Assembly: GCA_963377175.1 (NCBI GenBank)
Contig: CAUJNA010001891.1
Span: forward strand, 62,001 to 126,000
Reading direction: 5' to 3'
From: Effrenium voratum
Taxonomy: Eukaryota; Sar; Dinophyceae; Suessiales; Symbiodiniaceae
DNA: 64,000 nt
The translations under genes were made by a program, and so were the position numbers. Below the pieces are notes generated by a model. It ran no database searches. It was not told where the DNA came from and worked only from the letters and a program-made list of their open reading frames with translations. Position 1 is the first letter of the stretch. Each line of letters begins with the position of its first letter. Positions 1 to 64,000 of the stretch are shown here, in pieces.

Positions 1-1628
1 AGAATCACCCCCGAGCCAACGCACGAGAGGCCGGTTGTGCCATCTGGTTGGTCCTTGGAACCAGCTATCCAAGGTGGGGGGGTTTCTTTGCCCGAGCCTT
101 GGTGTAGTTGGCGGACTCCTGAATCCCCATGGTAAATCATGTCCACCAAAGGGTTTCAGAGTCCTGTACCCATGGTCAATCTTCACTTGGGCCAACAAAA
201 AGAGCCACGGGGTTTTCCATCTCTTGAAAACTCAACCTTGAACACCACTTTCATAGGAGTCTCCCGACAACTTCCAATTGCTTACTGTAAGCCTACTGGA
301 CACATATTTTCTGATTTCTTCCCGGGGTCGAAAAAGAACATGGAAGACGCCGGACGGTTTTGAGGAAACCACCCGAACTTTGATGGTCCGGCTAGGGCGA
401 GCGGCAAATCGACCCCATCGGCATTTTTGGGGCTTCGGCTTCTGAGTTTCCCAAAACAAAGGCGACCCTGTCGAACCGAGGCGCCGCCTTGTTGATGTGC
501 ACGCTGGTGCTGGCCTGGCCCTTCTGGGGGCCCAATGGCTGCTGCTGCATGCTCGCCTTCTGGGGCGCCTTGAAAGGGATCGAGCGAGCGAGGAACCGGT
601 TTGGGGCTGCTGCTCGGTTTGGCAGTGTGTGTAATATATATATATATACATATACATACACATATATGTATATATACACACGTGGTACCATACATATATA
701 TATATATATTTGTACATAAATACATTCTTTATTTTTGTATCCATGTAATGTATGCACACACACACACACGTGTTTGGGTGTGGACCACTTCAATCTATAT
801 TTGATCTTTAATCCATCCTCGATCTGCTTTTTGCCTGGAAGGTGTCCGATACCTCCGACCCGAACAGCCATCACATGCAACGAAGGGACCTCCGCTTCCA
901 GGAATTAAGCCCGAGAAGGTTCAAGACGAGGCGCCACCTTCTGGTTTCTGAAGCTCCCGATGCGGTCTCTTGGCCCACTTTGTCAAAGGACTTAGCCGTC
1001 CGCTAAGCGGAATGCTCTTCCGGAAATTAAGCGTTGTTTGCGGCCTCACTTGCTTTTTGAATCATGGGGCGGCTATCCCTAGATAAGCCTAACATATAAG
1101 CAAGGATACGCCCTTAATAAGGCCTTATTGAGGGGTTAATAAAGAAGAGCCCCCCCATAGGATGCCTTAGGGTGCGTGCTCGAAGCTGCTTCAACAGAAT
1201 TCTTGGTTTGGTCAAGCCTACCGGCAATTCACCCTCTTCGGGAGGCAAGCAATTTTTGACACTGTCGGCACATTGGCCTGGGTCTTGGGCTTTTGTGTTT
1301 CTTATTGCGCTCATCCATTGACTTGGGTTGGTTCCCTCGGATCTTTTTGGAGACTTACGCAGGCGAATATAATTTTCCAATCCTCATATGGCTGTGGCTC
1401 ACAAAACCGGAATCCCAAAATGGCTTGCCCTGGTAAGTGGACACATGGACCAAAACCCGCGGCTTGCCCCTCCGATCGTTTAATTTTGAGCCACCGCCAG
1501 ATGGGTTGGTCATCCCCTCCCACGAGGAATTGTGCCAACGGCATAGCGTGAACTTGTGAGGTGCAGCTGAGCAACCTGAGGAACAACTCGGGATCTGAGT
1601 CCTCCCTCTCCCACCCCCCCCCAAAAAA
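1..1628. other. non-coding flank, no gene recognised
   Basis: Mixed AT/GC sequence with no convincing long coding frame. It contains a TA/CA microsatellite (about 628-770) and a GC-richer island at about 395-597. Read on the minus strand, that island gives a Gln/Ala/Pro-rich stretch that could be an exon, but no domain is recognisable and no splice borders are clear. Confidence 0.5.
628..770. repeat. TA/CA microsatellite region
   Basis: Runs of (TA)n and (CA)n alternate between 628 and 715, and a short (CA)n follows near 753-768. Tyr/Ile-rich frames across it on both strands are products of the repeat. Confidence 0.85.
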
Positions 1629-1860
1629 CAACCAACCAACCAACCAACCAACCAACCAACCAACCAACCAACCAACCAACCAACCAACCAACCAACCAAC
1701 CAACCAACCAACCAACCAACCAACCAACCAACCAACCAACCAACCAACCAACCAACCAACCAACCAACCAACCAACCAACCAACCAACCAACCAACCAAC
1801 CAACCAACCAACCAACCAACCAACCAACCAACCAACCAACCAACCAACCAACCAACCAAC
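1629..1860. repeat. (CCAA)n tetranucleotide satellite
   Basis: Almost perfect tandem CCAA units over about 230 bp. The tract switches abruptly to CCCA units at 1861. Together they form the left flank of element A, whose target duplication CAACC is itself satellite sequence. Confidence 0.97.
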
Positions 1861-2034
1861 CCACCCACCCACCCACCCACCCACCCACCCACCCACCCAC
1901 CCACCCACCCACCCACCCACCCACCCACCCACCCACCCACCCACCCACCCACCCACCCACCCACCCACCCACCCACCCACCCACCCACCCACCCACCCAC
2001 CCACCCACCCACCCACCCACCCACCCACCCACCC
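1861..2034. repeat. (CCCA)n tetranucleotide satellite
   Basis: Perfect tandem CCCA units directly continue the CCAA tract with a one-base change of unit. The same compound change (TTGG to GGGT) recurs twice near the right end of the window. Confidence 0.97.
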
Positions 2035-2039
2035 CAACC
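2035..2039. repeat. target site duplication, element A left copy
   Basis: CAACC lies immediately outside the left LTR and is repeated at 9862-9866 outside the right LTR. Five bases is the usual size for copia integrases. The flanking satellite makes a chance match more likely than normal. Confidence 0.8.
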
Positions 2040-2172
2040 TGGGAAAATCAGAGACTAATCTCTGCTAATCAACCAAGGCAGCAAATGCACCTTTGTCATC
2101 TTGAGCCTTGAGCCATGCAATGGTAATCAGTATGAATTACATCCAAGTGGGAATGCATGGTGTACTTTCGCA
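2040..2172 (-). repeat. element A 3' LTR (133 bp)
   Basis: Direct copy of 9729-9861 with no difference seen. On the sense (minus) strand it begins TGCG and ends CCCA. It carries the spliced-leader-like piece at 2100-2115. Confidence 0.95.
2100..2115 (-). promoter_or_regulatory. spliced-leader-like relic in element A 3' LTR
   Basis: On the sense strand this reads TGGCTCAAGGCTCAAG. That is the last nine bases of the dinoflagellate spliced leader (…TTTTGGCTCAAG) followed by a second, shorter copy of its end. Such tandem truncated leader relics are what repeated trans-splicing and reverse transcription would leave. Confidence 0.6.
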
Positions 2173-2186
2173 CGCCCCCTTGGATT
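2173..2186 (-). other. polypurine tract of element A
   Basis: On the sense strand the bases just before the 3' LTR are CCAAGGGGGCG. This is a purine-rich run in the position where plus-strand DNA synthesis is primed. Confidence 0.65.
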
Positions 2187-2667
2187 AATGGAAAATGTGG
2201 AATTAATCCACACTCCACTAGCACAAATGCATTCCAAAGAATGCCAAGCTGCCTTGAAATCTTTTCTCTCTGCAAAATGTCTATGCAAAACGGGTGACCT
2301 AATCATCACCAAAAGAATTGCAATGCTGGGAAATGCACAAGGACAAGTGGTTGAATGTATTGTGGACTCGAATCACAGACAGAATGTGTTCCAAGAGTAT
2401 CGCCTCCAGAATCACCAGAAAACGTCCTCTCAATGTATTGGTGTCATAGATGAATCCAAACCAAAAGTAAACTGTCATCTACAGTAATGTTGTAACTGTA
2501 CCTCCACACAAATGCCGAAAACTGAATCACAAATGAAGTGGCAAATCGAACCAGGCAAAATCGCGATATCCAATGAACATAGAATCTCAATGCAAATCCA
2601 GTGTGGAATAAATGCATCCAAATCGGTGCCTGGCCAGAATCGAAATCCCAGCTCCACCAATGCTGAA
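2187..2667 (-). other. element A 3' untranslated region
   Basis: About 480 bp between the extra frame and the polypurine tract. Only short shadow frames are present. The AAT-rich word bias seen across element A continues here, so it belongs to the element. Confidence 0.6.
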
Positions 2668-3738
2668 TCACAGCTTCGCTCTGTAATATGAATCTACCAG
2701 TGACTTGGGAATCTCCTGGTAGTCGCCCATGAATTTGTCCAATGAAGTCTTCCAGGTCTTGGGAATGAACATGTGGTAATCCCGGTACCAATGGGAATTG
2801 CTTTGCTGCAATGAATTGGCAGCGAGCATCAATTCCCCAATCTGGGCCTTGATATTGAATCCGGCCATGGAGCAAATCTCCTGCATCGCCAAGCTGTCTC
2901 TTGAATCCCAAATGTAATCCTTGAAGTGAATGATGGGGTCAATGTGAGACCTCACAAATACGTGAGTAAATGAATGCCTCATGAAATCAAGAAATCGCTG
3001 CGAATGTGGCCTGAATCCAATCACCACTGGTGCGTCCGCCAAATACTGAATCAATCTGTTCTTTGCATCACCCTCTGGTGCAAATGATCGCTCATAGCTG
3101 AATGAATACAGAAAGAATAGCAAAGACGAACGCGGGCTCAAATGGAATCCAGTAAACTGACTGTTCCAGAAACAATGTGAAGCAAGAATTGCCAATGTTC
3201 CCTTCATAGCCTCAGGAATGTTACTGGCACGGCCCTCAAAAATCCTCTTCAAATGGTTCCACATTGCTGAAGGCATGGTGAAATACAGCATGAATGGCAA
3301 CATGCAAAAGTTCAAATGTTGCAAATTCCAATTGGGGTTGAATGGAATCAATCTCTCCACCCTTGGTGGGAATTGTAGCCACAAATGCCTCTCAAATGGA
3401 GTATAGGACATACTCCCAGCCGCAATGTTTGGAATGATCCTGATCAGAATCTGCGCACTCCAGGCATCGTCCGCGAATCGGTTCATGAAAATAAAATCCT
3501 GGAACCCAAATTGTTCCTGTTGCTGGCCGCTGAATAGAATCTGCCACAACATCGTGGCCGTAATGAATGCCTTGTATTCCGAAAAATTCGTGCGCTCCAT
3601 CTTCAAATCTCTTGCGAGAATCCGGTGGAAATACTGTCGCGTCAAATTCCGGAATGCGGGCTGTCCATCGCATCGGTCGAAGTAAATGCACACCGAAATG
3701 TCAGTCAGAATGTTGAGCAAAACAAATGTTGCAGTCAT
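2668..3738 (-). CDS. element A post-pol ORF of unknown function
   Basis: A 356-codon open frame begins 73 bp after the gag-pol stop, in the same orientation, and lies before the 3' LTR. This is the place where an env or accessory gene would sit in an LTR element. The product is rich in aromatic residues (Phe, Trp, Tyr) and His. It has short hydrophobic stretches near the start (VLLNILTDISVCIYF) and around residue 150, but no clear signal peptide or long membrane anchor, so I do not call it an envelope. No catalytic motif is recognisable. An uninterrupted frame in an element with identical LTRs argues that it is a real gene. It may be translated from a separate trans-spliced message, which is inference. 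Confidence 0.7.
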   Translation of the reverse strand: MTATFVLLNILTDISVCIYFDRCDGQPAFRNLTRQYFHRILARDLKMERTNFSEYKAFITATMLWQILFSGQQQEQFGFQDFIFMNRFADDAWSAQILIRIIPNIAAGSMSYTPFERHLWLQFPPRVERLIPFNPNWNLQHLNFCMLPFMLYFTMPSAMWNHLKRIFEGRASNIPEAMKGTLAILASHCFWNSQFTGFHLSPRSSLLFFLYSFSYERSFAPEGDAKNRLIQYLADAPVVIGFRPHSQRFLDFMRHSFTHVFVRSHIDPIIHFKDYIWDSRDSLAMQEICSMAGFNIKAQIGELMLAANSLQQSNSHWYRDYHMFIPKTWKTSLDKFMGDYQEIPKSLVDSYYRAKL

Positions 3739-3811
3739 GCATGAAATGGCTTCGAATTCACTCGTGGCAAAATGTCTTGACTACTGACTAAGTGAAACAG
3801 AATCATGTTGA

Positions 3812-6800
3812 CTATCTACTACCTGAAGGGCAAATCCCTAATGTGATGTTATGCCTCTGCAAAATTGCCTTGGCAACATACTTGGTTAAAATGTCAGATG
3901 GGTTGAGGGTTCCCGGAATCTTCTTAATCACCAGGGTCCCAGAGGAAACCAGCTCCTGGACAAACAGAAATCTCAATTGGACATGTTTGGTTTTCCGGGA
4001 TGCCCCAAATCTGACAGCCATGCTCTTGCCTGCAGTTGAATCGGTAAACAGAATGATGTTCACCTTGGGAGCCACAAGGGTTTCCAGAATCAAAGATTTA
4101 ATGAATAGGGCCTCGGCCGCACCACTTCCAATAGCATAAAGTTCGGCTTCCCCACTTGACAAGGCAATGGTGGCCTGTGTTCTGCTGTGTGCTGAAATGT
4201 TGATGCCGAGAATGTTCAATGCTACTCCTGATGTGGACCTCCTGGAATCGGTGCAACCTGCCCAATCGCTGTCCACATAGACCTTTATGTCCAATGATTT
4301 CACCTGTCTTCCAATCCGGAAATCAGGTCTCATCACATGGACATAATCCTTGGTTCCACTCAGGTACCTCAACAATGTCTTCAACTTAATCTTGTGCACC
4401 TCAGTGGGAGCAACCAATCCTCGTGACAACTCCTTAACAGCATACATGATGTCAACACGCAATGCTGCAAGCCACAACAATTGTCCAACCAATCTCCTAT
4501 ACAATTTATGCTCTTGCGAATTCAACAATTCGTTGTCAAGCAACTTCCGCAATGAATCTCCTCCTGGCGTCTGAGCCGGCTTGCTCTTGGTCATGCCATA
4601 GGAATCCAGCATGCGGTCAATGTAATCAGGAGACATGAACAATTCCATGGAATCTGATGTTCGGCGAATCTGACGTCCCAAGAAGGAGACTGTCTTACCT
4701 TCACTCAATTCACCTGTCTGCCGAATCAGAAGCACCTTCTTCAAATCTTGCATCACCTCATCAATGTCACGTCGCTCACCTACAAACATCAAATCATCGA
4801 CATAGACCAATGCCCACAATTTCTTGGTCTTGTGTCGGTACAAATTCGGATCTGACTTCAAACGCTCAAATCCTGCGTCAAGCATGGTCTTGGCTAAATG
4901 CTGTTGCCATGCCTTTGGCGAACCTTTCAGGCCATACAATGCCTTCTTCAATCGCCAAAGTACGCCCCCTTGAGGGTAGTACTCCTTTGGAGGAATGACA
5001 AAAATCTTCTGCCACAACGTCGCATGCAAGAATGCGGTGGACACGTCTGCAATCACAACATCCAAATTCATGGCAATGGACAACGCAATCAACAACTTCA
5101 ATGTGGACAAGCTTGGGGTAGAAGCGAATGTGTCATCCTTATCTTCAATGTATTGGTCAAAGCCACGGGCTACCAATCTACACTTCACTTCTGCTCCTTT
5201 CCAAGACTTAACCCACTTCATTGAAATTGCTGAATCAACTTCTTCCTGCGTCAAATCCTCGGTTTTCTCTTCTACATACGAATCAAAGTCCTTCATGGAA
5301 TTCATTTCCTTGTTCATTCCTGCCTCTTCCAAATCTCTGGGGAATTCAGACTCTCCCCACAGAATCGGATTGGCAAATTTCTTCATGTTCCCTAATTCTT
5401 CTTCATCCTGGTTTACATGAATGGGCAAGTCCAATGACTCACGCGTGGTGACTGTGGCAATCCTACAATCTTCAACCAATGTGCAACCAAACTCGCATGG
5501 CAGAATGGCAGAAATGTAGCTTACAGTAGAATCCGCTTCAGGAATCTCTGCCTGCTCACTGGTTCTCTTAATGCCTCTTGCCTCTGCCAATCTGCGCCTA
5601 TTGGTTGGAGACTCCGAATGCTCTCCAGGTTCCCTGTCAATGTCCTCATGACCTCGCGTCAATCCTTGGGACAACTGGGCTGACGAATCCTCACCAGTTC
5701 CATCGTGATCTGGCTCCTCTGTTTGCTCGTCAGTTGGTGGAATCCCCAAAGGTGGCTGGGGTTCACCTTTCTGGAGCACAGCAGAATCACCCGGAAGGAT
5801 GAACGAATCCGTTTCGACCTTGGATCCTTTTGGATCCCATGGCAATGCACGCAACCCTTGCATCAAATCTCGCTTGACTTGTGATCCCGGCTGAAGTCTC
5901 CGAATGCCTCGCACCTTGTACACAGCATTGGAATCCGCCACAAAATGCTGGTCGGATGTGGTGTCACGTCCAAGCCAAATGCCTGAATGCCACGATGGCT
6001 CAGACTTAGGCGCAGGCAATCGGAACTGCACAGACTCGGCAATTCGACACAATGCACCTCCATACTTCTTTCCCCATCGTCGTTCAAATGGAGTGAATCC
6101 ATCAGACCGATGAAGAAACCTGTTTAGAAGCCACATGGAGTGCTTAACAATCCAAGGAAACAATGGCGAATGCACGCTAACCGACATGCCATACCTATGT
6201 TGAATGTCAAGCTTCAAAGCACGAATCTGAGCATACAATGTTGCTTGCATGTTGGAAATGGATCCCTGAGCTTGCTTCCAGCCAGTGGGAGCTTCACGGT
6301 ATGACAATCCACCAATGTCACCCGTGACTGCCTCGACCAAGGCTTTTAATGAAGCTTCAGGGTCGCACTGAACAATCCCAAATGTCCTTCCAATCTCCAA
6401 CACGAATTTCCTCAACTCTGCTTGCGCATACACAATGCGTCCTTTGGACGGAACAACGCACGCCAATCCCATTCCACTCAGTACATCAGTGGCCGTGAGC
6501 AATGTCGCCTGTGTGTCACTTTGTGAATCACCCATAAAGGCGTAATCCACCTGAATCACAGGTTGCCGCACCGAAATGGCACGACTCTGGTTTTGCTTGC
6601 TCTTCGACCTGACGCAAATCTCACACCATGATCTGAATGGCAGATGAGTCAACTCATGTTCACGAATCTCATCGTCCGTCGGCTGTTTGGGAACGTACAA
6701 TCCCTTTGGCCGTTGAGCCGACATTTCCGGAATGTCCGGGTTGCTCTCTTCCAAGAATTGCTGAGACTGCCGACGAAAAATCGTCGCGCCTTTGAATGGC

Positions 6801-9670
6801 TCAGGAAATTCCGTAGCAGCAGCCTCTGGGTCAGCCCAGTGGTCGTGAATCCACTGGAGTCTCCCGTTGAGGAACACAGCCAATGTGTGCCTCTCGTTCC
6901 CCAGCAATTCCTTGGAGGGAGCGGCCGAATCGGTCTCATCTGGCACATACAGACAATTCCTCCACTCATGGTGTATCCTAATGTCAAACTTGGGTGTGAG
7001 GTACCATTCATCATGTCCGAATGGTCCTCCTGTCTCCGGGTCACTCATGCACAATCGCCGTTCCACAATTTCCTTCGCTTCTTCCAATTCTCCCGTCGTC
7101 AGCTCCTTCACTGACCGGGAATAATCATCCTGGCCAATGTCAGCAGACGGTTGCGCTTTCAAATGAGGTTTCTTTGCTGGCACTGACGCTTCCTGAATGG
7201 GAGGTCTTGCAATTGTGGATTGCTTCCCCGTCAATCGTCTTGCCGTCGGCAAGGATTGCAACGGGAATTCTGTCCTTCCCATCCAGTACTGATCCAACGC
7301 CCGTTGCGGAGAATCTATCGTCCGCCAATTGTCGGCGATGGTCTCCTCACGTCCATCTTCGAATCGGACGTAAGTTGTGCGTCTGGACGCCACATCTTCC
7401 ACAGGAATGGGCCTGTCCTTGGTGCCACCTGGCGTGAATAACGCACGCCTTGCGCGCTTGTGATGTCGAATCAGCACAGCGCGTTGCGGATCAAGTTCCC
7501 AACTGTCGTTGTGGTAAATGGTGGGCTTAAATGTGGGTGCTATGGTCCCTGAAGAATCTGAACCAAACTTGGAATGAAACTCTTGACACACTTCTTCAAA
7601 TCGGGGTTTGTCAAATGGAAGAATGTTCGGACCTAGGAAAAGCAGTGAGCCTTTTCGGTGAATACTCACTACCTTACCATTGGGCATAAACAATCCCAAT
7701 GAGTCTGGTCCATCCAATGCTACGCGGAATCCCTGCAGCAGCAATCGTGCAACCGACACAATCGGATAAGGCACGTCACAAACATAAAAATTCATGAAGC
7801 AATCTTGTCCATCCAAGTTCAAGCCAACCAATCTTCTCCCATACATGTTCAATGGCTGTCCTGTGACACTCTTCAATGGTGGGCCATTTCCATTTAATGG
7901 AAGCAATGGCCATTGTTCACCAAAGTCTGGCGGACAGCAATGGGCAGATGCTCCTGAATCAAATAGAATCCACGGGGTGGAATCCTCGACTGCTGAAATC
8001 AACTGTTCATGCAAGAATGTGTCAACAAACTTCGAATTCAAGTGATCCAAGCCGCAGTCCTTCAAGGTGGTCACGAAATGAAAAGAATCCTTCACTGGGG
8101 TTGGTTCATCATACCAATCTAACAAGTCTTGTCCGGGAACAGGGGCAATCAATCCGGCACTCAAACATGGCATGCTATCCAATCCAGTGTCCAAGCAATA
8201 CATCGACTTAAACAATCTTTCATGCTCTCCAAATGTCATCCAACTTTCACCTTCACCCTCAGACGGACTGCCACGAGTGGCAGGAATCTGAAAGGATGAT
8301 CCTGAGGTGACCGAATTCATGACAAGTGCAGCAATCAAAAATGATGAGGCCTTTGGCTTGGCCTTTGGCCGAATGGGAGTTGAGCCAATGTTTGGACTCA
8401 ATCCCGGCGGCACCTGTGTCACTGCTCCAATGGTTCCTTGCTGTGAATCTCCTGCTGGGGGTGGTCCTGCCGATGAAAACGCGGCAGAATCGCATCCAGC
8501 AGGAGGCTCTGGAATCTGACTGTCCTGAAACCAATCCCAAGGGTGGTCCCAAGAGTTCACAGAATCCCATGATCCCCAAGACGAATCCCAGGACCAATCT
8601 TCTCCTTCATCCCAACTCAATCCAGCAATGTCCCATGAGCCATCAGGCCACGACGAATCAGGCCAGGGCTCTTCGGACCATTCTTCATTCCAATCTTCCT
8701 CAATCACTCCGCTCACAGCTCTCTGCGGACATGTTCTGGAAATGTGGCCGCGAGAGCCGCAAATCCAGCAGGTTGCAATCGACCCTTTTCCTTTTCCTTT
8801 GGAATCCTTTCCTTTTCCTTTTGGGTCCTTTCCTTTGCCTTTGCCTTTGAAATCCTTTCCTTTTCCTTTTCCTTTGCTGAATGCTCCTTTGTTGTATGAC
8901 CAATGTGGTCCTTTGGCTCCTTTGAATCCTTTGAATCCTTTGCCTTTGCCTTTTCCTTTGAATCCTTTCAGCGCCCCAATGTCCATGGGTGCTGGTCCTT
9001 GGTTGTCATTCCCCGGCATGTTCCTAAGAATGTGCCTGGAATGGTGGTACTGCACAATCACGTTTCGTGTTTGTTCATAGGTCAACAATGCCGAAGCATT
9101 GAGCCTCAAATGCTGTTGCAATGGGCCTGTTGTCTTGTTCAAGAGGGTAGCCACCAGAATGCTATCAGGAATGGCTTGGCCGGTTTGAGATTCATATCTG
9201 GCCTTAATGGTCTCCCAGGTGTTGAAATCTTGTTCAAATGTATTGGAGTGAAACTTGAATTCCAAAATCTGGCTAAGTAAACTCATGTGCCGTGTTGCGT
9301 CCGGCAATGCAAATTTGGAATACAATCTCCTCCAGGTTTCATAACCATTGCAGCCAATGTTCTGCCTGACTACCAGCCTTGCTGAATCACTGCACAAATT
9401 TGCTAACAAATAATGCAGCCTTCGGGAATTCTGAATCCTTCTGTCTGTGGCATCCTGGTTACCCGCTACATTCAAATGCGCGTCCTCAATGGGTGTGTCT
9501 GCGTTGGCCTCAATGCGGTCCATAATCGTTGTTGAATCTGGCAGGAACATGCTCAAATATGTCCTGAAATCCCAGCTCCAATCTTCCCAGTCCTCTGGCT
9601 TGCCAGTGAATTTCCCTGGCATGGGAAGTCTTAGCTTTCCTGCAAAATCCTCATCTTGTCCGAGTGCCAT
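3812..9670 (-). CDS. element A Gag-Pol polyprotein (copia type)
   Basis: A single frame of 1952 codons encodes all copia functions. The ATG at 9670 lies 58 nt inside the 5' LTR. Gag occupies roughly residues 1-330 and ends in Lys/Gly repeats (GKGKGKG) plus one CCHC knuckle, CWICGSRGHISRTC. Protease follows with ILFDSGASAHCCP. Integrase has a zinc-binding HLPFRSWCEIC segment and a DDE-type core. The two Asp candidates are in VDYAFMGD and VQCDPEAS, but where the catalytic Glu is expected the sequence reads QGSISNMQATL, so that Glu is not evident. RT has the VKCRLVARGF, IADVSTAFLHA and LVYVDDLMFVG blocks, and RNase H has VYVDSDWAG, SSGEAELYA and FTDSTAG. The product should form virus-like particles and copy and integrate the element. 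Frame integrity with identical LTRs suggests recent activity. The possible integrase change is the one reservation. Confidence 0.95.
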   Translation of the reverse strand: MALGQDEDFAGKLRLPMPGKFTGKPEDWEDWSWDFRTYLSMFLPDSTTIMDRIEANADTPIEDAHLNVAGNQDATDRRIQNSRRLHYLLANLCSDSARLVVRQNIGCNGYETWRRLYSKFALPDATRHMSLLSQILEFKFHSNTFEQDFNTWETIKARYESQTGQAIPDSILVATLLNKTTGPLQQHLRLNASALLTYEQTRNVIVQYHHSRHILRNMPGNDNQGPAPMDIGALKGFKGKGKGKGFKGFKGAKGPHWSYNKGAFSKGKGKGKDFKGKGKGKDPKGKGKDSKGKGKGSIATCWICGSRGHISRTCPQRAVSGVIEEDWNEEWSEEPWPDSSWPDGSWDIAGLSWDEGEDWSWDSSWGSWDSVNSWDHPWDWFQDSQIPEPPAGCDSAAFSSAGPPPAGDSQQGTIGAVTQVPPGLSPNIGSTPIRPKAKPKASSFLIAALVMNSVTSGSSFQIPATRGSPSEGEGESWMTFGEHERLFKSMYCLDTGLDSMPCLSAGLIAPVPGQDLLDWYDEPTPVKDSFHFVTTLKDCGLDHLNSKFVDTFLHEQLISAVEDSTPWILFDSGASAHCCPPDFGEQWPLLPLNGNGPPLKSVTGQPLNMYGRRLVGLNLDGQDCFMNFYVCDVPYPIVSVARLLLQGFRVALDGPDSLGLFMPNGKVVSIHRKGSLLFLGPNILPFDKPRFEEVCQEFHSKFGSDSSGTIAPTFKPTIYHNDSWELDPQRAVLIRHHKRARRALFTPGGTKDRPIPVEDVASRRTTYVRFEDGREETIADNWRTIDSPQRALDQYWMGRTEFPLQSLPTARRLTGKQSTIARPPIQEASVPAKKPHLKAQPSADIGQDDYSRSVKELTTGELEEAKEIVERRLCMSDPETGGPFGHDEWYLTPKFDIRIHHEWRNCLYVPDETDSAAPSKELLGNERHTLAVFLNGRLQWIHDHWADPEAAATEFPEPFKGATIFRRQSQQFLEESNPDIPEMSAQRPKGLYVPKQPTDDEIREHELTHLPFRSWCEICVRSKSKQNQSRAISVRQPVIQVDYAFMGDSQSDTQATLLTATDVLSGMGLACVVPSKGRIVYAQAELRKFVLEIGRTFGIVQCDPEASLKALVEAVTGDIGGLSYREAPTGWKQAQGSISNMQATLYAQIRALKLDIQHRYGMSVSVHSPLFPWIVKHSMWLLNRFLHRSDGFTPFERRWGKKYGGALCRIAESVQFRLPAPKSEPSWHSGIWLGRDTTSDQHFVADSNAVYKVRGIRRLQPGSQVKRDLMQGLRALPWDPKGSKVETDSFILPGDSAVLQKGEPQPPLGIPPTDEQTEEPDHDGTGEDSSAQLSQGLTRGHEDIDREPGEHSESPTNRRRLAEARGIKRTSEQAEIPEADSTVSYISAILPCEFGCTLVEDCRIATVTTRESLDLPIHVNQDEEELGNMKKFANPILWGESEFPRDLEEAGMNKEMNSMKDFDSYVEEKTEDLTQEEVDSAISMKWVKSWKGAEVKCRLVARGFDQYIEDKDDTFASTPSLSTLKLLIALSIAMNLDVVIADVSTAFLHATLWQKIFVIPPKEYYPQGGVLWRLKKALYGLKGSPKAWQQHLAKTMLDAGFERLKSDPNLYRHKTKKLWALVYVDDLMFVGERRDIDEVMQDLKKVLLIRQTGELSEGKTVSFLGRQIRRTSDSMELFMSPDYIDRMLDSYGMTKSKPAQTPGGDSLRKLLDNELLNSQEHKLYRRLVGQLLWLAALRVDIMYAVKELSRGLVAPTEVHKIKLKTLLRYLSGTKDYVHVMRPDFRIGRQVKSLDIKVYVDSDWAGCTDSRRSTSGVALNILGINISAHSRTQATIALSSGEAELYAIGSGAAEALFIKSLILETLVAPKVNIILFTDSTAGKSMAVRFGASRKTKHVQLRFLFVQELVSSGTLVIKKIPGTLNPSDILTKYVAKAILQRHNITLGICPSGSR

Positions 9671-9716
9671 GGCAGCTCTCAGAATCAGGTTTCCCTAAGG
9701 TCTCCTGAATCTTCGA

Positions 9717-9728
9717 GCTCCGCTACCA
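9717..9728 (-). other. primer binding site of element A
   Basis: Directly inside the 5' LTR the sense strand reads TGGTAGCGGAGC. It starts with TGG, the complement of tRNA CCA-3', and resembles the initiator-Met type used by plant copia elements (TGGTATCAGAGC). The identical 12-mer is found inside the 5' LTR of element B at 12686-12697. Confidence 0.75.
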
Positions 9729-9861
9729 TGGGAAAATCAGAGACTAATCTCTGCTAATCAACCAAGGCAGCAAATGCACCTTTGTCATCTTGAGCCTTGA
9801 GCCATGCAATGGTAATCAGTATGAATTACATCCAAGTGGGAATGCATGGTGTACTTTCGCA
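9729..9861 (-). repeat. element A 5' LTR (133 bp)
   Basis: Upstream LTR for the minus-strand element, identical to 2040-2172. Very short for a copia LTR. The presumed promoter and polyadenylation signals are not recognisable. Confidence 0.95.
9789..9804 (-). promoter_or_regulatory. spliced-leader-like relic in element A 5' LTR
   Basis: Same TGGCTCAAGGCTCAAG as in the 3' LTR, sense strand. It lies about 60 bp into the LTR, where the start of the mature transcript could fall. Confidence 0.6.
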
Positions 9862-9866
9862 CAACC

Positions 9867-10100
9867 TACCAACCAACCAACCAACCAACCAACCAAACAA
9901 ACAAACAAACAAACAAACACAAGCCAACCTGCCCCCCCTCCTCCCCCGCAAACGCCCCCCTCCCCCCCTCCCCCAGCTAGGTGCCTTTTTACCGTTTCTT
10001 TTTTGGGGGAGGGTTCCCCTACTAAAATAGACTACAGAAAGCAGGATACCCTTAGTCTAAAGCCACCCCCCCCCCCCACACCACACACCACCCCCCCCCC
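9867..10100. repeat. CCAA/AAAC satellite and C-rich tract
   Basis: After the right target duplication come CCAA units, then AAAC units to about 9920, then C-rich low-complexity sequence with runs of up to 14 C. Within it, 9983-10035 is a dispersed intron repeat (ending in CCCCTACTAAAATAGACTAC) that recurs at about 30490-30545. Confidence 0.85.
9983..10035 (+). repeat. dispersed intron repeat R2, copy 1
   Basis: About 50 bp containing TTTACCG, a T-run, a G-run and GGTTCCCCTACTAAAATAG. A near-identical copy is at 30490-30545 in another intron of the presumed host gene. Confidence 0.7.
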
Positions 10101-10123
10101 CCGAGAACTTCTGAGGCGCCCAG

Positions 10124-10236
10124 GCGGTGATGAGTTTCTCCCGCGCGGGGGCGCGGCCCTCGGACCTGCACGCGGCGGCCAAGCGCGGGGACCTGCGACA
10201 GCTGCACGAGCGGCTCAAGGAAGGCGCCGGGGGCGA
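10124..10236 (+). CDS. putative exon: ankyrin-like start of a host gene (partial)
   Basis: A strongly GC-rich island follows a C-rich pyrimidine tract and a CAG acceptor. An ATG at 10130 opens MSFSRAGARPSDLHAAAKRG. The piece DLHAAAKRGDL followed by QLHERLKEGA fits the helix pattern of an ankyrin repeat. Compositional contrast with the surrounding intron is sharp. The 3' border is uncertain because several GC donors are possible near 10227-10236. I infer it is an early exon of the + strand gene whose later exons encode more ankyrin repeats (11562, 25862) and an AGC-like kinase (34747 onward). Without transcripts the linkage is unproven. Confidence 0.45.
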
Positions 10237-11561
10237 AGCGCGGTTTCGCGCGTTTTTGCGGTTGCGCGGTTTCGCCATAGGCGTCCTTTTTGGTTGTTTT
10301 GGTGGAAAAATAGATGGCAATTCCTGGTTTACCTGTGGTGGTTTAATCATCTACCAGGGCCATCTATTTGCCCTAAAAAAGAAACCCAACGGGTTTCGCG
10401 CCGTTTCGCGTTTAGCGCCGGCGGCTTGGCGCCGGCGGTTTGGCGCGTTTGTTTTGGTCGCGTTATTTTTCAGTGCTGCGGCTAAAGTGATGCGTGCCTC
10501 ACAGTTCCTTTTTTGGTCCACAGACCTGGCCGTAGCCGGCTTCAGCCGATAGGGGCGCTTAAGGTGTTTTAGCAGACCTGCCCCGCCTACACCTTGCCTC
10601 ACACATCCGAACTAGTTTGCTTGATTCGATTCGTTTGGGGGAGCTCGGAATTCCTGCTGGAAAGTGCAAATGAGCATTGAGCGGCGGAAGGATTTGGGGA
10701 TTCGGGGGATAGCGGGAAAGGGGAAGGGAGCGATTGTGTGAGTGGAGACTCAAACGGGACCTGGGCAATATCGGAACCCCCCTTGACCGGTGGTTTGGGT
10801 GGTCACCCTGTCTTGAGTGTCCGCTTGTTGCGGGGGCAAGGAAACTGTAAAAATCGAGGTGAGCTCGTTTAATCCCCCCATCCCCCCCCTGCATCCAAAT
10901 CGTCGTGGCGCTCCCTGCCAGCGGGTCCCAAACGAGCTGATGTTTTAACATGGTGTCATTTGCAGGCACTTTCCGGCCCCCTAGCGAAACCACCACACAT
11001 CAGTAAATCACACCTTCTTACAGCACAATTTGTGATTCTCCGCAAATGAAAACAAGCCCAGTCTTCCGGTGGCTTTGGTTTTCGCTTTTTGTTTTCCGAC
11101 CCCCCGATAATTTTGTAAGTCCACCCCTAAGCTGCACTCTTTGAATCTCATCAAAGAAAGGAACCTTCCAAGGCCACCAAAGATCCAAAAGTATATCCGT
11201 TGTCTTCAGCAAACGACTCGGTGGCTTTCCCTCGGGTTTTTCTTGGAAGCACGGCCCCTAAGAAGGGTTCCTTCAAACGTCACAACCGTAGTAAGTCGTC
11301 TTTTGCTTGACGCTTAAGATCCACCTTGCTCAAGTGGATTTCGCTTAATTGGAAGCCACAAACTCCTGTTTCGGGGACCCCCAGAGCTTGGTAGTTCCCA
11401 GCCATCCCCTTTGGTCTTTCGGCTTTTAGGGTTTAGTAGGGGTTCCATTTAACCCACGAAAAGTTCAACCGGATCAGATAAAAAGCCCAGACAGATGGCT
11501 GTTCAAGGTAGGGTCCGAAGCCTTCGGGAGCCTTCGGCCTCCCGAGCTTTTCGGAGATCAG
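10237..11561. other. intron-like sequence, no gene recognised
   Basis: No long frame or known element. Early on there are short GCG-rich words (10238-10450) that repeat a TTTCGCG/TTTGGCG motif. The rest is ordinary mixed sequence consistent with an intron between the two ankyrin-like islands. Confidence 0.4.
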
Positions 11562-11642
11562 GCTACGACGTGTCGCGGCGCCAGTGCACGCCGCTGCAGC
11601 AGACGCCTTTGCACCTGGCGATCGCCTTTGGGCACTTGGCCT
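11562..11642 (+). CDS. putative exon: ankyrin repeat (partial)
   Basis: A GC-rich island bounded by an AG acceptor at 11560-11561 and a GT donor at 11643. The frame reads YDVSRRQCTPLQQTPLHLAI then AFGHLA. QTPLHLAIAFGHLA is a textbook ankyrin helix-1 signature (TPLHLA…GH). It lies about 1.3 kb downstream of the first ankyrin-like island on the same strand. It is probably a scaffold repeat for protein binding in the presumed ankyrin-kinase protein. Confidence 0.55.
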
Positions 11643-12405
11643 GTGCACCTCGGACGGTCGCCGGGATCCCCCGAGACTGGGACCGGGCCAAAAGCTTTTT
11701 TATTTTTTTTGTATTTTTTTTTAAACAAATTATTTTTTCTTTTTCAAGGGGCAGCCCAAAGAATTGGGTGTCTTGTCTTTGAGGGTATCCCTTCTCCAAA
11801 AGTCAGGCCGAGAGAGGCCGAGTCAAGCAGAACCACCACAAATGGGCGTGTCTGTTTTGAGAAACCCACTTTAGGGCTGTTTAAGAGGGAACGCCAAAGG
11901 GAAAGCACCCATTTTGGGGCTCCTCCTTTTTGACGATGTGCGATAGGAGCAGGATTGGATCACGCGGGTGTTTTCACAGTAGTTCGTAACCCGCCCTTTT
12001 TATGGTAGATGTACCCTGCTTCCCCTTGTGAGCCAAAAAGGAGGTCAGCTATTGTTCATTTCCCAAGTAATTCAGCTGAGCCAGCCACATCCAAGCACAA
12101 ACATGGACGCTTGCAGTGAATTACAGGGTTTCTCTTTTTCCCGCCTGGCAATATTCTGGGTATCCACAATACTCCTGTGGATTTGTGTATGTGAGGCTGG
12201 AGCAACTCCGGATGTTTTTGGGCTGGGTATGCCTCTACCTTGTGCCTCTTCTGACAGAGACATGCAGCACAGCCCAGGCGAGACAAAATACACAGAAAAA
12301 CTGAAAAGCGCAGCCTTGCCCACTGGCCTCAGTGGCACTGGTGCATGATTTGAGGAATCTATTTGAGATTAGTTTGTGTTGCCTGTACCCCTCCTCCCCC
12401 CCCCC
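11643..12405. other. intron-like sequence before element B
   Basis: T-rich near 11695-11740, then unremarkable. A C-run at about 12390-12405 forms the insertion site of element B. No coding potential is recognised. Confidence 0.4.
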
Positions 12406-12680
12406 TGTGTTCTGTTTTTCAGACCATTGATCTCCCGCAACATTTGGCTCAAGGCCCCTTTTGCATAATCACGACCATTCGAGCGTGAGGACAAAAGAGC
12501 CATTGCAGGCCGCTTACAGGATTATCCATAAGACAATCCACCAGGGACAATCCATCCTCCAATCATCCATTACTGGCATATTGAACTCTCTCCGGAATAG
12601 ATCCAGGGACCAACAACGACCTCAACTACCACAGGGTTCCAGTTCCCTCCGGGGATAGGCACCTGGGGCAGTGGGCCTCA
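12406..12680 (+). repeat. element B 5' LTR (275 bp)
   Basis: Starts TGTGTTCTG and ends GGGCCTCA. It holds a spliced-leader-like sequence (12441-12453) and a TCCC-TCCG-GGGA stem-loop at 12644-12655. It is 18 bp longer than the 3' LTR because of extra sequence near 12530-12548. Confidence 0.93.
12441..12453 (+). promoter_or_regulatory. spliced-leader-like relic in element B 5' LTR
   Basis: CATTTGGCTCAAG matches the leader's 3' end with one T missing. The bases before it (CCCGCAA here, CCGGCAA in the 3' LTR) still begin like the leader's 5' CCG at the right spacing. Confidence 0.65.
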
Positions 12681-12685
12681 ATTTG

Positions 12686-12697
12686 TGGTAGCGGAGC
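12686..12697 (+). other. primer binding site of element B
   Basis: TGGTAGCGGAGC lies five bases inside the 5' LTR and is identical to the element A site. Both families should therefore use the same tRNA primer. Confidence 0.8.
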
Positions 12698-12724
12698 GGG
12701 TTTTCCGCAGAGATCCAAGGGAAG

Positions 12725-12851
12725 ATGTCATCAGATGGAGAAGGCTTCATGGAAGCCTATACAAGTTCGGCAAAGCCGAGCTATACGGAGGAAACACTAA
12801 ATTTATCGATGACCGCCAAGCAGCCGCGGAAAAGTCAGCTGGTTCAGGTAT
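12725..12851 (+). pseudogene. element B Gag N-terminus, cut off by a frame change
   Basis: The first ATG after the PBS opens 41 codons (MSSDGEGFMEAYTSS…) and then stops at 12851. The next frame, open from 12813, carries on with SWFRYEELVDDWVTI, the usual start of a copia Gag core. The natural protein most likely ran across both, so this copy has an indel between about 12810 and 12840. Confidence 0.6.
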
Positions 12852-15800
12852 GAAGAACTCGTGGACGACTGGGTGACCATCACCACAGTAGAAGCAGGCA
12901 AGCGAGGCCCATTGCTTAAGAGCAGACTCACTGGAGATGCTTACATGTATAAGGCCGTCCTCCAAAATGACCTTTTGCAAGATCCTGATGAAGGAGTCAA
13001 CTATTTCAAGAACACGATGAAGAAGTGCTTTTTGAAAGGTGCGACCAACGTGTATCTGTACAAACTCCTCAGTTTCTTCAACCACAGAAGGCAGAACCAA
13101 GAGTTCCTCATTTTTACCTCAAAATTCGAAATCCTTCTCATGAGATTGAAGGCAGCATGGATGGACTTGATGCCAATCTTTACGGCACAGTCTCCATCAT
13201 TTCGACAGTCCGTGCAGGACGCAAATGCAAGAACAATTACTCGACATCAGCAAGCAGCCGGTGCTCGAGCACCGCCTCCAGCCCTGCTCAATGAGGACGA
13301 TCCAACAGTCCTCAGACAATATATCCAAGGAATGCAGGACAGACAGCGGGACGCATTTCCCTTCGGGGATAATCTCATTGCACAGTTTTTCATCATTCAA
13401 AGTGAGTTGTCAGATCAACAAAGAGAGCGACTCACAAGTGCAATGTCATTGAGAAACATCTCACTCGAGAATTATTCCTATGAGATGCTGAAGACGCATT
13501 ACCATGAACTCTTCATCACCACGAGGACATCGATCCAAGATCCATCCATCCGACCTCAAGGAGGCAGCCGAAGCAACACATTCTTCATCATCGAACAAGG
13601 TGAATACGAAGGAGAAGAAGGCTTCTGGGTTGAGGATGAAGAAGGACTTGAAGGATTCATGTCAAACAACGATGAAGAGACGTTCTGGGTCCTCGAGGAG
13701 AACGATGCGTTCATAGCAAGAAAAGTGTCGGGGCGGAACTTCAAGTTCAAGAAGAGAAAAGGAAAAGGAAAATCAGGAAACAAGAAGGGCAGTCCCCAAC
13801 GAGGTGGCTTCAAACCCTTCAGAAAAAGCGGTTCTGGCGGAAAGGCCAATATGGCCAACGAAAACTATGATCCCTACGACCAGGCATATTGGGGAAAAGG
13901 CAATGGAAAGAAGGGAAAGAAAGGAAAATCAAAATTCCAATATCCCTATGATGGAAACAAAGGTTATCCATCCTATGAGAGTGGCAAAGGAAAGAGCGGA
14001 CAGGAGAAAGGAAAATCCAAGACGTTCGCAGCCACCGCAGAAAAGACGGAGGAGCAGCCCGCCATCCAGCAGACTGCACCATCCATAGAGCCTACCTATG
14101 CCGGTTGGACAGACCAAGATTGGGATCAATCATGGACATGGAACGAACATGGCTGGTACTCATCCCATGAGACATCCAGCGCAGGACAAGCGTTAATGGC
14201 ATTCCCCAATGCATATGAGTATCCTGGGACAAAGGCCATCCACGAGAAGCTGATCCAACCAGATGCAGTTTCAGAACACAATCTGTCCGTCACAACAAAT
14301 CACAGCCTTTTGGCAACAAAGCTGATGGCGCCTGTCATCAACCCTCAGCACAACCCGACCTATGCGATGCTGGACAACGGATGTACCAGATCTATGGGCA
14401 GCTGGCATGCAATCCAGCGTTTTACCCAGGCAATCGAACCAATGAAGGACATCATCTCTTACGAGTACATCCCGGCCGAGACCAAGTTCACTTTTACAAA
14501 CGGAGAGACCGCCAGGGTAAATTGGACCCTGCATCTTCGATATCACACAACTCCTCCTTGCAGTACAAACATCGACGTCCTTGAACAAGGAACTGTACCG
14601 ATCCTTCTCAGCATCAGCCAGATGCGGAACCTCTACATGACCATCGAGCACACACCTCAATGTGACAAGATCACATGCAAGGCCTTTGGCATGAACCGTC
14701 AAGCAGTTCCAGTATCCGGTACAGGACATGCACTCGTCGATCTCGCTGGAGTTGCAAGAGTGAAGGCACATGGAGAAATTGCTCACAAGGGCCTCACCAA
14801 CTATGTCTATGACGATGATAACAGCGTCAAATTTCCCTCCGGGGATCTCACCAGGAGCGAAACTGTTTGTGCAGCAAAATCATCCGAGACAAAGGAGGAC
14901 CTAGCAACTCCTAAGATCATTGGGTCTCAAAAGCAGGACTATTGGATCCTTGACAAGAAGAACAAGCAGCTCATCCGTGTGCGCATCACGCCCCGACAGG
15001 CGCTGTTCACACCAAATGGAGCCAAGGAATGTCCCATCAATCCTGACCACATCAGCCGAGAACGTACCACGGAAATCATTGATGCATCCGCAGGTGGAGA
15101 TCCAGATATCTTGGAAGACAATTGGAGACTTACATCCCAGGCAAATCAACCGATGACTAACCTGTGGATAGGTAAGACCATTTTCACCTTCTCGGACAAT
15201 TCGCTGAAGGACGTAGAAGCAGGTTCAGGATCGGCAGCAGACAGGATCATCCACAAGAGGGGCCAGTCGACCATTGAGCCAAATCCTTTCGCACCATCCT
15301 CAGAAGAACCAACATCGCTTCCGCTTGCCCTAGGCAGAATCCACAAGCGATTGTCAAATCCAGAAGAGTTGAAGAAACTCCACCTGCAGCATCATCACAT
15401 GACCACAGATCAATTTCGATTTAGAACCCGAGCACTTCATTTGCCGAAATCAACATTCGATCTATTTGACAAGATCCGAAGTGAGTGTGAAGTTTGCCAA
15501 GTGGCGAAACATGCACCATCACGAAGCAAGACAAGCGGACTTCGAGCGGACACCTTTGGTGACATGACATTCATTGATCACTGTCAAGTTCCTCTTGGAA
15601 CTGGAGAACACATCATTGTTTTTGTCATCCTGGATGGAGCAACAACATTGCTCACTGCAGAGGCAGTGACAACTACGCAAGAAGTCGAGAACATCACTGT
15701 CCTCAGGAACTATTTTGACCAGTACCACTTGCAGCCCAAATCAGTTGTCGCAGATCAAGCCTTCATGACAGATACATGGGAACATTTCTATCAGTCCCTT

Positions 15801-15914
15801 GACATCACTCCGATATCTTTGGGACCAAATACACCATGGACTCCTGAAGGCACAACTCAAGATCATGCTGAGTTCCATCAAAGCAGGCACTGCACCTGCA
15901 ACACTGACCTATAG
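12813..15914 (+). CDS. element B Gag-protease-integrase (5' frame)
   Basis: About 1030 codons, open from 12813 with no good ATG at the start. Gag has the WFRYEELVDDW core, a helical region, an acidic patch and then a long Lys/Gly-rich RNA-binding region (KKRKGKGKSGNKKG), but no CCHC knuckle. Protease reads YAMLDNGCTRSMGS: the active-site triad is DNG rather than the usual DTG or DSG. Integrase follows, with a zinc-binding segment around HLQHHHMTTDQFRFR…CEVCQVAKH and catalytic Asp candidates in MTFIDHCQ and VVADQAFM. After NTPWTPEG (about 15845) the frame is lost, and the C-terminal integrase helix continues in the overlapping +1 frame. This break makes the copy defective unless it is a recoding site, for which no known slippery site is visible. 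Confidence 0.85.
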   Translation, partial: PPSSRGKVSWFRYEELVDDWVTITTVEAGKRGPLLKSRLTGDAYMYKAVLQNDLLQDPDEGVNYFKNTMKKCFLKGATNVYLYKLLSFFNHRRQNQEFLIFTSKFEILLMRLKAAWMDLMPIFTAQSPSFRQSVQDANARTITRHQQAAGARAPPPALLNEDDPTVLRQYIQGMQDRQRDAFPFGDNLIAQFFIIQSELSDQQRERLTSAMSLRNISLENYSYEMLKTHYHELFITTRTSIQDPSIRPQGGSRSNTFFIIEQGEYEGEEGFWVEDEEGLEGFMSNNDEETFWVLEENDAFIARKVSGRNFKFKKRKGKGKSGNKKGSPQRGGFKPFRKSGSGGKANMANENYDPYDQAYWGKGNGKKGKKGKSKFQYPYDGNKGYPSYESGKGKSGQEKGKSKTFAATAEKTEEQPAIQQTAPSIEPTYAGWTDQDWDQSWTWNEHGWYSSHETSSAGQALMAFPNAYEYPGTKAIHEKLIQPDAVSEHNLSVTTNHSLLATKLMAPVINPQHNPTYAMLDNGCTRSMGSWHAIQRFTQAIEPMKDIISYEYIPAETKFTFTNGETARVNWTLHLRYHTTPPCSTNIDVLEQGTVPILLSISQMRNLYMTIEHTPQCDKITCKAFGMNRQAVPVSGTGHALVDLAGVARVKAHGEIAHKGLTNYVYDDDNSVKFPSGDLTRSETVCAAKSSETKEDLATPKIIGSQKQDYWILDKKNKQLIRVRITPRQALFTPNGAKECPINPDHISRERTTEIIDASAGGDPDILEDNWRLTSQANQPMTNLWIGKTIFTFSDNSLKDVEAGSGSAADRIIHKRGQSTIEPNPFAPSSEEPTSLPLALGRIHKRLSNPEELKKLHLQHHHMTTDQFRFRTRALHLPKSTFDLFDKIRSECEVCQVAKHAPSRSKTSGLRADTFGDMTFIDHCQVPLGTGEHIIVFVILDGATTLLTAEAVTTTQEVENITVLRNYFDQYHLQPKSVVADQAFMTDTWEHFYQSLDITPISLGPNTPWTPEGTTQDHAEFHQSRHCTCNTDL

Positions 15915-18900
15915 GCAACTGGTGAAGGCCGCTGCAACTGTCAGGAATCAGACCGTCACCTACGATGGAGTAACACCATTGGAGCTCGCATTCGGAAGAC
16001 GACCAGCAGATCTCATCCAACTCGATGTCGCAACTCCAACTCAGTTGACGATTGACAGGAATGAAGAAGAGATGACAGCCATCCAGATCAAGCAGCTGTC
16101 AAAGCAAGCTTTCCAAGAAGCACGTCAATCCGAGGACATCCGACGAGACCTTGCTCAAAATCTCCGAATGAGTTCAAAGCCTCTTCAGGTGAAGGACAAG
16201 GTATTTTACTGGCAGGAAGACAAATCCAAGATTCGTTCCGATGGAAGCAAGGGAGGAATATGGCTAAAAGGAAAAGTCATTTCCATTGAAGGAGCGATGG
16301 TAGGACTTGATCTTGGGACTCGACTCATCAAGGTTAACATGACGAAGCTCAGGAAGGATGAGACCATCCCTCCGGGGAAACCCGGAATTGACCTTCTGTT
16401 ACCTGAAGAGCGAGAATCCTTGCAGAAGGAGCAACCAGGCTCCTCTGTAGATACCAAGAAAAAGGAATCATCCGCACCAGCTCCTAAGCCAAGATCCTCA
16501 GTGCCATTACGTATCGCGGGAAAAACAACTCCAAAACCTGCAGTACCTCATCCAGCAGAGAACATGTTCGTCGAGGACCTCGCATCCATTCCTGAACAAG
16601 CACGTTGGAATTGTGCACGTAAGGGAAAGATCCACGTTCTCGAGATCTTTGCAGGAAGTGCCAGATTCAGTCAATGCTGTGCACTATCAGGTCTTAAGGT
16701 TGGGACTCCTGTGGACATCCGCACAGGATTCGATGTAATGACATCCAAGGGACGACACATGGTCATGGAGATCATCAGGGAACAAGCACCTGATGGCATC
16801 CTTATGGCACCGGTCTGTGGACCATGGTCAAATATGCAGAACATCCAGCAAGACCAGCAAAAGGTGGGGGAAAAGCGGAGACGCTACCTTCCCATGGTTG
16901 AATTTGTGGCATCCATTGCGCGTTGTCAGTTGAAGCACAGAAGATACTTCATTTTCGAAAATCCTCAGACATCCAGGATCTGGTATCTGAAATGCATGCA
17001 GCGCTTGTTTTCAGACCCATCCGTGACCTGGGGAGATTTCCATTTCTGTGCATACGGACTAAAAGATCCTGAATCCGGGCTCAGAAGTCTCAAGCCCACG
17101 AGCTTGATGCACTGTTTACCTTCCGAGGTTATGAGACCGATCTTCAGAAGGTGTAAAATTTTTTCCAGCTCAGTCAAGCATGAACACCAACCCCTAGAGG
17201 GAAACGCTGGTTCCTTCGGATGCAGAACTAAACTGGCACAGGTGTATCCTTACCAGTTCTGTCAGGATCTTGCGCACATCATCTTACGACACTTGCAGGT
17301 GAAACCGCTTGACAACGAGGTGTACCTCTTGGAGGACCTTTTTGAACCATTCACCATCAAGCAGGTTGATATCCTGAGAAAGGAGATGGAAGCCATTGAC
17401 AAGGAGTTCAACATGACCAGCAGCAGTCTTGCAGTCAGAATCCAAGACCTGCCGTTCAACAAGGACGTTCAACCATTAGTCATTCAAGATCCGCTAGTTC
17501 AGAAATTCCAGAAGACGATGAAGCAGTACCCACCTGGGACTGAAATTGATATCTTCAAGCAAGATCCTAATGACTGGCGATGTCAGAACATGTGGAACGG
17601 CTGCAAGAAGTTGAGACAACTGTGCATCTCATCCACTCAGTATGATGCATGCACTGCATACGTCCACACCATTGGCATCAATATGCCTATTACGTCACCT
17701 CCGGACGATGCAACCATATCCTTCTGGCAGCCTGAGCAGCTGAATAGAATTTGGGTCTTGCCTGCATCAAAATGCAATTGGGAGAAGTATGATCCGAAGA
17801 CGTGGCATGCTGTGATGTTTTCATCCGTTCATGACTCGTTCACCGATGCGCCGGCCATCAAGCCGATGCCCATCGAGACGGATCCATTGGATCCCACGGA
17901 TGCACCTCAGCAACCTGACACACAGCAACCACCTGATCAACCGGACCATCCCATGCCCGATCCAAGACCTCCAACACCTCCGCACGAGAGCATGTCAGAT
18001 CCTCCTCCGGATCCTCCACATCAGCCTGATCATCCCATGCCGCCAGCACCACGCAGTGTGTTGCCAGACAGTCCAGTGGATCCTCCACTACCGCCACACG
18101 ACAAGCCTGGCGGAGGAGATGCAGCGCTTAAACGGCAAAAACAGTCCATTTCATCCTCAAGTGGACTCAATCGACTGGGGGGTGATGTCTCTTTGCCGTC
18201 ACAGTCGCAATCATCTCAGCCAATTCTTCCGACTGTCGTGGTACCTTCACCACCTGCGATTCTTACAAATCCCGAAGCAGAGGAACAAGATGAAGATCTT
18301 GAACTGCCGACACTTGTGCAAGAAGAAACAACCGGCAGTCCGTCAAAGAAGCAGAAGACTGGGAAGAAGAAGAAGAAGCCAGATGACAATGATGAGTCAC
18401 CTGAGCATTCTCCCAGACATGATCCTGCATCTTCATCCAATTATAATCCGAACAATCCAGCGAATTTGCCGGTTCAATATGAAAGTGAGGAAGAGCTGAT
18501 TCCTCATGTTCCAACCTCATCCGGCACTGGAAGTTCAGAAAGAACCATGAGATACACTGACCAGGAAGATGGAGATTCAGAAGACTCTCAGAGGACCAGA
18601 TCCTACGATGATCACCAAGCTGATCTCGTTCTAGATGAAGCGCATTGGTCACTCATGACAGCCGAACAGAAGATCTGTGCGAACACCGGATCCTTTACGG
18701 TTCCGAGAGATATCGAAGGCAACCCTGTCCTTCTTGGACGTGTGAAAGGGACCTTCAGCCCATCGCCCCGATGCGGATTCTCTCATCAGAAATACACAGA
18801 TCAGAATCATGTTGACCAGCTATGCAAGAACATGACCGACGATGACCGTGCACTCCTAGTTCTGTATTCATCCAAGCAAGAATCCTTGAAGGCTTCATCC

Positions 18901-20742
18901 ACATCCGCACTCATTGGCAAGAAGCGGAAGGAAGCTACAGCCACGGAAATCAGAGCTTATCAGAAGCAATTCCTTGAAGCTAAGCAGCTTGAGTGCAAAT
19001 CATGGCTTGACAATGAAGTGTTCGACTTAGTCGATACACGCAAGATTCAGGTCAGGAACTGGGTCACCGGTCGATGGGTCCTAACCCTGAAGCGAGACAA
19101 GGATGGTAACTTCTTGAAGACCAAGGCTCGCTGGGTCCTCCGAGGCTTCCAAGACAAGCAGAAGAATGATCAGCAGACAGACAGTCCTGCTGCATCCAGG
19201 AGTGGTTTCCGCCTTGCAATCCAAGCAGCCTCAAATAAAGGCTGGAATATATTCCACATGGATTTGAAGACAGCATTTCTCCAAGGCGAAGCATATGACC
19301 AGTCTCGTGACATCATTTGTCAGATACCTCCTGAAATGGGATATCCACCCCACATTGGAGCGCGCATGAAGAAGCCTGCATACGGGCTGAATGACGCACC
19401 ACGTCGATGGTGGAACATCCTTGATTCGGCACTCCGTTCGTACGGACTAGTGCCAACCCGGGCAGACCGTTGTACATACGTGTACTACGGCAAGCAGCTT
19501 CCGAAGCCCGCACTGGTGAGTGAAAAGAAAGCATCCACAACTTTCGATCTAGAAGGAGCAGTTGATTATCTAATGGATCCTGTTTCTGGTAGCAATGCTA
19601 AGAATCGACAAGTTCATGGAGCCCTATCTCTTCATGTAGATGATCTTCTTATGACGGGGGATGACGTGTTCGAGAAGGAAATCATGGGACGACTTCGGAA
19701 AGATTTGCAGGTTGGTTCCGAGGGCAAAAATGATTGCCTCTTCGTAGGACAGCGCATCCAATGGAAGCAAGATGACAAGCATGGTTGGTACATCAATGTT
19801 CATCAGAACGTTGCCATCGACGAATTGCAGGAGATCACTTTTGACAAACACCTGAAGGACGACACTCCTCTTACTCCACAGATGCATACTGCACACAGAA
19901 GTGTCCTAGGTCAGATCAACTGGTTACAGTCGCGAACGCAATTCCACATTGGTTATCAATTCTCAAGGTGTGCATCCAAGGCATCATCACCAACCATTGC
20001 GGACGTTCGCGCCATTAATAAGACAGTCAGAACCATCAAAAGCATCCCGCTTAGCATGAGATTCTGGCCCCTTCGTGGCAAGACACGCATAGTTGGCTAT
20101 CCAGATGCATCCTATCGCAACAACGAGGATAAGTCATCCCAACGTGCGCATGTTATTTTTCTTGCAGAACAAAGAGATCTTCGCCAGGGCTCATCGAACT
20201 CGAGAGGCTCATTGGTCGACTATGAGACGCACAAGATCACCGCCACAACCATGTCCACTACTGTTGCAGAGTTGCACGGACTAATGCGTTGTTACGGTTC
20301 AGCATTATTTCTTCGCGGTCTCTGGTCAGACATAACGGGCGAAATTGCAGATGTACACATCCGCACTGATGCGAACAATCTTGTCACCACAGCATCCACA
20401 ACACATCAACCGGAACAGAAAGAAACAATGCATTTGATCCAGATGTTGAGAAAGGAAAGCAACAGTGGACAGATGCACGACCTTGCACATGTACGAAGTG
20501 AAGATTGTCTGGCAGATTCGCTGACCAAGCATTCAGCTAAAGCAGACGAGCTCATCAAGGCCGTCCTCACCGGCAATCTCTTGAATGTAGATGCACATCC
20601 ACCTTTTCGTACCATGTTGCAGAACAAGGCATTCTTGGTTGAGTGGCTAGCACACAACACGAAGCACGGACCCGACATCATTGCCTTTGCAGGAGTCGGT
20701 ATAGCAGAATCCATGTTTGCTTATTGGGGAACCTGGGCATGA
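15799..20742 (+). CDS. element B integrase C-term, methyltransferase-like domain, RT and RNase H
   Basis: A 1647-codon frame whose first meaningful residues are about 15841 (AQLKIMLSSIKAG, integrase tail). It overlaps the upstream frame by 116 nt in the +1 register. After the integrase tail there is a methyltransferase-like domain (16618-17190, separate entry), a Pro/Asp-rich linker (about 17850-18640), then RT and RNase H. RT shows WVLTLKRDKDG, KARWVLRGFQDK, FHMDLKTAFLQGEA, AYGLNDAPRRWW and LSLHVDDLLMTGD, so the catalytic Asp residues are all present. RNase H has VGYPDASYRN, AELHGLMR and IRTDANN. The product would copy element RNA. The linker and inserted domain make this pol much longer than a standard copia pol. 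Confidence 0.88.
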   Translation: MTSLRYLWDQIHHGLLKAQLKIMLSSIKAGTAPATLTYRQLVKAAATVRNQTVTYDGVTPLELAFGRRPADLIQLDVATPTQLTIDRNEEEMTAIQIKQLSKQAFQEARQSEDIRRDLAQNLRMSSKPLQVKDKVFYWQEDKSKIRSDGSKGGIWLKGKVISIEGAMVGLDLGTRLIKVNMTKLRKDETIPPGKPGIDLLLPEERESLQKEQPGSSVDTKKKESSAPAPKPRSSVPLRIAGKTTPKPAVPHPAENMFVEDLASIPEQARWNCARKGKIHVLEIFAGSARFSQCCALSGLKVGTPVDIRTGFDVMTSKGRHMVMEIIREQAPDGILMAPVCGPWSNMQNIQQDQQKVGEKRRRYLPMVEFVASIARCQLKHRRYFIFENPQTSRIWYLKCMQRLFSDPSVTWGDFHFCAYGLKDPESGLRSLKPTSLMHCLPSEVMRPIFRRCKIFSSSVKHEHQPLEGNAGSFGCRTKLAQVYPYQFCQDLAHIILRHLQVKPLDNEVYLLEDLFEPFTIKQVDILRKEMEAIDKEFNMTSSSLAVRIQDLPFNKDVQPLVIQDPLVQKFQKTMKQYPPGTEIDIFKQDPNDWRCQNMWNGCKKLRQLCISSTQYDACTAYVHTIGINMPITSPPDDATISFWQPEQLNRIWVLPASKCNWEKYDPKTWHAVMFSSVHDSFTDAPAIKPMPIETDPLDPTDAPQQPDTQQPPDQPDHPMPDPRPPTPPHESMSDPPPDPPHQPDHPMPPAPRSVLPDSPVDPPLPPHDKPGGGDAALKRQKQSISSSSGLNRLGGDVSLPSQSQSSQPILPTVVVPSPPAILTNPEAEEQDEDLELPTLVQEETTGSPSKKQKTGKKKKKPDDNDESPEHSPRHDPASSSNYNPNNPANLPVQYESEEELIPHVPTSSGTGSSERTMRYTDQEDGDSEDSQRTRSYDDHQADLVLDEAHWSLMTAEQKICANTGSFTVPRDIEGNPVLLGRVKGTFSPSPRCGFSHQKYTDQNHVDQLCKNMTDDDRALLVLYSSKQESLKASSTSALIGKKRKEATATEIRAYQKQFLEAKQLECKSWLDNEVFDLVDTRKIQVRNWVTGRWVLTLKRDKDGNFLKTKARWVLRGFQDKQKNDQQTDSPAASRSGFRLAIQAASNKGWNIFHMDLKTAFLQGEAYDQSRDIICQIPPEMGYPPHIGARMKKPAYGLNDAPRRWWNILDSALRSYGLVPTRADRCTYVYYGKQLPKPALVSEKKASTTFDLEGAVDYLMDPVSGSNAKNRQVHGALSLHVDDLLMTGDDVFEKEIMGRLRKDLQVGSEGKNDCLFVGQRIQWKQDDKHGWYINVHQNVAIDELQEITFDKHLKDDTPLTPQMHTAHRSVLGQINWLQSRTQFHIGYQFSRCASKASSPTIADVRAINKTVRTIKSIPLSMRFWPLRGKTRIVGYPDASYRNNEDKSSQRAHVIFLAEQRDLRQGSSNSRGSLVDYETHKITATTMSTTVAELHGLMRCYGSALFLRGLWSDITGEIADVHIRTDANNLVTTASTTHQPEQKETMHLIQMLRKESNSGQMHDLAHVRSEDCLADSLTKHSAKADELIKAVLTGNLLNVDAHPPFRTMLQNKAFLVEWLAHNTKHGPDIIAFAGVGIAESMFAYWGTWA
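16618..17190 (+). other. methyltransferase-like domain inserted in element B pol
   Basis: Domain between integrase and RT. It begins with KIHVLEIFAGSARFSQCC, the shape of the SAM-binding motif I of cytosine-C5 methyltransferases (FAGxG), followed by VDIRTGFDV. The catalytic-loop equivalent reads MAPVCGPWSN (family: PPCQGFS) and the Glu motif reads FIFENPQ (family: ENV). Catalytic Cys and Glu are therefore kept, but the Pro before Cys is Val. Capture of cytosine methyltransferases by retrotransposons is known in dinoflagellates and charophyte algae. Whether this one is active, or acts on DNA, is not shown. Confidence 0.65.
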
Positions 20743-20912
20743 TCCGCATGTCCACGAATTCTGATGCATGAGTTTTTCAGTTTTGCATATTTTCAATTCC
20801 TCAATTCCGTGATGCGCGTGTTTGCACTTGACCCATTTTGAATCTCAAGAAATATGTGTCTGCCTCCGCAGCCACTTTCGGTTTACAACCAATCCGACCT
20901 TTGCAATCTTGT
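20743..20912 (+). other. element B pol to post-pol spacer
   Basis: About 170 bp between the pol stop and the first ATG of the next frame. T-rich and CA-rich with no stable feature seen. The frame ahead is open from 20838, but only through non-ATG codons. Confidence 0.4.
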
Positions 20913-23012
20913 ATGCTCGATCATCTCGTTGACATGCCCATTCTCAACCTGATGTTTGGACGATCCGGCGATGCGGCACCTGTGCCAAAGCCGATGATCA
21001 AGAGACGGGCGTCACCATTGAAGGAATCCCCTGCTCGTGATGAGGAAGATGAGACATCCGATTGCCCCATGGAGCAAGTCGCTGATGAGAATCCATCCGC
21101 CTCTCAACAACCCGAGAATGTCAACATGGAGCAGGTTGATTATGATCGAGATTCCGATGATGATGATTCCGATGAAGAAGGGCATCCTCTCGAAGGAAGG
21201 CCTTTGTCAAAGGCGATGCCACATCCGAAACTTGTTCCAAAGTCACCGCCACCGACATTGAGGCTTGTCTCCAAAGTCAAGCCAGCACCGAAGAACACCC
21301 TGGATGACGAGACGGAATCCGACAATCATCCTGGTGATCGACCTGCGCTTCCAAGGCGACCAGTGATGCGGCCTGTTCTCACATCCAACGATCGGTGGTT
21401 TGTAACATATGGATCGGATACGAACATCAGCCTCCAGAAGGAATCCGTGCACCCAGGACCATTCGGAAACTCAAAATTCCTGAGTTTTGTGCACGAGTAC
21501 TACAAGGAATGCTCAACCATCCACGATGTCAATCCGGATTTCCACTTCGTTCCTGAGCACGAGAGACCGCATGGAGTTAAGGTATTCTGGTTGAAGGCAA
21601 GATTCAACGATTACTGGCATCCGACACTCCAAGGTGAAGGACCTCATGCAGAGAAGCAATACATGGACTTCATCAAGAAGGTCTACAGCACCTGCTGCTA
21701 CAGCAATGCTCAATCCGAAGTTTACGGAACCGACAGCATCCCGATGGTATGCCACAACGGCAACATTGATCTCGATAAGACCGTCCAGAATGTCGAACAG
21801 GTTTGCAAATACTTCCGCATGGATCCATCCAAGGCGAAACAGATCACAGATCTCATCCTCTGGCGAATTGAGAGAATGAGCAGATCGTTTTCCGGATGTC
21901 TTCGACATGATCCAAGGCATGGAATCCATAAGGAATGCAAACGGCAGGTGGAAATGGGTCCTGATGGATCCGTCGAGCTCTACGATGCATTGACCTGCAT
22001 CACACATGCCAGGAACTTCATTGGAAATAAGCCAGGACTTCTCTTGATGGCTATGTTCCCGAGCTATGGAAAATCACGTTTCGAAATTGCGTTCGTATTT
22101 CCATCCGTGGACGGGACATATAAAGAGCGCAAGGCACGGGGAGAAATTGTTCCAAGGAATCGATGGATCGACAAGCTCAACACCAGATCCGCACAAAATG
22201 CACTCAGGCCCGACGGCAAGGACTTCTATGTTGATCCAGAGATGGAGTTCTATGTGAGATGCAACAGCGGACACACACGACAAGTCGATATCCAATCCTT
22301 TGGACGACCCCTGTTCTCTGAGCAGAAAGAGCCTCATTACGACGAACCGGACTATGATTTGCCAACGGAATCCATTCCGCCAAGTCCGCATCCGTCAAGA
22401 TCCGAGGCGCCTCATGGAGATGAAAGCACAGCTCAGCCCAAGTACAGAATGCGAAGGCCGGCACCACCATCCGTTGAAGAAGAGAGAAAGATCAAGCCGT
22501 TCTCGAAGAAGCCCATCACATTCATGTTCCATGCAACCTATGGAAATCAGCTCTACAGCATCATGGAGCATGGGCTCAAATCTGGCAAGTCCCAGTCAAA
22601 CCCTTCGGGGAGAATGCGCGTCCTCATGGCATGCATCGATGACGTCATCCTCGAAGACGATGAGTCAGAAACCGCATTGACCCATGTGCCAGCAGGAAGA
22701 GATGCGCTGCTGATCCTTGCATTTCTCAAGGACCAAGACTATGGCATCCGCCTCTCTGAAGAGAGAACAGCGTTGACAGACAAAACCGTTGAGGCAAGAA
22801 ACATTGTTGCAGCATTTGAACCCGATGGCAGCCTCATGGCGAGCAACAAGTGGATCATGAAGAAGCACCTCGATTATGAAGACTTCGAGATGTATGACAC
22901 CAAGATCCGCGAATTCGCCGATGTCCGGATCCTGGTTGAGCTTGCTTGTACTCGTCAATGGTGGGACATTCTCCTCGATGAGGGAAGTAGAATTCTTCTT
23001 CACTCAGATTGA
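20913..23012 (+). CDS. element B RNA 2'-phosphotransferase (Tpt1/KptA)-like protein
   Basis: About 699 codons from the first ATG. Residues 30-200 are acidic, Pro-rich and probably disordered. The C-terminal half carries the Tpt1/KptA signatures in family order: SRSFSGCLRHDPRHGI (family LS..LRH.P), DGSVELYDAL (family dGwv.v..LL), KSRFEIAF, FYVRCNSGHTRQVD (family iRA.QGHS), then TFMFHATYGNQLYSIMEHGL (family lyHGT…I…GL) and GRMRVLM (family R.HVH). Tpt1 uses NAD+ to remove the 2'-phosphate left at RNA splice junctions after ligation. The helical lobe is much expanded between KSRFEI and the GHT motif. It lies 170 bp after pol in the same orientation, inside the LTRs, so it is cargo of the element. 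Inference: repair or end-modification of element RNA, or defence against host RNA damage. The last residues border an inverted segment, so the natural C-terminus may be altered. Confidence 0.75.
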   Translation: MLDHLVDMPILNLMFGRSGDAAPVPKPMIKRRASPLKESPARDEEDETSDCPMEQVADENPSASQQPENVNMEQVDYDRDSDDDDSDEEGHPLEGRPLSKAMPHPKLVPKSPPPTLRLVSKVKPAPKNTLDDETESDNHPGDRPALPRRPVMRPVLTSNDRWFVTYGSDTNISLQKESVHPGPFGNSKFLSFVHEYYKECSTIHDVNPDFHFVPEHERPHGVKVFWLKARFNDYWHPTLQGEGPHAEKQYMDFIKKVYSTCCYSNAQSEVYGTDSIPMVCHNGNIDLDKTVQNVEQVCKYFRMDPSKAKQITDLILWRIERMSRSFSGCLRHDPRHGIHKECKRQVEMGPDGSVELYDALTCITHARNFIGNKPGLLLMAMFPSYGKSRFEIAFVFPSVDGTYKERKARGEIVPRNRWIDKLNTRSAQNALRPDGKDFYVDPEMEFYVRCNSGHTRQVDIQSFGRPLFSEQKEPHYDEPDYDLPTESIPPSPHPSRSEAPHGDESTAQPKYRMRRPAPPSVEEERKIKPFSKKPITFMFHATYGNQLYSIMEHGLKSGKSQSNPSGRMRVLMACIDDVILEDDESETALTHVPAGRDALLILAFLKDQDYGIRLSEERTALTDKTVEARNIVAAFEPDGSLMASNKWIMKKHLDYEDFEMYDTKIREFADVRILVELACTRQWWDILLDEGSRILLHSD

Positions 23013-23370
23013 CATCAGGATCGACATGTGCCAATGAGGCTCTCTCGCACTCTGTCAAATTGGGATGAGCTCCTTTCGAATCTTTGTTGAACTGGTTCAT
23101 GAAGCGTTTGAGTTCTTCTTTGATCCCCGCGAGCTCTTCCTCTGCGTCCTTTTTGTTCATACCTATTTCGAGATAGATTCCCTTGAGTTCTTGGATGAAC
23201 TCTTCTAGGTTCTCTGAATTGTGATATTCCACGATGACCTTCGGCTTGACGGATCTTTCCCCGGAGGGTTCCATCATTTCTCCTTCGGTGGAGTCCTGAT
23301 CGGTGGAATGCCGTCTCTTCTTGGTCTCTGAGGAAGTATCTTTTTCCTTGTTGTGCTTGGTGGAATTCAC
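23010..23370 (-). pseudogene. coding-like block facing backwards inside element B (probable inversion)
   Basis: On the minus strand an open frame gives a plausible charged, helical protein (NSENLEEFIQELKGIYLEIG, then AEEELAGIKEELKRF) with the codon taste of element B (TCC, AAG, GAG). It lies exactly between the Tpt1-like and EEP-like frames, where the + strand is closed. Short matching inverted words flank it: TTCTTCA at about 22993-23002 and TGAAGAA at about 23374-23381. It also carries the element's CCC-TCCG-GGG stem-loop, but reversed. I infer an inversion of part of the post-pol coding region. A genuine antisense gene is the alternative. Confidence 0.5.
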
Positions 23371-23477
23371 ATGCTTGAAGAAGGCATCCGATCAAGCTGC
23401 CGCTTGGACTGAAGAAGCTCAGGTCACAAGATGACCCGAAAATCATCCGAGCCTATGCCGATATCCTGGGATCGCTG

Positions 23478-24851
23478 ATGCAGCCGACTGACCGTCCTTC
23501 CGTGGACTATCTCAACATGCATGAGTTCACCTCATCCATAGCGATCAACATGCTTACCCTGAACCATGGAAACCTCACAAGGAATCCAAAGTTGGACAAC
23601 AGGGAGGTGTACAACATGCCGATGAAGGATCGACCGATCGTCAAGATGATGATGCAGAACAGTGCACACATCTTATGCCTGAATGAGGCAGACGCATTCT
23701 TCAGTCCGAATGATGAGAAATCCACGGAGCTCATCAAGACGTTCATCCGATACGGTTACAAGGGCATCGTGATCAAGCAATGGTCATCCAGACCGATCAC
23801 ATGCTTTGTCCGCGGCGGACCCTCTGCACGAGTGGAACTTCTGGCAAGACACATTTCCACCAGGAGCCAGAATTGGGGAACCACATTCGGAATGTTCAGA
23901 TGTTTCTTCGGAACCAAAGGAGATGGCACTGATCCCGAATACGAAATTCCGACCTCGGATTGCTTGGCAACCACAGGAACATCCATGTTTACCGAATCCA
24001 AGAAGTACATTGGATCGAGATTGCCAGCACACACCATTGTCCAAGGACATGGCCGAGACAAGGAGATCGTCGTTCTCCACATCGAGCAGAGTGATGAGTT
24101 TCGTGGCATGATCCCGAAATCATCCGACAAGTCATACTACGAGTATGACGACCGCCACATAACGAGGGCAGATCTACCATTCGCAACCATTGGAGTCTTC
24201 CACATCCATCCTTCACTTAGCCATGGAGCAGCAAAGGAAGATCTTCAAAATGAAATCATGCCGCTCGTGACCTTGTACCGATGCGATGCGATCACCGGGG
24301 ACGCCAACAAATCGGCGAACACCTACATCAAACTCCAGCATGTCTACAATCCAACCAACGGTCTCGTGAACATCCTCATGAGAGCATATCAGAGACTGTG
24401 GAACGCGACGAAGAATTTGCAACTCGTGGACAGAATGGAGTATACAGTGGAGACTTCGTGCACCCTGAAATCCATTGTCCGTCATCACCTGCACATGAAA
24501 TGCGGATCAGGTTTTGATCGAACATTCCCAGATGTGATGATGACTATCGTATTTGGATGGGGCAAAACGAACATCCAGCAGGATTTCCGGAAGATCGAGA
24601 TGAACGGTATGGATGATGAACAACTGGAATTCATGCGGAACCATCCAAACAAGGCCATTTTCGATTACCAGGTCTCATCCGGCGCAGAGCGCTACAAGCA
24701 CGTGAACAATGAAATGTTCATGAACGGCTCGCAGGACTCCGACTCCCACAGTCCTCTGATGGTTTACATCCGCAGCAAGTCTGCAACCAGTAAACGCAAC
24801 TCTGAGAGATACCAGGATGATTGCCTCCTCGTCTACAAGACTATACCATGA
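23478..24851 (+). CDS. element B EEP-fold (endonuclease/exonuclease/phosphatase) nuclease-like protein
   Basis: 457 codons from the ATG at 23478. The same frame is open back to about 23388 (LGLKKLRSQDDPKIIRAYAD), so the natural protein was longer or fused upstream. Motifs fit the EEP superfamily in order: an early Asn strand NMLTLNHGN (about residue 22), the metal-binding Glu in ILCLNEADAF (about 69), the strand FHIHPS, the GDANKSAN motif (about 273, family GDfN) and SDSHSPLMV near the end (about 421, family SDH.P). EEP enzymes cut DNA or RNA or remove phosphates. APE-type EEP nucleases are the integration nucleases of LINEs, whereas LTR elements use integrase, so its presence here is odd. 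It is paired with the Tpt1-like gene. Spacing between motifs is longer than usual, so the call is moderate. Confidence 0.6.
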   Translation: MQPTDRPSVDYLNMHEFTSSIAINMLTLNHGNLTRNPKLDNREVYNMPMKDRPIVKMMMQNSAHILCLNEADAFFSPNDEKSTELIKTFIRYGYKGIVIKQWSSRPITCFVRGGPSARVELLARHISTRSQNWGTTFGMFRCFFGTKGDGTDPEYEIPTSDCLATTGTSMFTESKKYIGSRLPAHTIVQGHGRDKEIVVLHIEQSDEFRGMIPKSSDKSYYEYDDRHITRADLPFATIGVFHIHPSLSHGAAKEDLQNEIMPLVTLYRCDAITGDANKSANTYIKLQHVYNPTNGLVNILMRAYQRLWNATKNLQLVDRMEYTVETSCTLKSIVRHHLHMKCGSGFDRTFPDVMMTIVFGWGKTNIQQDFRKIEMNGMDDEQLEFMRNHPNKAIFDYQVSSGAERYKHVNNEMFMNGSQDSDSHSPLMVYIRSKSATSKRNSERYQDDCLLVYKTIP

Positions 24852-25113
24852 GTGAGAGATCAATAGTTTCACAACTGTTCCGCGTGTACATAGCGTTGTA
24901 CATCACCCTTTGATACAATTAGGTATCCAAAAAGAAGCGTACATAGTGTTTCCCATTTCGAGGGCCAAGACATTTCATCCAAGCAGAAAAAAGGATGAAT
25001 CCGGCACTTTTAATCACATGGCTACGGCACACATTAAGGCTACGGCCAAAGGCCATGAAGCCAATAGTATTTCATACTTTGTGCTGGAGATCAAAAGAAA
25101 TTTGTGTCTGTTT
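24852..25113 (+). other. element B 3' untranslated region
   Basis: About 260 bp of AT-richer sequence before the 3' LTR. The only purine tract (GGAGATCAAAAGAAA, about 25086-25100) is 13 bases short of the LTR, so the polypurine tract is not convincing. Confidence 0.4.
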
Positions 25114-25370
25114 TGTGTTCTGTTTTTCAGACCATTGATCTCCGGCAACATTTGGCTCAAGGCCCCTTTTGCATAATCACGACCATTCGAGCGTGAGGAC
25201 AAAAGAGCCATTGCAGGCCGCTGACAGGATTATGGGACAATCCATCCTCCAATCATCCATTACTGGCATATTGGACTCTCTCCGGAATAGATCCAGGGAC
25301 CAACAACGACCTCAACTACCACAGGGTTCCAGTTCCCTCCGGGGATAGGCACCTGGGGCATTGGGCCTCA
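25114..25370 (+). repeat. element B 3' LTR (257 bp)
   Basis: Matches the 5' LTR except for four substitutions and an 18-bp gap. It is followed by 12 C residues, the remains of the insertion site. Confidence 0.93.
25149..25161 (+). promoter_or_regulatory. spliced-leader-like relic in element B 3' LTR
   Basis: CATTTGGCTCAAG, as in the 5' LTR. Here the preceding bases are CCGGCAA, slightly closer to the leader start CCG. Confidence 0.65.
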
Positions 25371-25861
25371 CCCCCCCCCCCCACGGTCAAACCCAACAAC
25401 TTCCAGTTTCGCCGAAGCTTAGCAATCGTCAGAGACACAGCAAGGGCAGCCTAGTGACCAGCCCGGATCAAAACAGGGGAGGGCCCTTACTGTGGGACAG
25501 AACCTATAGGCGTTTCATCAGGTATTCAGGTGGTTGCATCCCAAAGTGCCGGATGTTTTAAGTCTACTCATGGCGATGGCTCCAAGTGACTGAGAATGGA
25601 TGTGCTCTCATTTACAGGCCCTCCCATGTCTTCACAAGAACCTTGAAACCAAAAAAAAGGTTTCAGCAATCGTTATAAACCTACGTTTTATGTAATACAA
25701 GGGGTCGAATCGCCATCCCTGCCCCCTGGTGTTCGCAAGGAGTTTCTCAAACTAGGGTGCCCTCTTCTTTTTTTGGTTTGCCTTTGAAACGCGCATAGGA
25801 GAACCCTCCCCAACCCGTTTTTTGAAGTGACGCCCCTGCGATTTTTTTTCTTCCATGCGAG

Positions 25862-25964
25862 GCGCAAGAGCTGCTGACGGAAGGGGCGGACCCCCACATG
25901 CCCGACGGCAACGGTGACACGGCCCTGCACTACGCGTGCCGCCTAGGCGGGAGCGCGCTGAAAG
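25862..25964 (+). CDS. putative exon: ankyrin repeat (partial)
   Basis: GC-rich island between an AG acceptor (25860-25861) and a GT donor (25965). The frame reads AQELLTEGADPHMPDGNGDT then ALHYACRLGG. LLTEGADP…GDTALHYAC is a classic ankyrin end-of-repeat plus next-repeat start (LL..GAdpn…G.TaLHyA). It is the third ankyrin-like island on the + strand, and element B lies in the intron before it. Probable part of a protein-protein interaction region. Confidence 0.6.
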
Positions 25965-26274
25965 GTTTTTGGATTTCTGGGGGAAGGCTCCGTAGAGTTT
26001 TGCTGGCTTCACGTTGGAAACCCGTAAGATGGTTGGTTGGTGTCACTTTTTGAAAGCTCCCAAGATGGTTGGTTGGTTTCAAAATCGATCAAGCAGGAGT
26101 TCGTTCCGGTAAAGGCACGCCCAGACAGGTATGATGGATTTCAGGGGGTCAATCCAGCGCTGGGTGCATGTGCTGACCTTCAGCCAGATTGGTCAACTCG
26201 CTGGGGAAACCCTTGAGGCCTTTCAAAAAGCCTACCCAGGATGCAACTCTTCAACTCTCGTTGGTTGGACGCAC

Positions 26275-26405
26275 GTTTCATGAGCAACAATTGGCGATGG
26301 GTCAAAAGCCCGTACCCCCAGTGAACATCCCAATCCCCACTAAAATAGGTTCTAAAATGGGTGGGCACCTACCCCAAAATGGTACCATTGGTTTTGACCC
26401 CATGC
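26275..26405 (-). repeat. dispersed intron repeat R1, copy 1
   Basis: On the minus strand it shares with three other copies an AATGGTACCATTTTGGGGTAG start, a CACCCATTTTAG middle, a CCTATTTTAGTGG block and a GTTCACTGGGGG block, ending near a TTTTGACCCAT box. Confidence 0.75.
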
Positions 26406-27604
26406 CAATCGGTTTATGCATGCTCTAAGAAAGCCAAACAAACCGCCCGAAGTTCGAGGTCGCTCATTCGAGCACTGTGAAGCTGGCACGAGCTCGGCAG
26501 AGTAGGTTTTCATGGTGACAAGTTGCACCATGAAAACAATGGTTGGGTTAATATAGCCACCATCATGTACCATTGAGGATGATCATCCCAATTGGGTCTT
26601 TGCCATTCTTTTAATGAGGGTTGAGCCCAGGGGTTAGTCTTCTTTCATTCGCGCCCAGATAAACCGAGTCGTGTTTCTGTTTTTTGTTTCCCGCCACTGT
26701 ACTCAGAAGTCGGTGACCGCTGCGAGCGAAGGAGATCTCGCACATGGCGACACCCTGGGCTCAGCTTTTCTTCAGCCTGCGAGCACTCGCAACCCCAAGG
26801 GCTCGCAGTGTTTGGCATCCAAAGATTTGGTTTTCCGGTTTCTGTTGCGACGACCCGAAGTCGGGGGTTTGGCTTCCCTTTACTGGCCCATCCTTGCAAA
26901 CCAGCCGTTCTCGAGTCCACAGGGTGTTCCTCATGGGGTTGGCTTCTTGGTCTCCATTGCAGAAGCTCCAAAAGGCTGGAAAGTGGCACGGCCATGCTCA
27001 TTTCGAGAACAACAAATCACGGGATCCATCACCCGAAAAAGGCGGTTTGCCTGGAAAGGATGCAAGATGTTTTGCAAGCAAAACACGGTGTTCGCAGACT
27101 GGATTTTGGATCGGCTTGAGACTTGAAGCAGCCACCTTGGAAAGATGGGAACGGAGGACACCTAACCAGCAGGTTCCCCTCCCTCATCCACTTCCGTTGT
27201 TGGAAAGAGGGTAGTATGACGTTTGATCCGGTGCTAGATGCCCAACGAGAGCTCACCGATCTGAGGGCCAAACAAGCGATTTGACCCGATTTCACCAGTA
27301 AGGTCCCTGGCTTGTTACTTTGAGAGTTCCAGTTGGGAAGTATCGCAACTTGCCAGCATAAATTTGGCTCTTTGCATGAGCCAACAAAGGGTTCCTTTCA
27401 AACCTATAGGCAGACCGTCAGGCCGATTCAGATAGATCCCCGGTCTGAAGCTTGCTATGTTTGATCTTCTTTTTCGGGGCCCAGCTCCAATGTGTCGTGA
27501 CTTTCCAGCCCTGACGCGGTTTCTGACCTCAAATTTGACCTTTCGGCGTTTTAGCCCAGTTTCGCGTTAAACAGAAGAGCGAGTTTCCCCCTTGGAACAC
27601 TTGG

Positions 27605-27745
27605 CCGTGCTTCGCAACCAATGGTACCATTTTGGGCTAGGTGAATTCGCCGTCCATTGTAGGTGTCCTATTTTAGTGGTTGGATTGGTAAAGATGTTCA
27701 CTGGGGGCTAGCCGATTTAGGTTTTGATCCATGGCCACTTGCCAC
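27605..27745 (+). repeat. dispersed intron repeat R1, copy 2
   Basis: Forward copy: AATGGTACCATTTTGGGCTA, then GTGTCCTATTTTAGTGG, GATGTTCACTGGGGGCTA and TTTTGATCCATGGCCAC. Confidence 0.8.
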
Positions 27746-29169
27746 TCTCTCCAGGCGATGAGGCCTTGATACAGCGACTTCTGGCGCCCTTGCCCGAGGT
27801 GGGCGAGCGACATGTCTTGTCCGGCCCCGACAAAATTTGGGCCTCTTTTCGGATGGTGCTTGAAGAAAGGGCAAGAGGAAGCCAACCATCTTGGGTTTGT
27901 CTTTGGACACAGCCCGGTTGGAGCATGTTGGTCAATGTAGAACAAGGTGTTCTTGGTATTTGCGTGGCATTTCCAAAGTATTGGGACCGTGGCATGGTGG
28001 CCGTCGTCCAATTGCATGCCTGATTTTGCGCCTTTGGACCATGTGTCAACAAGATGATGCACCTGTCACAGCAAGCCCGCTCGGCACTGCATGTACACAT
28101 GCTTGCACATCAGATCCTGGCCCCCGTGAGCCTGCTCAGCAAAATGTGAGCAGATGTGTTGATTGCGAGCCGAGAAGCAGTGTTGAGAGAGTTGCCCTAC
28201 CAGACTGCAGCCTGTCAGAACGCTTCGCTCTTGCTTTCGCCATTGATTCCAAGCTGCAAAGTCTGTTTTCGCCCACCATCTTCGACACGCCTTGTAGCAA
28301 GTGGCTGTGCAGCTTTTGGAGGTTCGGTGCCCTTTCTGGGATGAATTGAAACCAAGAGGAGAATCCACGATCTTTCGGGGCGGGGGCCTGTTTTGACACA
28401 TACCCCAATTGAACTGGAAACAAGTTGCCTTTGGTGAACATATTTTGTGGGAATGTGCAAATGTGGGGCAACCTTCTTTTGGAGTTGCGCGATCGCGCGC
28501 AAGGCTAGCGGACAGAACTAGCGCAGGCCCTTCCCATGTTGACGTTGAGGGATCTTTGACCGACGCTTTGTCCTTTCCCTTAAACCCCCACAAGGTGAGC
28601 CTTGCTGTACCGCGACCCCATCAGACCCAAGCCCCGAGAATCCACAGGTTTTCAGGCCATCGGAGTTCCTGGCATGCACGAAGCTTTGGGCGTGCTGACG
28701 CTTGGCCCCGTGGTTCTTTTACCCCAAAAAGGGCCTCTTCGCACGGGCCCCTCCCAGTACATCCCACACTGCCACGCACCCTATTTTTTCTTGAGGCTGG
28801 TGGATCTTCCCGTCTCAGCTTGACATTTGTCGGCTGATTTGGAGGATGTTCTGGTGAATCCGGTTGTCTTTGGACGTAACTGCTTCGATTTTCTTAATCC
28901 GTGTCTCCGTGCTTCCTTCAAGTGGGTGTTTAACCCCAAAGGTGATCCGGATTTTCTCTTCGGGGTGTATTCATCAACTTCGTTCCGTTTCTTTGTTCCT
29001 CCAAACGAAAGGGGACTCTACGACTATTTCATAGTTATTTTCAGGGTTGCATGCGCTATATTCCCAATGGAGCAACTGGAGGACTATACAACTTTTCAGG
29101 GGTGCATACCGTATATTCCCAATGGAGTACAACTATATAAACAGGTACCCAAACACCCAGACAATCAGC

Positions 29170-29262
29170 CCCAGTTTATTCATAGTGGGGTGTTTTCGGG
29201 TTTAGTGGGGAATCAGCATTTCTTGAGGGGCAAAAACCACCCCCTTTATTAATAAACTGGGG
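29170..29262. repeat. small inverted-repeat element (MITE-like)
   Basis: About 93 bp bounded by CCCCAGTTTATT and its exact reverse complement AATAAACTGGGG. It has no coding capacity. The interior includes a GGGGCAAAAACCACCCCC piece that is repeated just outside at about 29293-29313. Confidence 0.6.
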
Positions 29263-29405
29263 TTAATCAATATGGAAGCAGACCACTTTTGGAGGGGCCA
29301 AAAACCACCCCCCTATTAAAAGAAACAAGTTGGTTGGTCTAGATATGTGGTCAACATGAGCAAGCGACTGGGGGGGATCTCTTCGCTTTTTTCCGGAGCG
29401 TCCAG

Positions 29406-29512
29406 GCCGGGGAGGACTATGTGGTGCGGAACGTGGCGCAGCGCAACGTCTGGGGCCAGTCCCCGGCGGAGCTGGCAGAGACCTGCTCACAGTGGCTGAG
29501 GCAGAACCTCAG
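29406..29512 (+). CDS. putative exon of host gene (partial), function unclear
   Basis: GC-rich island after a CAG acceptor, ending before a GC donor (CAG|GCGAGC). The frame gives AGEDYVVRNVAQRNVWGQSP then AELAETCSQWLRQNLR. It is well formed as an amphipathic helix pair, somewhat like the C-terminal part of a PP2C phosphatase, but that is weak. Same strand as the ankyrin- and kinase-like islands. Confidence 0.45.
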
Positions 29513-30066
29513 GCGAGCGAGTGACGCGAAGTGGGTTGGTCGCAATGAAGTTCCCACCCGTTCCCAGCTACTTCAATATTTGTGTGTTTTTTTTGAGGCT
29601 CGGCACGCTTTTCAGCTTAAAGTCAAAGGGAGCCACGATGGGCCAGCCATTTTAGGGTTCCTCATTTCCGCACCTGGGTGTCAAAATCGGGGGATCCTTT
29701 TCGCAGCAAATGGGCGGATTCTCCTTTTGGTTTCCCTAAGCCAGCCAACAAATAGGTTCCCCAGAAGGCACACAGACCCATTGAGTTGTTGCTACGATAA
29801 TTTGAGAAGGGGAACCTCTATGGTTTGGTTTTTTGGGCTCCTTCCATTTCCGCCCACTGACATGGCAACTGATGTCCTTGTGAAACAATGAAGGCACTTG
29901 TGGGACCTGGGAGATGTCTTTTTTGAGGGAGGGTAGCTCTGTCTTTTTTGGGCGTTTCACTCTCGATCTGCGGAGTGGCTTGAGGCAGAGACCCGTTTCC
30001 ACCCCGCCTGCTCGCCCGCCCGCCCGCCTGCCCGCCCGACAGCGACTGCGATTCTTGGCGTCGCAG
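29513..30066. other. intron-like sequence
   Basis: No gene recognised. Ends in a CCCGCC-rich run (30002-30040) just before the next GC-rich island. Confidence 0.4.
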
Positions 30067-30135
30067 GGAGCTCGAGCAGCAGGAGCTGAAGGATTGCCAG
30101 GAGCGTAGAGATGCCCCCAAAGTGGAGAGGCGCGG
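30067..30135 (+). CDS. possible short exon (partial)
   Basis: After a TCGCAG acceptor the frame reads ELEQQELKDCQERRDAPKVE, a charged helical or coiled-coil-like stretch. Short and without a clear donor, so only a candidate. Confidence 0.3.
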
Positions 30136-30489
30136 CGAGGGGCGAGGGGCGAGGGGGGGGGCGGGTCTACTAGGGGGGAAGGGGGGGGGCCGTTTGGAAA
30201 AGGGAAGGGTGGGGAAGGATTTGAAGGTCTGTTGTTCTTTGTCTCTTCTTTCCTCTTTTTTTCCTTCAAACCAAGTGGTGTATCCCATGGGATTTTATCC
30301 ATGCGTTTCTGCATGTTCTTCAAAAAAGCCGCTGCTTCGTGTTTTTCCAGCCGGAAACTCTGGGGTCTGTGGGCATCGGCTTCCGGCGGAGTGGGTTCCA
30401 CTTTGGAGAGCCATTGGGCAATGTCCGAGAACCAGGCCCTGGCCAGCTTGAAAGAGGGACCAAAAGGACTAGGTCCCCCAGCAATTGGT

Positions 30490-30545
30490 GCCCTTTTACC
30501 GCTTCTTTTTTGGGGGGAGGGTTCCCCTACTAAAATAGACTACAG
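30490..30545 (+). repeat. dispersed intron repeat R2, copy 2
   Basis: Near-identical to 9983-10035 (TTTACCGCTTCTTTTTTGGG, then CCCCTACTAAAATAGACTAC). Confidence 0.7.
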
Positions 30546-31029
30546 AACAAAGGGTACCAACTTATTCAACCTCTCCACTGGAGGACCAAAAGGAGGTTCG
30601 TGGATAAAGGCGTGTATTCCGTGGCTTGGCGGGTAATGGAGTCGAGGAGGAAAAGCTCCACTTCCCTAGTAAAAGCAACCTTACAGGCATGGGTGTCCTG
30701 TTTAGGTTGGTTTGGTTCGAACTAGATGGGCTGCCCTGGTTTAGATCGGTTTCATTCCCGTTCCTAGTGGCCCGTCCCTCTTTTCCACGGGGGAGGCGTC
30801 CTGAACATGGGCCAGGCAGCCAAAACCTGGTCCTTGTAGGAGGGGACACCGGGGGCCCCGAGAAATGGAGTCCGACCTCCGGAAAAAAAGAAAAAAACGC
30901 CGTCCCTTCCTGGGGGGTGTCCTTTAAGAGAATCCCCTTCCGCCTCCAGGGAATGAGACATGGAGTCCGCCCCCCGAAAAAAACATATACCATCTAGGGG
31001 CAGTCCCTAGGTTGAAATTGCCACATGGC

Positions 31030-31175
31030 AGTGGTCGTCAAGACCGTTTTGGGATCCCATTTTGGGGGTAGGTGAATTCACCACCCATTTTAGGTGTCCT
31101 ATTTTGGTGGTTGGATTGGTTCATGTTCACTGCGGGCGAACCGATTTGGCTTGTGACCCATGGCCACATTCCCTA
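31030..31175 (+). repeat. dispersed intron repeat R1, copy 3
   Basis: Contains CCCATTTTGGGGGTAGGTG, AATTCACCACCCATTTTAGG, TGTCCTATTTTGGTGG and GTTCACTGCGGGCGAACCG, matching the R1 order. Confidence 0.8.
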
Positions 31176-31219
31176 CAGCAAGTCACCCCCTGACCACCCC
31201 GGTCACTCCAAGCTGCCAG

Positions 31220-31315
31220 GTGCGACGCCGAGGAGCTGGCGAAGTTCTTCGGGCTGCCCTGGGACCGCCACGAGTACGCCAAGACCCCCCCGGACGTGGA
31301 CAAAGGCGACAGGGA
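31220..31315 (+). CDS. putative exon of host gene (partial)
   Basis: Island after a CCAG acceptor. The frame CDAEELAKFFGLPWDRHEYA, then KTPPDVDKGDR, runs to a GT donor near 31316. Strong GC contrast with its surroundings. No domain recognised. Lies between ankyrin-like and kinase-like islands on the same strand. Confidence 0.45.
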
Positions 31316-31327
31316 GTTGAGTTAATC

Positions 31328-31405
31328 GGCGGTGGGTGAAGGGTGAAGATGGGGTGAAGATGAGGTGAAGAGGCGGTGAAGATGAGGTGAAGAGGCGGTG
31401 AAACT
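31328..31405 (+). repeat. GGTGAAGA minisatellite
   Basis: Tandem imperfect units of GAGGTGAAGAGGCGGTGAAGAT. A reverse-complementary tract lies at about 32070-32130 (TTCACCTCTTCGCCTCATCT), giving a long-range inverted repeat of about 50 bp across 700 bp. Confidence 0.75.
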
Positions 31406-32785
31406 GGGGTGAGCCAACTTTGGCCGGGGAACAAAAAGGTATCCGGCTCGTGCGGGGAGCCGGGAAAATCAAAGTCCGACATCGGGCCGTCAGCGGCTCT
31501 GGGGATGAAATTGCCCTTTGAGTTCTTGGATGAAAGTCGCTTCTGTTGCTTCCAGGCCTGGGTGTTCTTGCCGCCGTGCAAAGCGGCATGGGCATACCGA
31601 GCCGATTCGACTTCCGTCATCCAAGTGCAATCGCGAGGGCCATGACCACGCTTCCTTAATAGGAGCCCTTATCATTGTTGAGTTTCCCCATCAAGGGTCC
31701 GTCTCGATGTACAACCTTGCCCACCTGTGTTGAAGTTGTCGGGAACCCTTGCCATCCGCGGCTGCAGCAGCTGATCTTTTTCTTTTGCTCGCAACCACGC
31801 TCAATCTGGGCCGCGAGGAAAAATAAGACGCAACATGTTCTGTGGCAGCATAGGGCCCAAGAACGTTAGTTTGCAACTCCCGCAAGTGGAACACTCTGGC
31901 AGCAAGGTGTAGGGGTGCCTTGACCAAGGCACACATTGTGGAGGCGTTGCCTCGTTGCCTCAACCGAGTACAACACGATGGTTGGCAAGATCCACGAACG
32001 AGAAAACCCAGCCTTTCACGATTTTGCTCCAAAATGGTATTCCGCACGGCACAAAAAGACCCCCCATGCCCAGGTTCACCTCTTCGCCTCATCTTCACCC
32101 CATGTTCACCCCACACCTCAGGTGAACAGTAGTCTTGCAACAAGCGCGTACTGCAAACGCAGCAGGTTGGCCAAGGTTTCGCAAGAGGATTGTGCTTCTG
32201 GAAGCTTCGCGGAAGGTTTATGCGCTAAACAGCACAAGGGCCAACAAAAGTAAGATGGGCCGCGGAAGCAACAAAAGGAAACATCGGGGAACCCAAAAAT
32301 ATGGTGGGTGTTCTTTTGTTGTCCTCTAAATCAATCCAGTTTCCAAGTTGCGATTTTAACTTGCTGCTGACAATGATAAATCAACACAAGGCTCAAATGG
32401 CCCGGACATCGCGCAGCCAGAAGATTGCATGGGACAAACGTGAAACATGGAGATTCCAACGTAGAACCCGGGTGTCCCTTCTCTTGATTTGCAAGGGAGT
32501 GTCCAAAAGGAAGCAAACCGGACGCCTCATTTTTGAGCCGTCTGTTTTTTCGGCCAAGGGACACCACCCAATTGCGAGTCCCAAGCTTTGGGTGTGTCCT
32601 TCTTTTGTTGTATATACCGTTTTTGTGGTTGGTTCAAAGAACACCAACAGGAAAACCGAAGTTCCATTTGGGGGCCTCGATTCCTTGAAAAAGACAAGGC
32701 CCAGTGCAACCGAAGTTCCATTTGGGGGGCCTCGATTCCTGGAAAAAGAGAAGCCCAGTTTGAGGTCCTGTTATGGCCTGCGCAG
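31406..32785. other. intron-like sequence
   Basis: No gene recognised. It includes the inverted partner of the GGTGAAGA minisatellite and a tandem duplication of about 54 bp at 32655-32760 (CCGAAGTTCCATTTGGGG…GCCTCGATTCC, twice). Confidence 0.4.
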
Positions 32786-32876
32786 GCCTGAAGTCCGGCC
32801 TGGTGTCGTTCCTCTTCTCCCGGAGCGTGGGGGACCAACTGGCGCGGGTGCTGGACGGCCTGCGCCAGGACAAGGC
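32786..32876 (+). CDS. putative exon of host gene (partial)
   Basis: After a GCAG acceptor the frame reads LKSGLVSFLFSRSVGDQLAR then VLDGLRQDKA up to a GC donor. Amphipathic helical sequence. No family assigned. It is the last GC-rich island before the kinase glycine-loop island. Confidence 0.45.
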
Positions 32877-32959
32877 GGGAGATCGAGCTCTCCTCGCGCC
32901 CGGTTCGGCGAGGGTCGAATCCGTCCGGGGTCGGAGACTGGTCCTATGCTTCATTTGGC

Positions 32960-33090
32960 TGTGGTCGTCAAAACCGTTTTGGTACCATTTTGGGGTAGGT
33001 TCACCACCCATTTTACGTAGCCTATTTTAGTGGGGATTGGGATGTTCACTGGGGGATGATTTGGATTTTGACCTATGGCCATTTGCCAGT
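32960..33090 (+). repeat. dispersed intron repeat R1, copy 4
   Basis: Starts TTTTGGTACCATTTTGGGGT and continues with CACCACCCATTTTACG, GTAGCCTATTTTAGTGG, ATGTTCACTGGGGGATG and TTTTGACCTATGGCCA. Four copies within 7 kb make this a locally expanded family. Confidence 0.8.
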
Positions 33091-34746
33091 TGGGCGTTTC
33101 TTGTTGAGGCTCGGGCCGATTCTAGCATTGGCCAACCGAAAAAAGCCCCGGAGGCCTTCATGGGTGAGCAAGTTCTCCCGAACCGGCTGGTGGGAAACAA
33201 TCTGGCTTGTGCGGCTGTGGGTCAAACATGGGTACCCGAAATGGAACCCTGGTACCCTTTGTTTTGAGGCTTGAAAGTGAACAAGGGGAGAACCAGGCGA
33301 AGAAAACCGGCAGTTTGGTGGGTATCCCCTTTTTCGACCCAAGAGTCCGTACATTTCCCTTTTAGGCCAATAGTGGGGTGATTTTTCGCGGAGTCATGCA
33401 CCAGTCCAGTTTTTCTCATGTTGCGAGCCAACTCTGGAGGACGGGTTCCACATCATGTCCCTGAAGCCGGCAGCGTGGATGCAATGAGGACCTGAGGTAA
33501 GCCCCGGGCGTGAAATAGGCACAGCTATTCGGGCGAGAAAAGCGGATGATTCAACCAAGAAGGGTTCCGAGTGTGGCGACCGTCACACTCCAAAAGTGAA
33601 AATGCGCATCGGGCCGGGTTTGCCACTTCGTGTTTTTGCTTTGGGTGTCCCCAAAGATGGTTTTCGTTTGGAGTCCCTTTAAACCACTCCCAAATAGGGT
33701 TCTCTTATCAACAACAACACACCCAACATAGGTTGGGGAATTCTTCTAATTCACCCAATTTGCGTTTACGCCACCAGATGCATCCCTAAGTTTTCACCAT
33801 GTTCCTCTGCATAGTTGGCTGAACAATTACACACATTATTCTCTACTGCTGATGCCCATGACTTTGCTTTAAGCTATCTCACAACCCAGTTTCTGCTTGG
33901 ACGAGCAACCATGCAACCACGAGGATCCCTTGTACAGAACACTGGTCCAAGCGCTTGAGCCATTTTCAAGTTCCATGTTTGGGAGGGTTCCATTGGGCTT
34001 TCGCGGGATATCGGGAACCGGACATCCAAAGTCAGGGAGTAAAGGGCCCAGTGCATCCCGGCTACCACTGACTTACGCCACTTTTTGCTCTGCTTTTTCA
34101 GGGGTAAAAGATGGGCGAGAGTAGATGTTTTTTTTTTTTGCTTGTCATCCCCTTTGCTTGCGCACACGGAGGTCTGCTTTTGTTTCAAGCGGCAAGATCA
34201 TGGCATGCCTTGCTCAGGTCAAGGCTCTTGGCTCCGGAGGACTCGCGCCGATGCGAGCGGGCGAGCTTGGGAGCGTTGGGGATAGCCCGGGATCTCTGTG
34301 GACTTTGGGGATTCCCAGGTGGGGCGTTGAAGATCGTCCGTGTCTTGTCTTCGAAGTGGCTTTGATTGATGTCAGCCCAATGTGTAGTTTCCCCATTTGG
34401 AGGCGTATGTGCTTTTGTCTCTTTCCCCGCTGCCCATGGCTTGGGTAGAAACTGTCAAGCCTTGAAGCCGGGATATCTTCCCGTATCTTTCGAGTCAGAT
34501 GTTCCGTGCCGTCTCTCGAAGCTCTCCCTAAAGCAACCCACCCATCCACCAGCCCCACCAAACTACCTATCCTAAACCCATCTCCCCAGACCCGCTGCAA
34601 TCCACCAGACCCCAAGCATCCCCAAACCTATGTTAACACCCACCTTCTGACACCTTCTCCCTAGACCCAGAGCTGTAATCAATCAGCCCCACCAAACCTA
34701 TCCACCCACCTTCTCCCACCCCCAAGTCTTGCTGCCCCCGACCCAG
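33091..34746. other. intron-like sequence
   Basis: No firm exon. A GC-richer stretch at 33425-33500 ends at a GAG|GTAAGC donor-like site but its frames are short. A pyrimidine-rich CCCACC/CCAACC stretch precedes the kinase exon at 34530-34740. Confidence 0.4.
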
Positions 34747-34837
34747 ACGTTTTGGAACGAGGATTCGGAAAGGTGCTGAAGGTCTTGGACAAGCGCACGC
34801 AGAAGCACTACGCCATGAAGCTCCAGCCCAAGGCTGG
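34747..34837 (+). CDS. putative exon: protein kinase glycine loop and VAIK lysine (partial)
   Basis: After a CCCAG acceptor the frame reads TLERGFGKVLKVLDKRTQKH then YAMKLQPKA. RGFGKVLKV is a kinase P-loop (the first Gly is replaced by Glu) and YAMK carries the ATP-anchoring Lys of the VAIK motif. Similarity is greatest to AGC kinases. A second, weaker island at 35140-35200 (DRTTKYAVREAQ) lies downstream. The matching alpha-C/beta-4 piece is at 60040-60150 and the alpha-E piece at 62939-63103. The 23.6-kb element C therefore sits in the intron between the ATP-binding loop and alpha-C, if these islands form one gene. Confidence 0.6.
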
Positions 34838-35944
34838 AACCGGGCCCCCGGCTTTTGGGTTCCTGGACGCCTCAGCAGAATTCACCAGGAATCCGGACAG
34901 GGCCTCTTATTTCTGTTCTTGCCCAGCCAGAGAAAAAACATGTGCTGCTGGTGGTGCTGGCGGTGCTGAGGGGTCCAGCTCCCAGTTTTGGGAGATTTTG
35001 CCAAGCCTTTTGAGGCGCAATGTCAAGGGTAAGGGGCATGTGCCGTTGTTCAACTTGTTTGTTTGTTTGTTTGTTTGTTTTTGTTTTTTGTTTTGTTTGT
35101 TTCTTCGTTTGTTTGCTTGCTTGTTTGCTTTGTTTTGTCTCGGCCAGGATCGCACCACCAAGTACGCGGTGCGAGAAGCGCAGGCCGGTCGCTGGGAAGG
35201 GGACTCGGGATGTTCGGTTTTGGAGGGCAATGTTTTTGCAGTTTTGTTTAAATATTCTTCCCCGGATTTCGCATGGGAAGGGGATGGCTTGTTGCCGGTT
35301 GTTCGGGTCTCCCATTTTTTCGGGACCCCATCTGGGCCAATTTTTGCGTGGGGTCCTCCCCAAGGTGCGTTCTTTTGTGTTGTTGGGTTTGTAAAACACC
35401 GACCTTGATAGACACTAGGAAGCCAACATGTTGTCAGAGCCCCTCATTGTTGAGTTTCTCAAATTGTCGGCACGCTCGCCGAACCCGAGCCCGGCTGTAG
35501 GCTTGGGAGCAACAGAAGGACCACCACCTTTTGCTAAGGGTTGATTCCCTGTCCATTCTTTCCAACCATCGTTCTTTTCGAAAAACCGGCCGTTTCCCTG
35601 GGTTTCCAGAAGTTTTCTAGAAATCCCTGGAAAGAATGGGGACGGTAGCACTAGACTTTTTGTACGGGCCCCTTGGAGATTAACCCATCGAGGTTGGGTC
35701 AAGATCCCGAGATTCCCTATCTTCACTAGGAGCCGCAGCCACAGGCATGATATTTTGACCGTGACTCAGGTGGCTTTTCCAAATATGGAAGCCCTTGGAT
35801 GGTTTTCAGGGGAACCCGAAAGGAAAGTGTAGGGAAACAGCGCTATAGCCAATCAACCTAGTGCAGATTTGAACAGCGCCCCAAATGGCCCATTGGCCGC
35901 CACTTTAGTAGGTTCTACCACCTGGCTGTATTTGTATTATATAT
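34838..35944. other. intron-like sequence before element C
   Basis: Contains a (GTTT)n microsatellite at about 35057-35135, a possible short exon (35140-35200) and otherwise featureless sequence ending in TTATATAT, the insertion site of element C. Confidence 0.45.
35057..35135. repeat. (GTTT)n microsatellite
   Basis: Imperfect GTTT/GCTT tandem units. Phe/Val/Cys-rich frames across it are repeat products. Confidence 0.9.
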
Positions 35945-36329
35945 TGTGATTAGCCATGTCTTAAACCATCACCAGGGATGTCGCGATAGTGACTGACCGG
36001 TGGTGTTTGGCTCAAGTTTGACGGGTTCCGTCGCGCCTCGAATGGGCGTCGCCGAACCCCTGCGTCGACCGACGGCATCTCGGGGGAGAAAGAGACCTCG
36101 GGCCGCCGCCAGGTTGGTAGGGACCAGTCGTGCGGCCTGTTGTCGACCAAGGTTGCGGGTTAACCCTTTTCTCTTTTGGTTTGTTTCCCTTTTGGTTGTT
36201 GTTCTCTGGTGTGTGGGAAACCCTGATCTTTGGGACCGGGGATTGGTTTGCTTTTGGGGAACCTTTCTTTTGTGGCTTGTTTACCCCAACTTACCCATTG
36301 CCTGGGCACAGGCTCGTGCCCGAATCACA
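35945..36329 (+). repeat. element C 5' LTR (385 bp)
   Basis: Starts TGTGATTAGCC and ends CGAATCACA, giving a 7-bp terminal inverted repeat. Carries a leader-like piece (36006-36016) and one GTCGC-GATA-GTGAC stem-loop at 35980-35993. Confidence 0.95.
36006..36016 (+). promoter_or_regulatory. spliced-leader-like relic in element C 5' LTR
   Basis: TTTGGCTCAAG equals the last 11 bases of the dinoflagellate leader. The bases before it, CCGGTGGTG, keep the leader's initial CCG at almost the right distance. Confidence 0.65.
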
Positions 36330-36340
36330 GGTTATCAGCC
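36330..36340 (+). other. candidate primer binding site of element C (internal tRNA type)
   Basis: GGTTATCAGCC directly abuts the 5' LTR. Its complement, GGCTGATAACC, has the form of a tRNA anticodon loop and differs by one base from the initiator-Met anticodon region used by Drosophila copia. It is unlike the TGG-type site of elements A and B. Confidence 0.5.
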
Positions 36341-36383
36341 GTAGGACTTTCCTACGCGCTTGAGACTATCAACTACAAGTTCA

Positions 36384-37235
36384 ATGACGTCGACCCCACG
36401 ATCTCGGAGGAGCGTCGTGGATGAGGAGGCCATCCTAGGCGGCCTTTGCTCAGGTGAGGACCTACCGGACTTCGACTACGAGGATTTCGAAGCAGGTTCG
36501 ACAGGTCAGGACCGCAGGGGTGAAGATCCCTGTAGGGACACACCCAGAAGCCGTGGCAGGTACACCGATGATGGAGACGATCGCATTTTCCGTCAGGCCA
36601 CTGATGATGAGCAAGCGCAAAGAGCTCGCCCCGATAGGAGCGGCTCTGAATCAGGTCTCAGGCACGGACAGTTCGACTTCATCAGCATGGCGATGAACAT
36701 GGCCCGCCCCCATTCGGACGACCCGGAGGCCATGCCGACCCGACCGCCAAGATCTCTTGTTCCAGGTGAATCGCAGGTCTCGGATGAGCTCGGGGACAGG
36801 CCGCGAGGACCAGGAACCATGGTTCTGGCTCCGAGAGATATCTCGGGTCGGTCAACCAGTTCTCAAAATCCAGGTCAGTTTGATGAGCATGAGGAGAGGA
36901 AATTCACAGGCTTCGGATACGATGATCTGTTGAGATCAACCGCAGGCTGGGGTGGTAGCGCAAAGCAGGAGTCTGATGCCGATAGGCCCAACCCTGTGGC
37001 TGCCAAGTTTGAGTTTGACAATGGTGAAGATTACAATTTTGCGGATGAGGAGGAGGACCAGTCACGCCGAAATGCAAGGAGCCGTGCTGCTGCAAGGCCC
37101 AGGAGCCTCTCTCGTGGAGCCGCTAGGGACCTTCGTGTTGACAGGGACGCCCGGAGCGAGAGAGAGAGAGAGACAGGGATAGCCGGGAAGTTCTTCGGGG
37201 ATTGGAGGCCATCCATGACCGGGAGGGACCGATAG
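36384..37235 (+). CDS. element C first ORF, acidic and Arg-rich, unknown
   Basis: About 283 codons from the first ATG, 55 nt inside the LTR. The product is low complexity: Asp/Glu/Arg/Ser-rich with RSRAAARPRSLSRGAARD near the end and a GA-repeat coding for RERE. It overlaps the next frame by 34 nt in the -1 register. Reading the next frame upstream gives a smooth continuation (RDRDSREVLRGLEA), so the two are probably one Gag-like protein split by an indel in or near the GA run, or joined by -1 recoding. No enzyme motif. Confidence 0.6.
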   Translation: MTSTPRSRRSVVDEEAILGGLCSGEDLPDFDYEDFEAGSTGQDRRGEDPCRDTPRSRGRYTDDGDDRIFRQATDDEQAQRARPDRSGSESGLRHGQFDFISMAMNMARPHSDDPEAMPTRPPRSLVPGESQVSDELGDRPRGPGTMVLAPRDISGRSTSSQNPGQFDEHEERKFTGFGYDDLLRSTAGWGGSAKQESDADRPNPVAAKFEFDNGEDYNFADEEEDQSRRNARSRAAARPRSLSRGAARDLRVDRDARSERERETGIAGKFFGDWRPSMTGRDR

Positions 37236-39538
37236 GTCCTCCGGTGGTTGATAATACCCCGAATGTTCCCCCTTTTCCCAACATTGCATTTGGAGGTCCG
37301 TTGCGTCAGAGAGACGAGAACTTCGGTTCGCCGAGGATCACTGAACGGGCTGCCGATGTCGTTGGGACGGGTGCAAGAGATGGTCGGCTCGCCGATGCAC
37401 TCGGAATCGAGGATCGTCCGTCGATCGCTAGCCCGTTAGGGCGAGATCACAGTGACCTCGAAACGCTAAGGTCTAGCAACGAGTTCACACCTCAATGGGG
37501 ATCGACCGCCAGGGAACGTAGTGCTTCTGCAAAGAGGCCGTCATTCCTGGCCATTGAGACCGATAGGTCGAAGGCGAGGAGGGCTAGCCCTTCACCGTTA
37601 GGTTCAACTCAGCAGGATGAGGAAATGTTCGATCCTGCTGATGTTCATATCCACTCTACTCCTGAGTCTCGTGCATCCAATATTGATCCCCGACCTGGCG
37701 ATAGCCGGAGAAGGGGATCTACCCCGAGTAGGCCATCCAGGATTGATGATAGTCCTGCAGGCGATTCCAGAAGATATGCTAGAGCTAGTGGGGCTCCTGA
37801 GAGGATCGAGATATCGACTCCTCCAGCCCACAGGTCCCATTCCTCCGGTGAGTCAGGTGACGCTAGGGCAAAGGAGGTGTTTGATCTGCACATCCAGGAG
37901 ATGCTCGAGAGGGGTGAGGTGTCTGGTTCAGTCGCGAAAGCGTTCCATATCTTTGCTGACCAAATCAGGTTAAATCAGCAGACGAAGGACAAGGTCAGTC
38001 GTTTGGCCACTGAGATTGCGACTCAATCTGATGCCGGTAGGATGCGAATGATAGTTCAGCGGTTTCCCGAGATTGTCCCTGACAGCAGGGCTATTGTGAG
38101 GCAAGCCATCGATGAACAGGCTGAGATTGTGGATCAGAGGATCAACTTGCTTTCCAACGAAGTTCATGAATCCGTTAAGGACAATGAAATCGCAACTAGC
38201 CAGCTTCGTCAGGTCATTCAGGAGAACCATCAGGCCATCCGCAGGAGCCATGCTGCTTCCGAGGATGAGATGCTTAAGGATTTGGAGAAGCTAGAGGGGC
38301 GGATGTTCTCGGTAGAGAAAACCGTTGGGATGAGGACGCCGACAGGTGACCTTGCAGCGAAATTGCCCGATAGGGCTGCCAGCAGTGGGGCGAACGCGAA
38401 TTTCAGGGAACTAAGCCTGAAGCTCGAGAAGATCCTTATTGAACGCGAGAGGTTTGCAAAGTGGGTCTCCGAATCTATTGGTGGTATCAATGAAGAACAA
38501 GTTAGTCTTGCTGAGCGAATATCGAGGCTGCAAAGCGGAAGGGGTTCCCAGGCGGTCGATAGACCCTCAGGGCCTGATTCCCCGCAAGACTGGCATGAAG
38601 CAATTGACGAGGTCCATCGGAAGATCCAGGATCTATCTCGCGGAGTTCAACGTCAACGTCGGGATCATGACGATGTCATTGCGAGGTTTGAGACCGTGAA
38701 GTCCCATGTTGAGCAGTACGAGGCGAGATCGGGGATTCTGAATCAAGTTCTTGATGATATCAGAAGGCAGATTCGTAATCTCCCAGCGAGTAGTGATCAA
38801 GCACGGTCCGCCGTTAGGCGTGAACTCGATTCATTTCGAAGCACGCTGGAAGGCGCAATGCGGAGAATTACCACAGTCGAGAGTAACATGCGTACTCTGA
38901 ATGGAATGAACAACAGAATCATGGCTCAGCTTTCTGATATTGAAGGTCATGTCGATGAGGCTGCTGACATAATTCAGGGTGTCCAGCAGAACCAGCAGAG
39001 CCCTCAAGGACCCAGAGAGAGGCGGAATATTGGGTACAACGCCTTTGCTGGACAGGGTCATAGGATCAGATCACCGACGCCCACTCCTGGAGAAGGAAAT
39101 GGTAGGGGTACTGGCCTTCCGACAAGGACGGGTGGGGGTGTTGGCTTGACTGACCATGCTCTGCCAACTGTGCCCGATAGGGTCGATCCTTCTCGTGCAG
39201 ACAGGCATCCCATTCATGGGAAAGGGCTGACAGCAGAAGTAGAAGAGCCCGGGGAATGCCTGACAGGTCACACTCCCCGCCAGGGCGCGCAAGGGATGGC
39301 CCCCGCGCGCGTGCAAGGGGGGACGTTTGAGTTTCCCCAAACAGGGATGTGGGTAGAAACAGGAGCCCGAGGCCTGCTGCCGTCCCCGATAGGGGATCTG
39401 AGGTCCGGAATCGGCAATCGAGGGGGGAAAGGACGATCCGCGATAGCGGGAGCATTTCTCCAAACCCAGACAGGCCGGTCCGCGATAGCGGGAGCGTCTC
39501 TCCGAACCCTAACCGTAATCCTGGAGGTGGTAGGGTAA
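37202..39538 (+). CDS. element C long coiled-coil ORF (Gag-like)
   Basis: 778 codons without a clear ATG start. Residues about 1-230 are polar and disordered. From about 37870 to 39000 there is a continuous heptad-rich helical region (KVSRLATEIATQ, ISRLQSG, LEGAMRRITTVESNMRTLNG), typical of a long coiled coil able to assemble. The C-terminal part from about 39340 loses sense, while the -1 frame becomes Arg/Ser/Pro-rich (RDSGSISPNPDRPVRDSGSV), so a frame break is likely there. Probable structural protein of the particle; this is inference from position and shape. Confidence 0.6.
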   Translation: MEAIHDREGPIGPPVVDNTPNVPPFPNIAFGGPLRQRDENFGSPRITERAADVVGTGARDGRLADALGIEDRPSIASPLGRDHSDLETLRSSNEFTPQWGSTARERSASAKRPSFLAIETDRSKARRASPSPLGSTQQDEEMFDPADVHIHSTPESRASNIDPRPGDSRRRGSTPSRPSRIDDSPAGDSRRYARASGAPERIEISTPPAHRSHSSGESGDARAKEVFDLHIQEMLERGEVSGSVAKAFHIFADQIRLNQQTKDKVSRLATEIATQSDAGRMRMIVQRFPEIVPDSRAIVRQAIDEQAEIVDQRINLLSNEVHESVKDNEIATSQLRQVIQENHQAIRRSHAASEDEMLKDLEKLEGRMFSVEKTVGMRTPTGDLAAKLPDRAASSGANANFRELSLKLEKILIERERFAKWVSESIGGINEEQVSLAERISRLQSGRGSQAVDRPSGPDSPQDWHEAIDEVHRKIQDLSRGVQRQRRDHDDVIARFETVKSHVEQYEARSGILNQVLDDIRRQIRNLPASSDQARSAVRRELDSFRSTLEGAMRRITTVESNMRTLNGMNNRIMAQLSDIEGHVDEAADIIQGVQQNQQSPQGPRERRNIGYNAFAGQGHRIRSPTPTPGEGNGRGTGLPTRTGGGVGLTDHALPTVPDRVDPSRADRHPIHGKGLTAEVEEPGECLTGHTPRQGAQGMAPARVQGGTFEFPQTGMWVETGARGLLPSPIGDLRSGIGNRGGKGRSAIAGAFLQTQTGRSAIAGASLRTLTVILEVVG

Positions 39539-39540
39539 GC

Positions 39541-39638
39541 AGGGCCCATGCCGACACCCAGAGTCCCGGCGATAGCTGGAGGACTCCTGGGAGCAGAGCT
39601 CCAGAGTCCCGGTGATAGCTGGAGGACCCCTGGGACCC
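39541..39638 (+). repeat. tandem duplication of about 43 bp with two stem-loops
   Basis: Two copies of AGAGTCCCGGYGATAGCTGG followed by AGGACYCCTGGGA. Each contains a CCGGY-GATA-GCTGG hairpin. The unit is not a multiple of three, and the second copy introduces TGATAG stops in the frame used by the first. Confidence 0.7.
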
Positions 39639-40221
39639 CATCCGATCGGCACCGGCTGCAAGAGGTACGCCAGGCACCGGCGGCCCAAGTGCGCCGAAGA
39701 TCTGTGCTCTCGACAATCCAAATGATCGTAGGCACCCCGACGCTGATGATGGAGATTGTTGCAATTGTCACTTCCTGAAGATTAAGTGTTGGGCATGTTG
39801 CAAAAATGCCCAGGAGGTCTCAATGTATCTCTGCTCGGATTGCGGGAATTCAGTATGTGAGGACCTTGAGCGATGTGCGCGATGCAATACACGGCGTGAA
39901 CGGGCTGACGCTGGACCGCCCCCTCCTCCTCCTCCCGGGAAAGGAGGTGGGCAAGGCGGACCATCCGGCCAAGGCGGAGGTGGTGGTCATGGACCTGCTC
40001 CATTTCCACCTCCAGAACCTGGACATCCTGGACCTGGACATCCAGGCGGGGGTCAAGGTCCCGCTGGACCTGGCGGCCCGAGTGGTGGGGCTCCTACCGG
40101 GGGATACCCTGGTGGAGCGCCCGCGTTCTATGGCACTCTCATGGAGCTGAGAACAATCAATGTGGTTCGAGTTTCTATGGTCCAGCCTATGGAGGTGGTG
40201 TCTACAATCGGCTGGCGTTAG
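39619..40221 (+). CDS. element C zinc-finger and Gly/Pro-rich frame
   Basis: Open from 39619 after the TGATAG stop, so the N-terminus is unknown. It encodes a Cys-rich pair of zinc-ribbon-like knots: CCNCHFLKIKCWACC and LCSDCGNSVCEDLERCARC. A Gly/Pro-rich tract follows (PPPPPPPGKGGGQGGPSG). After about 40150 the sensible Gly/Pro reading continues in the +1 frame and ends at another CTKCGVRV finger near 40379. RNA binding by Gag is the likely role. Confidence 0.55.
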   Translation: MEDPWDPIRSAPAARGTPGTGGPSAPKICALDNPNDRRHPDADDGDCCNCHFLKIKCWACCKNAQEVSMYLCSDCGNSVCEDLERCARCNTRRERADAGPPPPPPPGKGGGQGGPSGQGGGGGHGPAPFPPPEPGHPGPGHPGGGQGPAGPGGPSGGAPTGGYPGGAPAFYGTLMELRTINVVRVSMVQPMEVVSTIGWR

Positions 40222-40386
40222 TCAGCCCAACGTTGCTCCAGGGTACCCTGCAAGCATCGGGCATGCCAGTAATCCTGGAGCGGGTCCATGCCACGGCTAC
40301 AGTGTTAATGGTGCCGGTGGGCCAGGGGATGGCGGTCTTCTTCCTGAAGCAATCAGAGGAGACGATGGGCGAGACAAGTGCACTAA

Positions 40387-42012
40387 GTGTGGCGTCAGGG
40401 TCCCCATTACCGGCCCTCCTCTTGTCCCGTGCGTTGGTTCGGGATGAGGGCTTGCGATGTGTGCTGTCCGTTTCCGGCTAGGCTGTGTGAGAGCTGCAGG
40501 ATCACGTCGTGTACCCCGATAGGGGCCCTGATTTCGACTGTTGCTGACAAGGATCGATACCATCACAAGTGCAACACTATCACGTTGCCTCCTGAACCTA
40601 CAGCTGATAAGCTTCGGGAATGGATTTCCGAGGTAAAGGAGAGGGTCAGGAACGCTTTCAGCTTCGACTCTGATTACGCGTTAGCGTGGATTTCAGAGAC
40701 TGAAAGACTCGACTATGACGCTCTTGGAGGGCCCTGTAGGTACCCGGTGTTGGATTCCAACTTCACGAGTGCTATCAGGGATTGCATCAAGACGAGGGCC
40801 GTTAGGGATAAGATGAATCGCCTGACGGAAGCTGCCCAGAACATGACCCCTCCTCGGGGCATCAAGGGGAGGCAGATCTTGAAGCTCCTGCTGAACCATC
40901 TGCAGACTGGAGTCGAAGACGACCAGACCTTCAAGATCGCTGAGTTGACCAGTCTCAAGTGTCGACAGACAGGTCACTCTGATGATGAGGCTAGGCTCCG
41001 GAGTTATCGGAGCACCTGGGACAATCTCATCTACGGGATCAAGAGAACGATCGATGATGGGGTACTGCTAGCTGTGTTCATCGAGAACGTTCGTCATCTA
41101 CGCTGTATGCGGCCTGACATCGAAAGATGGGATCGCGATGAGACTGTTAGGTCATTTCCGTGGCTCTATAAAGCTTGTCAGGACTGTGTCGAGCGATGGC
41201 AGAAGCGCCAGAACACGCTTCAGATGTACCAGACCTTTCATGAGCAGAGATCCCGATCGGGCTCCCACTCTCGTGAGAGGGATCGACACCCTGGAGCTCC
41301 TGGGGTTGTCCGAAGATATGACCCACTCGCGAGGAAAAGCGACCCAAGTCCTTCAAGGTCCGTTAGGTCCGACCAGATGGGAAGCCGAGGTCATCTTCGC
41401 CCGGTAGGAGCAGTCAAAGAGACAGAGCTTCTCCTGGGAGAGGCAGTCAGAGGGACAAGCGCACCCCGTCTCCCAAGTCGCCGAGAAGACAGTCGCTTGC
41501 TGGGCCTGCTGATCGGGCCTGCTGGGAGTATACGAAGACTGGGAGGTGCCAGTATGGTCGGGAATGCAAGTTCGAGCATGACAACCTCTACTCCGAGGAC
41601 TGGTGATAGGCCCGTTAGGGACAAGCCTATATACTTCGGATATTGCTACGACTGGATGTATGGCAAGTGCACGACTGCCGGCCCTGTTGAGGATGAAGAG
41701 GGGGATACCCCTAGGTCACCTACGCCCAGTCCTCCCGATAGGGAGGTGAGGCGTCTCGACAGCCCCTCAAGGATTGACGGATTTTTAGGTGGGGCGGGCC
41801 GTAACCCTCAGCCAACCATCTTGTTGCGTGTCCAGTTATGTGGGCTGTTGCCCCAGCTACCGGTGGGTCTGCGCCGGGTTGTCTCCCTCTTTGCGTTAGC
41901 AGTTGGGAGAAAAATGAGCGCAACGCGTTGTTCTTCTCCGGCACCACAGGTGGAGGTCCAAAATGGGACCAAGTCATTTGGAGAAGGACCGTTGACGCAA
42001 ATGGGACCGTGA
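40387..42012 (+). CDS. element C Gag core
   Basis: 541 codons, meaningful from about 40447. A treble of Cys pairs (ACDVCCPFPARLCESC) is followed by a helical Gag-like domain from about 40570 to 41230 (LREWISEVKERVRNAF, AIRDCIKTRAVRDKMNRLTE, RSYRSTWDNLIYGIKRT). It then becomes Arg/Ser-rich. From about 41367 the better reading is the -1 frame, which ends in a CCCH finger (separate entry); from about 41610 this frame makes sense again (PIYFGYCYDWMYGKC, a second incomplete finger). The last 50 codons overlap the protease frame and are shadow. Confidence 0.65.
   Translation: MWRQGPHYRPSSCPVRWFGMRACDVCCPFPARLCESCRITSCTPIGALISTVADKDRYHHKCNTITLPPEPTADKLREWISEVKERVRNAFSFDSDYALAWISETERLDYDALGGPCRYPVLDSNFTSAIRDCIKTRAVRDKMNRLTEAAQNMTPPRGIKGRQILKLLLNHLQTGVEDDQTFKIAELTSLKCRQTGHSDDEARLRSYRSTWDNLIYGIKRTIDDGVLLAVFIENVRHLRCMRPDIERWDRDETVRSFPWLYKACQDCVERWQKRQNTLQMYQTFHEQRSRSGSHSRERDRHPGAPGVVRRYDPLARKSDPSPSRSVRSDQMGSRGHLRPVGAVKETELLLGEAVRGTSAPRLPSRREDSRLLGLLIGPAGSIRRLGGASMVGNASSSMTTSTPRTGDRPVRDKPIYFGYCYDWMYGKCTTAGPVEDEEGDTPRSPTPSPPDREVRRLDSPSRIDGFLGGAGRNPQPTILLRVQLCGLLPQLPVGLRRVVSLFALAVGRKMSATRCSSPAPQVEVQNGTKSFGEGPLTQMGP
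41367..41609 (+). pseudogene. element C RS-rich and CCCH zinc-finger segment in the -1 frame
   Basis: Reading from about 41367 in the frame of the later pol gives RSSSPGRSSQRDRASPGRGS, then SPKSPRR, then ACWEYTKTGRCQYGRECKFE followed by His-Asp. This is a perfect C-X8-C-X5-C-X3-H finger, a class that binds RNA. It stops at TGATAG inside a GATA stem-loop. Because it is out of register with the Gag core on both sides, it marks two frame breaks. Confidence 0.65.
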
Positions 42013-45000
42013 TCGAGGATGTCGGGGTGAACTTCGGTGATCGCCGAGCGACCTTGTTCAAGAGGCTCCCAAAACGAACTGATACCAAGACGACGTTTTG
42101 GTACTGCGATGATGCGGAGGTTGTGCTGTCCTGGAGTCCCGATAGGGAACCTCTGAGGGTCAAGATCCCTGATCTCCCTGATGTGTTTGTTGTTTCAATT
42201 GAAAGTGACAACACGGGCAGGGTCCTGCATCGCTGCAGAGAGGCTGGATACGGCCATCCTAATGCGATCAAGTTCCCATCTCGCAAGAAAATTGCTAGGG
42301 AGGTTCAAAGTGCTCTGATAAGAGCGGCGGCTGTTCATGCCCAAGTGCTCTTAGACAATGATAAGGACATCGACACCAACCCTGGCGATGTGCGGGGACA
42401 TCGTGTTGTTCGAAAGCCGAAGTACACTCAAAAGGTTGCTGCACCTGTTGGATACAGCGGGGTGAGATGGCTGGTAGATACTGGTTGTCCGATGGATCTG
42501 GTCGGTCTTGGTGATCTGAAGGGATCCGATAGGGCCCTGATCGCCAAAGGCGGACACACTCACGCGCTGCACACTGCTAACAGGGCGACTCGCACCGCTG
42601 GTCGTGTTGATGCTGACGTCGGCAACCTGGGCGAGGTGATTGAGGCACACGTCCTTGAGTCCACTCCATCCATCATTTCCGTTGGAAAGCGCTGTATGGA
42701 CATGGGGTACTCGTTTGTATGGACTGCAGGTTGCAAGCCTACTCTCACGTGTCCTTCGGGTCGCACGGTGACATTGGATGTCATCAACAACGTGCCATAT
42801 CTTCCTCATGGTGACACTCAGTTCGTCTCTCCCACTCTTGATGATGCTGAACCACTTCCTGCTATGCCTGCCCCTGGCGCGGCATATCAAGGGCTTGAAG
42901 CCAGCGAGGTTCCGCCGTGCAAATCTACACCAACGGTCAAGAGTGAATTAAGGGACACCTGGCGTACGGAGCGATCAGGTCATGTTGTGAAGGAGCACCG
43001 GCCTCCGCGCAGGGCGAAGTTCGTGCCGACTGGTGATGATTGTCCCGTTAGGATCGATCAACTGGACAACTACAGGAAAACAATCGTCCACCGAAATGGG
43101 GTTACCCATGAGGTGTTGGTTGATGGTCTGTGGGAGTTGTCCGAAAGAGATCAGCATGCGATAGCATCTGATGTCCCTTGGACGGGTGAGACATGGTTCC
43201 AGGTCAAATGCGAGACCGTTGCTCTTCCCGGAGAGGCCGGGCAGGGGGGTGAGGGCGATAGCCGTTCACTTCCGGTTCCTGGCCCGGGGGAGGGAGACGA
43301 TGGCGACATTGTTGAGATAAACTTTCTCTCCGGGCTACGCACAGAAGCCGAGTGGCGTGCAGATGCTAAGACGCTCCGCCATATGCTCACGCATCTCCCG
43401 AAGAACCCCTATTGTTCACACTGTCAGCGCGCAAAAATGGAGAATGTCAAGCTTCGCCGCAAAGGTGGTGCTGCTGCGCATGACGTGGTAAGCTTCGGGG
43501 ATCTAACCACAGCTGACACAATGGTGTTGAGAGGACTGAAGGATCGAGGCTTTCATGGCGAAGCAGACGCGATAGTGTTCTATGACCTCGCTACTGACTA
43601 CCTCGAAGTCCTTCCTGTGCAATCCAGATCCCGTAGCAATACGCTGGAGGCATTTCGCAGGTTTGCAGGGGGGCAAACTCTGAAGTTAGTGTACAGCGAC
43701 CAGGCCCCAGAGCTGAAGAATGCTGTCACTACGCTTGGAGCATTGCACCGGCTTTCTACGCCGGGCATGCCCAAGACAAACGGCCTCATCGAGAATAAGG
43801 TCAAGCTTGTTCTCCATGGGGCACGTGTGCTCCTGCGTCAAGCTGGATTTGAACCTCGATGGTGGCCATTTGCCGTTAGGCATTTCTCTATGGCAAGAAA
43901 TATTGAGAACCGAGGCGACGGATCACCTTGGATGCGACGCCACGGTGACGGGAACTTCAGCGGAGTCATTCTGCCGTTTGGTTGTCTGGTCGACTTCTAC
44001 CCCATTGCTCCTAAAATTCGCAGGGATAGAAAGGGGGGGGTTCAAAACGCCCAAAACGACTTCAGACACGCTGGAAAAATTGACTCAGAGGACGTTGATG
44101 AAGGAGGAGACCACTGGATCGCAAATGAAGACGAGAAGGTTCTCACTCGCGTCCACGTTGAAGCGCGAACCGAGCTGTTTATCCCGATAGGGGCAAACTG
44201 TCCAGTCAAGATTAAAGACCTTGGCAGGAGGCGAAGCACAGTCCTTAACTATCTTGACGGATCGACCGAATTCGTTGTTGACGAGAACTGGCTTCAGGCC
44301 GAAAACGACCGTGGAGGTAACCACGAGTGGACTGGAGAAACTCATTTCGACTGTGACTTTGATCAGATCGATGAGGATGAAGCCGAGATGTATGAGAACG
44401 AGGAATACGAACCCGAGTGCAATGACGAACCGGACTTTGTCCCCACTGATGAGGTAGAGGTTGAAGAGACGAGTGTCACTACTGCCCTGCCCGCCGAGAA
44501 GAAAGAGCGGGACTTCATCAAAATTGAGGAAGATCCAAAGTTCGCCCCATCATCCAAGCCAGGCCTATTTCTGGGCTACCGGTTAGAACCAGGGGGGCTA
44601 TGGAAGGGCGACTATCTCGTCGCTGGCCTCGAGCACATCCAAAGAGGCCTCAGGAAACCAAGTATACACCAGGTCAAGCGTATCTGGAAGAACCCTGAGG
44701 AGCCCTACGTGTTCCCGATGTTGGCATCCTATGATGCTAGGACTCGGACCATTCGGGAGGCGTTAGCTGACCGAAGGGCCGACCTTAAGCCGAGTAAGAA
44801 GATCAGGGATGAATCGACTTTGATTCGATTTGATGATCCTGATGATGATGATGACGATGACCAACAGGACGAGGGGGGCGGTAGCTCTTCCAAGTCCGAT
44901 GGGGCCATTCAGAGCAAGGCTGTCCAAGGAGGTGGTGACGCATGCGTCTCAGATTACTGGGAGCGGCACGACGAGGACAGCGCCTGGTATCGCATCCACG

Positions 45001-47213
45001 TCGAGGTGCGGAAGAAGTTCTTCGGGACGACGAACGAGGACCTTCCTCCAGGTGGTCCTTCGCATGAGGAGCTTGACACCGTTAGGGTCACGCACATGCG
45101 GGGGCTTGATGCCGTTGGAAATTGGGTAAGAGATGATCGTCATCACGATGCTCCTAACCATCGGCATTTCACGCGTGGATTTTGGACTGGTGTGACCATC
45201 CTTTTTGATAAGGGATGCGCTCCTCACGGTAGGTTCAAGCCAAAGGAAGAAGGAGCCAAACCTGCCGGAGATCCGAAGAAGGGTCATAAGCTGCACGGAG
45301 ACAGGATCGACTATGGCCAATCCGCCGATAGGCGTGAGCGGCCATACGCAGGCACCGGAGAGCCCAACTCAATTGATGCGGATAGTTGGAGACAGATGTC
45401 TACCCGGTCACGGGAGATATATGTTCAAACCGAACGGGAGTTATCCCTAAGGGAAGAACGACGCCGCGAACATCCTGAGAGGGACCCGGCTGCTCCAGCG
45501 CCTGGCCGCAAGCTCCTCATCGAGTTTGCGTGTGAACCTGACTCGCGTTTGTCCGCAGTGATGATGGAGTGTGGAGGCGATGCAATTCGCGTTCACGTTG
45601 GCTCATTTGACATCACCAAAGCCAAAGACGTTAGTCGGCTTATTGGGATCATCGAGGATAATCCTGGGTGTGACCTGTGGGCGTCAATTCCGTGCGGACC
45701 GTGGAGTACATGGCAGTATGTCAACCTTTCAATCCACGGTGCTGAGTTTGCATCACACCTGAATGATCTGAGAAGAAATTCTCAGGTGATGTTTGCGGCA
45801 TTCCTGCGGGCCTCCCGAGCCGTTAGGCGAGGAGGGGGCAGGGTTGCATTTGAGTGGCCCAGACACTGTCTTGGATGGAAGCAACCGTTCATGCAGAGGT
45901 TTCTTGCTGATCCTGATGTCGAGACCGTAGATTTTGACGGCTGTGATTTCGGGATGCAGGATAAGGACGGTGTGCCGATCAGGAAGCAGTGGAAGGTTGC
46001 GACGACCTCCAAGGAGCTCATTGATGAACTGTCAGGTCGGAAATGCAAGCACGAGAAGGGATACCTTCATGCACGCATTGAGGGGTCGGTCACCCCGACG
46101 ACTGCTCTCTATCCTAGTGCAATGTGCGAGGCAATCGTTAGAGCATGGTACCCGAACGGCACGTTCAAGAAGGTCGCGAGTGCTATGCCGGTCGAAGTTG
46201 ACCCGGTTGAACAGCGATGGAAGAAGAAGCCGAACACCCTGTACGTTAGTCTTGACAGCGAGACTGCCAAGATCCCGACACGGGCTACTTCGGATACCTA
46301 TGCCTCTGAGGGAATATGTATTCCCGCAGGGGGGTCAGGTTTGGTCAACACCGGCATCTCGATAGAGATGCCCGCTGGGGTATATGCTAGGATAGCTCCC
46401 AGGTCAGGACTAGCCGTGAAGAACAGGATCGCTGTAGGCGGTGGGGTCATTGATCCCGACTACGACGGAGAAGTCAAGGTCATCCTCTTCAACCATGGGG
46501 ATGAGGACTTCATTGTGAATCCTGGGGACCGCATTGCGCAGATCGTACTGGAGCGTGTTATGCTCATTGACGCGTCAATCGTTCCCAGGAAAGCCAAGCG
46601 GGGAACCGATAGGGGATCCGCTGGTTTCGGAAGCACTGGTATAGCTGCTGCCGCTCCTACAATTGGATCTGATGGAAAGGCCTTTGAGTTCTCTATGCCC
46701 AGGGGGGAGATATCCCTCTCGCATCGACCAAAGAGCTCGGGTGTCTTCCCTCCCTTGTACGCTTGTGTCGCTAGGCCAGTCAACAAGAAGGAACAAGCTG
46801 GAAATGCCAAGGCTAAGGCCGCTCTCCAGAAAGAGTGGGACAAGTTAACATCGCAAGGATGCTGGGACTTGTCGACTGTCCAAGAACGGCATGATGTTGC
46901 GGCTAGGGCACGAAAGGAAGGGGAGAAGATCCATGTTGGTAGGATTTTCGACATCTGTGTCGAGAAGAACCATGAGCTGCCGGAAGACGATCCGAATCGC
47001 AAATACAAAGGGCGAGTCGTGTTCGAGGGATGTTTCGTCCGTGATGAGATCGGGCATTGGGCCTTGTTCTCCGAGAACACCTCCTGCCCCGCCACTATGG
47101 CGGCGGGTAAGATGGGTGATGCTCACGGGTTACTCCCAGGGAATCTTCTGGAAGTGAGTGATGGGGAGTCCGCGTACACTCAGGCCCGCTTGAAGGAAAG
47201 AAGACTTGGGTGA
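41838..47213 (+). CDS. element C Pol 5' part: protease, integrase, methyltransferase-like, dUTPase, RT start
   Basis: 1791 codons, meaningful from about 41880 (SSWEKNERNALFFSGTTGGG). Protease has GVRWLVDTGCPMDLVG (about residue 215). Integrase has the zinc segment LRHMLTHLPKNPYCSHCQRA (about 515) and a complete DDE set: Asp in SFGDLTTADTMV, Asp in LVYSDQAPELKNA, Glu in TNGLIENKVKLVLHGARVLL. An FLGYRLEPGGLWKGDYLV C-terminal motif follows. A Glu/Asp-rich linker leads to the methyltransferase-like domain and the dUTPase (separate entries). RT begins at about 46740 (PLYACVARPVNKKEQ) and reaches the first catalytic Asp in VSDGESAYTQARLK, then stops at 47213. Slipping back one base at about 47195 (…LK|GKKTWVRIPRDQ) restores RT in the next frame. 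Either a one-base loss from a G-run or -1 recoding is possible. Confidence 0.88.
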   Translation: MWAVAPATGGSAPGCLPLCVSSWEKNERNALFFSGTTGGGPKWDQVIWRRTVDANGTVIEDVGVNFGDRRATLFKRLPKRTDTKTTFWYCDDAEVVLSWSPDREPLRVKIPDLPDVFVVSIESDNTGRVLHRCREAGYGHPNAIKFPSRKKIAREVQSALIRAAAVHAQVLLDNDKDIDTNPGDVRGHRVVRKPKYTQKVAAPVGYSGVRWLVDTGCPMDLVGLGDLKGSDRALIAKGGHTHALHTANRATRTAGRVDADVGNLGEVIEAHVLESTPSIISVGKRCMDMGYSFVWTAGCKPTLTCPSGRTVTLDVINNVPYLPHGDTQFVSPTLDDAEPLPAMPAPGAAYQGLEASEVPPCKSTPTVKSELRDTWRTERSGHVVKEHRPPRRAKFVPTGDDCPVRIDQLDNYRKTIVHRNGVTHEVLVDGLWELSERDQHAIASDVPWTGETWFQVKCETVALPGEAGQGGEGDSRSLPVPGPGEGDDGDIVEINFLSGLRTEAEWRADAKTLRHMLTHLPKNPYCSHCQRAKMENVKLRRKGGAAAHDVVSFGDLTTADTMVLRGLKDRGFHGEADAIVFYDLATDYLEVLPVQSRSRSNTLEAFRRFAGGQTLKLVYSDQAPELKNAVTTLGALHRLSTPGMPKTNGLIENKVKLVLHGARVLLRQAGFEPRWWPFAVRHFSMARNIENRGDGSPWMRRHGDGNFSGVILPFGCLVDFYPIAPKIRRDRKGGVQNAQNDFRHAGKIDSEDVDEGGDHWIANEDEKVLTRVHVEARTELFIPIGANCPVKIKDLGRRRSTVLNYLDGSTEFVVDENWLQAENDRGGNHEWTGETHFDCDFDQIDEDEAEMYENEEYEPECNDEPDFVPTDEVEVEETSVTTALPAEKKERDFIKIEEDPKFAPSSKPGLFLGYRLEPGGLWKGDYLVAGLEHIQRGLRKPSIHQVKRIWKNPEEPYVFPMLASYDARTRTIREALADRRADLKPSKKIRDESTLIRFDDPDDDDDDDQQDEGGGSSSKSDGAIQSKAVQGGGDACVSDYWERHDEDSAWYRIHVEVRKKFFGTTNEDLPPGGPSHEELDTVRVTHMRGLDAVGNWVRDDRHHDAPNHRHFTRGFWTGVTILFDKGCAPHGRFKPKEEGAKPAGDPKKGHKLHGDRIDYGQSADRRERPYAGTGEPNSIDADSWRQMSTRSREIYVQTERELSLREERRREHPERDPAAPAPGRKLLIEFACEPDSRLSAVMMECGGDAIRVHVGSFDITKAKDVSRLIGIIEDNPGCDLWASIPCGPWSTWQYVNLSIHGAEFASHLNDLRRNSQVMFAAFLRASRAVRRGGGRVAFEWPRHCLGWKQPFMQRFLADPDVETVDFDGCDFGMQDKDGVPIRKQWKVATTSKELIDELSGRKCKHEKGYLHARIEGSVTPTTALYPSAMCEAIVRAWYPNGTFKKVASAMPVEVDPVEQRWKKKPNTLYVSLDSETAKIPTRATSDTYASEGICIPAGGSGLVNTGISIEMPAGVYARIAPRSGLAVKNRIAVGGGVIDPDYDGEVKVILFNHGDEDFIVNPGDRIAQIVLERVMLIDASIVPRKAKRGTDRGSAGFGSTGIAAAAPTIGSDGKAFEFSMPRGEISLSHRPKSSGVFPPLYACVARPVNKKEQAGNAKAKAALQKEWDKLTSQGCWDLSTVQERHDVAARARKEGEKIHVGRIFDICVEKNHELPEDDPNRKYKGRVVFEGCFVRDEIGHWALFSENTSCPATMAAGKMGDAHGLLPGNLLEVSDGESAYTQARLKERRLG
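45502..46160 (+). other. methyltransferase-like domain in element C pol
   Basis: Sits between integrase and dUTPase. Motifs correspond to the element B domain: LLIEFACEPDSRLSAVM (SAM-motif place), DLWASIPCGPWSTWQ (catalytic PC loop) and GRVAFEWPRHC (Glu motif). IPCGPWS is closer to the C5-methyltransferase PC motif than B's PVCGPWS, but the first Gly motif is worse. Position and the shared CGPWS word suggest common ancestry with the B domain despite low overall similarity. Confidence 0.55.
46190..46645 (+). other. dut: dUTPase domain in element C pol
   Basis: All five trimeric-dUTPase motifs are present in order: ATSDTYASEGICIPAG (motif 1), YARIAPRSGLAVKN (motif 2), VGGGVIDPDYDGEVKVILFN (motif 3, with catalytic Asp and stacking Tyr), GDRIAQIVLE (motif 4) and RGSAGFGSTG (motif 5, with the Phe lid). 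dUTPase hydrolyses dUTP to dUMP and keeps uracil out of new DNA. Some retroviruses carry one near protease or integrase. Here it is fused between a methyltransferase-like domain and RT in a copia-type pol. The Arg-Gly of motif 5 is encoded within a CC-GATA-GG stem-loop. Confidence 0.92.
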
Positions 47214-49384
47214 GGATTCCTCGTGACCAGTGGCCACCTGAGAGCGGAAATCCCAGGTATAAGGACCCAGTTGTTGTCCTCGTGCTCGCACTTTATGGAC
47301 ACCCGGACGCTGGTACCTTTTGGGAACAGCACTGCGAGGCAATGCTGAAGAAAGTCGGTTACGTCAAGGTGAAGGATTGGGCCAGCGTGTTTAGGCACGA
47401 GGAGCTCGACCTCTTCCTTGTCGTACATGTGGATGACTTCAAGATGAGTGGTCCGGCGAAGAATATCGCAGAAGGATGGGCGCTGATCTCAAAGGTCATC
47501 AAAATGGAGGAACCGAGGCAGCTCAAGAGATATCTTGGCTGCGAACACGAGTTCACGCAGCAGGTAGTTAAGGGTCACTTTGACCCAAGACTGGCGTGGA
47601 CAGTCGGTAATCCTCCTGATAAGGAGCAACCTGACTTGAGGTTTGGTCCAGAGGGGTTACTCTCTAAGGACGTCCCCAAGCCGGAAACCACGATAAGGTT
47701 CATCAAATACAGCGAAAGTAGCTTCATGCAGGCATGTGTCGATAGATACATTGAGCTGTGTCAGGGAAAGTACCCGAAAAAGCTGCAGAAGGTCGAAACT
47801 CCGTTTCTGGACGAGAGCAAGCCAGAGTTCGACGAAAATTCCGTCAATCCCGAATTTGACAAGCTCTTCAACCAGGCGATGGATATGGAGACCATCAACG
47901 CACAGCCAGGATGCCTCGGGAATGACGCGGCGGCGGTGCTGATGAAGGTTCTCTACGGGGCTCGGATGGGCAGGTATGACCTTATTCGTCTCGTGCAGGC
48001 GTTAGCCAGCCGGGTCACGAAGTGGAATCATCTGTGTGACCGCAAGCTCCACAGGCTAATTTCATACGTGAACTCTACGCTTGACCTTCATTTGTACGGT
48101 TGGGTGGGCGATAGCCCAGAGTTCATTGAATTGGTTGCTTACTGTGATGCGGATCTGGCTGGGGATCGTACCGATTCCAAGAGCACATCGGGAGTGTTTA
48201 TTTGCCTGGTGGGTCCTAGAACCTACATGCCCATCACCGGAGTAAGCAAGAAACAGACTTCTGTTTCGAAGTCAACTCCTGAAGCGGAGATTGTTGCTCT
48301 CGACCATGGAGTGTCTAAGGAGGGAATGGCATTAGCTACCCTCTGGCAGCACGCTATTGGGAAGGGAAAGGAGACCCAGCCGTTCATTATCAACGTGCTG
48401 GAGGATAACGAATCGGCGTGCCGGATCGTTATAACTGGGAATAATCCCAACACGCGCTATATGTCAAGGACGCAGCGCATTGACATCTCTTGGCTCAACG
48501 AACGCTTTAATGATGGCATTTTCCGATTCGTTGCATGCCCGTCTCACTACCAAGGTGCAGACATTTTCACCAAGGCCTGCATCGACAAGGTCGTATGGAA
48601 TAGAAATCTGCACATTTTTGGTATGTTCCTGCCGGGATACCTGCAGGAATATTTGGCCCAACCCACCCAACCCTGTCTTAAGCCCCCTGCCGCTCCTGGA
48701 CTGCCCCCGCTTAGGGGGGTACGCATGGAATCAGGTGCAAAATCCGGTTTCAATCGGCTCATGGAGAGGTTACTCTCCGAGTACGAGGGAATCGTGATTG
48801 ACGAGGAAAAAGGAGGGAAAAGATGCGAGAAAACTATTATTGCGGATCAGGCGATAGCCGATGTTCTTGCTTATAGTGATCTCTGCAGGGTTGTCACGCT
48901 TCAAGTTGCTCCTGGATACAGGAACCACATCATACGGTCTGGTAGGATTGAAGGCGATAGCCTTTGTTATGTTGTGCTTGTTCTTAACGATCTTGCTCCC
49001 GATAGGGTTGATTCCAGGACTGGGAAGTGGGGACAGACCAGAAAGCTTAGGGACAGGACCGAGGTTGCCGTTAGGCAAAGGTTCAATTTAGCTTGCGATG
49101 CTCGAACCTGTGGGTGTGTTCCTATCATCCTCTATCGACCTAGATGTAACATCTTGAAGGAAGGTGAGGTTGAAGGAATTGCCACCACGCATGGATTCGA
49201 TTGCAGGCCTGTTTGCGCATGCCAGTGTGGTCTCAAGAGACATGGTGTCGTGTTTAGGTGCTTCTCTTCTAAGTCATTCAATTCGTGTTGGAGCACTTGC
49301 AAGATGCGAGGAGGGGATACCCTCTCTCAGCACGACCGATCGCTTGCTGTTGGGAAGTGGTTGAATAACTTCGTTGCCGCGTAG
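47210..49384 (+). CDS. element C Pol 3' part: RT, RNase H and Cys-rich tail
   Basis: 724 codons in the -1 register relative to the upstream pol frame, with no proper start. It continues RT: LALYGHPDAGTFWEQHC (the copia LYGLKQ block, altered) and FLVVHVDDFKMSG (catalytic DD pair intact). RNase H shows VAYCDADLAGDRTDSKSTSG, STPEAEIVALDHG and VLEDNESA, and ends at the THYTKxL-like DIFTKACIDKVVW. After that, unusually, comes a tail of about 230 residues with many Cys (CDARTCGCVP, CRPVCACQCGLKRHG), a possible metal-binding domain not found in ordinary copia RNase H. Confidence 0.87.
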   Translation: MRIPRDQWPPESGNPRYKDPVVVLVLALYGHPDAGTFWEQHCEAMLKKVGYVKVKDWASVFRHEELDLFLVVHVDDFKMSGPAKNIAEGWALISKVIKMEEPRQLKRYLGCEHEFTQQVVKGHFDPRLAWTVGNPPDKEQPDLRFGPEGLLSKDVPKPETTIRFIKYSESSFMQACVDRYIELCQGKYPKKLQKVETPFLDESKPEFDENSVNPEFDKLFNQAMDMETINAQPGCLGNDAAAVLMKVLYGARMGRYDLIRLVQALASRVTKWNHLCDRKLHRLISYVNSTLDLHLYGWVGDSPEFIELVAYCDADLAGDRTDSKSTSGVFICLVGPRTYMPITGVSKKQTSVSKSTPEAEIVALDHGVSKEGMALATLWQHAIGKGKETQPFIINVLEDNESACRIVITGNNPNTRYMSRTQRIDISWLNERFNDGIFRFVACPSHYQGADIFTKACIDKVVWNRNLHIFGMFLPGYLQEYLAQPTQPCLKPPAAPGLPPLRGVRMESGAKSGFNRLMERLLSEYEGIVIDEEKGGKRCEKTIIADQAIADVLAYSDLCRVVTLQVAPGYRNHIIRSGRIEGDSLCYVVLVLNDLAPDRVDSRTGKWGQTRKLRDRTEVAVRQRFNLACDARTCGCVPIILYRPRCNILKEGEVEGIATTHGFDCRPVCACQCGLKRHGVVFRCFSSKSFNSCWSTCKMRGGDTLSQHDRSLAVGKWLNNFVAA

Positions 49385-49679
49385 CATTTGCTTGATCAAG
49401 CTGGCTCACACGCGGGCAACCGCACCACATTCACAGGCAGCTCAATGCGCTGACAGACCAGAATGAAAGCATGAGGCAGATATGCCTGTCACTAAGGTTT
49501 TTCTTCTGCTTCGTGAAGGGCAGATTCAGTCAATTTCTCAATCTTTGAGGTTTTAGTTCTAGGGAGAGGGTCTCTGGCCGATAGGCTGAGCCTTCTGAGA
49601 GACAGGGGAATTCTGGCCGGTAGGCTGGGTTCCCGGTTCATCCGTGGTTCTGTGGCCGGTGGCCCGAACCTGCTGACGC
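49385..49679 (+). other. element C pol to post-pol spacer
   Basis: About 295 bp without a long frame. Two related stem-loops, GGCC-GATA-GGCT (49576-49587) and GGCC-GGTA-GGCT (about 49615-49626), stand near the start of the next ORF. Confidence 0.5.
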
Positions 49680-50669
49680 ATGGCGGCAGCTGGCGGAATG
49701 GGCCTGGGGCGCTGCATGGCGACGCCTCCGCGACCGTCCTGGGACCTGGCGATGGGGCTGGGTATGGAGAAGCCGAAGGCAGTGGCCGATTGTTTGCTAG
49801 CGGGATACCGCGAGTGGACAGTTAAAGGGTTTAAAGGACGGGAACCAAAGTTCACCACGATCGATCCAGATTTGGAGAGGGCTGATCAGCTGATTGAGGA
49901 TGACCATGCCGCGAGGTTCGCCGAACTGGTTGGCAGAGTATCCCACATCAGCAAGGACAAGCTCGATAACTCCCACATGGCGTGGCCGGAACATGAAAAG
50001 TTGCTCCGGTACCGTGCGGTCAGGACTGCTGCGATAGTGGCGGAAATGAAGCACCGGGGAGTGGAGGTCACAGAGATGAACGCCGTGCATTTGGCGGCCA
50101 TCTTATGCGCTGCGGTTCCTACGGACCCTGCTTTCTTGCTTCCTTACCACGCTGCCTTTGCGTTTGAGGAGAGCATCGAGGTTGGCGGGAATGCACTACC
50201 CGTGGACAACAGTACGGAGCCGGCCGCTCAACCTTGCGGCGGGATGTGGGTGGGGGACCCGAAATCCTGGCCGGAATGGAAGACGGTTCATCAGCAGACG
50301 GCCTTGGTAAAGACGGTTGCTGATCAGGCTGAGGTGGCGTTCGGAGATCATCCTCTATATAACGGAGATGATTTTGGAGATGCAGAGCACCACTTCCGTG
50401 CACTCCGTGCCTGGATGAATGAGAGGCCAAACGCCCTGTTCACTCCTCCGGAAGTGGTCGTCGATGCGATGATGCTGACCGAGGGGAGGAACAGGGAGGA
50501 AATCGTTAGGTGTTCCTCTGGGCGGCGGTATCGTCGGTCCCGTCGGTCAAGAAGTTTGCAACGGCCGGTAGGCCAGGAATGCGGGGATACCTGCACGCAA
50601 TGGGACAGATGTCGGGTGTGGTCACTTCCTTGGGTGATGCGATCAACTGGGATAGTCGACAGGTGTTGA
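49680..50669 (+). CDS. element C post-pol ORF, N-terminal part of the ART-like gene
   Basis: ATG at 49680 opens a helical protein of unknown family (LGMEKPKAVADCLLAGYREW…). Sense is kept to about codon 277 (EGRNREEIVR). The last 50 codons turn into Arg/Ser-rich shadow, while the -1 frame from 50510 continues sensibly. It is probably the first third of one large gene with the two following frames. No recognisable enzyme motif in this part. Confidence 0.6.
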   Translation: MAAAGGMGLGRCMATPPRPSWDLAMGLGMEKPKAVADCLLAGYREWTVKGFKGREPKFTTIDPDLERADQLIEDDHAARFAELVGRVSHISKDKLDNSHMAWPEHEKLLRYRAVRTAAIVAEMKHRGVEVTEMNAVHLAAILCAAVPTDPAFLLPYHAAFAFEESIEVGGNALPVDNSTEPAAQPCGGMWVGDPKSWPEWKTVHQQTALVKTVADQAEVAFGDHPLYNGDDFGDAEHHFRALRAWMNERPNALFTPPEVVVDAMMLTEGRNREEIVRCSSGRRYRRSRRSRSLQRPVGQECGDTCTQWDRCRVWSLPWVMRSTGIVDRC

Positions 50670-51016
50670 AGATCTCGCCCAAGAATCCGGCGAGTACCAC
50701 TGACATTGAGATTGGCCCCGACGAAGGTTGGGCATTCTTCGAACTGGCCATGAACTTCAAAAGCCAGACGGATACGGAGAAGGTCCTAATCCATGGAACT
50801 TCGCAGTCATCGTTGTGGAGCATTCTGGGTGGTATGCAGGTTACTGCGTCCACCGCAAGCAAGGAGGCTGTGGGTGTATGGACGTCGTTGAAGACGATTG
50901 AGGCCCTGGGATACAGCACCCTATCGCACTACGGCCAGAACACGTGGGCGAGGGTCGGGATTTGCATCACGCAGCCGGACGAGGCCGAGAACCTATTCGG
51001 TGACAATCCCACCTGA
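50510..51016 (+). CDS. element C ADP-ribosyltransferase-like segment
   Basis: 168 codons in the -1 register after the previous frame. The key piece is KVLIHGTSQSSLWSILGGMQ, which has the H-G-T…L..IL..G signature of ART-fold enzymes and of the catalytic lobe of Tpt1/KptA, followed by GVWTSLKTIEALGYST. It parallels FHATYGNQLYSIMEHGL in element B's Tpt1-like protein, but the LRH and GHS lobes are absent, so an ART-like domain is the safest call. At about 51012 the frame slips by -1 again and carries on as HLKGVKRGAQRVFPNARFAI. Confidence 0.45.
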   Translation: MFLWAAVSSVPSVKKFATAGRPGMRGYLHAMGQMSGVVTSLGDAINWDSRQVLKISPKNPASTTDIEIGPDEGWAFFELAMNFKSQTDTEKVLIHGTSQSSLWSILGGMQVTASTASKEAVGVWTSLKTIEALGYSTLSHYGQNTWARVGICITQPDEAENLFGDNPT

Positions 51017-51117
51017 AGGGCGTCAAGAGAGGGGCCCAGCGGGTATTCCCGAACGCGAGGTTTGCGATCCGTGGAATCTGCGTCAAGCTCGAGAAGCCTG
51101 CGGCGGACTCACAGTAT

Positions 51118-53391
51118 GTGGAGCTGTGCAACTCAGGGGGCGATAGCACCCTGCAGTATTATAACCCATTCATTGAATGGAACCCGCATGCTCCTTCAGT
51201 CGTGTGGGCTATGCACAAGTTCTTCCCTGAGAACTACATGGGACCGATAGGTCTATCAGTCGAAGAGGAGAACATGCGTGCTGCTCCGGGGACACCCCAG
51301 GCTGCCGAGGCGGAAGGTGGTGCACTCTTCGCTAGGATCGTGCCGAAGTCGAACATGCATGAGGCAATCCGAGGTGAGACGTTCGAGATCACCCTAACGA
51401 AGGGATACTTCACCGAGGCCAAGGAGGAGGCAAAGGCCGTCGGGCGGGGAGCGCTCAGCCCGAGAGAGCTCGAGTGTTTTGAGCAAGCGAGAAAGATGAT
51501 GCGCCTTATCAGGAACAAGAAGGTTGTTCCATCGTCCGTGGAGCTGCCAAGGGGAGGATACTCCCGTGTGGCGGTTGATTCTGTACAGTTGGAAAGGCAG
51601 TGGGACGCATGGGCAACAGCCGTGTTACCGGATGTGATGCTTTCCATCTACCCCTCCATCGTGCTAAACGAGATGAGTCACTGCCAAGACAAGATGGTAA
51701 TCTTGCTTCGGTGCCTAGCGGCCAGTGGGACGGGCGCTGCGGTAAGGATCGCTGCGGCCATGTCGGCCGGGTACGGCCCTCCAGTGTACAAGGAGGAGTC
51801 CGCGGCTCCGGATGCGACCGTGTTCTACCTGCTGGATCAGACGTTCAACACTGCATCCCAGAAGAACAAGAGAGGGATGGACCCTGCAACATTGGTGGAG
51901 AATATCCTCACGTGCAGGACGAAGAACGATAGGTGGAGGGCTTCCCCGGATAACCGACCGTTCAAGAACTACGAGGTGCATTACGTGACCAGTGCTCGTG
52001 ATAACGAGGAGACATCCCTTCGGATGATGATCGACAAGGCATACGAGTTGATGGACAAGCGGACGGAGGAGTGCGTCCAGAAATACGGAAACGCGGAAGC
52101 CGCGAAGTCCGACCTGTATGTCTTTGGCATCCGCGGCTCCTACCTGTATAGGTGGGAGAGGAACGCATGGAGGGCGAGAAGCGATGCGGCCACCGTGTGG
52201 AGTAAGGACGTAGAGTCGCTGATCGCGCTCAACAACAAGATGAAGGTGATGGTTTGCGGCCCGGGGCGATCGTTAGATCGAGAGGGCGACCAAGGGGTTC
52301 ACATGCAGAAGGAGATCCAGTTTAAGATGAGCGATATCCGCATGAATCTGATCCCGGTGGTTTCAGCAGACGCTGTGTCGTGGGGAAGTGAAGTTGACAA
52401 CTACGGCAGGAATCGGCCAGTCCAGAGGGCATGGATTGTGGTGCCGGCCTATCTTGCGGCTGTCCCGGACCTCTTCTCCTTGGCTAGGACTACATGGCCT
52501 GGCGCTATCACGTTGTTCATCAGGGACAACGTCTTCAAGCATCTGAAGGAGGGTACTTCTTCGAAGATGGGTGATGGCGGCTCGATGTCCGAATCTGAGG
52601 ATGTCGACATGACGGGTGCTGCCCAGAAAGGACCGCCGATAGGCGTTACTCCTGGTGGGCAATCATCTGACGCAGGTCAACGTGCTGAAGGTCATACCGC
52701 TGCCCCGAAAGCTCCTCCTAAGGCGTTAGTCACGAAGGAGATGTTGGCATCGGTGAGACCAAAGTCTCCGCCGAACCCACCTCGGAGTCCGAGGGTCTCT
52801 TCATCTCAGGTCACTGCGGCCGAAGTTGGAAATCGATGGTCATCGTGTCTTCGGACGCCCAGAGCAACGATCGAGGAAGAGAACACGGGTGGCCCTACTG
52901 AGGTCGACGATCTCCTGCCCGATAGGGAAGGGATCAATCTCCCTACGGATACCTTCCATGATGGTGAAGGCCCAACCGAGGCCGAGCAACAAGAGTTCGC
53001 CGGGGACGTTGAGATGGTGCCGGAGAGGGAGGCCGAGGTTCCCGCTGAAGGTGAGGGAGAGGCTCCCGATAGGGAGGCTGAGGTACCTCAGGCCGCTGCA
53101 GTCACGACTGAACCCTCCGTGGAATCGTCTGCAGCAAAGCGAGCAGTGTCGCCCGTTAGGGAAGGCGTAGGGATCAGGACCCAGTTCACACCCAGAAGAA
53201 GGATGAGACGCCGGGTCCGGCTGGCCCAGGTGTGCCGATCTCCTACGCCCCCAAGTACACGGACGACGACGGGGATTTGCGGGATACCGCAGCGACTCCG
53301 AAGGCGGCTTCGACCCAGGAGTCTCGAGGGGGCATACACAATTATGCGAACACGCCCTACCCGGAGCACCCGGGAGAAGCGCCCGAGCTAA
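51118..53391 (+). CDS. element C large post-pol ORF, unknown
   Basis: 757 codons from a GTG/ATG-poor start; the same frame is open back to 51004. It follows the ART-like segment without a gap and probably belongs to the same polypeptide. Residues 1-500 look globular (LYVFGIRGSYLYRWERNAWR, AWIVVPAYLAAVPDLF). The C-terminal 250 residues are acidic and Pro/Glu-rich (EREAEVPAEGEGEAPDREAE). No family recognised. It overlaps the next frame by 160 nt in the -1 register, and the Pro/Glu tail most likely crosses there. Confidence 0.6.
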   Translation: MELCNSGGDSTLQYYNPFIEWNPHAPSVVWAMHKFFPENYMGPIGLSVEEENMRAAPGTPQAAEAEGGALFARIVPKSNMHEAIRGETFEITLTKGYFTEAKEEAKAVGRGALSPRELECFEQARKMMRLIRNKKVVPSSVELPRGGYSRVAVDSVQLERQWDAWATAVLPDVMLSIYPSIVLNEMSHCQDKMVILLRCLAASGTGAAVRIAAAMSAGYGPPVYKEESAAPDATVFYLLDQTFNTASQKNKRGMDPATLVENILTCRTKNDRWRASPDNRPFKNYEVHYVTSARDNEETSLRMMIDKAYELMDKRTEECVQKYGNAEAAKSDLYVFGIRGSYLYRWERNAWRARSDAATVWSKDVESLIALNNKMKVMVCGPGRSLDREGDQGVHMQKEIQFKMSDIRMNLIPVVSADAVSWGSEVDNYGRNRPVQRAWIVVPAYLAAVPDLFSLARTTWPGAITLFIRDNVFKHLKEGTSSKMGDGGSMSESEDVDMTGAAQKGPPIGVTPGGQSSDAGQRAEGHTAAPKAPPKALVTKEMLASVRPKSPPNPPRSPRVSSSQVTAAEVGNRWSSCLRTPRATIEEENTGGPTEVDDLLPDREGINLPTDTFHDGEGPTEAEQQEFAGDVEMVPEREAEVPAEGEGEAPDREAEVPQAAAVTTEPSVESSAAKRAVSPVREGVGIRTQFTPRRRMRRRVRLAQVCRSPTPPSTRTTTGICGIPQRLRRRLRPRSLEGAYTIMRTRPTRSTREKRPS

Positions 53392-56054
53392 AAGCTGCGG
53401 AGGTTCGGCACCATCGTGAGCATGATTCCTACCTTTCATCAAGGGGGTCGCGGACTTCGGCGAGACCGGCAGAGAGCAGGTCGAATAGAAGGTTCATTGT
53501 CCAGCATGTCCTGGCAAGGGAGGCTGGTGAGCCTTTCATATATGCCGTGATCCGGAACAAGGCGATTACTCGGGAGCGGGTTACCGCCGAGGAGTGGAGG
53601 AAGGCCAGCGAGACTGCCCATATCGTGTTTCCTAATCGCGAAAGCGAGTGGAACGACGTGTTGGAGCGGGCTGTGCACAACGACTACATGTATGGGGCTC
53701 TGGATGCTTCCCGAGCCGCTGGGAGGATTGATCAAGAGTACATCAACCCTCGAGACCGGAAGTCTACGCCTTGGCCTGATCAGCAGTGGAACATGAAGAA
53801 GGTGGCGACTGAGGCTGCCCATATCCCGTTAGGGATGAGGCAGGACATTCAGGCGAAGTACCATCATGGACGAGCAACGCGGGATGATTACATGGTTCGT
53901 GGTGTCGTTAGTGACCCGAACCGCAGGGCATATGACTGTCTCCGAGCGCCAGGAGTGAGGGCAACCTTGCTGAACGCGCAGACAGGTCAATGCATTCCTT
54001 TGGATGATCCGACATGGGTGCCGGAGATAGCATCATCACATCTGCTGGTGGGGACGATCACAACGATCGCATCGCATGTGGACTGCGCCCTTGGGCGCGC
54101 ATGGCGTATGCCTATGTTCCACCCTCAGCTGATGGCGGCGACGGCGATGCTGGAGAAGTTGCAGAAGTACTTCAACGCGCTGAACGAAGCGGTACTAGGC
54201 AAGCGGTTGGGTACTGCGCCTTTCAGCATGATAGCCGGTCACCTTGCTCCGGAGTTGCGGACTATCCCGACGAGGGAACAGATGCCTGACACGCTGGCGC
54301 AATCAGCAGCTGAAATCATGCTGTCCCATGTGTCGGCGTTGTCTCACTCAGGATCAACATCCGATAGGAAGGAGATCCTCGGTAGGGATGGCAATCCGTT
54401 CGGAAAGTCATGGTTTGAAGATGAACCTGATGGGGCCACTTGGCCTGGACACCACATGGCTGGGGGTGTCGCCATTCCTCTGAAGCCGAAGACGAAGATC
54501 GTATGGGGAAAGCGACCGCATGTGGATGACGAGGGTGAGGTGGACCCGGGAGCGAGCTCTTCAGGGCAACCGAGGACTGAGCCGGCCCCTGATAGGGGTG
54601 CCGGGTCAGGAAAGGACGATGATGTGACACTTCCTGACATTGGGAAACTTTCCGTGACGGAGAAGAAGAAAGACGACATGGAGGTGGATCAGGAGGGCTC
54701 CAAGAAGGATCCCGCTGGAGCGGGCGAGCCCAAGCCTCGGGGTACTGAGGCTGGGGAGGCAGACCTGAGCGAGATTACCAACTTCAAAGGCGCTACCTTT
54801 GAGGAGTACCGCAAGACTGCTCCAGACTATGTGTACAGCGGGGAGGGAGATGATCAACGGATCCTTCCCAAGAACATTCCGATCGACATGGAGAAGTCGT
54901 TGCCTGCCGAGGCAGCGCTCTTGATCCCCAGGGCTGTGGCCACGCAAGCGGAGGCTGAGGAGGCCGAGAGAGCCACGATGGAGGCCATCCGCGGAGACTT
55001 TAGGCTTCCTGACGTTGGTCAGGAGGACAGGGAGAAGGTCGACCCCCACACGGTGACGAGTGAGGACTTGACTGCGTCGATAGACGCGTTGACAAAGAGG
55101 CTGAGTGACATGCCTGGATGGTCGGGCAACTTGCTTGACCCTGCAAAGTCTGCTGAACTGGTTGCGGCAAGATGGGGCGGGAAGGCGAGCTATGACAAGC
55201 CTGAAGCTCCTCTTACTGAGGCCGGGATGAAGAGTGCGACACCGGAGGATCGAGCTTATGCCCTATCGCAGCTGAATGAGATGGTGAATTTCCACAAGAA
55301 GCACCTATGCTCTGGGCGAGGAGCGCCAATGGTCAGCGCGACTGCTCCCAGCGGGCCGTTTGCGCCCGATCAGGTTGACGCAAGCAGGAAGTTCCGTCCG
55401 AGCGAAGCGGCAAGCAAGATGACATACAACCTCGTGATCATGGACGGAAAGAAGGACTATCTCGCCGATAGGCAGGAGGTCAGTCCAAATCTGCGGGCTA
55501 CTGGGGTTGTGCCTGATGAGGCTGTCACTTGTCAGATCGTGGTCCCAGCGAAGACAAGGTTGAGCGAGTACGTTCCGAACTACGAGGAGACCGCGGCCAC
55601 CGTCGCAGGACGGGAGGCGGCTCAAGAGTTGATGAAGCTGCTCTCGTGCGACTTTGAAGGATTGGTCATCAACTCGAAAAGAGTCTCGGAGTTATTCGAG
55701 GAAAAGGTGCTGAAGGAAACTGGACGAGAGGCTGGAAACTGGGTGAGCAGTGACCAGGCCATCTGGTTCCTGAGAGAGGTCACGGGCATGGAGAACGCCG
55801 AGATGTCGTGGCAGTTCTTTTTTCCGACGATCAAAGCTTTCCCGATAGGGCAAGTTGAGACAATGCTCATGATCATGTATGATGGAGATGGTGTCCTCCT
55901 CAGGGAGTGCACTAGGTTAGTGGCCGTTAGGTACACGCGAATCGGACGAGACATGAGTTTCAGTGCCGTTAGGCAAAGATATACTCAAGAGGATGCACCT
56001 GCCGGGTCTCTGATGTACGAGATGAACTCCCTATGGTGGGGTATGTCATCATGA
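53232..56054 (+). CDS. element C large post-pol ORF, unknown
   Basis: 940 codons. A globular N-terminal half (VQHVLAREAGEPFIYAVIRN, VDCALGRAWRMPMFHPQLMA) is followed by a charged linker around 54480-54960 (MEVDQEGSKKDPAGAGEPKP) and a second globular part (MTYNLVIMDGKKDYLADRQE, VSSDQAIWFLREVTGMENAE). No catalytic motif that I can name. It contains about 15 GDTA stem-loops in different registers. Ends overlapping the start of the next frame by 22 nt. Confidence 0.6.
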   Translation: MPISYAPKYTDDDGDLRDTAATPKAASTQESRGGIHNYANTPYPEHPGEAPELKAAEVRHHREHDSYLSSRGSRTSARPAESRSNRRFIVQHVLAREAGEPFIYAVIRNKAITRERVTAEEWRKASETAHIVFPNRESEWNDVLERAVHNDYMYGALDASRAAGRIDQEYINPRDRKSTPWPDQQWNMKKVATEAAHIPLGMRQDIQAKYHHGRATRDDYMVRGVVSDPNRRAYDCLRAPGVRATLLNAQTGQCIPLDDPTWVPEIASSHLLVGTITTIASHVDCALGRAWRMPMFHPQLMAATAMLEKLQKYFNALNEAVLGKRLGTAPFSMIAGHLAPELRTIPTREQMPDTLAQSAAEIMLSHVSALSHSGSTSDRKEILGRDGNPFGKSWFEDEPDGATWPGHHMAGGVAIPLKPKTKIVWGKRPHVDDEGEVDPGASSSGQPRTEPAPDRGAGSGKDDDVTLPDIGKLSVTEKKKDDMEVDQEGSKKDPAGAGEPKPRGTEAGEADLSEITNFKGATFEEYRKTAPDYVYSGEGDDQRILPKNIPIDMEKSLPAEAALLIPRAVATQAEAEEAERATMEAIRGDFRLPDVGQEDREKVDPHTVTSEDLTASIDALTKRLSDMPGWSGNLLDPAKSAELVAARWGGKASYDKPEAPLTEAGMKSATPEDRAYALSQLNEMVNFHKKHLCSGRGAPMVSATAPSGPFAPDQVDASRKFRPSEAASKMTYNLVIMDGKKDYLADRQEVSPNLRATGVVPDEAVTCQIVVPAKTRLSEYVPNYEETAATVAGREAAQELMKLLSCDFEGLVINSKRVSELFEEKVLKETGREAGNWVSSDQAIWFLREVTGMENAEMSWQFFFPTIKAFPIGQVETMLMIMYDGDGVLLRECTRLVAVRYTRIGRDMSFSAVRQRYTQEDAPAGSLMYEMNSLWWGMSS

Positions 56055-56440
56055 AGTTCTTGGACTTCAGGAAGGCAGTCCAGCTCCAAAAGGTGAGGCG
56101 GAACGGAAAAGCCTTGATCGAGATATTGATCACGAGGCCCGATATGTACGAGACCATTGGGGATGGAAGGCTGGATGAAGGCCTGGTTCCAATTGTGGAA
56201 ACTATGACGCCGAACGCCGAGGTATCGCCATCGTGGTACGTCAGGGACAGGCTGCGGAACTACGCAGGTAGGTACGTGGTGGTCATAGTGGACCTTCGGG
56301 TACATTGGTCACTGGTTGGACCTGTGTTTCTGACAAGGAGAAAGATCCTTGCTGTTCGGAACGAGATCCACATGGGTGCGTGGAAGGCTGCGTACATGTT
56401 CGATGATTACACGATAGTGTATCATCGGGCACTATGGTGA
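56033..56440 (+). CDS. element C small post-pol ORF, unknown
   Basis: 135 codons from an ATG that overlaps the previous stop in the -1 register. Compact alpha/beta-looking sequence (YVVVIVDLRVHWSLVGPVFL). It could be an independent gene using stop-start overlap or the tail of the previous protein. No family recognised. Confidence 0.5.
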   Translation: MVGYVIMKFLDFRKAVQLQKVRRNGKALIEILITRPDMYETIGDGRLDEGLVPIVETMTPNAEVSPSWYVRDRLRNYAGRYVVVIVDLRVHWSLVGPVFLTRRKILAVRNEIHMGAWKAAYMFDDYTIVYHRALW

Positions 56441-56489
56441 CCTCACTCCCGATAGGGGGGAGCACAAGCGGTCGCGTGAAGAAGTCAGG

Positions 56490-57263
56490 TTGAATGTGAC
56501 CACCACCTTCTGTTTGAGGTGCGCAGAAATGACGCCAAATAGGATGCATTTATGCCCTGGGTGTGCGCTTCCGGTGTTCTACCCAAACTTCATCCCCAAC
56601 GCGGACGAAGATGACTTCGAGAGGTGCGGCATCATCCCGGACTGGGTGAAGAGTATGAGACAGTTCAAGCCCAAGAGGATCCCAACCAAAGTGGTCGGGG
56701 TTATCAAGAGGAATTTAATTTCCTATTCGATGGCGTCTGACCTGAGGATGACGGTGCAGAGCGGCATAAGACTGCCACCCTATCTTGGTGAGGACAAGGG
56801 AGGAGTCGATGCGGCGTGGGATGAACTGGCGAAGGTGCTCTTTCAGTTCTCCTATGTGTCGGGGATTTCGGCCTCAGATGCGTTCGTGGAGAAGTGGGTG
56901 GCGAAGCACCTCATCAAGACCAATCAAGTCGATAGATTTGATTCGGTCACTGAGTATTTTCGAGCGAATCCGATACATGCGGCTCAGTGGGGTAGACGTA
57001 TGACGACTTCCGTTAGGAAGTTCGCCCGTCACGACACGTACTTGTCCTTCTATATCCCGATGGTGTACGTGATTGGTGCAGCGGCGGGTCATCTGACTCC
57101 CTTGTATCCGACCCACCGGAAGGACGTGGACATCCTGGCCAGTCATGCATTGATCGCAGACCTCAGGAGGTACTTGGTCTCAGCGACAGGATACGATGAG
57201 AAGAGGAGATTGAGGGAAGGCGATCAACGCTGGGCAATCAGAGCCTCCTGCCCCATTCCGTGA
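56490..57263 (+). CDS. element C zinc-ribbon ORF, unknown
   Basis: 257 codons. Begins with a zinc-ribbon pattern CLRCAEMTPNRMHLCPGC (C-X2-C-X11-C-X2-C), followed by a helical domain (VGVIKRNLISYSMASDLRMT, AWDELAKVLFQFSYVSGISA). Nucleic-acid or protein binding is plausible. It is separated from the previous ORF by a CTCCC-GATA-GGGGG stem-loop. Confidence 0.55.
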   Translation: MNVTTTFCLRCAEMTPNRMHLCPGCALPVFYPNFIPNADEDDFERCGIIPDWVKSMRQFKPKRIPTKVVGVIKRNLISYSMASDLRMTVQSGIRLPPYLGEDKGGVDAAWDELAKVLFQFSYVSGISASDAFVEKWVAKHLIKTNQVDRFDSVTEYFRANPIHAAQWGRRMTTSVRKFARHDTYLSFYIPMVYVIGAAAGHLTPLYPTHRKDVDILASHALIADLRRYLVSATGYDEKRRLREGDQRWAIRASCPIP

Positions 57264-57304
57264 CCCATTCGTCTACGTTAGTGACGAGAGGGTGAGGACG
57301 GTTA

Positions 57305-58555
57305 TTGATGGTCGTCAACCGGAGCCACTGGAGGAACGTTGAAGAGCTCCAGTCGGTGCATCATGCGGCGCAGGGTCCTGGTCCTAAGCAGGAGCCGATC
57401 GTCAAGGGCGGAAAAGGGAAAGGGAAGAAAGGAGAGAAGGGCGGTAAGGGCGGTAGTCCTTCCGGCCCACCGCCAAAGTCAGGTGAAGTGCCAGAGAAAG
57501 GGTCTGGTAAGGGCGATAGTCCTTCTGTCCCACAGGCAAAAGCAAAGGCTGATACTGGGCCGGCTCCGATGGAGGTTGATGCAACTGCGGCTCAACCAAA
57601 GAAGACCTGGGTCGCGATAGCGGTCGAAGGAGCCCGGCCGAGTGCGAAGGCTAAGATGACTCCGGTCCCAAAGGCCGAGCCAAAGGGGAAGGCAGCTTCG
57701 ATTTCTGAGGCAAAGGGTGCTTCGGCCCCAAAGGCTGAGGCTAAGGAGACGAAGCAGACTGAACCGAAGGTTGAGGTCAAGAAGGAGAAGGTAGGCGGAA
57801 ATGACGCTCCTGGCGATAGCCGGGGGTTGGCCGAAGGGCAGAGGAGAGAAAGGAAATCCCGTTGGGATCCCGACGAGACTGTGAAGGAGTCGACAAAGCG
57901 GGAGGCCTCAACGAGGCCTGACGACGTCGACAGCAGGCCAGGTGCGGCGGCGAGAGAAGCTAGTGGAGATGATCTTCACTCCGCGCTTGGCAGGTCTTCG
58001 GCAAAGGACGCGGTAGCGCCTTTGACGGCCCCCAAGGCGATGGCAAAGAAGCCTGAAGGGGGCGAGATCAGGTTGCAGTCGGCGGAGCGAGCAGCTGCGA
58101 GCTCGGTGGAGGGTCACTTCCTGGTGTTGCCGGAGAGTTCGGTGGTGAACGCTTTCCTGACGATGTCACCCGATAGGGTGCTGAATAAGCAGGTCAGAGA
58201 TTTCATCAGGAATGGTGAGAATGCTTCGGCGCTGGAGGCTCTCAACCAGATAGTGTCGAACTCTCGCCTCGGGAGAGGACGTCGGGATTCAGATGTATCC
58301 CGTACTCCTTCTCGGAGGTCCGTTAGGACAGTGGACACCAGGGATTCCCGAGAATCAAGAAGGCGCAGATATCGTCCGCGGCGCGACGAAGATCGTGACC
58401 GGAGGAGGGACGATGCTCGAGATCGTCGTGATGATGAATCACGCGATCGGGAGCGAGATCGAAGGCGAGATGATCGCAGGAGATCCGAGAGAGATCGTGA
58501 TAGGGACCGTGCGCGGGGCGGACGTGACCGGAGGAGACGTGACGATAGCCGGTAG
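57305..58555 (+). CDS. element C Lys/Gly- and Arg/Asp-rich basic ORF
   Basis: 416 codons from an ATG-less start, in the -1 register relative to the zinc-ribbon ORF. It has a KGGKGKGKKGEKGGKGG tract resembling the RNA-binding tracts of element A and B Gag, a long Lys/Ala/Pro-rich linker, and a C-terminal run of alternating Arg/Asp (RDRRRDDARDRRDDESRDRE). A nucleocapsid-like RNA binder encoded at the far end of the element is the best guess. Low complexity prevents a family call. Confidence 0.55.
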   Translation: MMVVNRSHWRNVEELQSVHHAAQGPGPKQEPIVKGGKGKGKKGEKGGKGGSPSGPPPKSGEVPEKGSGKGDSPSVPQAKAKADTGPAPMEVDATAAQPKKTWVAIAVEGARPSAKAKMTPVPKAEPKGKAASISEAKGASAPKAEAKETKQTEPKVEVKKEKVGGNDAPGDSRGLAEGQRRERKSRWDPDETVKESTKREASTRPDDVDSRPGAAAREASGDDLHSALGRSSAKDAVAPLTAPKAMAKKPEGGEIRLQSAERAAASSVEGHFLVLPESSVVNAFLTMSPDRVLNKQVRDFIRNGENASALEALNQIVSNSRLGRGRRDSDVSRTPSRRSVRTVDTRDSRESRRRRYRPRRDEDRDRRRDDARDRRDDESRDRERDRRRDDRRRSERDRDRDRARGGRDRRRRDDSR

Positions 58556-59137
58556 GCTGAGTCACGAGGATTGCAGCCGGTAGGCTTGCGTCCATTCTCC
58601 AATGGTTGGCGCGGTGGGGAGGTGGTGATGTTCCTCCCGAACCGCTGAGGCGCGGAGATCGTGTCTCTCCCGTACCGCTGTTTGGCTGCTGGTCGTGCCC
58701 ACCATGAAGTTGTGTGAGTGAGAGGGGAAGCAAACTAATGGGGGGATACTCCCGGGTTTGCGAAATTCAAGTATTTTGCAGGTGCGCATGGTCAGGCGTA
58801 CCTCTTGCCGATAGGCGAGGGTAGTAATGAACATACGTTATCCTTTGTTTCATGGCTTCTGATAAGAATTGAACTACTTGCATTGTTGATGCAAACTGTT
58901 GTGGCCTAGTGCCGTCATGTGGGCTTTTCCACGAGGTATGTTGGACAGCGTTACCCCGATTAATTCGGGGTGGTGGCGGGATTTTAATGCCCGGGACGTC
59001 GCGCAACTGCCTTTGTGGGTTTGCTCCACCGCTGACGGCGGTAGTGTCCAGCTGTTTGCGGATACATGCGAGCAGTTAAATCCTATCAGTAAATGGCACG
59101 CTCCACCCGTCATATGACGGGCTCCTCGTGAGGGGGG
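58556..59137 (+). other. element C 3' untranslated region with strong hairpins
   Basis: No coding frame. It contains GGTA/GATA loops (58579, 58810), a long hairpin ACCCCGATTAATTCGGGGT (58953-58971) and a perfect 16-bp palindrome CCCGTCATATGACGGG (59106-59121) just ahead of the polypurine tract. Confidence 0.65.
59131..59137 (+). other. polypurine tract of element C
   Basis: AGGGGGG immediately before the TGTG of the 3' LTR, the expected position and composition. Confidence 0.8.
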
Positions 59138-59520
59138 TGTGATTAGCCATGTCTTAAACCATCACCAGGGATGTCGCGATAGTGACTGACCGGTGGTGTT
59201 TGGCTCAAGTTTGACGGGTTCCGTCGCGCCTCGAATGGGCGTCGCCGAGCCCCTGCGTCGACCGACGGCATCTCGGGGGAGAAAGAGACCTCGGGCCGCC
59301 GCCAGGTTGGTAGGGACCAGTCGTGCGGCCTGTTGTCGACCAAGGTTGCGGGTTAACCCTTTTCTTGTTTGGTTTGTTTCCTTTGGTTGTTGTTCTCTGG
59401 TGTGTGGGAAACCCTGATCTTTGGGACCGGGGATTGGTTTGCTTTTGGGGAACCTTTCTTTTGTGGCTTGTTTACCCCAACTTACCCATTGCCTGGGCAC
59501 AGGCTCGTGCCCGAATCACA
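59138..59520 (+). repeat. element C 3' LTR (383 bp)
   Basis: Matches the 5' LTR with three substitutions and one 2-bp deletion. Followed by TATAT, then TA and CT microsatellite. Confidence 0.95.
59199..59209 (+). promoter_or_regulatory. spliced-leader-like relic in element C 3' LTR
   Basis: TTTGGCTCAAG, same position as in the 5' LTR. Confidence 0.65.
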
Positions 59521-59526
59521 TATATG

Positions 59527-59591
<65 letters not shown>

Positions 59592-59625
59592 TTTTATACT
59601 TATATATATATACACATATCTCCAT
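59521..59625. repeat. (CT)n and (TA)n microsatellite
   Basis: TATATGTA, then about 60 bp of CT units, then TATATATATA. This continues the TA-rich insertion site seen left of the element. Confidence 0.93.
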
Positions 59626-60039
59626 ATGGTTTTCATTGTTTTTGCGGGTTCCCTGTTCAGCGAAGCCAAAAGAAGAGCCGGAGCCATCTTTTCGTCCCCT
59701 ATTTCGACACATACCAATTGGGGGCCCCGGAAAATCGTAAGTTTGCTTTTGGTTCCCCCTAATCATCAGGTAACTTAGTTGGTGCTTTGGGTTGGTGGAT
59801 TTGGATTTGAACCCCTGGCTGTTGTTGAGGCTTGAGTTGGGAAACCGACCAAACCACCGAGCTCCACCGAGATCCACCGATTCCAAACCCATGGGAGGGA
59901 AGCTGAAATCAGGGCTCTTGGAGCGCGGCGGGACCCTCCAAGCGAGGCATAAAGGGCGCTTTTGTAGTTATTTTTTGGGAGGGCCTCGTTTTTTGGGGTG
60001 GGGTTGCGCCACCATTTCGCGGGTCCCCTCTTTTATGAC
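59626..60039. other. intron-like sequence
   Basis: No gene recognised. A piece around 59780-59835 (GGATTTGGATTTGAACCC…TGTTGAGGCT) resembles the end of repeat R1. Confidence 0.4.
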
Positions 60040-60150
60040 ATCCAAATGGACCAACGAGTCGCAGGCTCTGCACGTCTCCCGCCACGCCTTCATCGTGGGC
60101 CTGGTGCATATCTTCCAGACCTCCGCGCACTACTGCATCGCGCGGAGCCC
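60040..60150 (+). CDS. putative exon: protein kinase alpha-C/beta-4 region (partial)
   Basis: GC-rich island. The frame reads [20 protein letters not shown] then [15 protein letters not shown]. The pattern E..aL....H.FIV.L...FQT...yci is the alpha-C end, beta-4 and beta-5 start of AGC kinases (family: HPFIV.L..aFQT). It follows logically from the glycine-loop exon at 34747, with element C in between. An internal CAG acceptor at 60062-60064 could be the true exon start. Confidence 0.55.
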
Positions 60151-60208
60151 GGAATGTGTTGTTCTTTGTTGATGCTAGGACCGTTTTTTTCCTAGACCCG
60201 GCAAGGGT

Positions 60209-60296
60209 TGGTTGGTTGGTTGGTTGGTTGGTTGGTTGGTTGGTTGGTTGGTTGGTTGGTTGGTTGGTTGGTTGGTTGGTTGGTTGGTTGGTTGGC
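60209..60296. repeat. (TTGG)n tetranucleotide satellite
   Basis: Perfect TTGG units. The Trp/Leu/Val/Gly frame across it is a repeat artefact. Confidence 0.97.
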
Positions 60297-61554
60297 CAGG
60301 TTCTGTTGGCCGCATCCCCAGCGCCGGCCTCGCTGGGACGTAGGGCTGCCTATTGGCTTTGATTTTCGTGGCAGTTGAGAGTTACTCGGGGCTGGTTTCG
60401 GGGGAGTGTTGGGCTTGCTGAGATCTTAATGAGGGCGCTGGTTGGGTTTGTTTTGGCACAGGACTGATATCCAGAATGCTGTTGGGTGAGTTTAAGGTTG
60501 ACTTGGGGTTGGCTTGGGACTGATTTGTGCTAAGACCCGAGCTCAGCAGCAAGCCCACCACTCACCCGAAACCAGCCAAATGAAAGCCAGTAGGCAGCCC
60601 TGAGTCCGAGTGAGGCTGGTGATGCTGGGGATGCGGGCCTCCAACCCCCGTGGCCAGCCCACAGGTTCGGAGATAGTGGTTTAACCTGTTTTTTTTACAG
60701 CCAATGTGCCGAGGAGCAAAGGAATGCAGAACGAGTACCGAGAATGAGGGTCGAACAGAAACCGTGGATCCCAACATTAAACAATGTTTTGTTGAATTCC
60801 ATATCACTGTGAGGCTGGTTGTGGTTACCAACTTACAATCCTGGGGGAGACCACTCAGTGTGTTTAGTGTTTGGTCCATGTGGGTGTGCCATTTTTTTTC
60901 CCAGTTGTGTAAACAGGCAGCCAAAGGAAGACAGGGTACCCTTGTGGAGTTTAAGAGGGGGAAGGGGCGCTCAGTAGGGAATGACCAGGGATTCACGCAA
61001 AGGAAACCACAGAAAAAATGGTTTGGTCATTCCCTTATTCCCTGCTGTTCAAAGGAAGCCAAAAAGGGAGGTATGTTGAATTCTGGCATAAAACCTTTGT
61101 GTAGGGATGCACCTTCCGGGATCCCATGGATCTCGATTTCCCTCACCCTCCTGTGGCCGTTTTTTGGGTTTTCCTTTAAGCCAAGGTGAAAAGTGTAGCC
61201 AAAAAAGATCAGAAGCACATCGGGCCCCAAACTGATTCGGTTGCTGCCTTTTGGTCTATGGGGTGTTTCGCCTTCTTGTTTCTCCTCTTGGTAATTGTCA
61301 AAAAACAGCCCTCCCCTCCAAAATACAAGCTTCGGCTTTCCTTTTGGTTTCCCAACCCTCACCCACAACGAAAGAAACAGAATCCCCGGCTAAATGAGCC
61401 ACTTGCTCAAAGCCCGGGCTTGCCATAAATGGGTGCGAATCTCCGCTTTGGTGATTCTTGAAGCATGGTTCTGGGGATCGACCATCTTAATACCGATCGG
61501 TTTTGACTATGACCCCAGTGAGAATCAGACTTCACGATTTGCGGCGGCTAACTT

Positions 61555-61860
61555 TTGGCGTCCCTCCAACCAAAAGGGGTCTTAATACCAGGTTTTGATT
61601 GTGACTCCAATGCACCCCTCCTGGTTGGCCGATGTCATTGTTTCCCAAAGAACCCCCTTCAACCAGCGGGAATCGGAACCCCCATGATTTTGGCTTCCCT
61701 CCAACCAAAACGGGGGGGCTTAATACGGTCCCATCGTAGACCATTTTGAGAAACCCTCGCCCACGAGGACGAACCAAAAATCCATTATGTTGGCATCCCT
61801 CCAACCACTCCAACCAAATGGGGGTAAACAATACGGGACCATAGGGGACCAAAGAACCTC
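61555..61860. repeat. three related units with CCCTCCAACCA core
   Basis: Units start near 61559, 61692 and 61796, each with CCCTCCAACCA followed by a G-run and a CTTAATAC or AACAATAC box. Diverged tandem copies of about 100-130 bp. Confidence 0.6.
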
Positions 61861-62739
61861 CGCTAGCAGTCGTTGGCGGGTTTCTCACCTCGAGGTCATG
61901 GAGCTCTGCTCGGAGAACCTCAACGTGCCTCAGCTGAAGCCACCCGAGGGAACGGGCAAAAAACGCCCCGGTGGGTGCGGAGTGAGCCCACGTTGACACC
62001 GCCCAGAAAGAAGACCCGAAACGCGTGGGAGGTGCTTTTTTTTTTCCCCCCCTTCCTCCTTTTTTCTTTTCTGTTTTTTTTTGGTTGTTGTGTGGCTTTC
62101 CATTTCTGCTCTTTGTGTTTAGGTTTTTTGAGGCTGTCATTGTTTTTGCCTGTATGTTGTGGTCTATTTCGAGCCGCTTTCATATTTGTCTCCTAGATTT
62201 GTTGCGTTTCTTGTTGTTTATTCTCAGACCCCCCCCATTTATTCACTGTCCGGTGGGGGAAGTTCCGCATCATCGATGTTTTCATATTTTGGTCAATGAG
62301 TGAGTTTCAGGGGCCTTTTGGGACGCATGTGTCGTGTGCCTGAGACGTCCGCAACGGCCCGTTGAACTCGTGGAATCCAATGGGTGAACAATTCGGATGC
62401 GAGCGGAGCCTGAGCCACCAGAAAGCTCTCGCGAAAGCCGCGAAAACCACCACCCACAGGCCATGGGGCGGCCCCCCCTCCCCCCAAAGAGCTGAGGGCA
62501 GGGCTCTTTACATTTGGGGCACCGCTTTTGGATGATTTGGGGATGGTTGGAAAGGACACCAACATTTGGGTTCATTTTGTGTGTGTAAAAAACATATTTC
62601 TGGATATCAAAAGGACACTAACATTCAAATTTGTAACCCATCAATCCACATTCATCTGAAACCATGATCAATCCAACAACCTTCGTAATCGGAACCCGGC
62701 CTCTTTCTTTTGTTTTCTTTGGGGGGGGGAGAGAACGCG

Positions 62740-62950
62740 AAAACGGGCGGTTGCTTTGCGGTCCCCATTTTTCTATGGTTGGCTTCAAGGGGAAAACCAA
62801 AAAAGGGCGGTTGCTTTGAGGGTATCCTTTTGTCAAATTTGGCCTAAAGGGGAAAACCAAAAGGACCACCACCATTTTTTGGGGGGAGGGGACACCAAAC
62901 TGGGCAGTTGCTTTTTTGCGGGTCCCCGTTTTTTACAGGTCGGCTTCAAG
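62740..62950. repeat. diverged tandem repeat of about 75 bp
   Basis: Three units with GGGCRGTTGCTTT, a GGTCCCC or GGTATCC box, and GGCTTCAAGGGGAAAACCAA. The third unit runs into the acceptor of the next exon. Confidence 0.7.
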
Positions 62951-63103
62951 GAAACACCCACAGGACCGCGCCGCTTCCTTGGCTCCGCGTCGTTTTGGTT
63001 CGAGGCGCGGATCCTCCACGCGCCCGGGTCCGGCCTGGCGGGGAATTTGTGCGCGCGCTACACCGCCTGCGTGGCCTTGGCCCTGGAGTACCTCCACAAC
63101 CAG
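62939..63103 (+). CDS. putative exon: protein kinase alpha-D to alpha-E region (partial)
   Basis: Bounded by a TTTTTTACAG acceptor and a GC donor (CCAG|GCGAGT). The frame reads [20 protein letters not shown], then [20 protein letters not shown], then [32 protein letters not shown] is the alpha-E helix just before the HRD catalytic loop of AGC kinases (family: ARFYaAEv.lALEYLH). The catalytic loop would lie on a later exon beyond the window or in the remaining intron. Third kinase piece on the + strand in correct order. Confidence 0.65.
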
Positions 63104-63675
63104 GCGAGTCGAGCCGAGTGGAAGACAAAAGCTGCGCGGGGTTTCAGGCAAACACGTCGAGTCCGAGTCAAACAGAAAAGGTGTGAGGGGTTGATTTGGC
63201 GGTTTGGGTAGGTTGGGTAGGTGGGTAGGGTAGGTGGTAGGGTGGGTTGGGTAGGGTAGGTGGGTAGGGCGGGTTGGTTGTATGAGTTGGTTGGTGGGCG
63301 AGTAGAGTCGAAAACCAGTCCGGCGGGGTTGATTCGGGGGGTTTGCGCGGGGTTTGCGGCGTCTGGCTTGTGAGGGCACCTTTTTTTTGGTTGGGTAGGT
63401 TGAGTTGGTAGGTTGGCGAAAAAGACGAGTCGAACACAAAAGTGCGGCGGGGTTTTGTTTCGGCCTTTTGGGTAGGTTGGGTAGGTGGAGGGGGTAGGGG
63501 TGGGTGGTGGGGTTGATTCGGCGCTTGGGTAGGTTGGGCAGGTGGGTAGGTGGTAGGGTAGGTTGCTTGTATGCGTTGGTTGGCGAGTCGAGCCCAAAAA
63601 CCAGTCCGGCGGGGTTGATTCGGGGGGTTTGGGCGGGGTTTGGGGCGTATCCTGTTTTGGGTGGTGGGTTGAGTT
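63104..63675. repeat. intron minisatellite, GTAGGTTGGGTAGG-rich
   Basis: Three to four diverged units of about 140-290 bp, each combining a CGAGTCGA…AAAACCAGTCCGGCGG block, a GGTTGATTCGGGGGGTTTG block and GGTAGGTTGGGTAGGTGG runs. The first unit begins within the splice donor of the kinase exon. Confidence 0.8.
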
Positions 63676-64000
63676 GGTAGGTTGGTTTGGTTGGTTGGTT
63701 GGTTGGTTGGTTGGTTGGTTGGTTGGTTGGTTGGTTGGTTGGTTGGTTGGTTGGGTGGGTGGGTGGGTGGGTGGGTGGGTGGGTGGGTGGGTGGGTGGGT
63801 TGGGTAGGTAGGTAGGTGGGTGGGTTGGTTGGTTAGTTGGTATGCTGGTATGTTGGTATGTTGGTTGGTTGGTTGGTTGGTTGGTTGGTTGGTTGGTTGG
63901 TTGGTTGGTTGGTTGGTTGGTTGGCTGGTTGGTTGGTTGGGTGGGTGGGTGGGTGGGTGGGTGGGTGGGTTGGGTTGGTTGGGTTGGGTTGGTTGCCTTT
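63676..64000. repeat. (TTGG)n to (GGGT)n compound satellite, twice
   Basis: TTGG units (about 63685-63752) switch to GGGT units (to about 63800). After a short GGTATGTT interlude, TTGG units (about 63858-63938) again switch to GGGT. This is the mirror strand of the CCAA to CCCA tract near the left end. Confidence 0.95.

Follow-up and report, generated by a model that had tools for sequence, protein, structure and literature searches.

Background

Retroviral packaging signals are located mainly near the 5' end of the genome. A dispersed organization is described for several single-stranded RNA viruses: in MS2 many stem-loops throughout the genome share a coat-protein recognition motif, which involves the apical loop together with a bulge (PMC6281560), and multiple dispersed packaging signals are reported for parechovirus, enterovirus E and STNV (PMC5431903, PMC7793301, PMC3593212). 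Also described are, for Hepatitis B virus, packaging signals with an RGAG loop, i.e. a core-protein motif carried in the loop of a stem-loop (PMC7612645), and, for MMTV, the selection of genomic RNA by Gag via a structured cis-acting RNA, the purine loop (PMC8096270).

By analyzing a window of 64,000 nucleotides of the dinoflagellate Effrenium voratum (the whole stretch presented above), we found that one giant LTR retrotransposon, element C, carries a dense array of hairpins with a GDTA loop, i.e. G(A/G/T)TA, on its sense strand. No such array is mentioned in the titles and abstract openings of the papers that literature searches on dinoflagellate copia-type elements listed.

Results and discussion

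Element C and its coding regions

Element C (23.6 kb) is flanked by TATAT at both ends and shows the combination of TG...CA ends, an LTR pair and a short target duplication that characterizes Ty1/copia LTR retrotransposons. Its LTRs differ by 3 substitutions in 383 columns, plus 2 gap columns, in the alignment of the 5' and 3' copies, and both contain a TTTGGCTCAAG box, which resembles the dinoflagellate spliced leader in its 3' part. ORF1 forms a single open frame of 1951 aa in the relative L013, and its C-terminal portion holds two CCCH zinc fingers. Elsewhere in the genome pol is one open frame as well (2566 aa in 7 of 84 matches); the pol of element C has, by eye, a DTG as in aspartic proteases (42468), and in this frame-broken copy the RVT_2 match stays below the cut-off (23.7 versus 31.6 bits, E 4.3e-5). 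ORF3 is a single open frame of 2293 aa in the relative L017, the C-terminus of which is rich in K/G and then in R/D/S. PF07727 is present in the protein relatives P0004-P0006, and Symbiodinium sp. CCMP2592 is the named source of 4 of the 15 protein relatives. A search of IMG/VR yielded one locus, matching in the dUTPase part only.

Table 1. Positions of element C and its hairpins in the window (for the array, the first base of each loop is given)
Feature	Position	Strand	Remarks
Element C, Ty1/copia-type LTR retrotransposon	35945..59520	+	LTR pair, target duplication, dUTPase, weak RVT_2 match
5' LTR, TGTGATTAG...CGAATCACA	35945..36329	+	385 bp
3' LTR	59138..59520	+	383 bp
5' LTR hairpin, GATA	35985	+	one G.U pair; outside the set of 59
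3' LTR hairpin, GATA	59178	+	
TTTGGCTCAAG box	36006 (5' LTR), 59199 (3' LTR)	+	
ORF1 (Gag-like) region	36345..42012	+	open stretches 36345-37235, 37142-39538, 40387-42012; frame-broken in this copy
Pol	41805..49384	+	DTG, dUTPase, RT; split over two frames in this copy
ORF3 region, downstream of pol	49677..58555	+	no Pfam match
Array of 59 hairpins	36837..58864	+	GDTA loop, at least 4 Watson-Crick pairs
Array loops 1-10	36837 37231 37435 37562 37810 38311 38369 38558 38813 39388	+	
Array loops 11-20	39442 39484 40518 40606 40680 41704 41737 42141 42317 43101	+	
Array loops 21-30	43160 43875 45327 45440 46060 46361 46709 47529 47618 48110	+	
Array loops 31-40	48769 48915 48956 49070 49316 49479 49804 50567 50840 51246	+	
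Array loops 41-50	51557 51696 51770 52000 52272 52638 53068 53283 53580 53828	+	
Array loops 51-59	55079 55968 56413 57012 58172 58322 58551 58579 58861	+	
Example, CCTCCC-GATA-GGGAGG	41731..41746	+	
Example, GCGTC-GATA-GACGC	55074..55087	+	
Longest perfect stem	46353..46372	+	8 Watson-Crick pairs around GATA

A strand-specific excess of GDTA hairpins

The sequence-only reading that had drawn attention to the locus counted about eighty hairpins on the sense strand, proposed that they are absent as a class elsewhere in the window, and quoted four examples (loops at 38813, 41737, 55079 and 57815), all of which are present as written. Its count was a fair one: the 268 GDTA tetranucleotides of element C include 89, 59 and 31 that are closed by at least 3, 4 and 5 Watson-Crick pairs, respectively, whereas the antisense strand has 2, 0 and 0. 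When G.U pairs are included (at least 4 contiguous pairs, at least 3 of them Watson-Crick) the number of sites is 95. The remaining ~40 kb of the window holds 4/2/0 such hairpins on the forward and 3/0/0 on the reverse strand (3/4/5 pairs); the two with at least 4 pairs (12847 and 19923) were ascribed to chance. The excess also emerged from both shuffled controls that had been proposed: 500 dinucleotide shuffles of element C gave means of 2.5/0.6/0.15 (maxima 10/5/3), and 200 synonymous-codon shuffles of the 20,313 coding bases gave means of 5.6/1.5/0.6 (maxima 11/5/4), where 76/52/28 were observed. The excess is thus far beyond chance. The array, for which we required at least 4 Watson-Crick closing pairs, is made up of short hairpins with stems of 4-5 bp and extends across all three coding regions into the 3' untranslated part at a density of about one hairpin per 250-400 nt; the 95 sites that include G.U have a mean spacing of 247 nt, and the intervals between hairpins vary slightly less than expected at random (CV 0.79 versus 0.98, p 0.01). 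A scan of the window with Rfam gave no matches at the gathering score.

Specificity for the loop is pronounced. In a scan of all 256 tetraloops (at least 3 pairs, positions 35980-59600) only GATA, GTTA and GGTA stood out, with stems around 56 of 124 (2.6 expected), 22 of 65 (1.4) and 11 of 78 (1.6) occurrences, respectively; the next-ranked loops were weak (CCTA 5 of 51, 1.1 expected; GCAG 7 of 122, 2.6 expected) and hairpins with a GCTA loop did not occur in element C at all. Within the element the excess is limited to a loop length of 4. As the earlier reading had noted, the motif is read in all three frames: the 80 coding sites in which four or more of the first 5 positions pair are distributed 43/10/27 over the codon phases. 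In the phase that places TA at the start of a codon, all 10 sites continue with C or T, which implies that stop codons are avoided.

The two other elements in the window, A and B, showed no clear hairpin array relative to shuffles, so the array is not a general property of the copia elements here. The best pattern in element A (z 5.0) fell inside the shuffle range (maximum 5.9). In element B a TCCG tetraloop had stems at 6 of its 88 sites (0.59 expected), which barely exceeded 40 shuffles (z 5.9, maximum 5.3) and is not claimed as an array; one hairpin is counted twice among the six, once for each LTR (12406-12680 and 25114-25370).

Signs of selection at the RNA level

Single departures from pairing in the stems of element C comprise 28 G.U, 7 A.C and 30 other combinations, and G.U pairs are part of the GDTA stems. 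The preference of G.U over A.C (expected share 0.54 of the two, p 0.0013) points to the sense RNA as the level of action. When the 104 nt around each site are folded, the minimum-energy structure contains the hairpin for 50 of 59 GDTA sites, versus 33 of 111 control stems. The stems differ in G+C (0.73 versus 0.55), yet the difference in folding persists in each G+C class: with 1, 2, 3 and 4 G/C among four stem positions, 3/3, 12/14, 21/26 and 14/16 GDTA hairpins are in the fold, versus 6/20, 13/55, 10/28 and 4/8 controls. Selection at the RNA level on the hairpins of element C is near certain.

Conservation in genomic relatives

Eight genomic relatives diverge from element C by 10.2% overall, whereas the loop diverges by only 1.7% (G), 2.3% (T) and 0.6% (A), with 14.9% at the degenerate D position; stem positions 1-4 diverge by 0.9-4.6% and the flanks by 4-19%. 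The loop remains GDTA in 338 of 349 site-copies with a stem versus 222 of 370 without (this count used a narrower gap filter, so that its totals differ slightly from those of the other conservation tests). Gapped site-copies, BLAST pieces shorter than 300 bases and the loci L001-L009 were left out of these tests. In 193 kb of relatives there are 427 GDTA hairpins on the homologous strand versus 2 on the opposite one, and relatives bear hairpins at 29 further positions; at the listed positions where element C lacks the hairpin, the difference consists mostly of substitutions rather than of an inserted hairpin.

Aligned copies reveal a clear conservation footprint of the stem. The earlier claim that stem bases change together is weakly supported in the sense of compensatory change between copies. 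Counted as distinct events, 15 changes keep and 11 break pairing in GDTA stems, versus 69 and 119 in controls (p 0.053), and one of four slid controls (6/6, 8/4, 10/15, 10/21) is as high as the real pairing; pairing-preserving double changes number 4 of 5 in GDTA stems and 12 of 16 in control stems. The corresponding cell counts (41 keep and 15 break versus 163 and 313, Fisher 2.6e-8) include related copies many times. Compensatory change is therefore only suggestive, and the case draws its strength from the conservation of the hairpins, their strand, the specificity of their loop and the second code in a sister family (see below). The synonymous shuffles, the G.U bias and the conservation footprint establish that the hairpins are kept by purifying selection, independently of protein sequence.

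A sister family with different loops

Family D, a sister copia family from this genome of which one element was read (a 24-kb stretch), bears a similarly designed array with different loops, as observed in this element and in one copy that is 92% identical. Its loops are the hexaloops GANNAA and TANNCC and the pentaloop TAVAM (18, 6 and 8 hairpins on the sense strand versus 0, 0 and 1 on the antisense strand), and the stretch contains no GDTA hairpins. As discovery and counting of these patterns relied on the same sequence, shuffles, separate stretches and the copy (L033) served as checks. The loops are enriched separately in stretches L030 and L032, and GANNAA carries a stem in 2 of 36, 8 of 70 and 8 of 45 occurrences in L031, L030 and L032, respectively. 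In the copy, 44 of 48 cells of 12 hairpins are unchanged, 3 keep and 1 breaks pairing, versus 457 of 520 unchanged, 18 keeping and 45 breaking in 130 control stems; the loop is unchanged in 11 of 12 hairpins versus 88 of 130 controls. A further copy (L034) was left out, since with 99.75% identity to the family D stretch it is not independent.

Candidate readers and alternative explanations

The view that the array is a family-specific recognition code, putatively read by a protein of the element itself, perhaps a Gag with tandem CCCH fingers, has in our judgment a somewhat better than even chance of being correct; the reader and a role in packaging are what we infer from the pattern. Tandem CCCH fingers occur in the ORF1 of both families (those of family D read by eye only). 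ORF1 with these fingers seems a better candidate than the Lys/Gly-rich tail of ORF3; the CCCH matches lie below the curated Pfam cut-offs (at best 23.3 versus 24.6 bits). No match to a capsid family emerged, sequence searches of ORF1 and ORF3 against PHROGs and PDB gave nothing except a weak CCCH match (E 0.055), and AlphaFold2, applied with 3 sequences to the last 512 residues of the L013 ORF1, gave a model too poor to use (mean pLDDT 43). The sequence-only reading had put forward, besides Gag, the Lys/Gly-rich protein (ORF3) as a possible reader. In favor of ORF3 are its K/G- and R/D/S-rich C-terminus and its rarity (2 of 8000 scored candidates at E 0.001), but Pfam, PHROGs and PDB sequence searches recognized no RNA-binding domain in it, and we consider this very unlikely. 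A host RNA-binding protein, exploited to export, stabilize or translate a transcript of such length, is also unlikely, if less so: the RNA-level evidence is compatible with any sense-strand reader and hairpins are present in the 3' untranslated part and the LTR as well, but with just one host reader there is no reason to expect the mutually exclusive loops of two families in one genome, which would require several such readers.

Explanations that involve no reader fare differently with respect to the same data. An array that acts without protein, by compacting the RNA, by pausing or assisting reverse transcription, or by loop-loop dimerization, agrees with the local stability of the hairpins and with their more even than random spacing; nevertheless, stability does not need GDTA, no other tetraloop comes close, few bases are as well conserved as G, U and A of the loop, and the lack of self-complementarity in GAUA, GUUA and GGUA argues against kissing dimers, all of which makes this option quite unlikely. 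Inverted repeats can become perfected in copying, and a mutational artefact of this kind, via template switching or gene conversion, had been named as the main alternative. Such a process would show no preference for GDTA loops, for one strand or for G.U over A.C, nor would it leave a conservation footprint, and at the listed positions the relatives that have a hairpin differ from element C mostly by substitutions rather than by an inserted hairpin, so that its probability is next to nil. An origin by chance, or through peptides such as PDR and PIG, has nothing in its favor beyond the existence of repeated tripeptides and, given the codon shuffles and the use of all three phases, can be neglected. 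What thus stands of the earlier proposal is a dispersed hairpin code in the sense RNA that is independent of protein reading.

If the recognition code is indeed read by the element, the hairpins would be multivalent sites for its own protein, most likely Gag with its C-terminal tandem CCCH fingers. The many sites per RNA would enable Gag to pick its own 23-kb RNA among the RNAs of the host and of rival retrotransposons, and multivalent binding would condense that RNA into a particle; as families split, the loop code and its reader would drift in step. By extension, each giant copia family might possess a private hairpin barcode along its whole RNA and its own diverging CCCH-type Gag, code and reader co-evolving such that only the family's own RNA is packaged, a generalization that we put forward tentatively and hold at somewhat less than even chance.

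Comparison with known systems

Like the packaging signals of single-stranded RNA viruses, the array of element C consists of many stem-loops along the genomic RNA that vary in the stem and have a loop motif in common. It differs in that its host is an LTR retrotransposon, in that its role as a signal is putative, and in that a sister family has different loops. Hepatitis B virus likewise is reverse-transcribing and carries its motif in the loop, but element class and motif differ, and the function in element C is putative. Relative to the retroviral packaging regions near the 5' end, the array spans ~22 kb including coding regions. For the dispersed signals of RNA viruses, the degeneracy of the motifs makes proof by sequence difficult. 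The motif of element C, unlike the viral signals, is so strict that it was found from one sequence without selection experiments; it occurs ~60-95 times per RNA, is strand-specific and leaves a footprint in relatives, and family D constitutes a natural swap experiment. These elements offer a clean system in which to study the recognition and folding of a long RNA by its own structural proteins, and the means by which selfish elements that share a nucleus avoid packaging each other's RNA. If the extended barcode reading is true, an RNA identity code specific to each family would run genome-wide inside coding sequence.

Element C and its coding capacity

The genome that holds the window comprises 1.156 Gb in 3699 contigs. 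The two LTRs of the Ty1/copia-type element C, which run TGTGATTAG...CGAATCACA, differ by 3 substitutions over 383 aligned columns plus 2 gap columns; because of this near-identity and the TATAT on both sides, the element looks like a young insertion. Its copy in the window is frame-broken. Among the fetched genomic relatives, ORF1 is a single open frame of 1951 aa in L013 and ORF3, the region after pol, one of 2293 aa in L017; of 84 genome matches scored with the pol query, 7 lie in an open frame of 2566 aa (longest, 3353). A Pfam search of pol recovered a dUTPase (E 3.6e-31) and a weak RVT_2 match; it gave no match for a stretch that by eye resembles a DNA cytosine methyltransferase (IPCGPWSTWQ). 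Symbiodinium sp. CCMP2592 is the named source of 4 of the 15 pol relatives, which, with the spliced-leader-like box in the LTRs described below, points to a dinoflagellate as the probable host. For ORF3, Pfam, PHROGs and PDB sequence searches found no known domain, and 2 of 8000 scored candidates passed E 0.001; one part of the protein P0019 is 98% identical to the ORF3 of family C.

A sense-strand array of GDTA hairpins

When all 256 tetraloops with at least 3 flanking Watson-Crick pairs were screened in element C, three were in clear excess, namely GATA, GTTA and GGTA. In the same screen no 3-nt or 5-nt loop showed a comparable excess, and the over-represented 6-nt loops were mainly GDTA-type tetraloops plus their closing pair. 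The sequence-only reading had described an excess of stems on the sense strand that protein sequence does not explain, and had named shuffled controls as the check; the excess holds: 59 sense sites have stems of 4 or more pairs, versus a mean of 0.6 (maximum 5) in 500 dinucleotide shuffles and 0 on the antisense strand, while the coding pieces contain 52, versus a mean of 1.5 (maximum 5) in 200 synonymous-codon shuffles. All three codon phases are used (43/10/27 of 80 coding sites), and in the phase in which TA opens a codon all 10 sites continue with C or T. The array spans coding and 3' untranslated sequence alike, the LTR carrying one G.U-containing hairpin, and the 95 sites counted when G.U pairs are admitted are spaced more evenly than random (CV 0.79 versus 0.98, p 0.01).

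Conservation and the level of selection

Eight more copies were fetched from this genome (L010-L029, 193 kb) and are 88-93% identical to C across the aligned parts. They contain 427 GDTA hairpins with 4 or more pairs on the strand that corresponds to C sense and 2 on the opposite strand. At the 59 sites the loop diverges by 1.7% (G), 14.9% (second base), 2.3% (T) and 0.6% (A) and the four stem pairs by 0.9-4.6%, versus 4-19% among the ten flanking bases to the left and right and 10.2% overall. The loop is retained in 338 of 349 site-copies (one site in one relative) with a stem, versus 222 of 370 for stemless GDTA. Altogether 519 of 570 site-copies are intact, and 64 of the 95 sites are intact in all copies that cover them. 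Relatives also carry hairpins at 29 positions where C lacks one, arising for instance via one loop base or new stem bases.

Changed stem cells keep pairing in 41 cases and break it in 15, versus 163 and 313 in control stems. Counted as distinct events, the ratio is 15/11 versus 69/119 (p 0.053), and slid pairings give 6/6, 8/4, 10/15 and 10/21. Conservation of the hairpins is proven; compensatory covariation as such is not, since pairing is preserved in 4 of 5 distinct double changes, versus 12 of 16 in control stems.

The nature of the tolerated mismatches bears on the molecule under selection, as a G.U pair on one strand is an A.C mismatch on the other. Among C stems with four Watson-Crick pairs and one departure in the first five, the odd pair is G.U in 28, A.C in 7 and other in 30, most of these others falling at positions 4 and 5. 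For positions 2-3 the counts are 16, 1 and 4. The G.U share of G.U plus A.C expected from composition is 0.54 (observed excess, p 0.0013), and distinct events among the relatives give 11:3, versus 61:62 in control stems (p 0.049). Together with the one-sided orientation, this preference says that selection acts on the sense RNA of C, not on DNA. The minimum-energy fold of the 104-nt surroundings contains the hairpin for 50 of 59 GDTA sites versus 33 of 111 control stems, a difference that persists in every stem G+C class.

A second loop code in family D

The sister copia family D, i.e. the type of the protein relative P0003 (53% identity over 73% of the C polyprotein), is represented in this genome by 25 scored matches that are 95-96% identical to P0003. 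One 24-kb stretch was read (L030-L032, G000:C1225:328001-352000, minus strand); it holds 0 sense and 1 antisense GDTA hairpins of at least 4 pairs. Instead, its sense strand carries GANNAA (18), TANNCC (6) and TAVAM (8) hairpins, versus 0, 0 and 1 antisense, means of 0.36, 0.17 and 0.24 in 300 shuffles (maximum 3 each), and 0, 2 and 0 in element C, where GDTA has 59. The best-pattern z is 15.1, versus at most 5.9 in 40 shuffles, and the pol frame contains 5 GANNAA hairpins, versus a mean of 0.24 (maximum 3) in 200 synonymous shuffles. GACAAA loops are enriched in hairpins in L030 (3/8) and L032 (4/6), and not in L031 (0/4). Single departures in GANNAA stems are G.U in 5, A.C in 0 and other in 6. 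Comparison with a 92% identical copy shows no change in 44 of 48 stem cells from 12 hairpins with the D loops, versus 457 of 520 in control stems. Our guess is that the three classes are variants of a single motif, K-A-V-A-M, to which one further base can be added.

Other features of the window

A box, TTTGGCTCAAG, which resembles the 3' end of the spliced leader of dinoflagellates, recurs in these elements and may determine where transcripts start or imitate the ends made by trans-splicing. In element B, TCCG tetraloop hairpins are slightly over-represented (borderline versus shuffles), four of the six reading CCC-TCCG-GGG; a stretch in P0019 resembles, by eye, the Tpt1/KptA region of B.

Coordinates of features in the window and in the D stretch
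Feature	Position	Strand	Remark
Element C	35945-59520	+	LTRs 385 and 383 bp; TATAT flanking both ends
Element B LTRs	12406-12680, 25114-25370		
TTTGGCTCAAG	12443, 25151, 36006, 59199		LTRs of elements B and C
TTTGGCTCAAG	1977 of joined D stretch		5' part of D
Methyltransferase-like stretch	45510-45716		C pol
TCCG hairpins	12648, 14838, 16371, 17122, 22104, 25338		Element B
RNA 2'-phosphotransferase (Tpt1/KptA) match	20832-23009		Element B; E 3.5e-4, below cut-off
Dense GGTTGG/GGGT simple repeats	62933-63922		Overlap minus-strand open frame 62933-63832

A candidate reader of the hairpins

The label Gag-like for ORF1 rests on its position and on a conserved stretch shared with D (36% identity); its AlphaFold2 model is poor. 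Near the C-terminus of ORF1, C has two CCCH zinc fingers (23.3 bits for zf-CCCH_4, slightly under the cut-off of 24.6; 17.6 for a ZAP-like model, cut-off 27), and D has two CCCH fingers, read by eye, at the corresponding place. Because recognition of short RNA motifs is common among CCCH domains, the putative Gag is the first candidate for a protein that would read the hairpins. No description of a comparable hairpin array in a retrotransposon was found in the titles and abstract openings listed by searches of an open-access library. Most likely, we predict, the Gag of each family would bind its own hairpins at many places along the RNA; such multi-site binding, with a presumable role in packaging, would permit avidity-based selection of the element's own RNA and compaction of the 23-kb genome.
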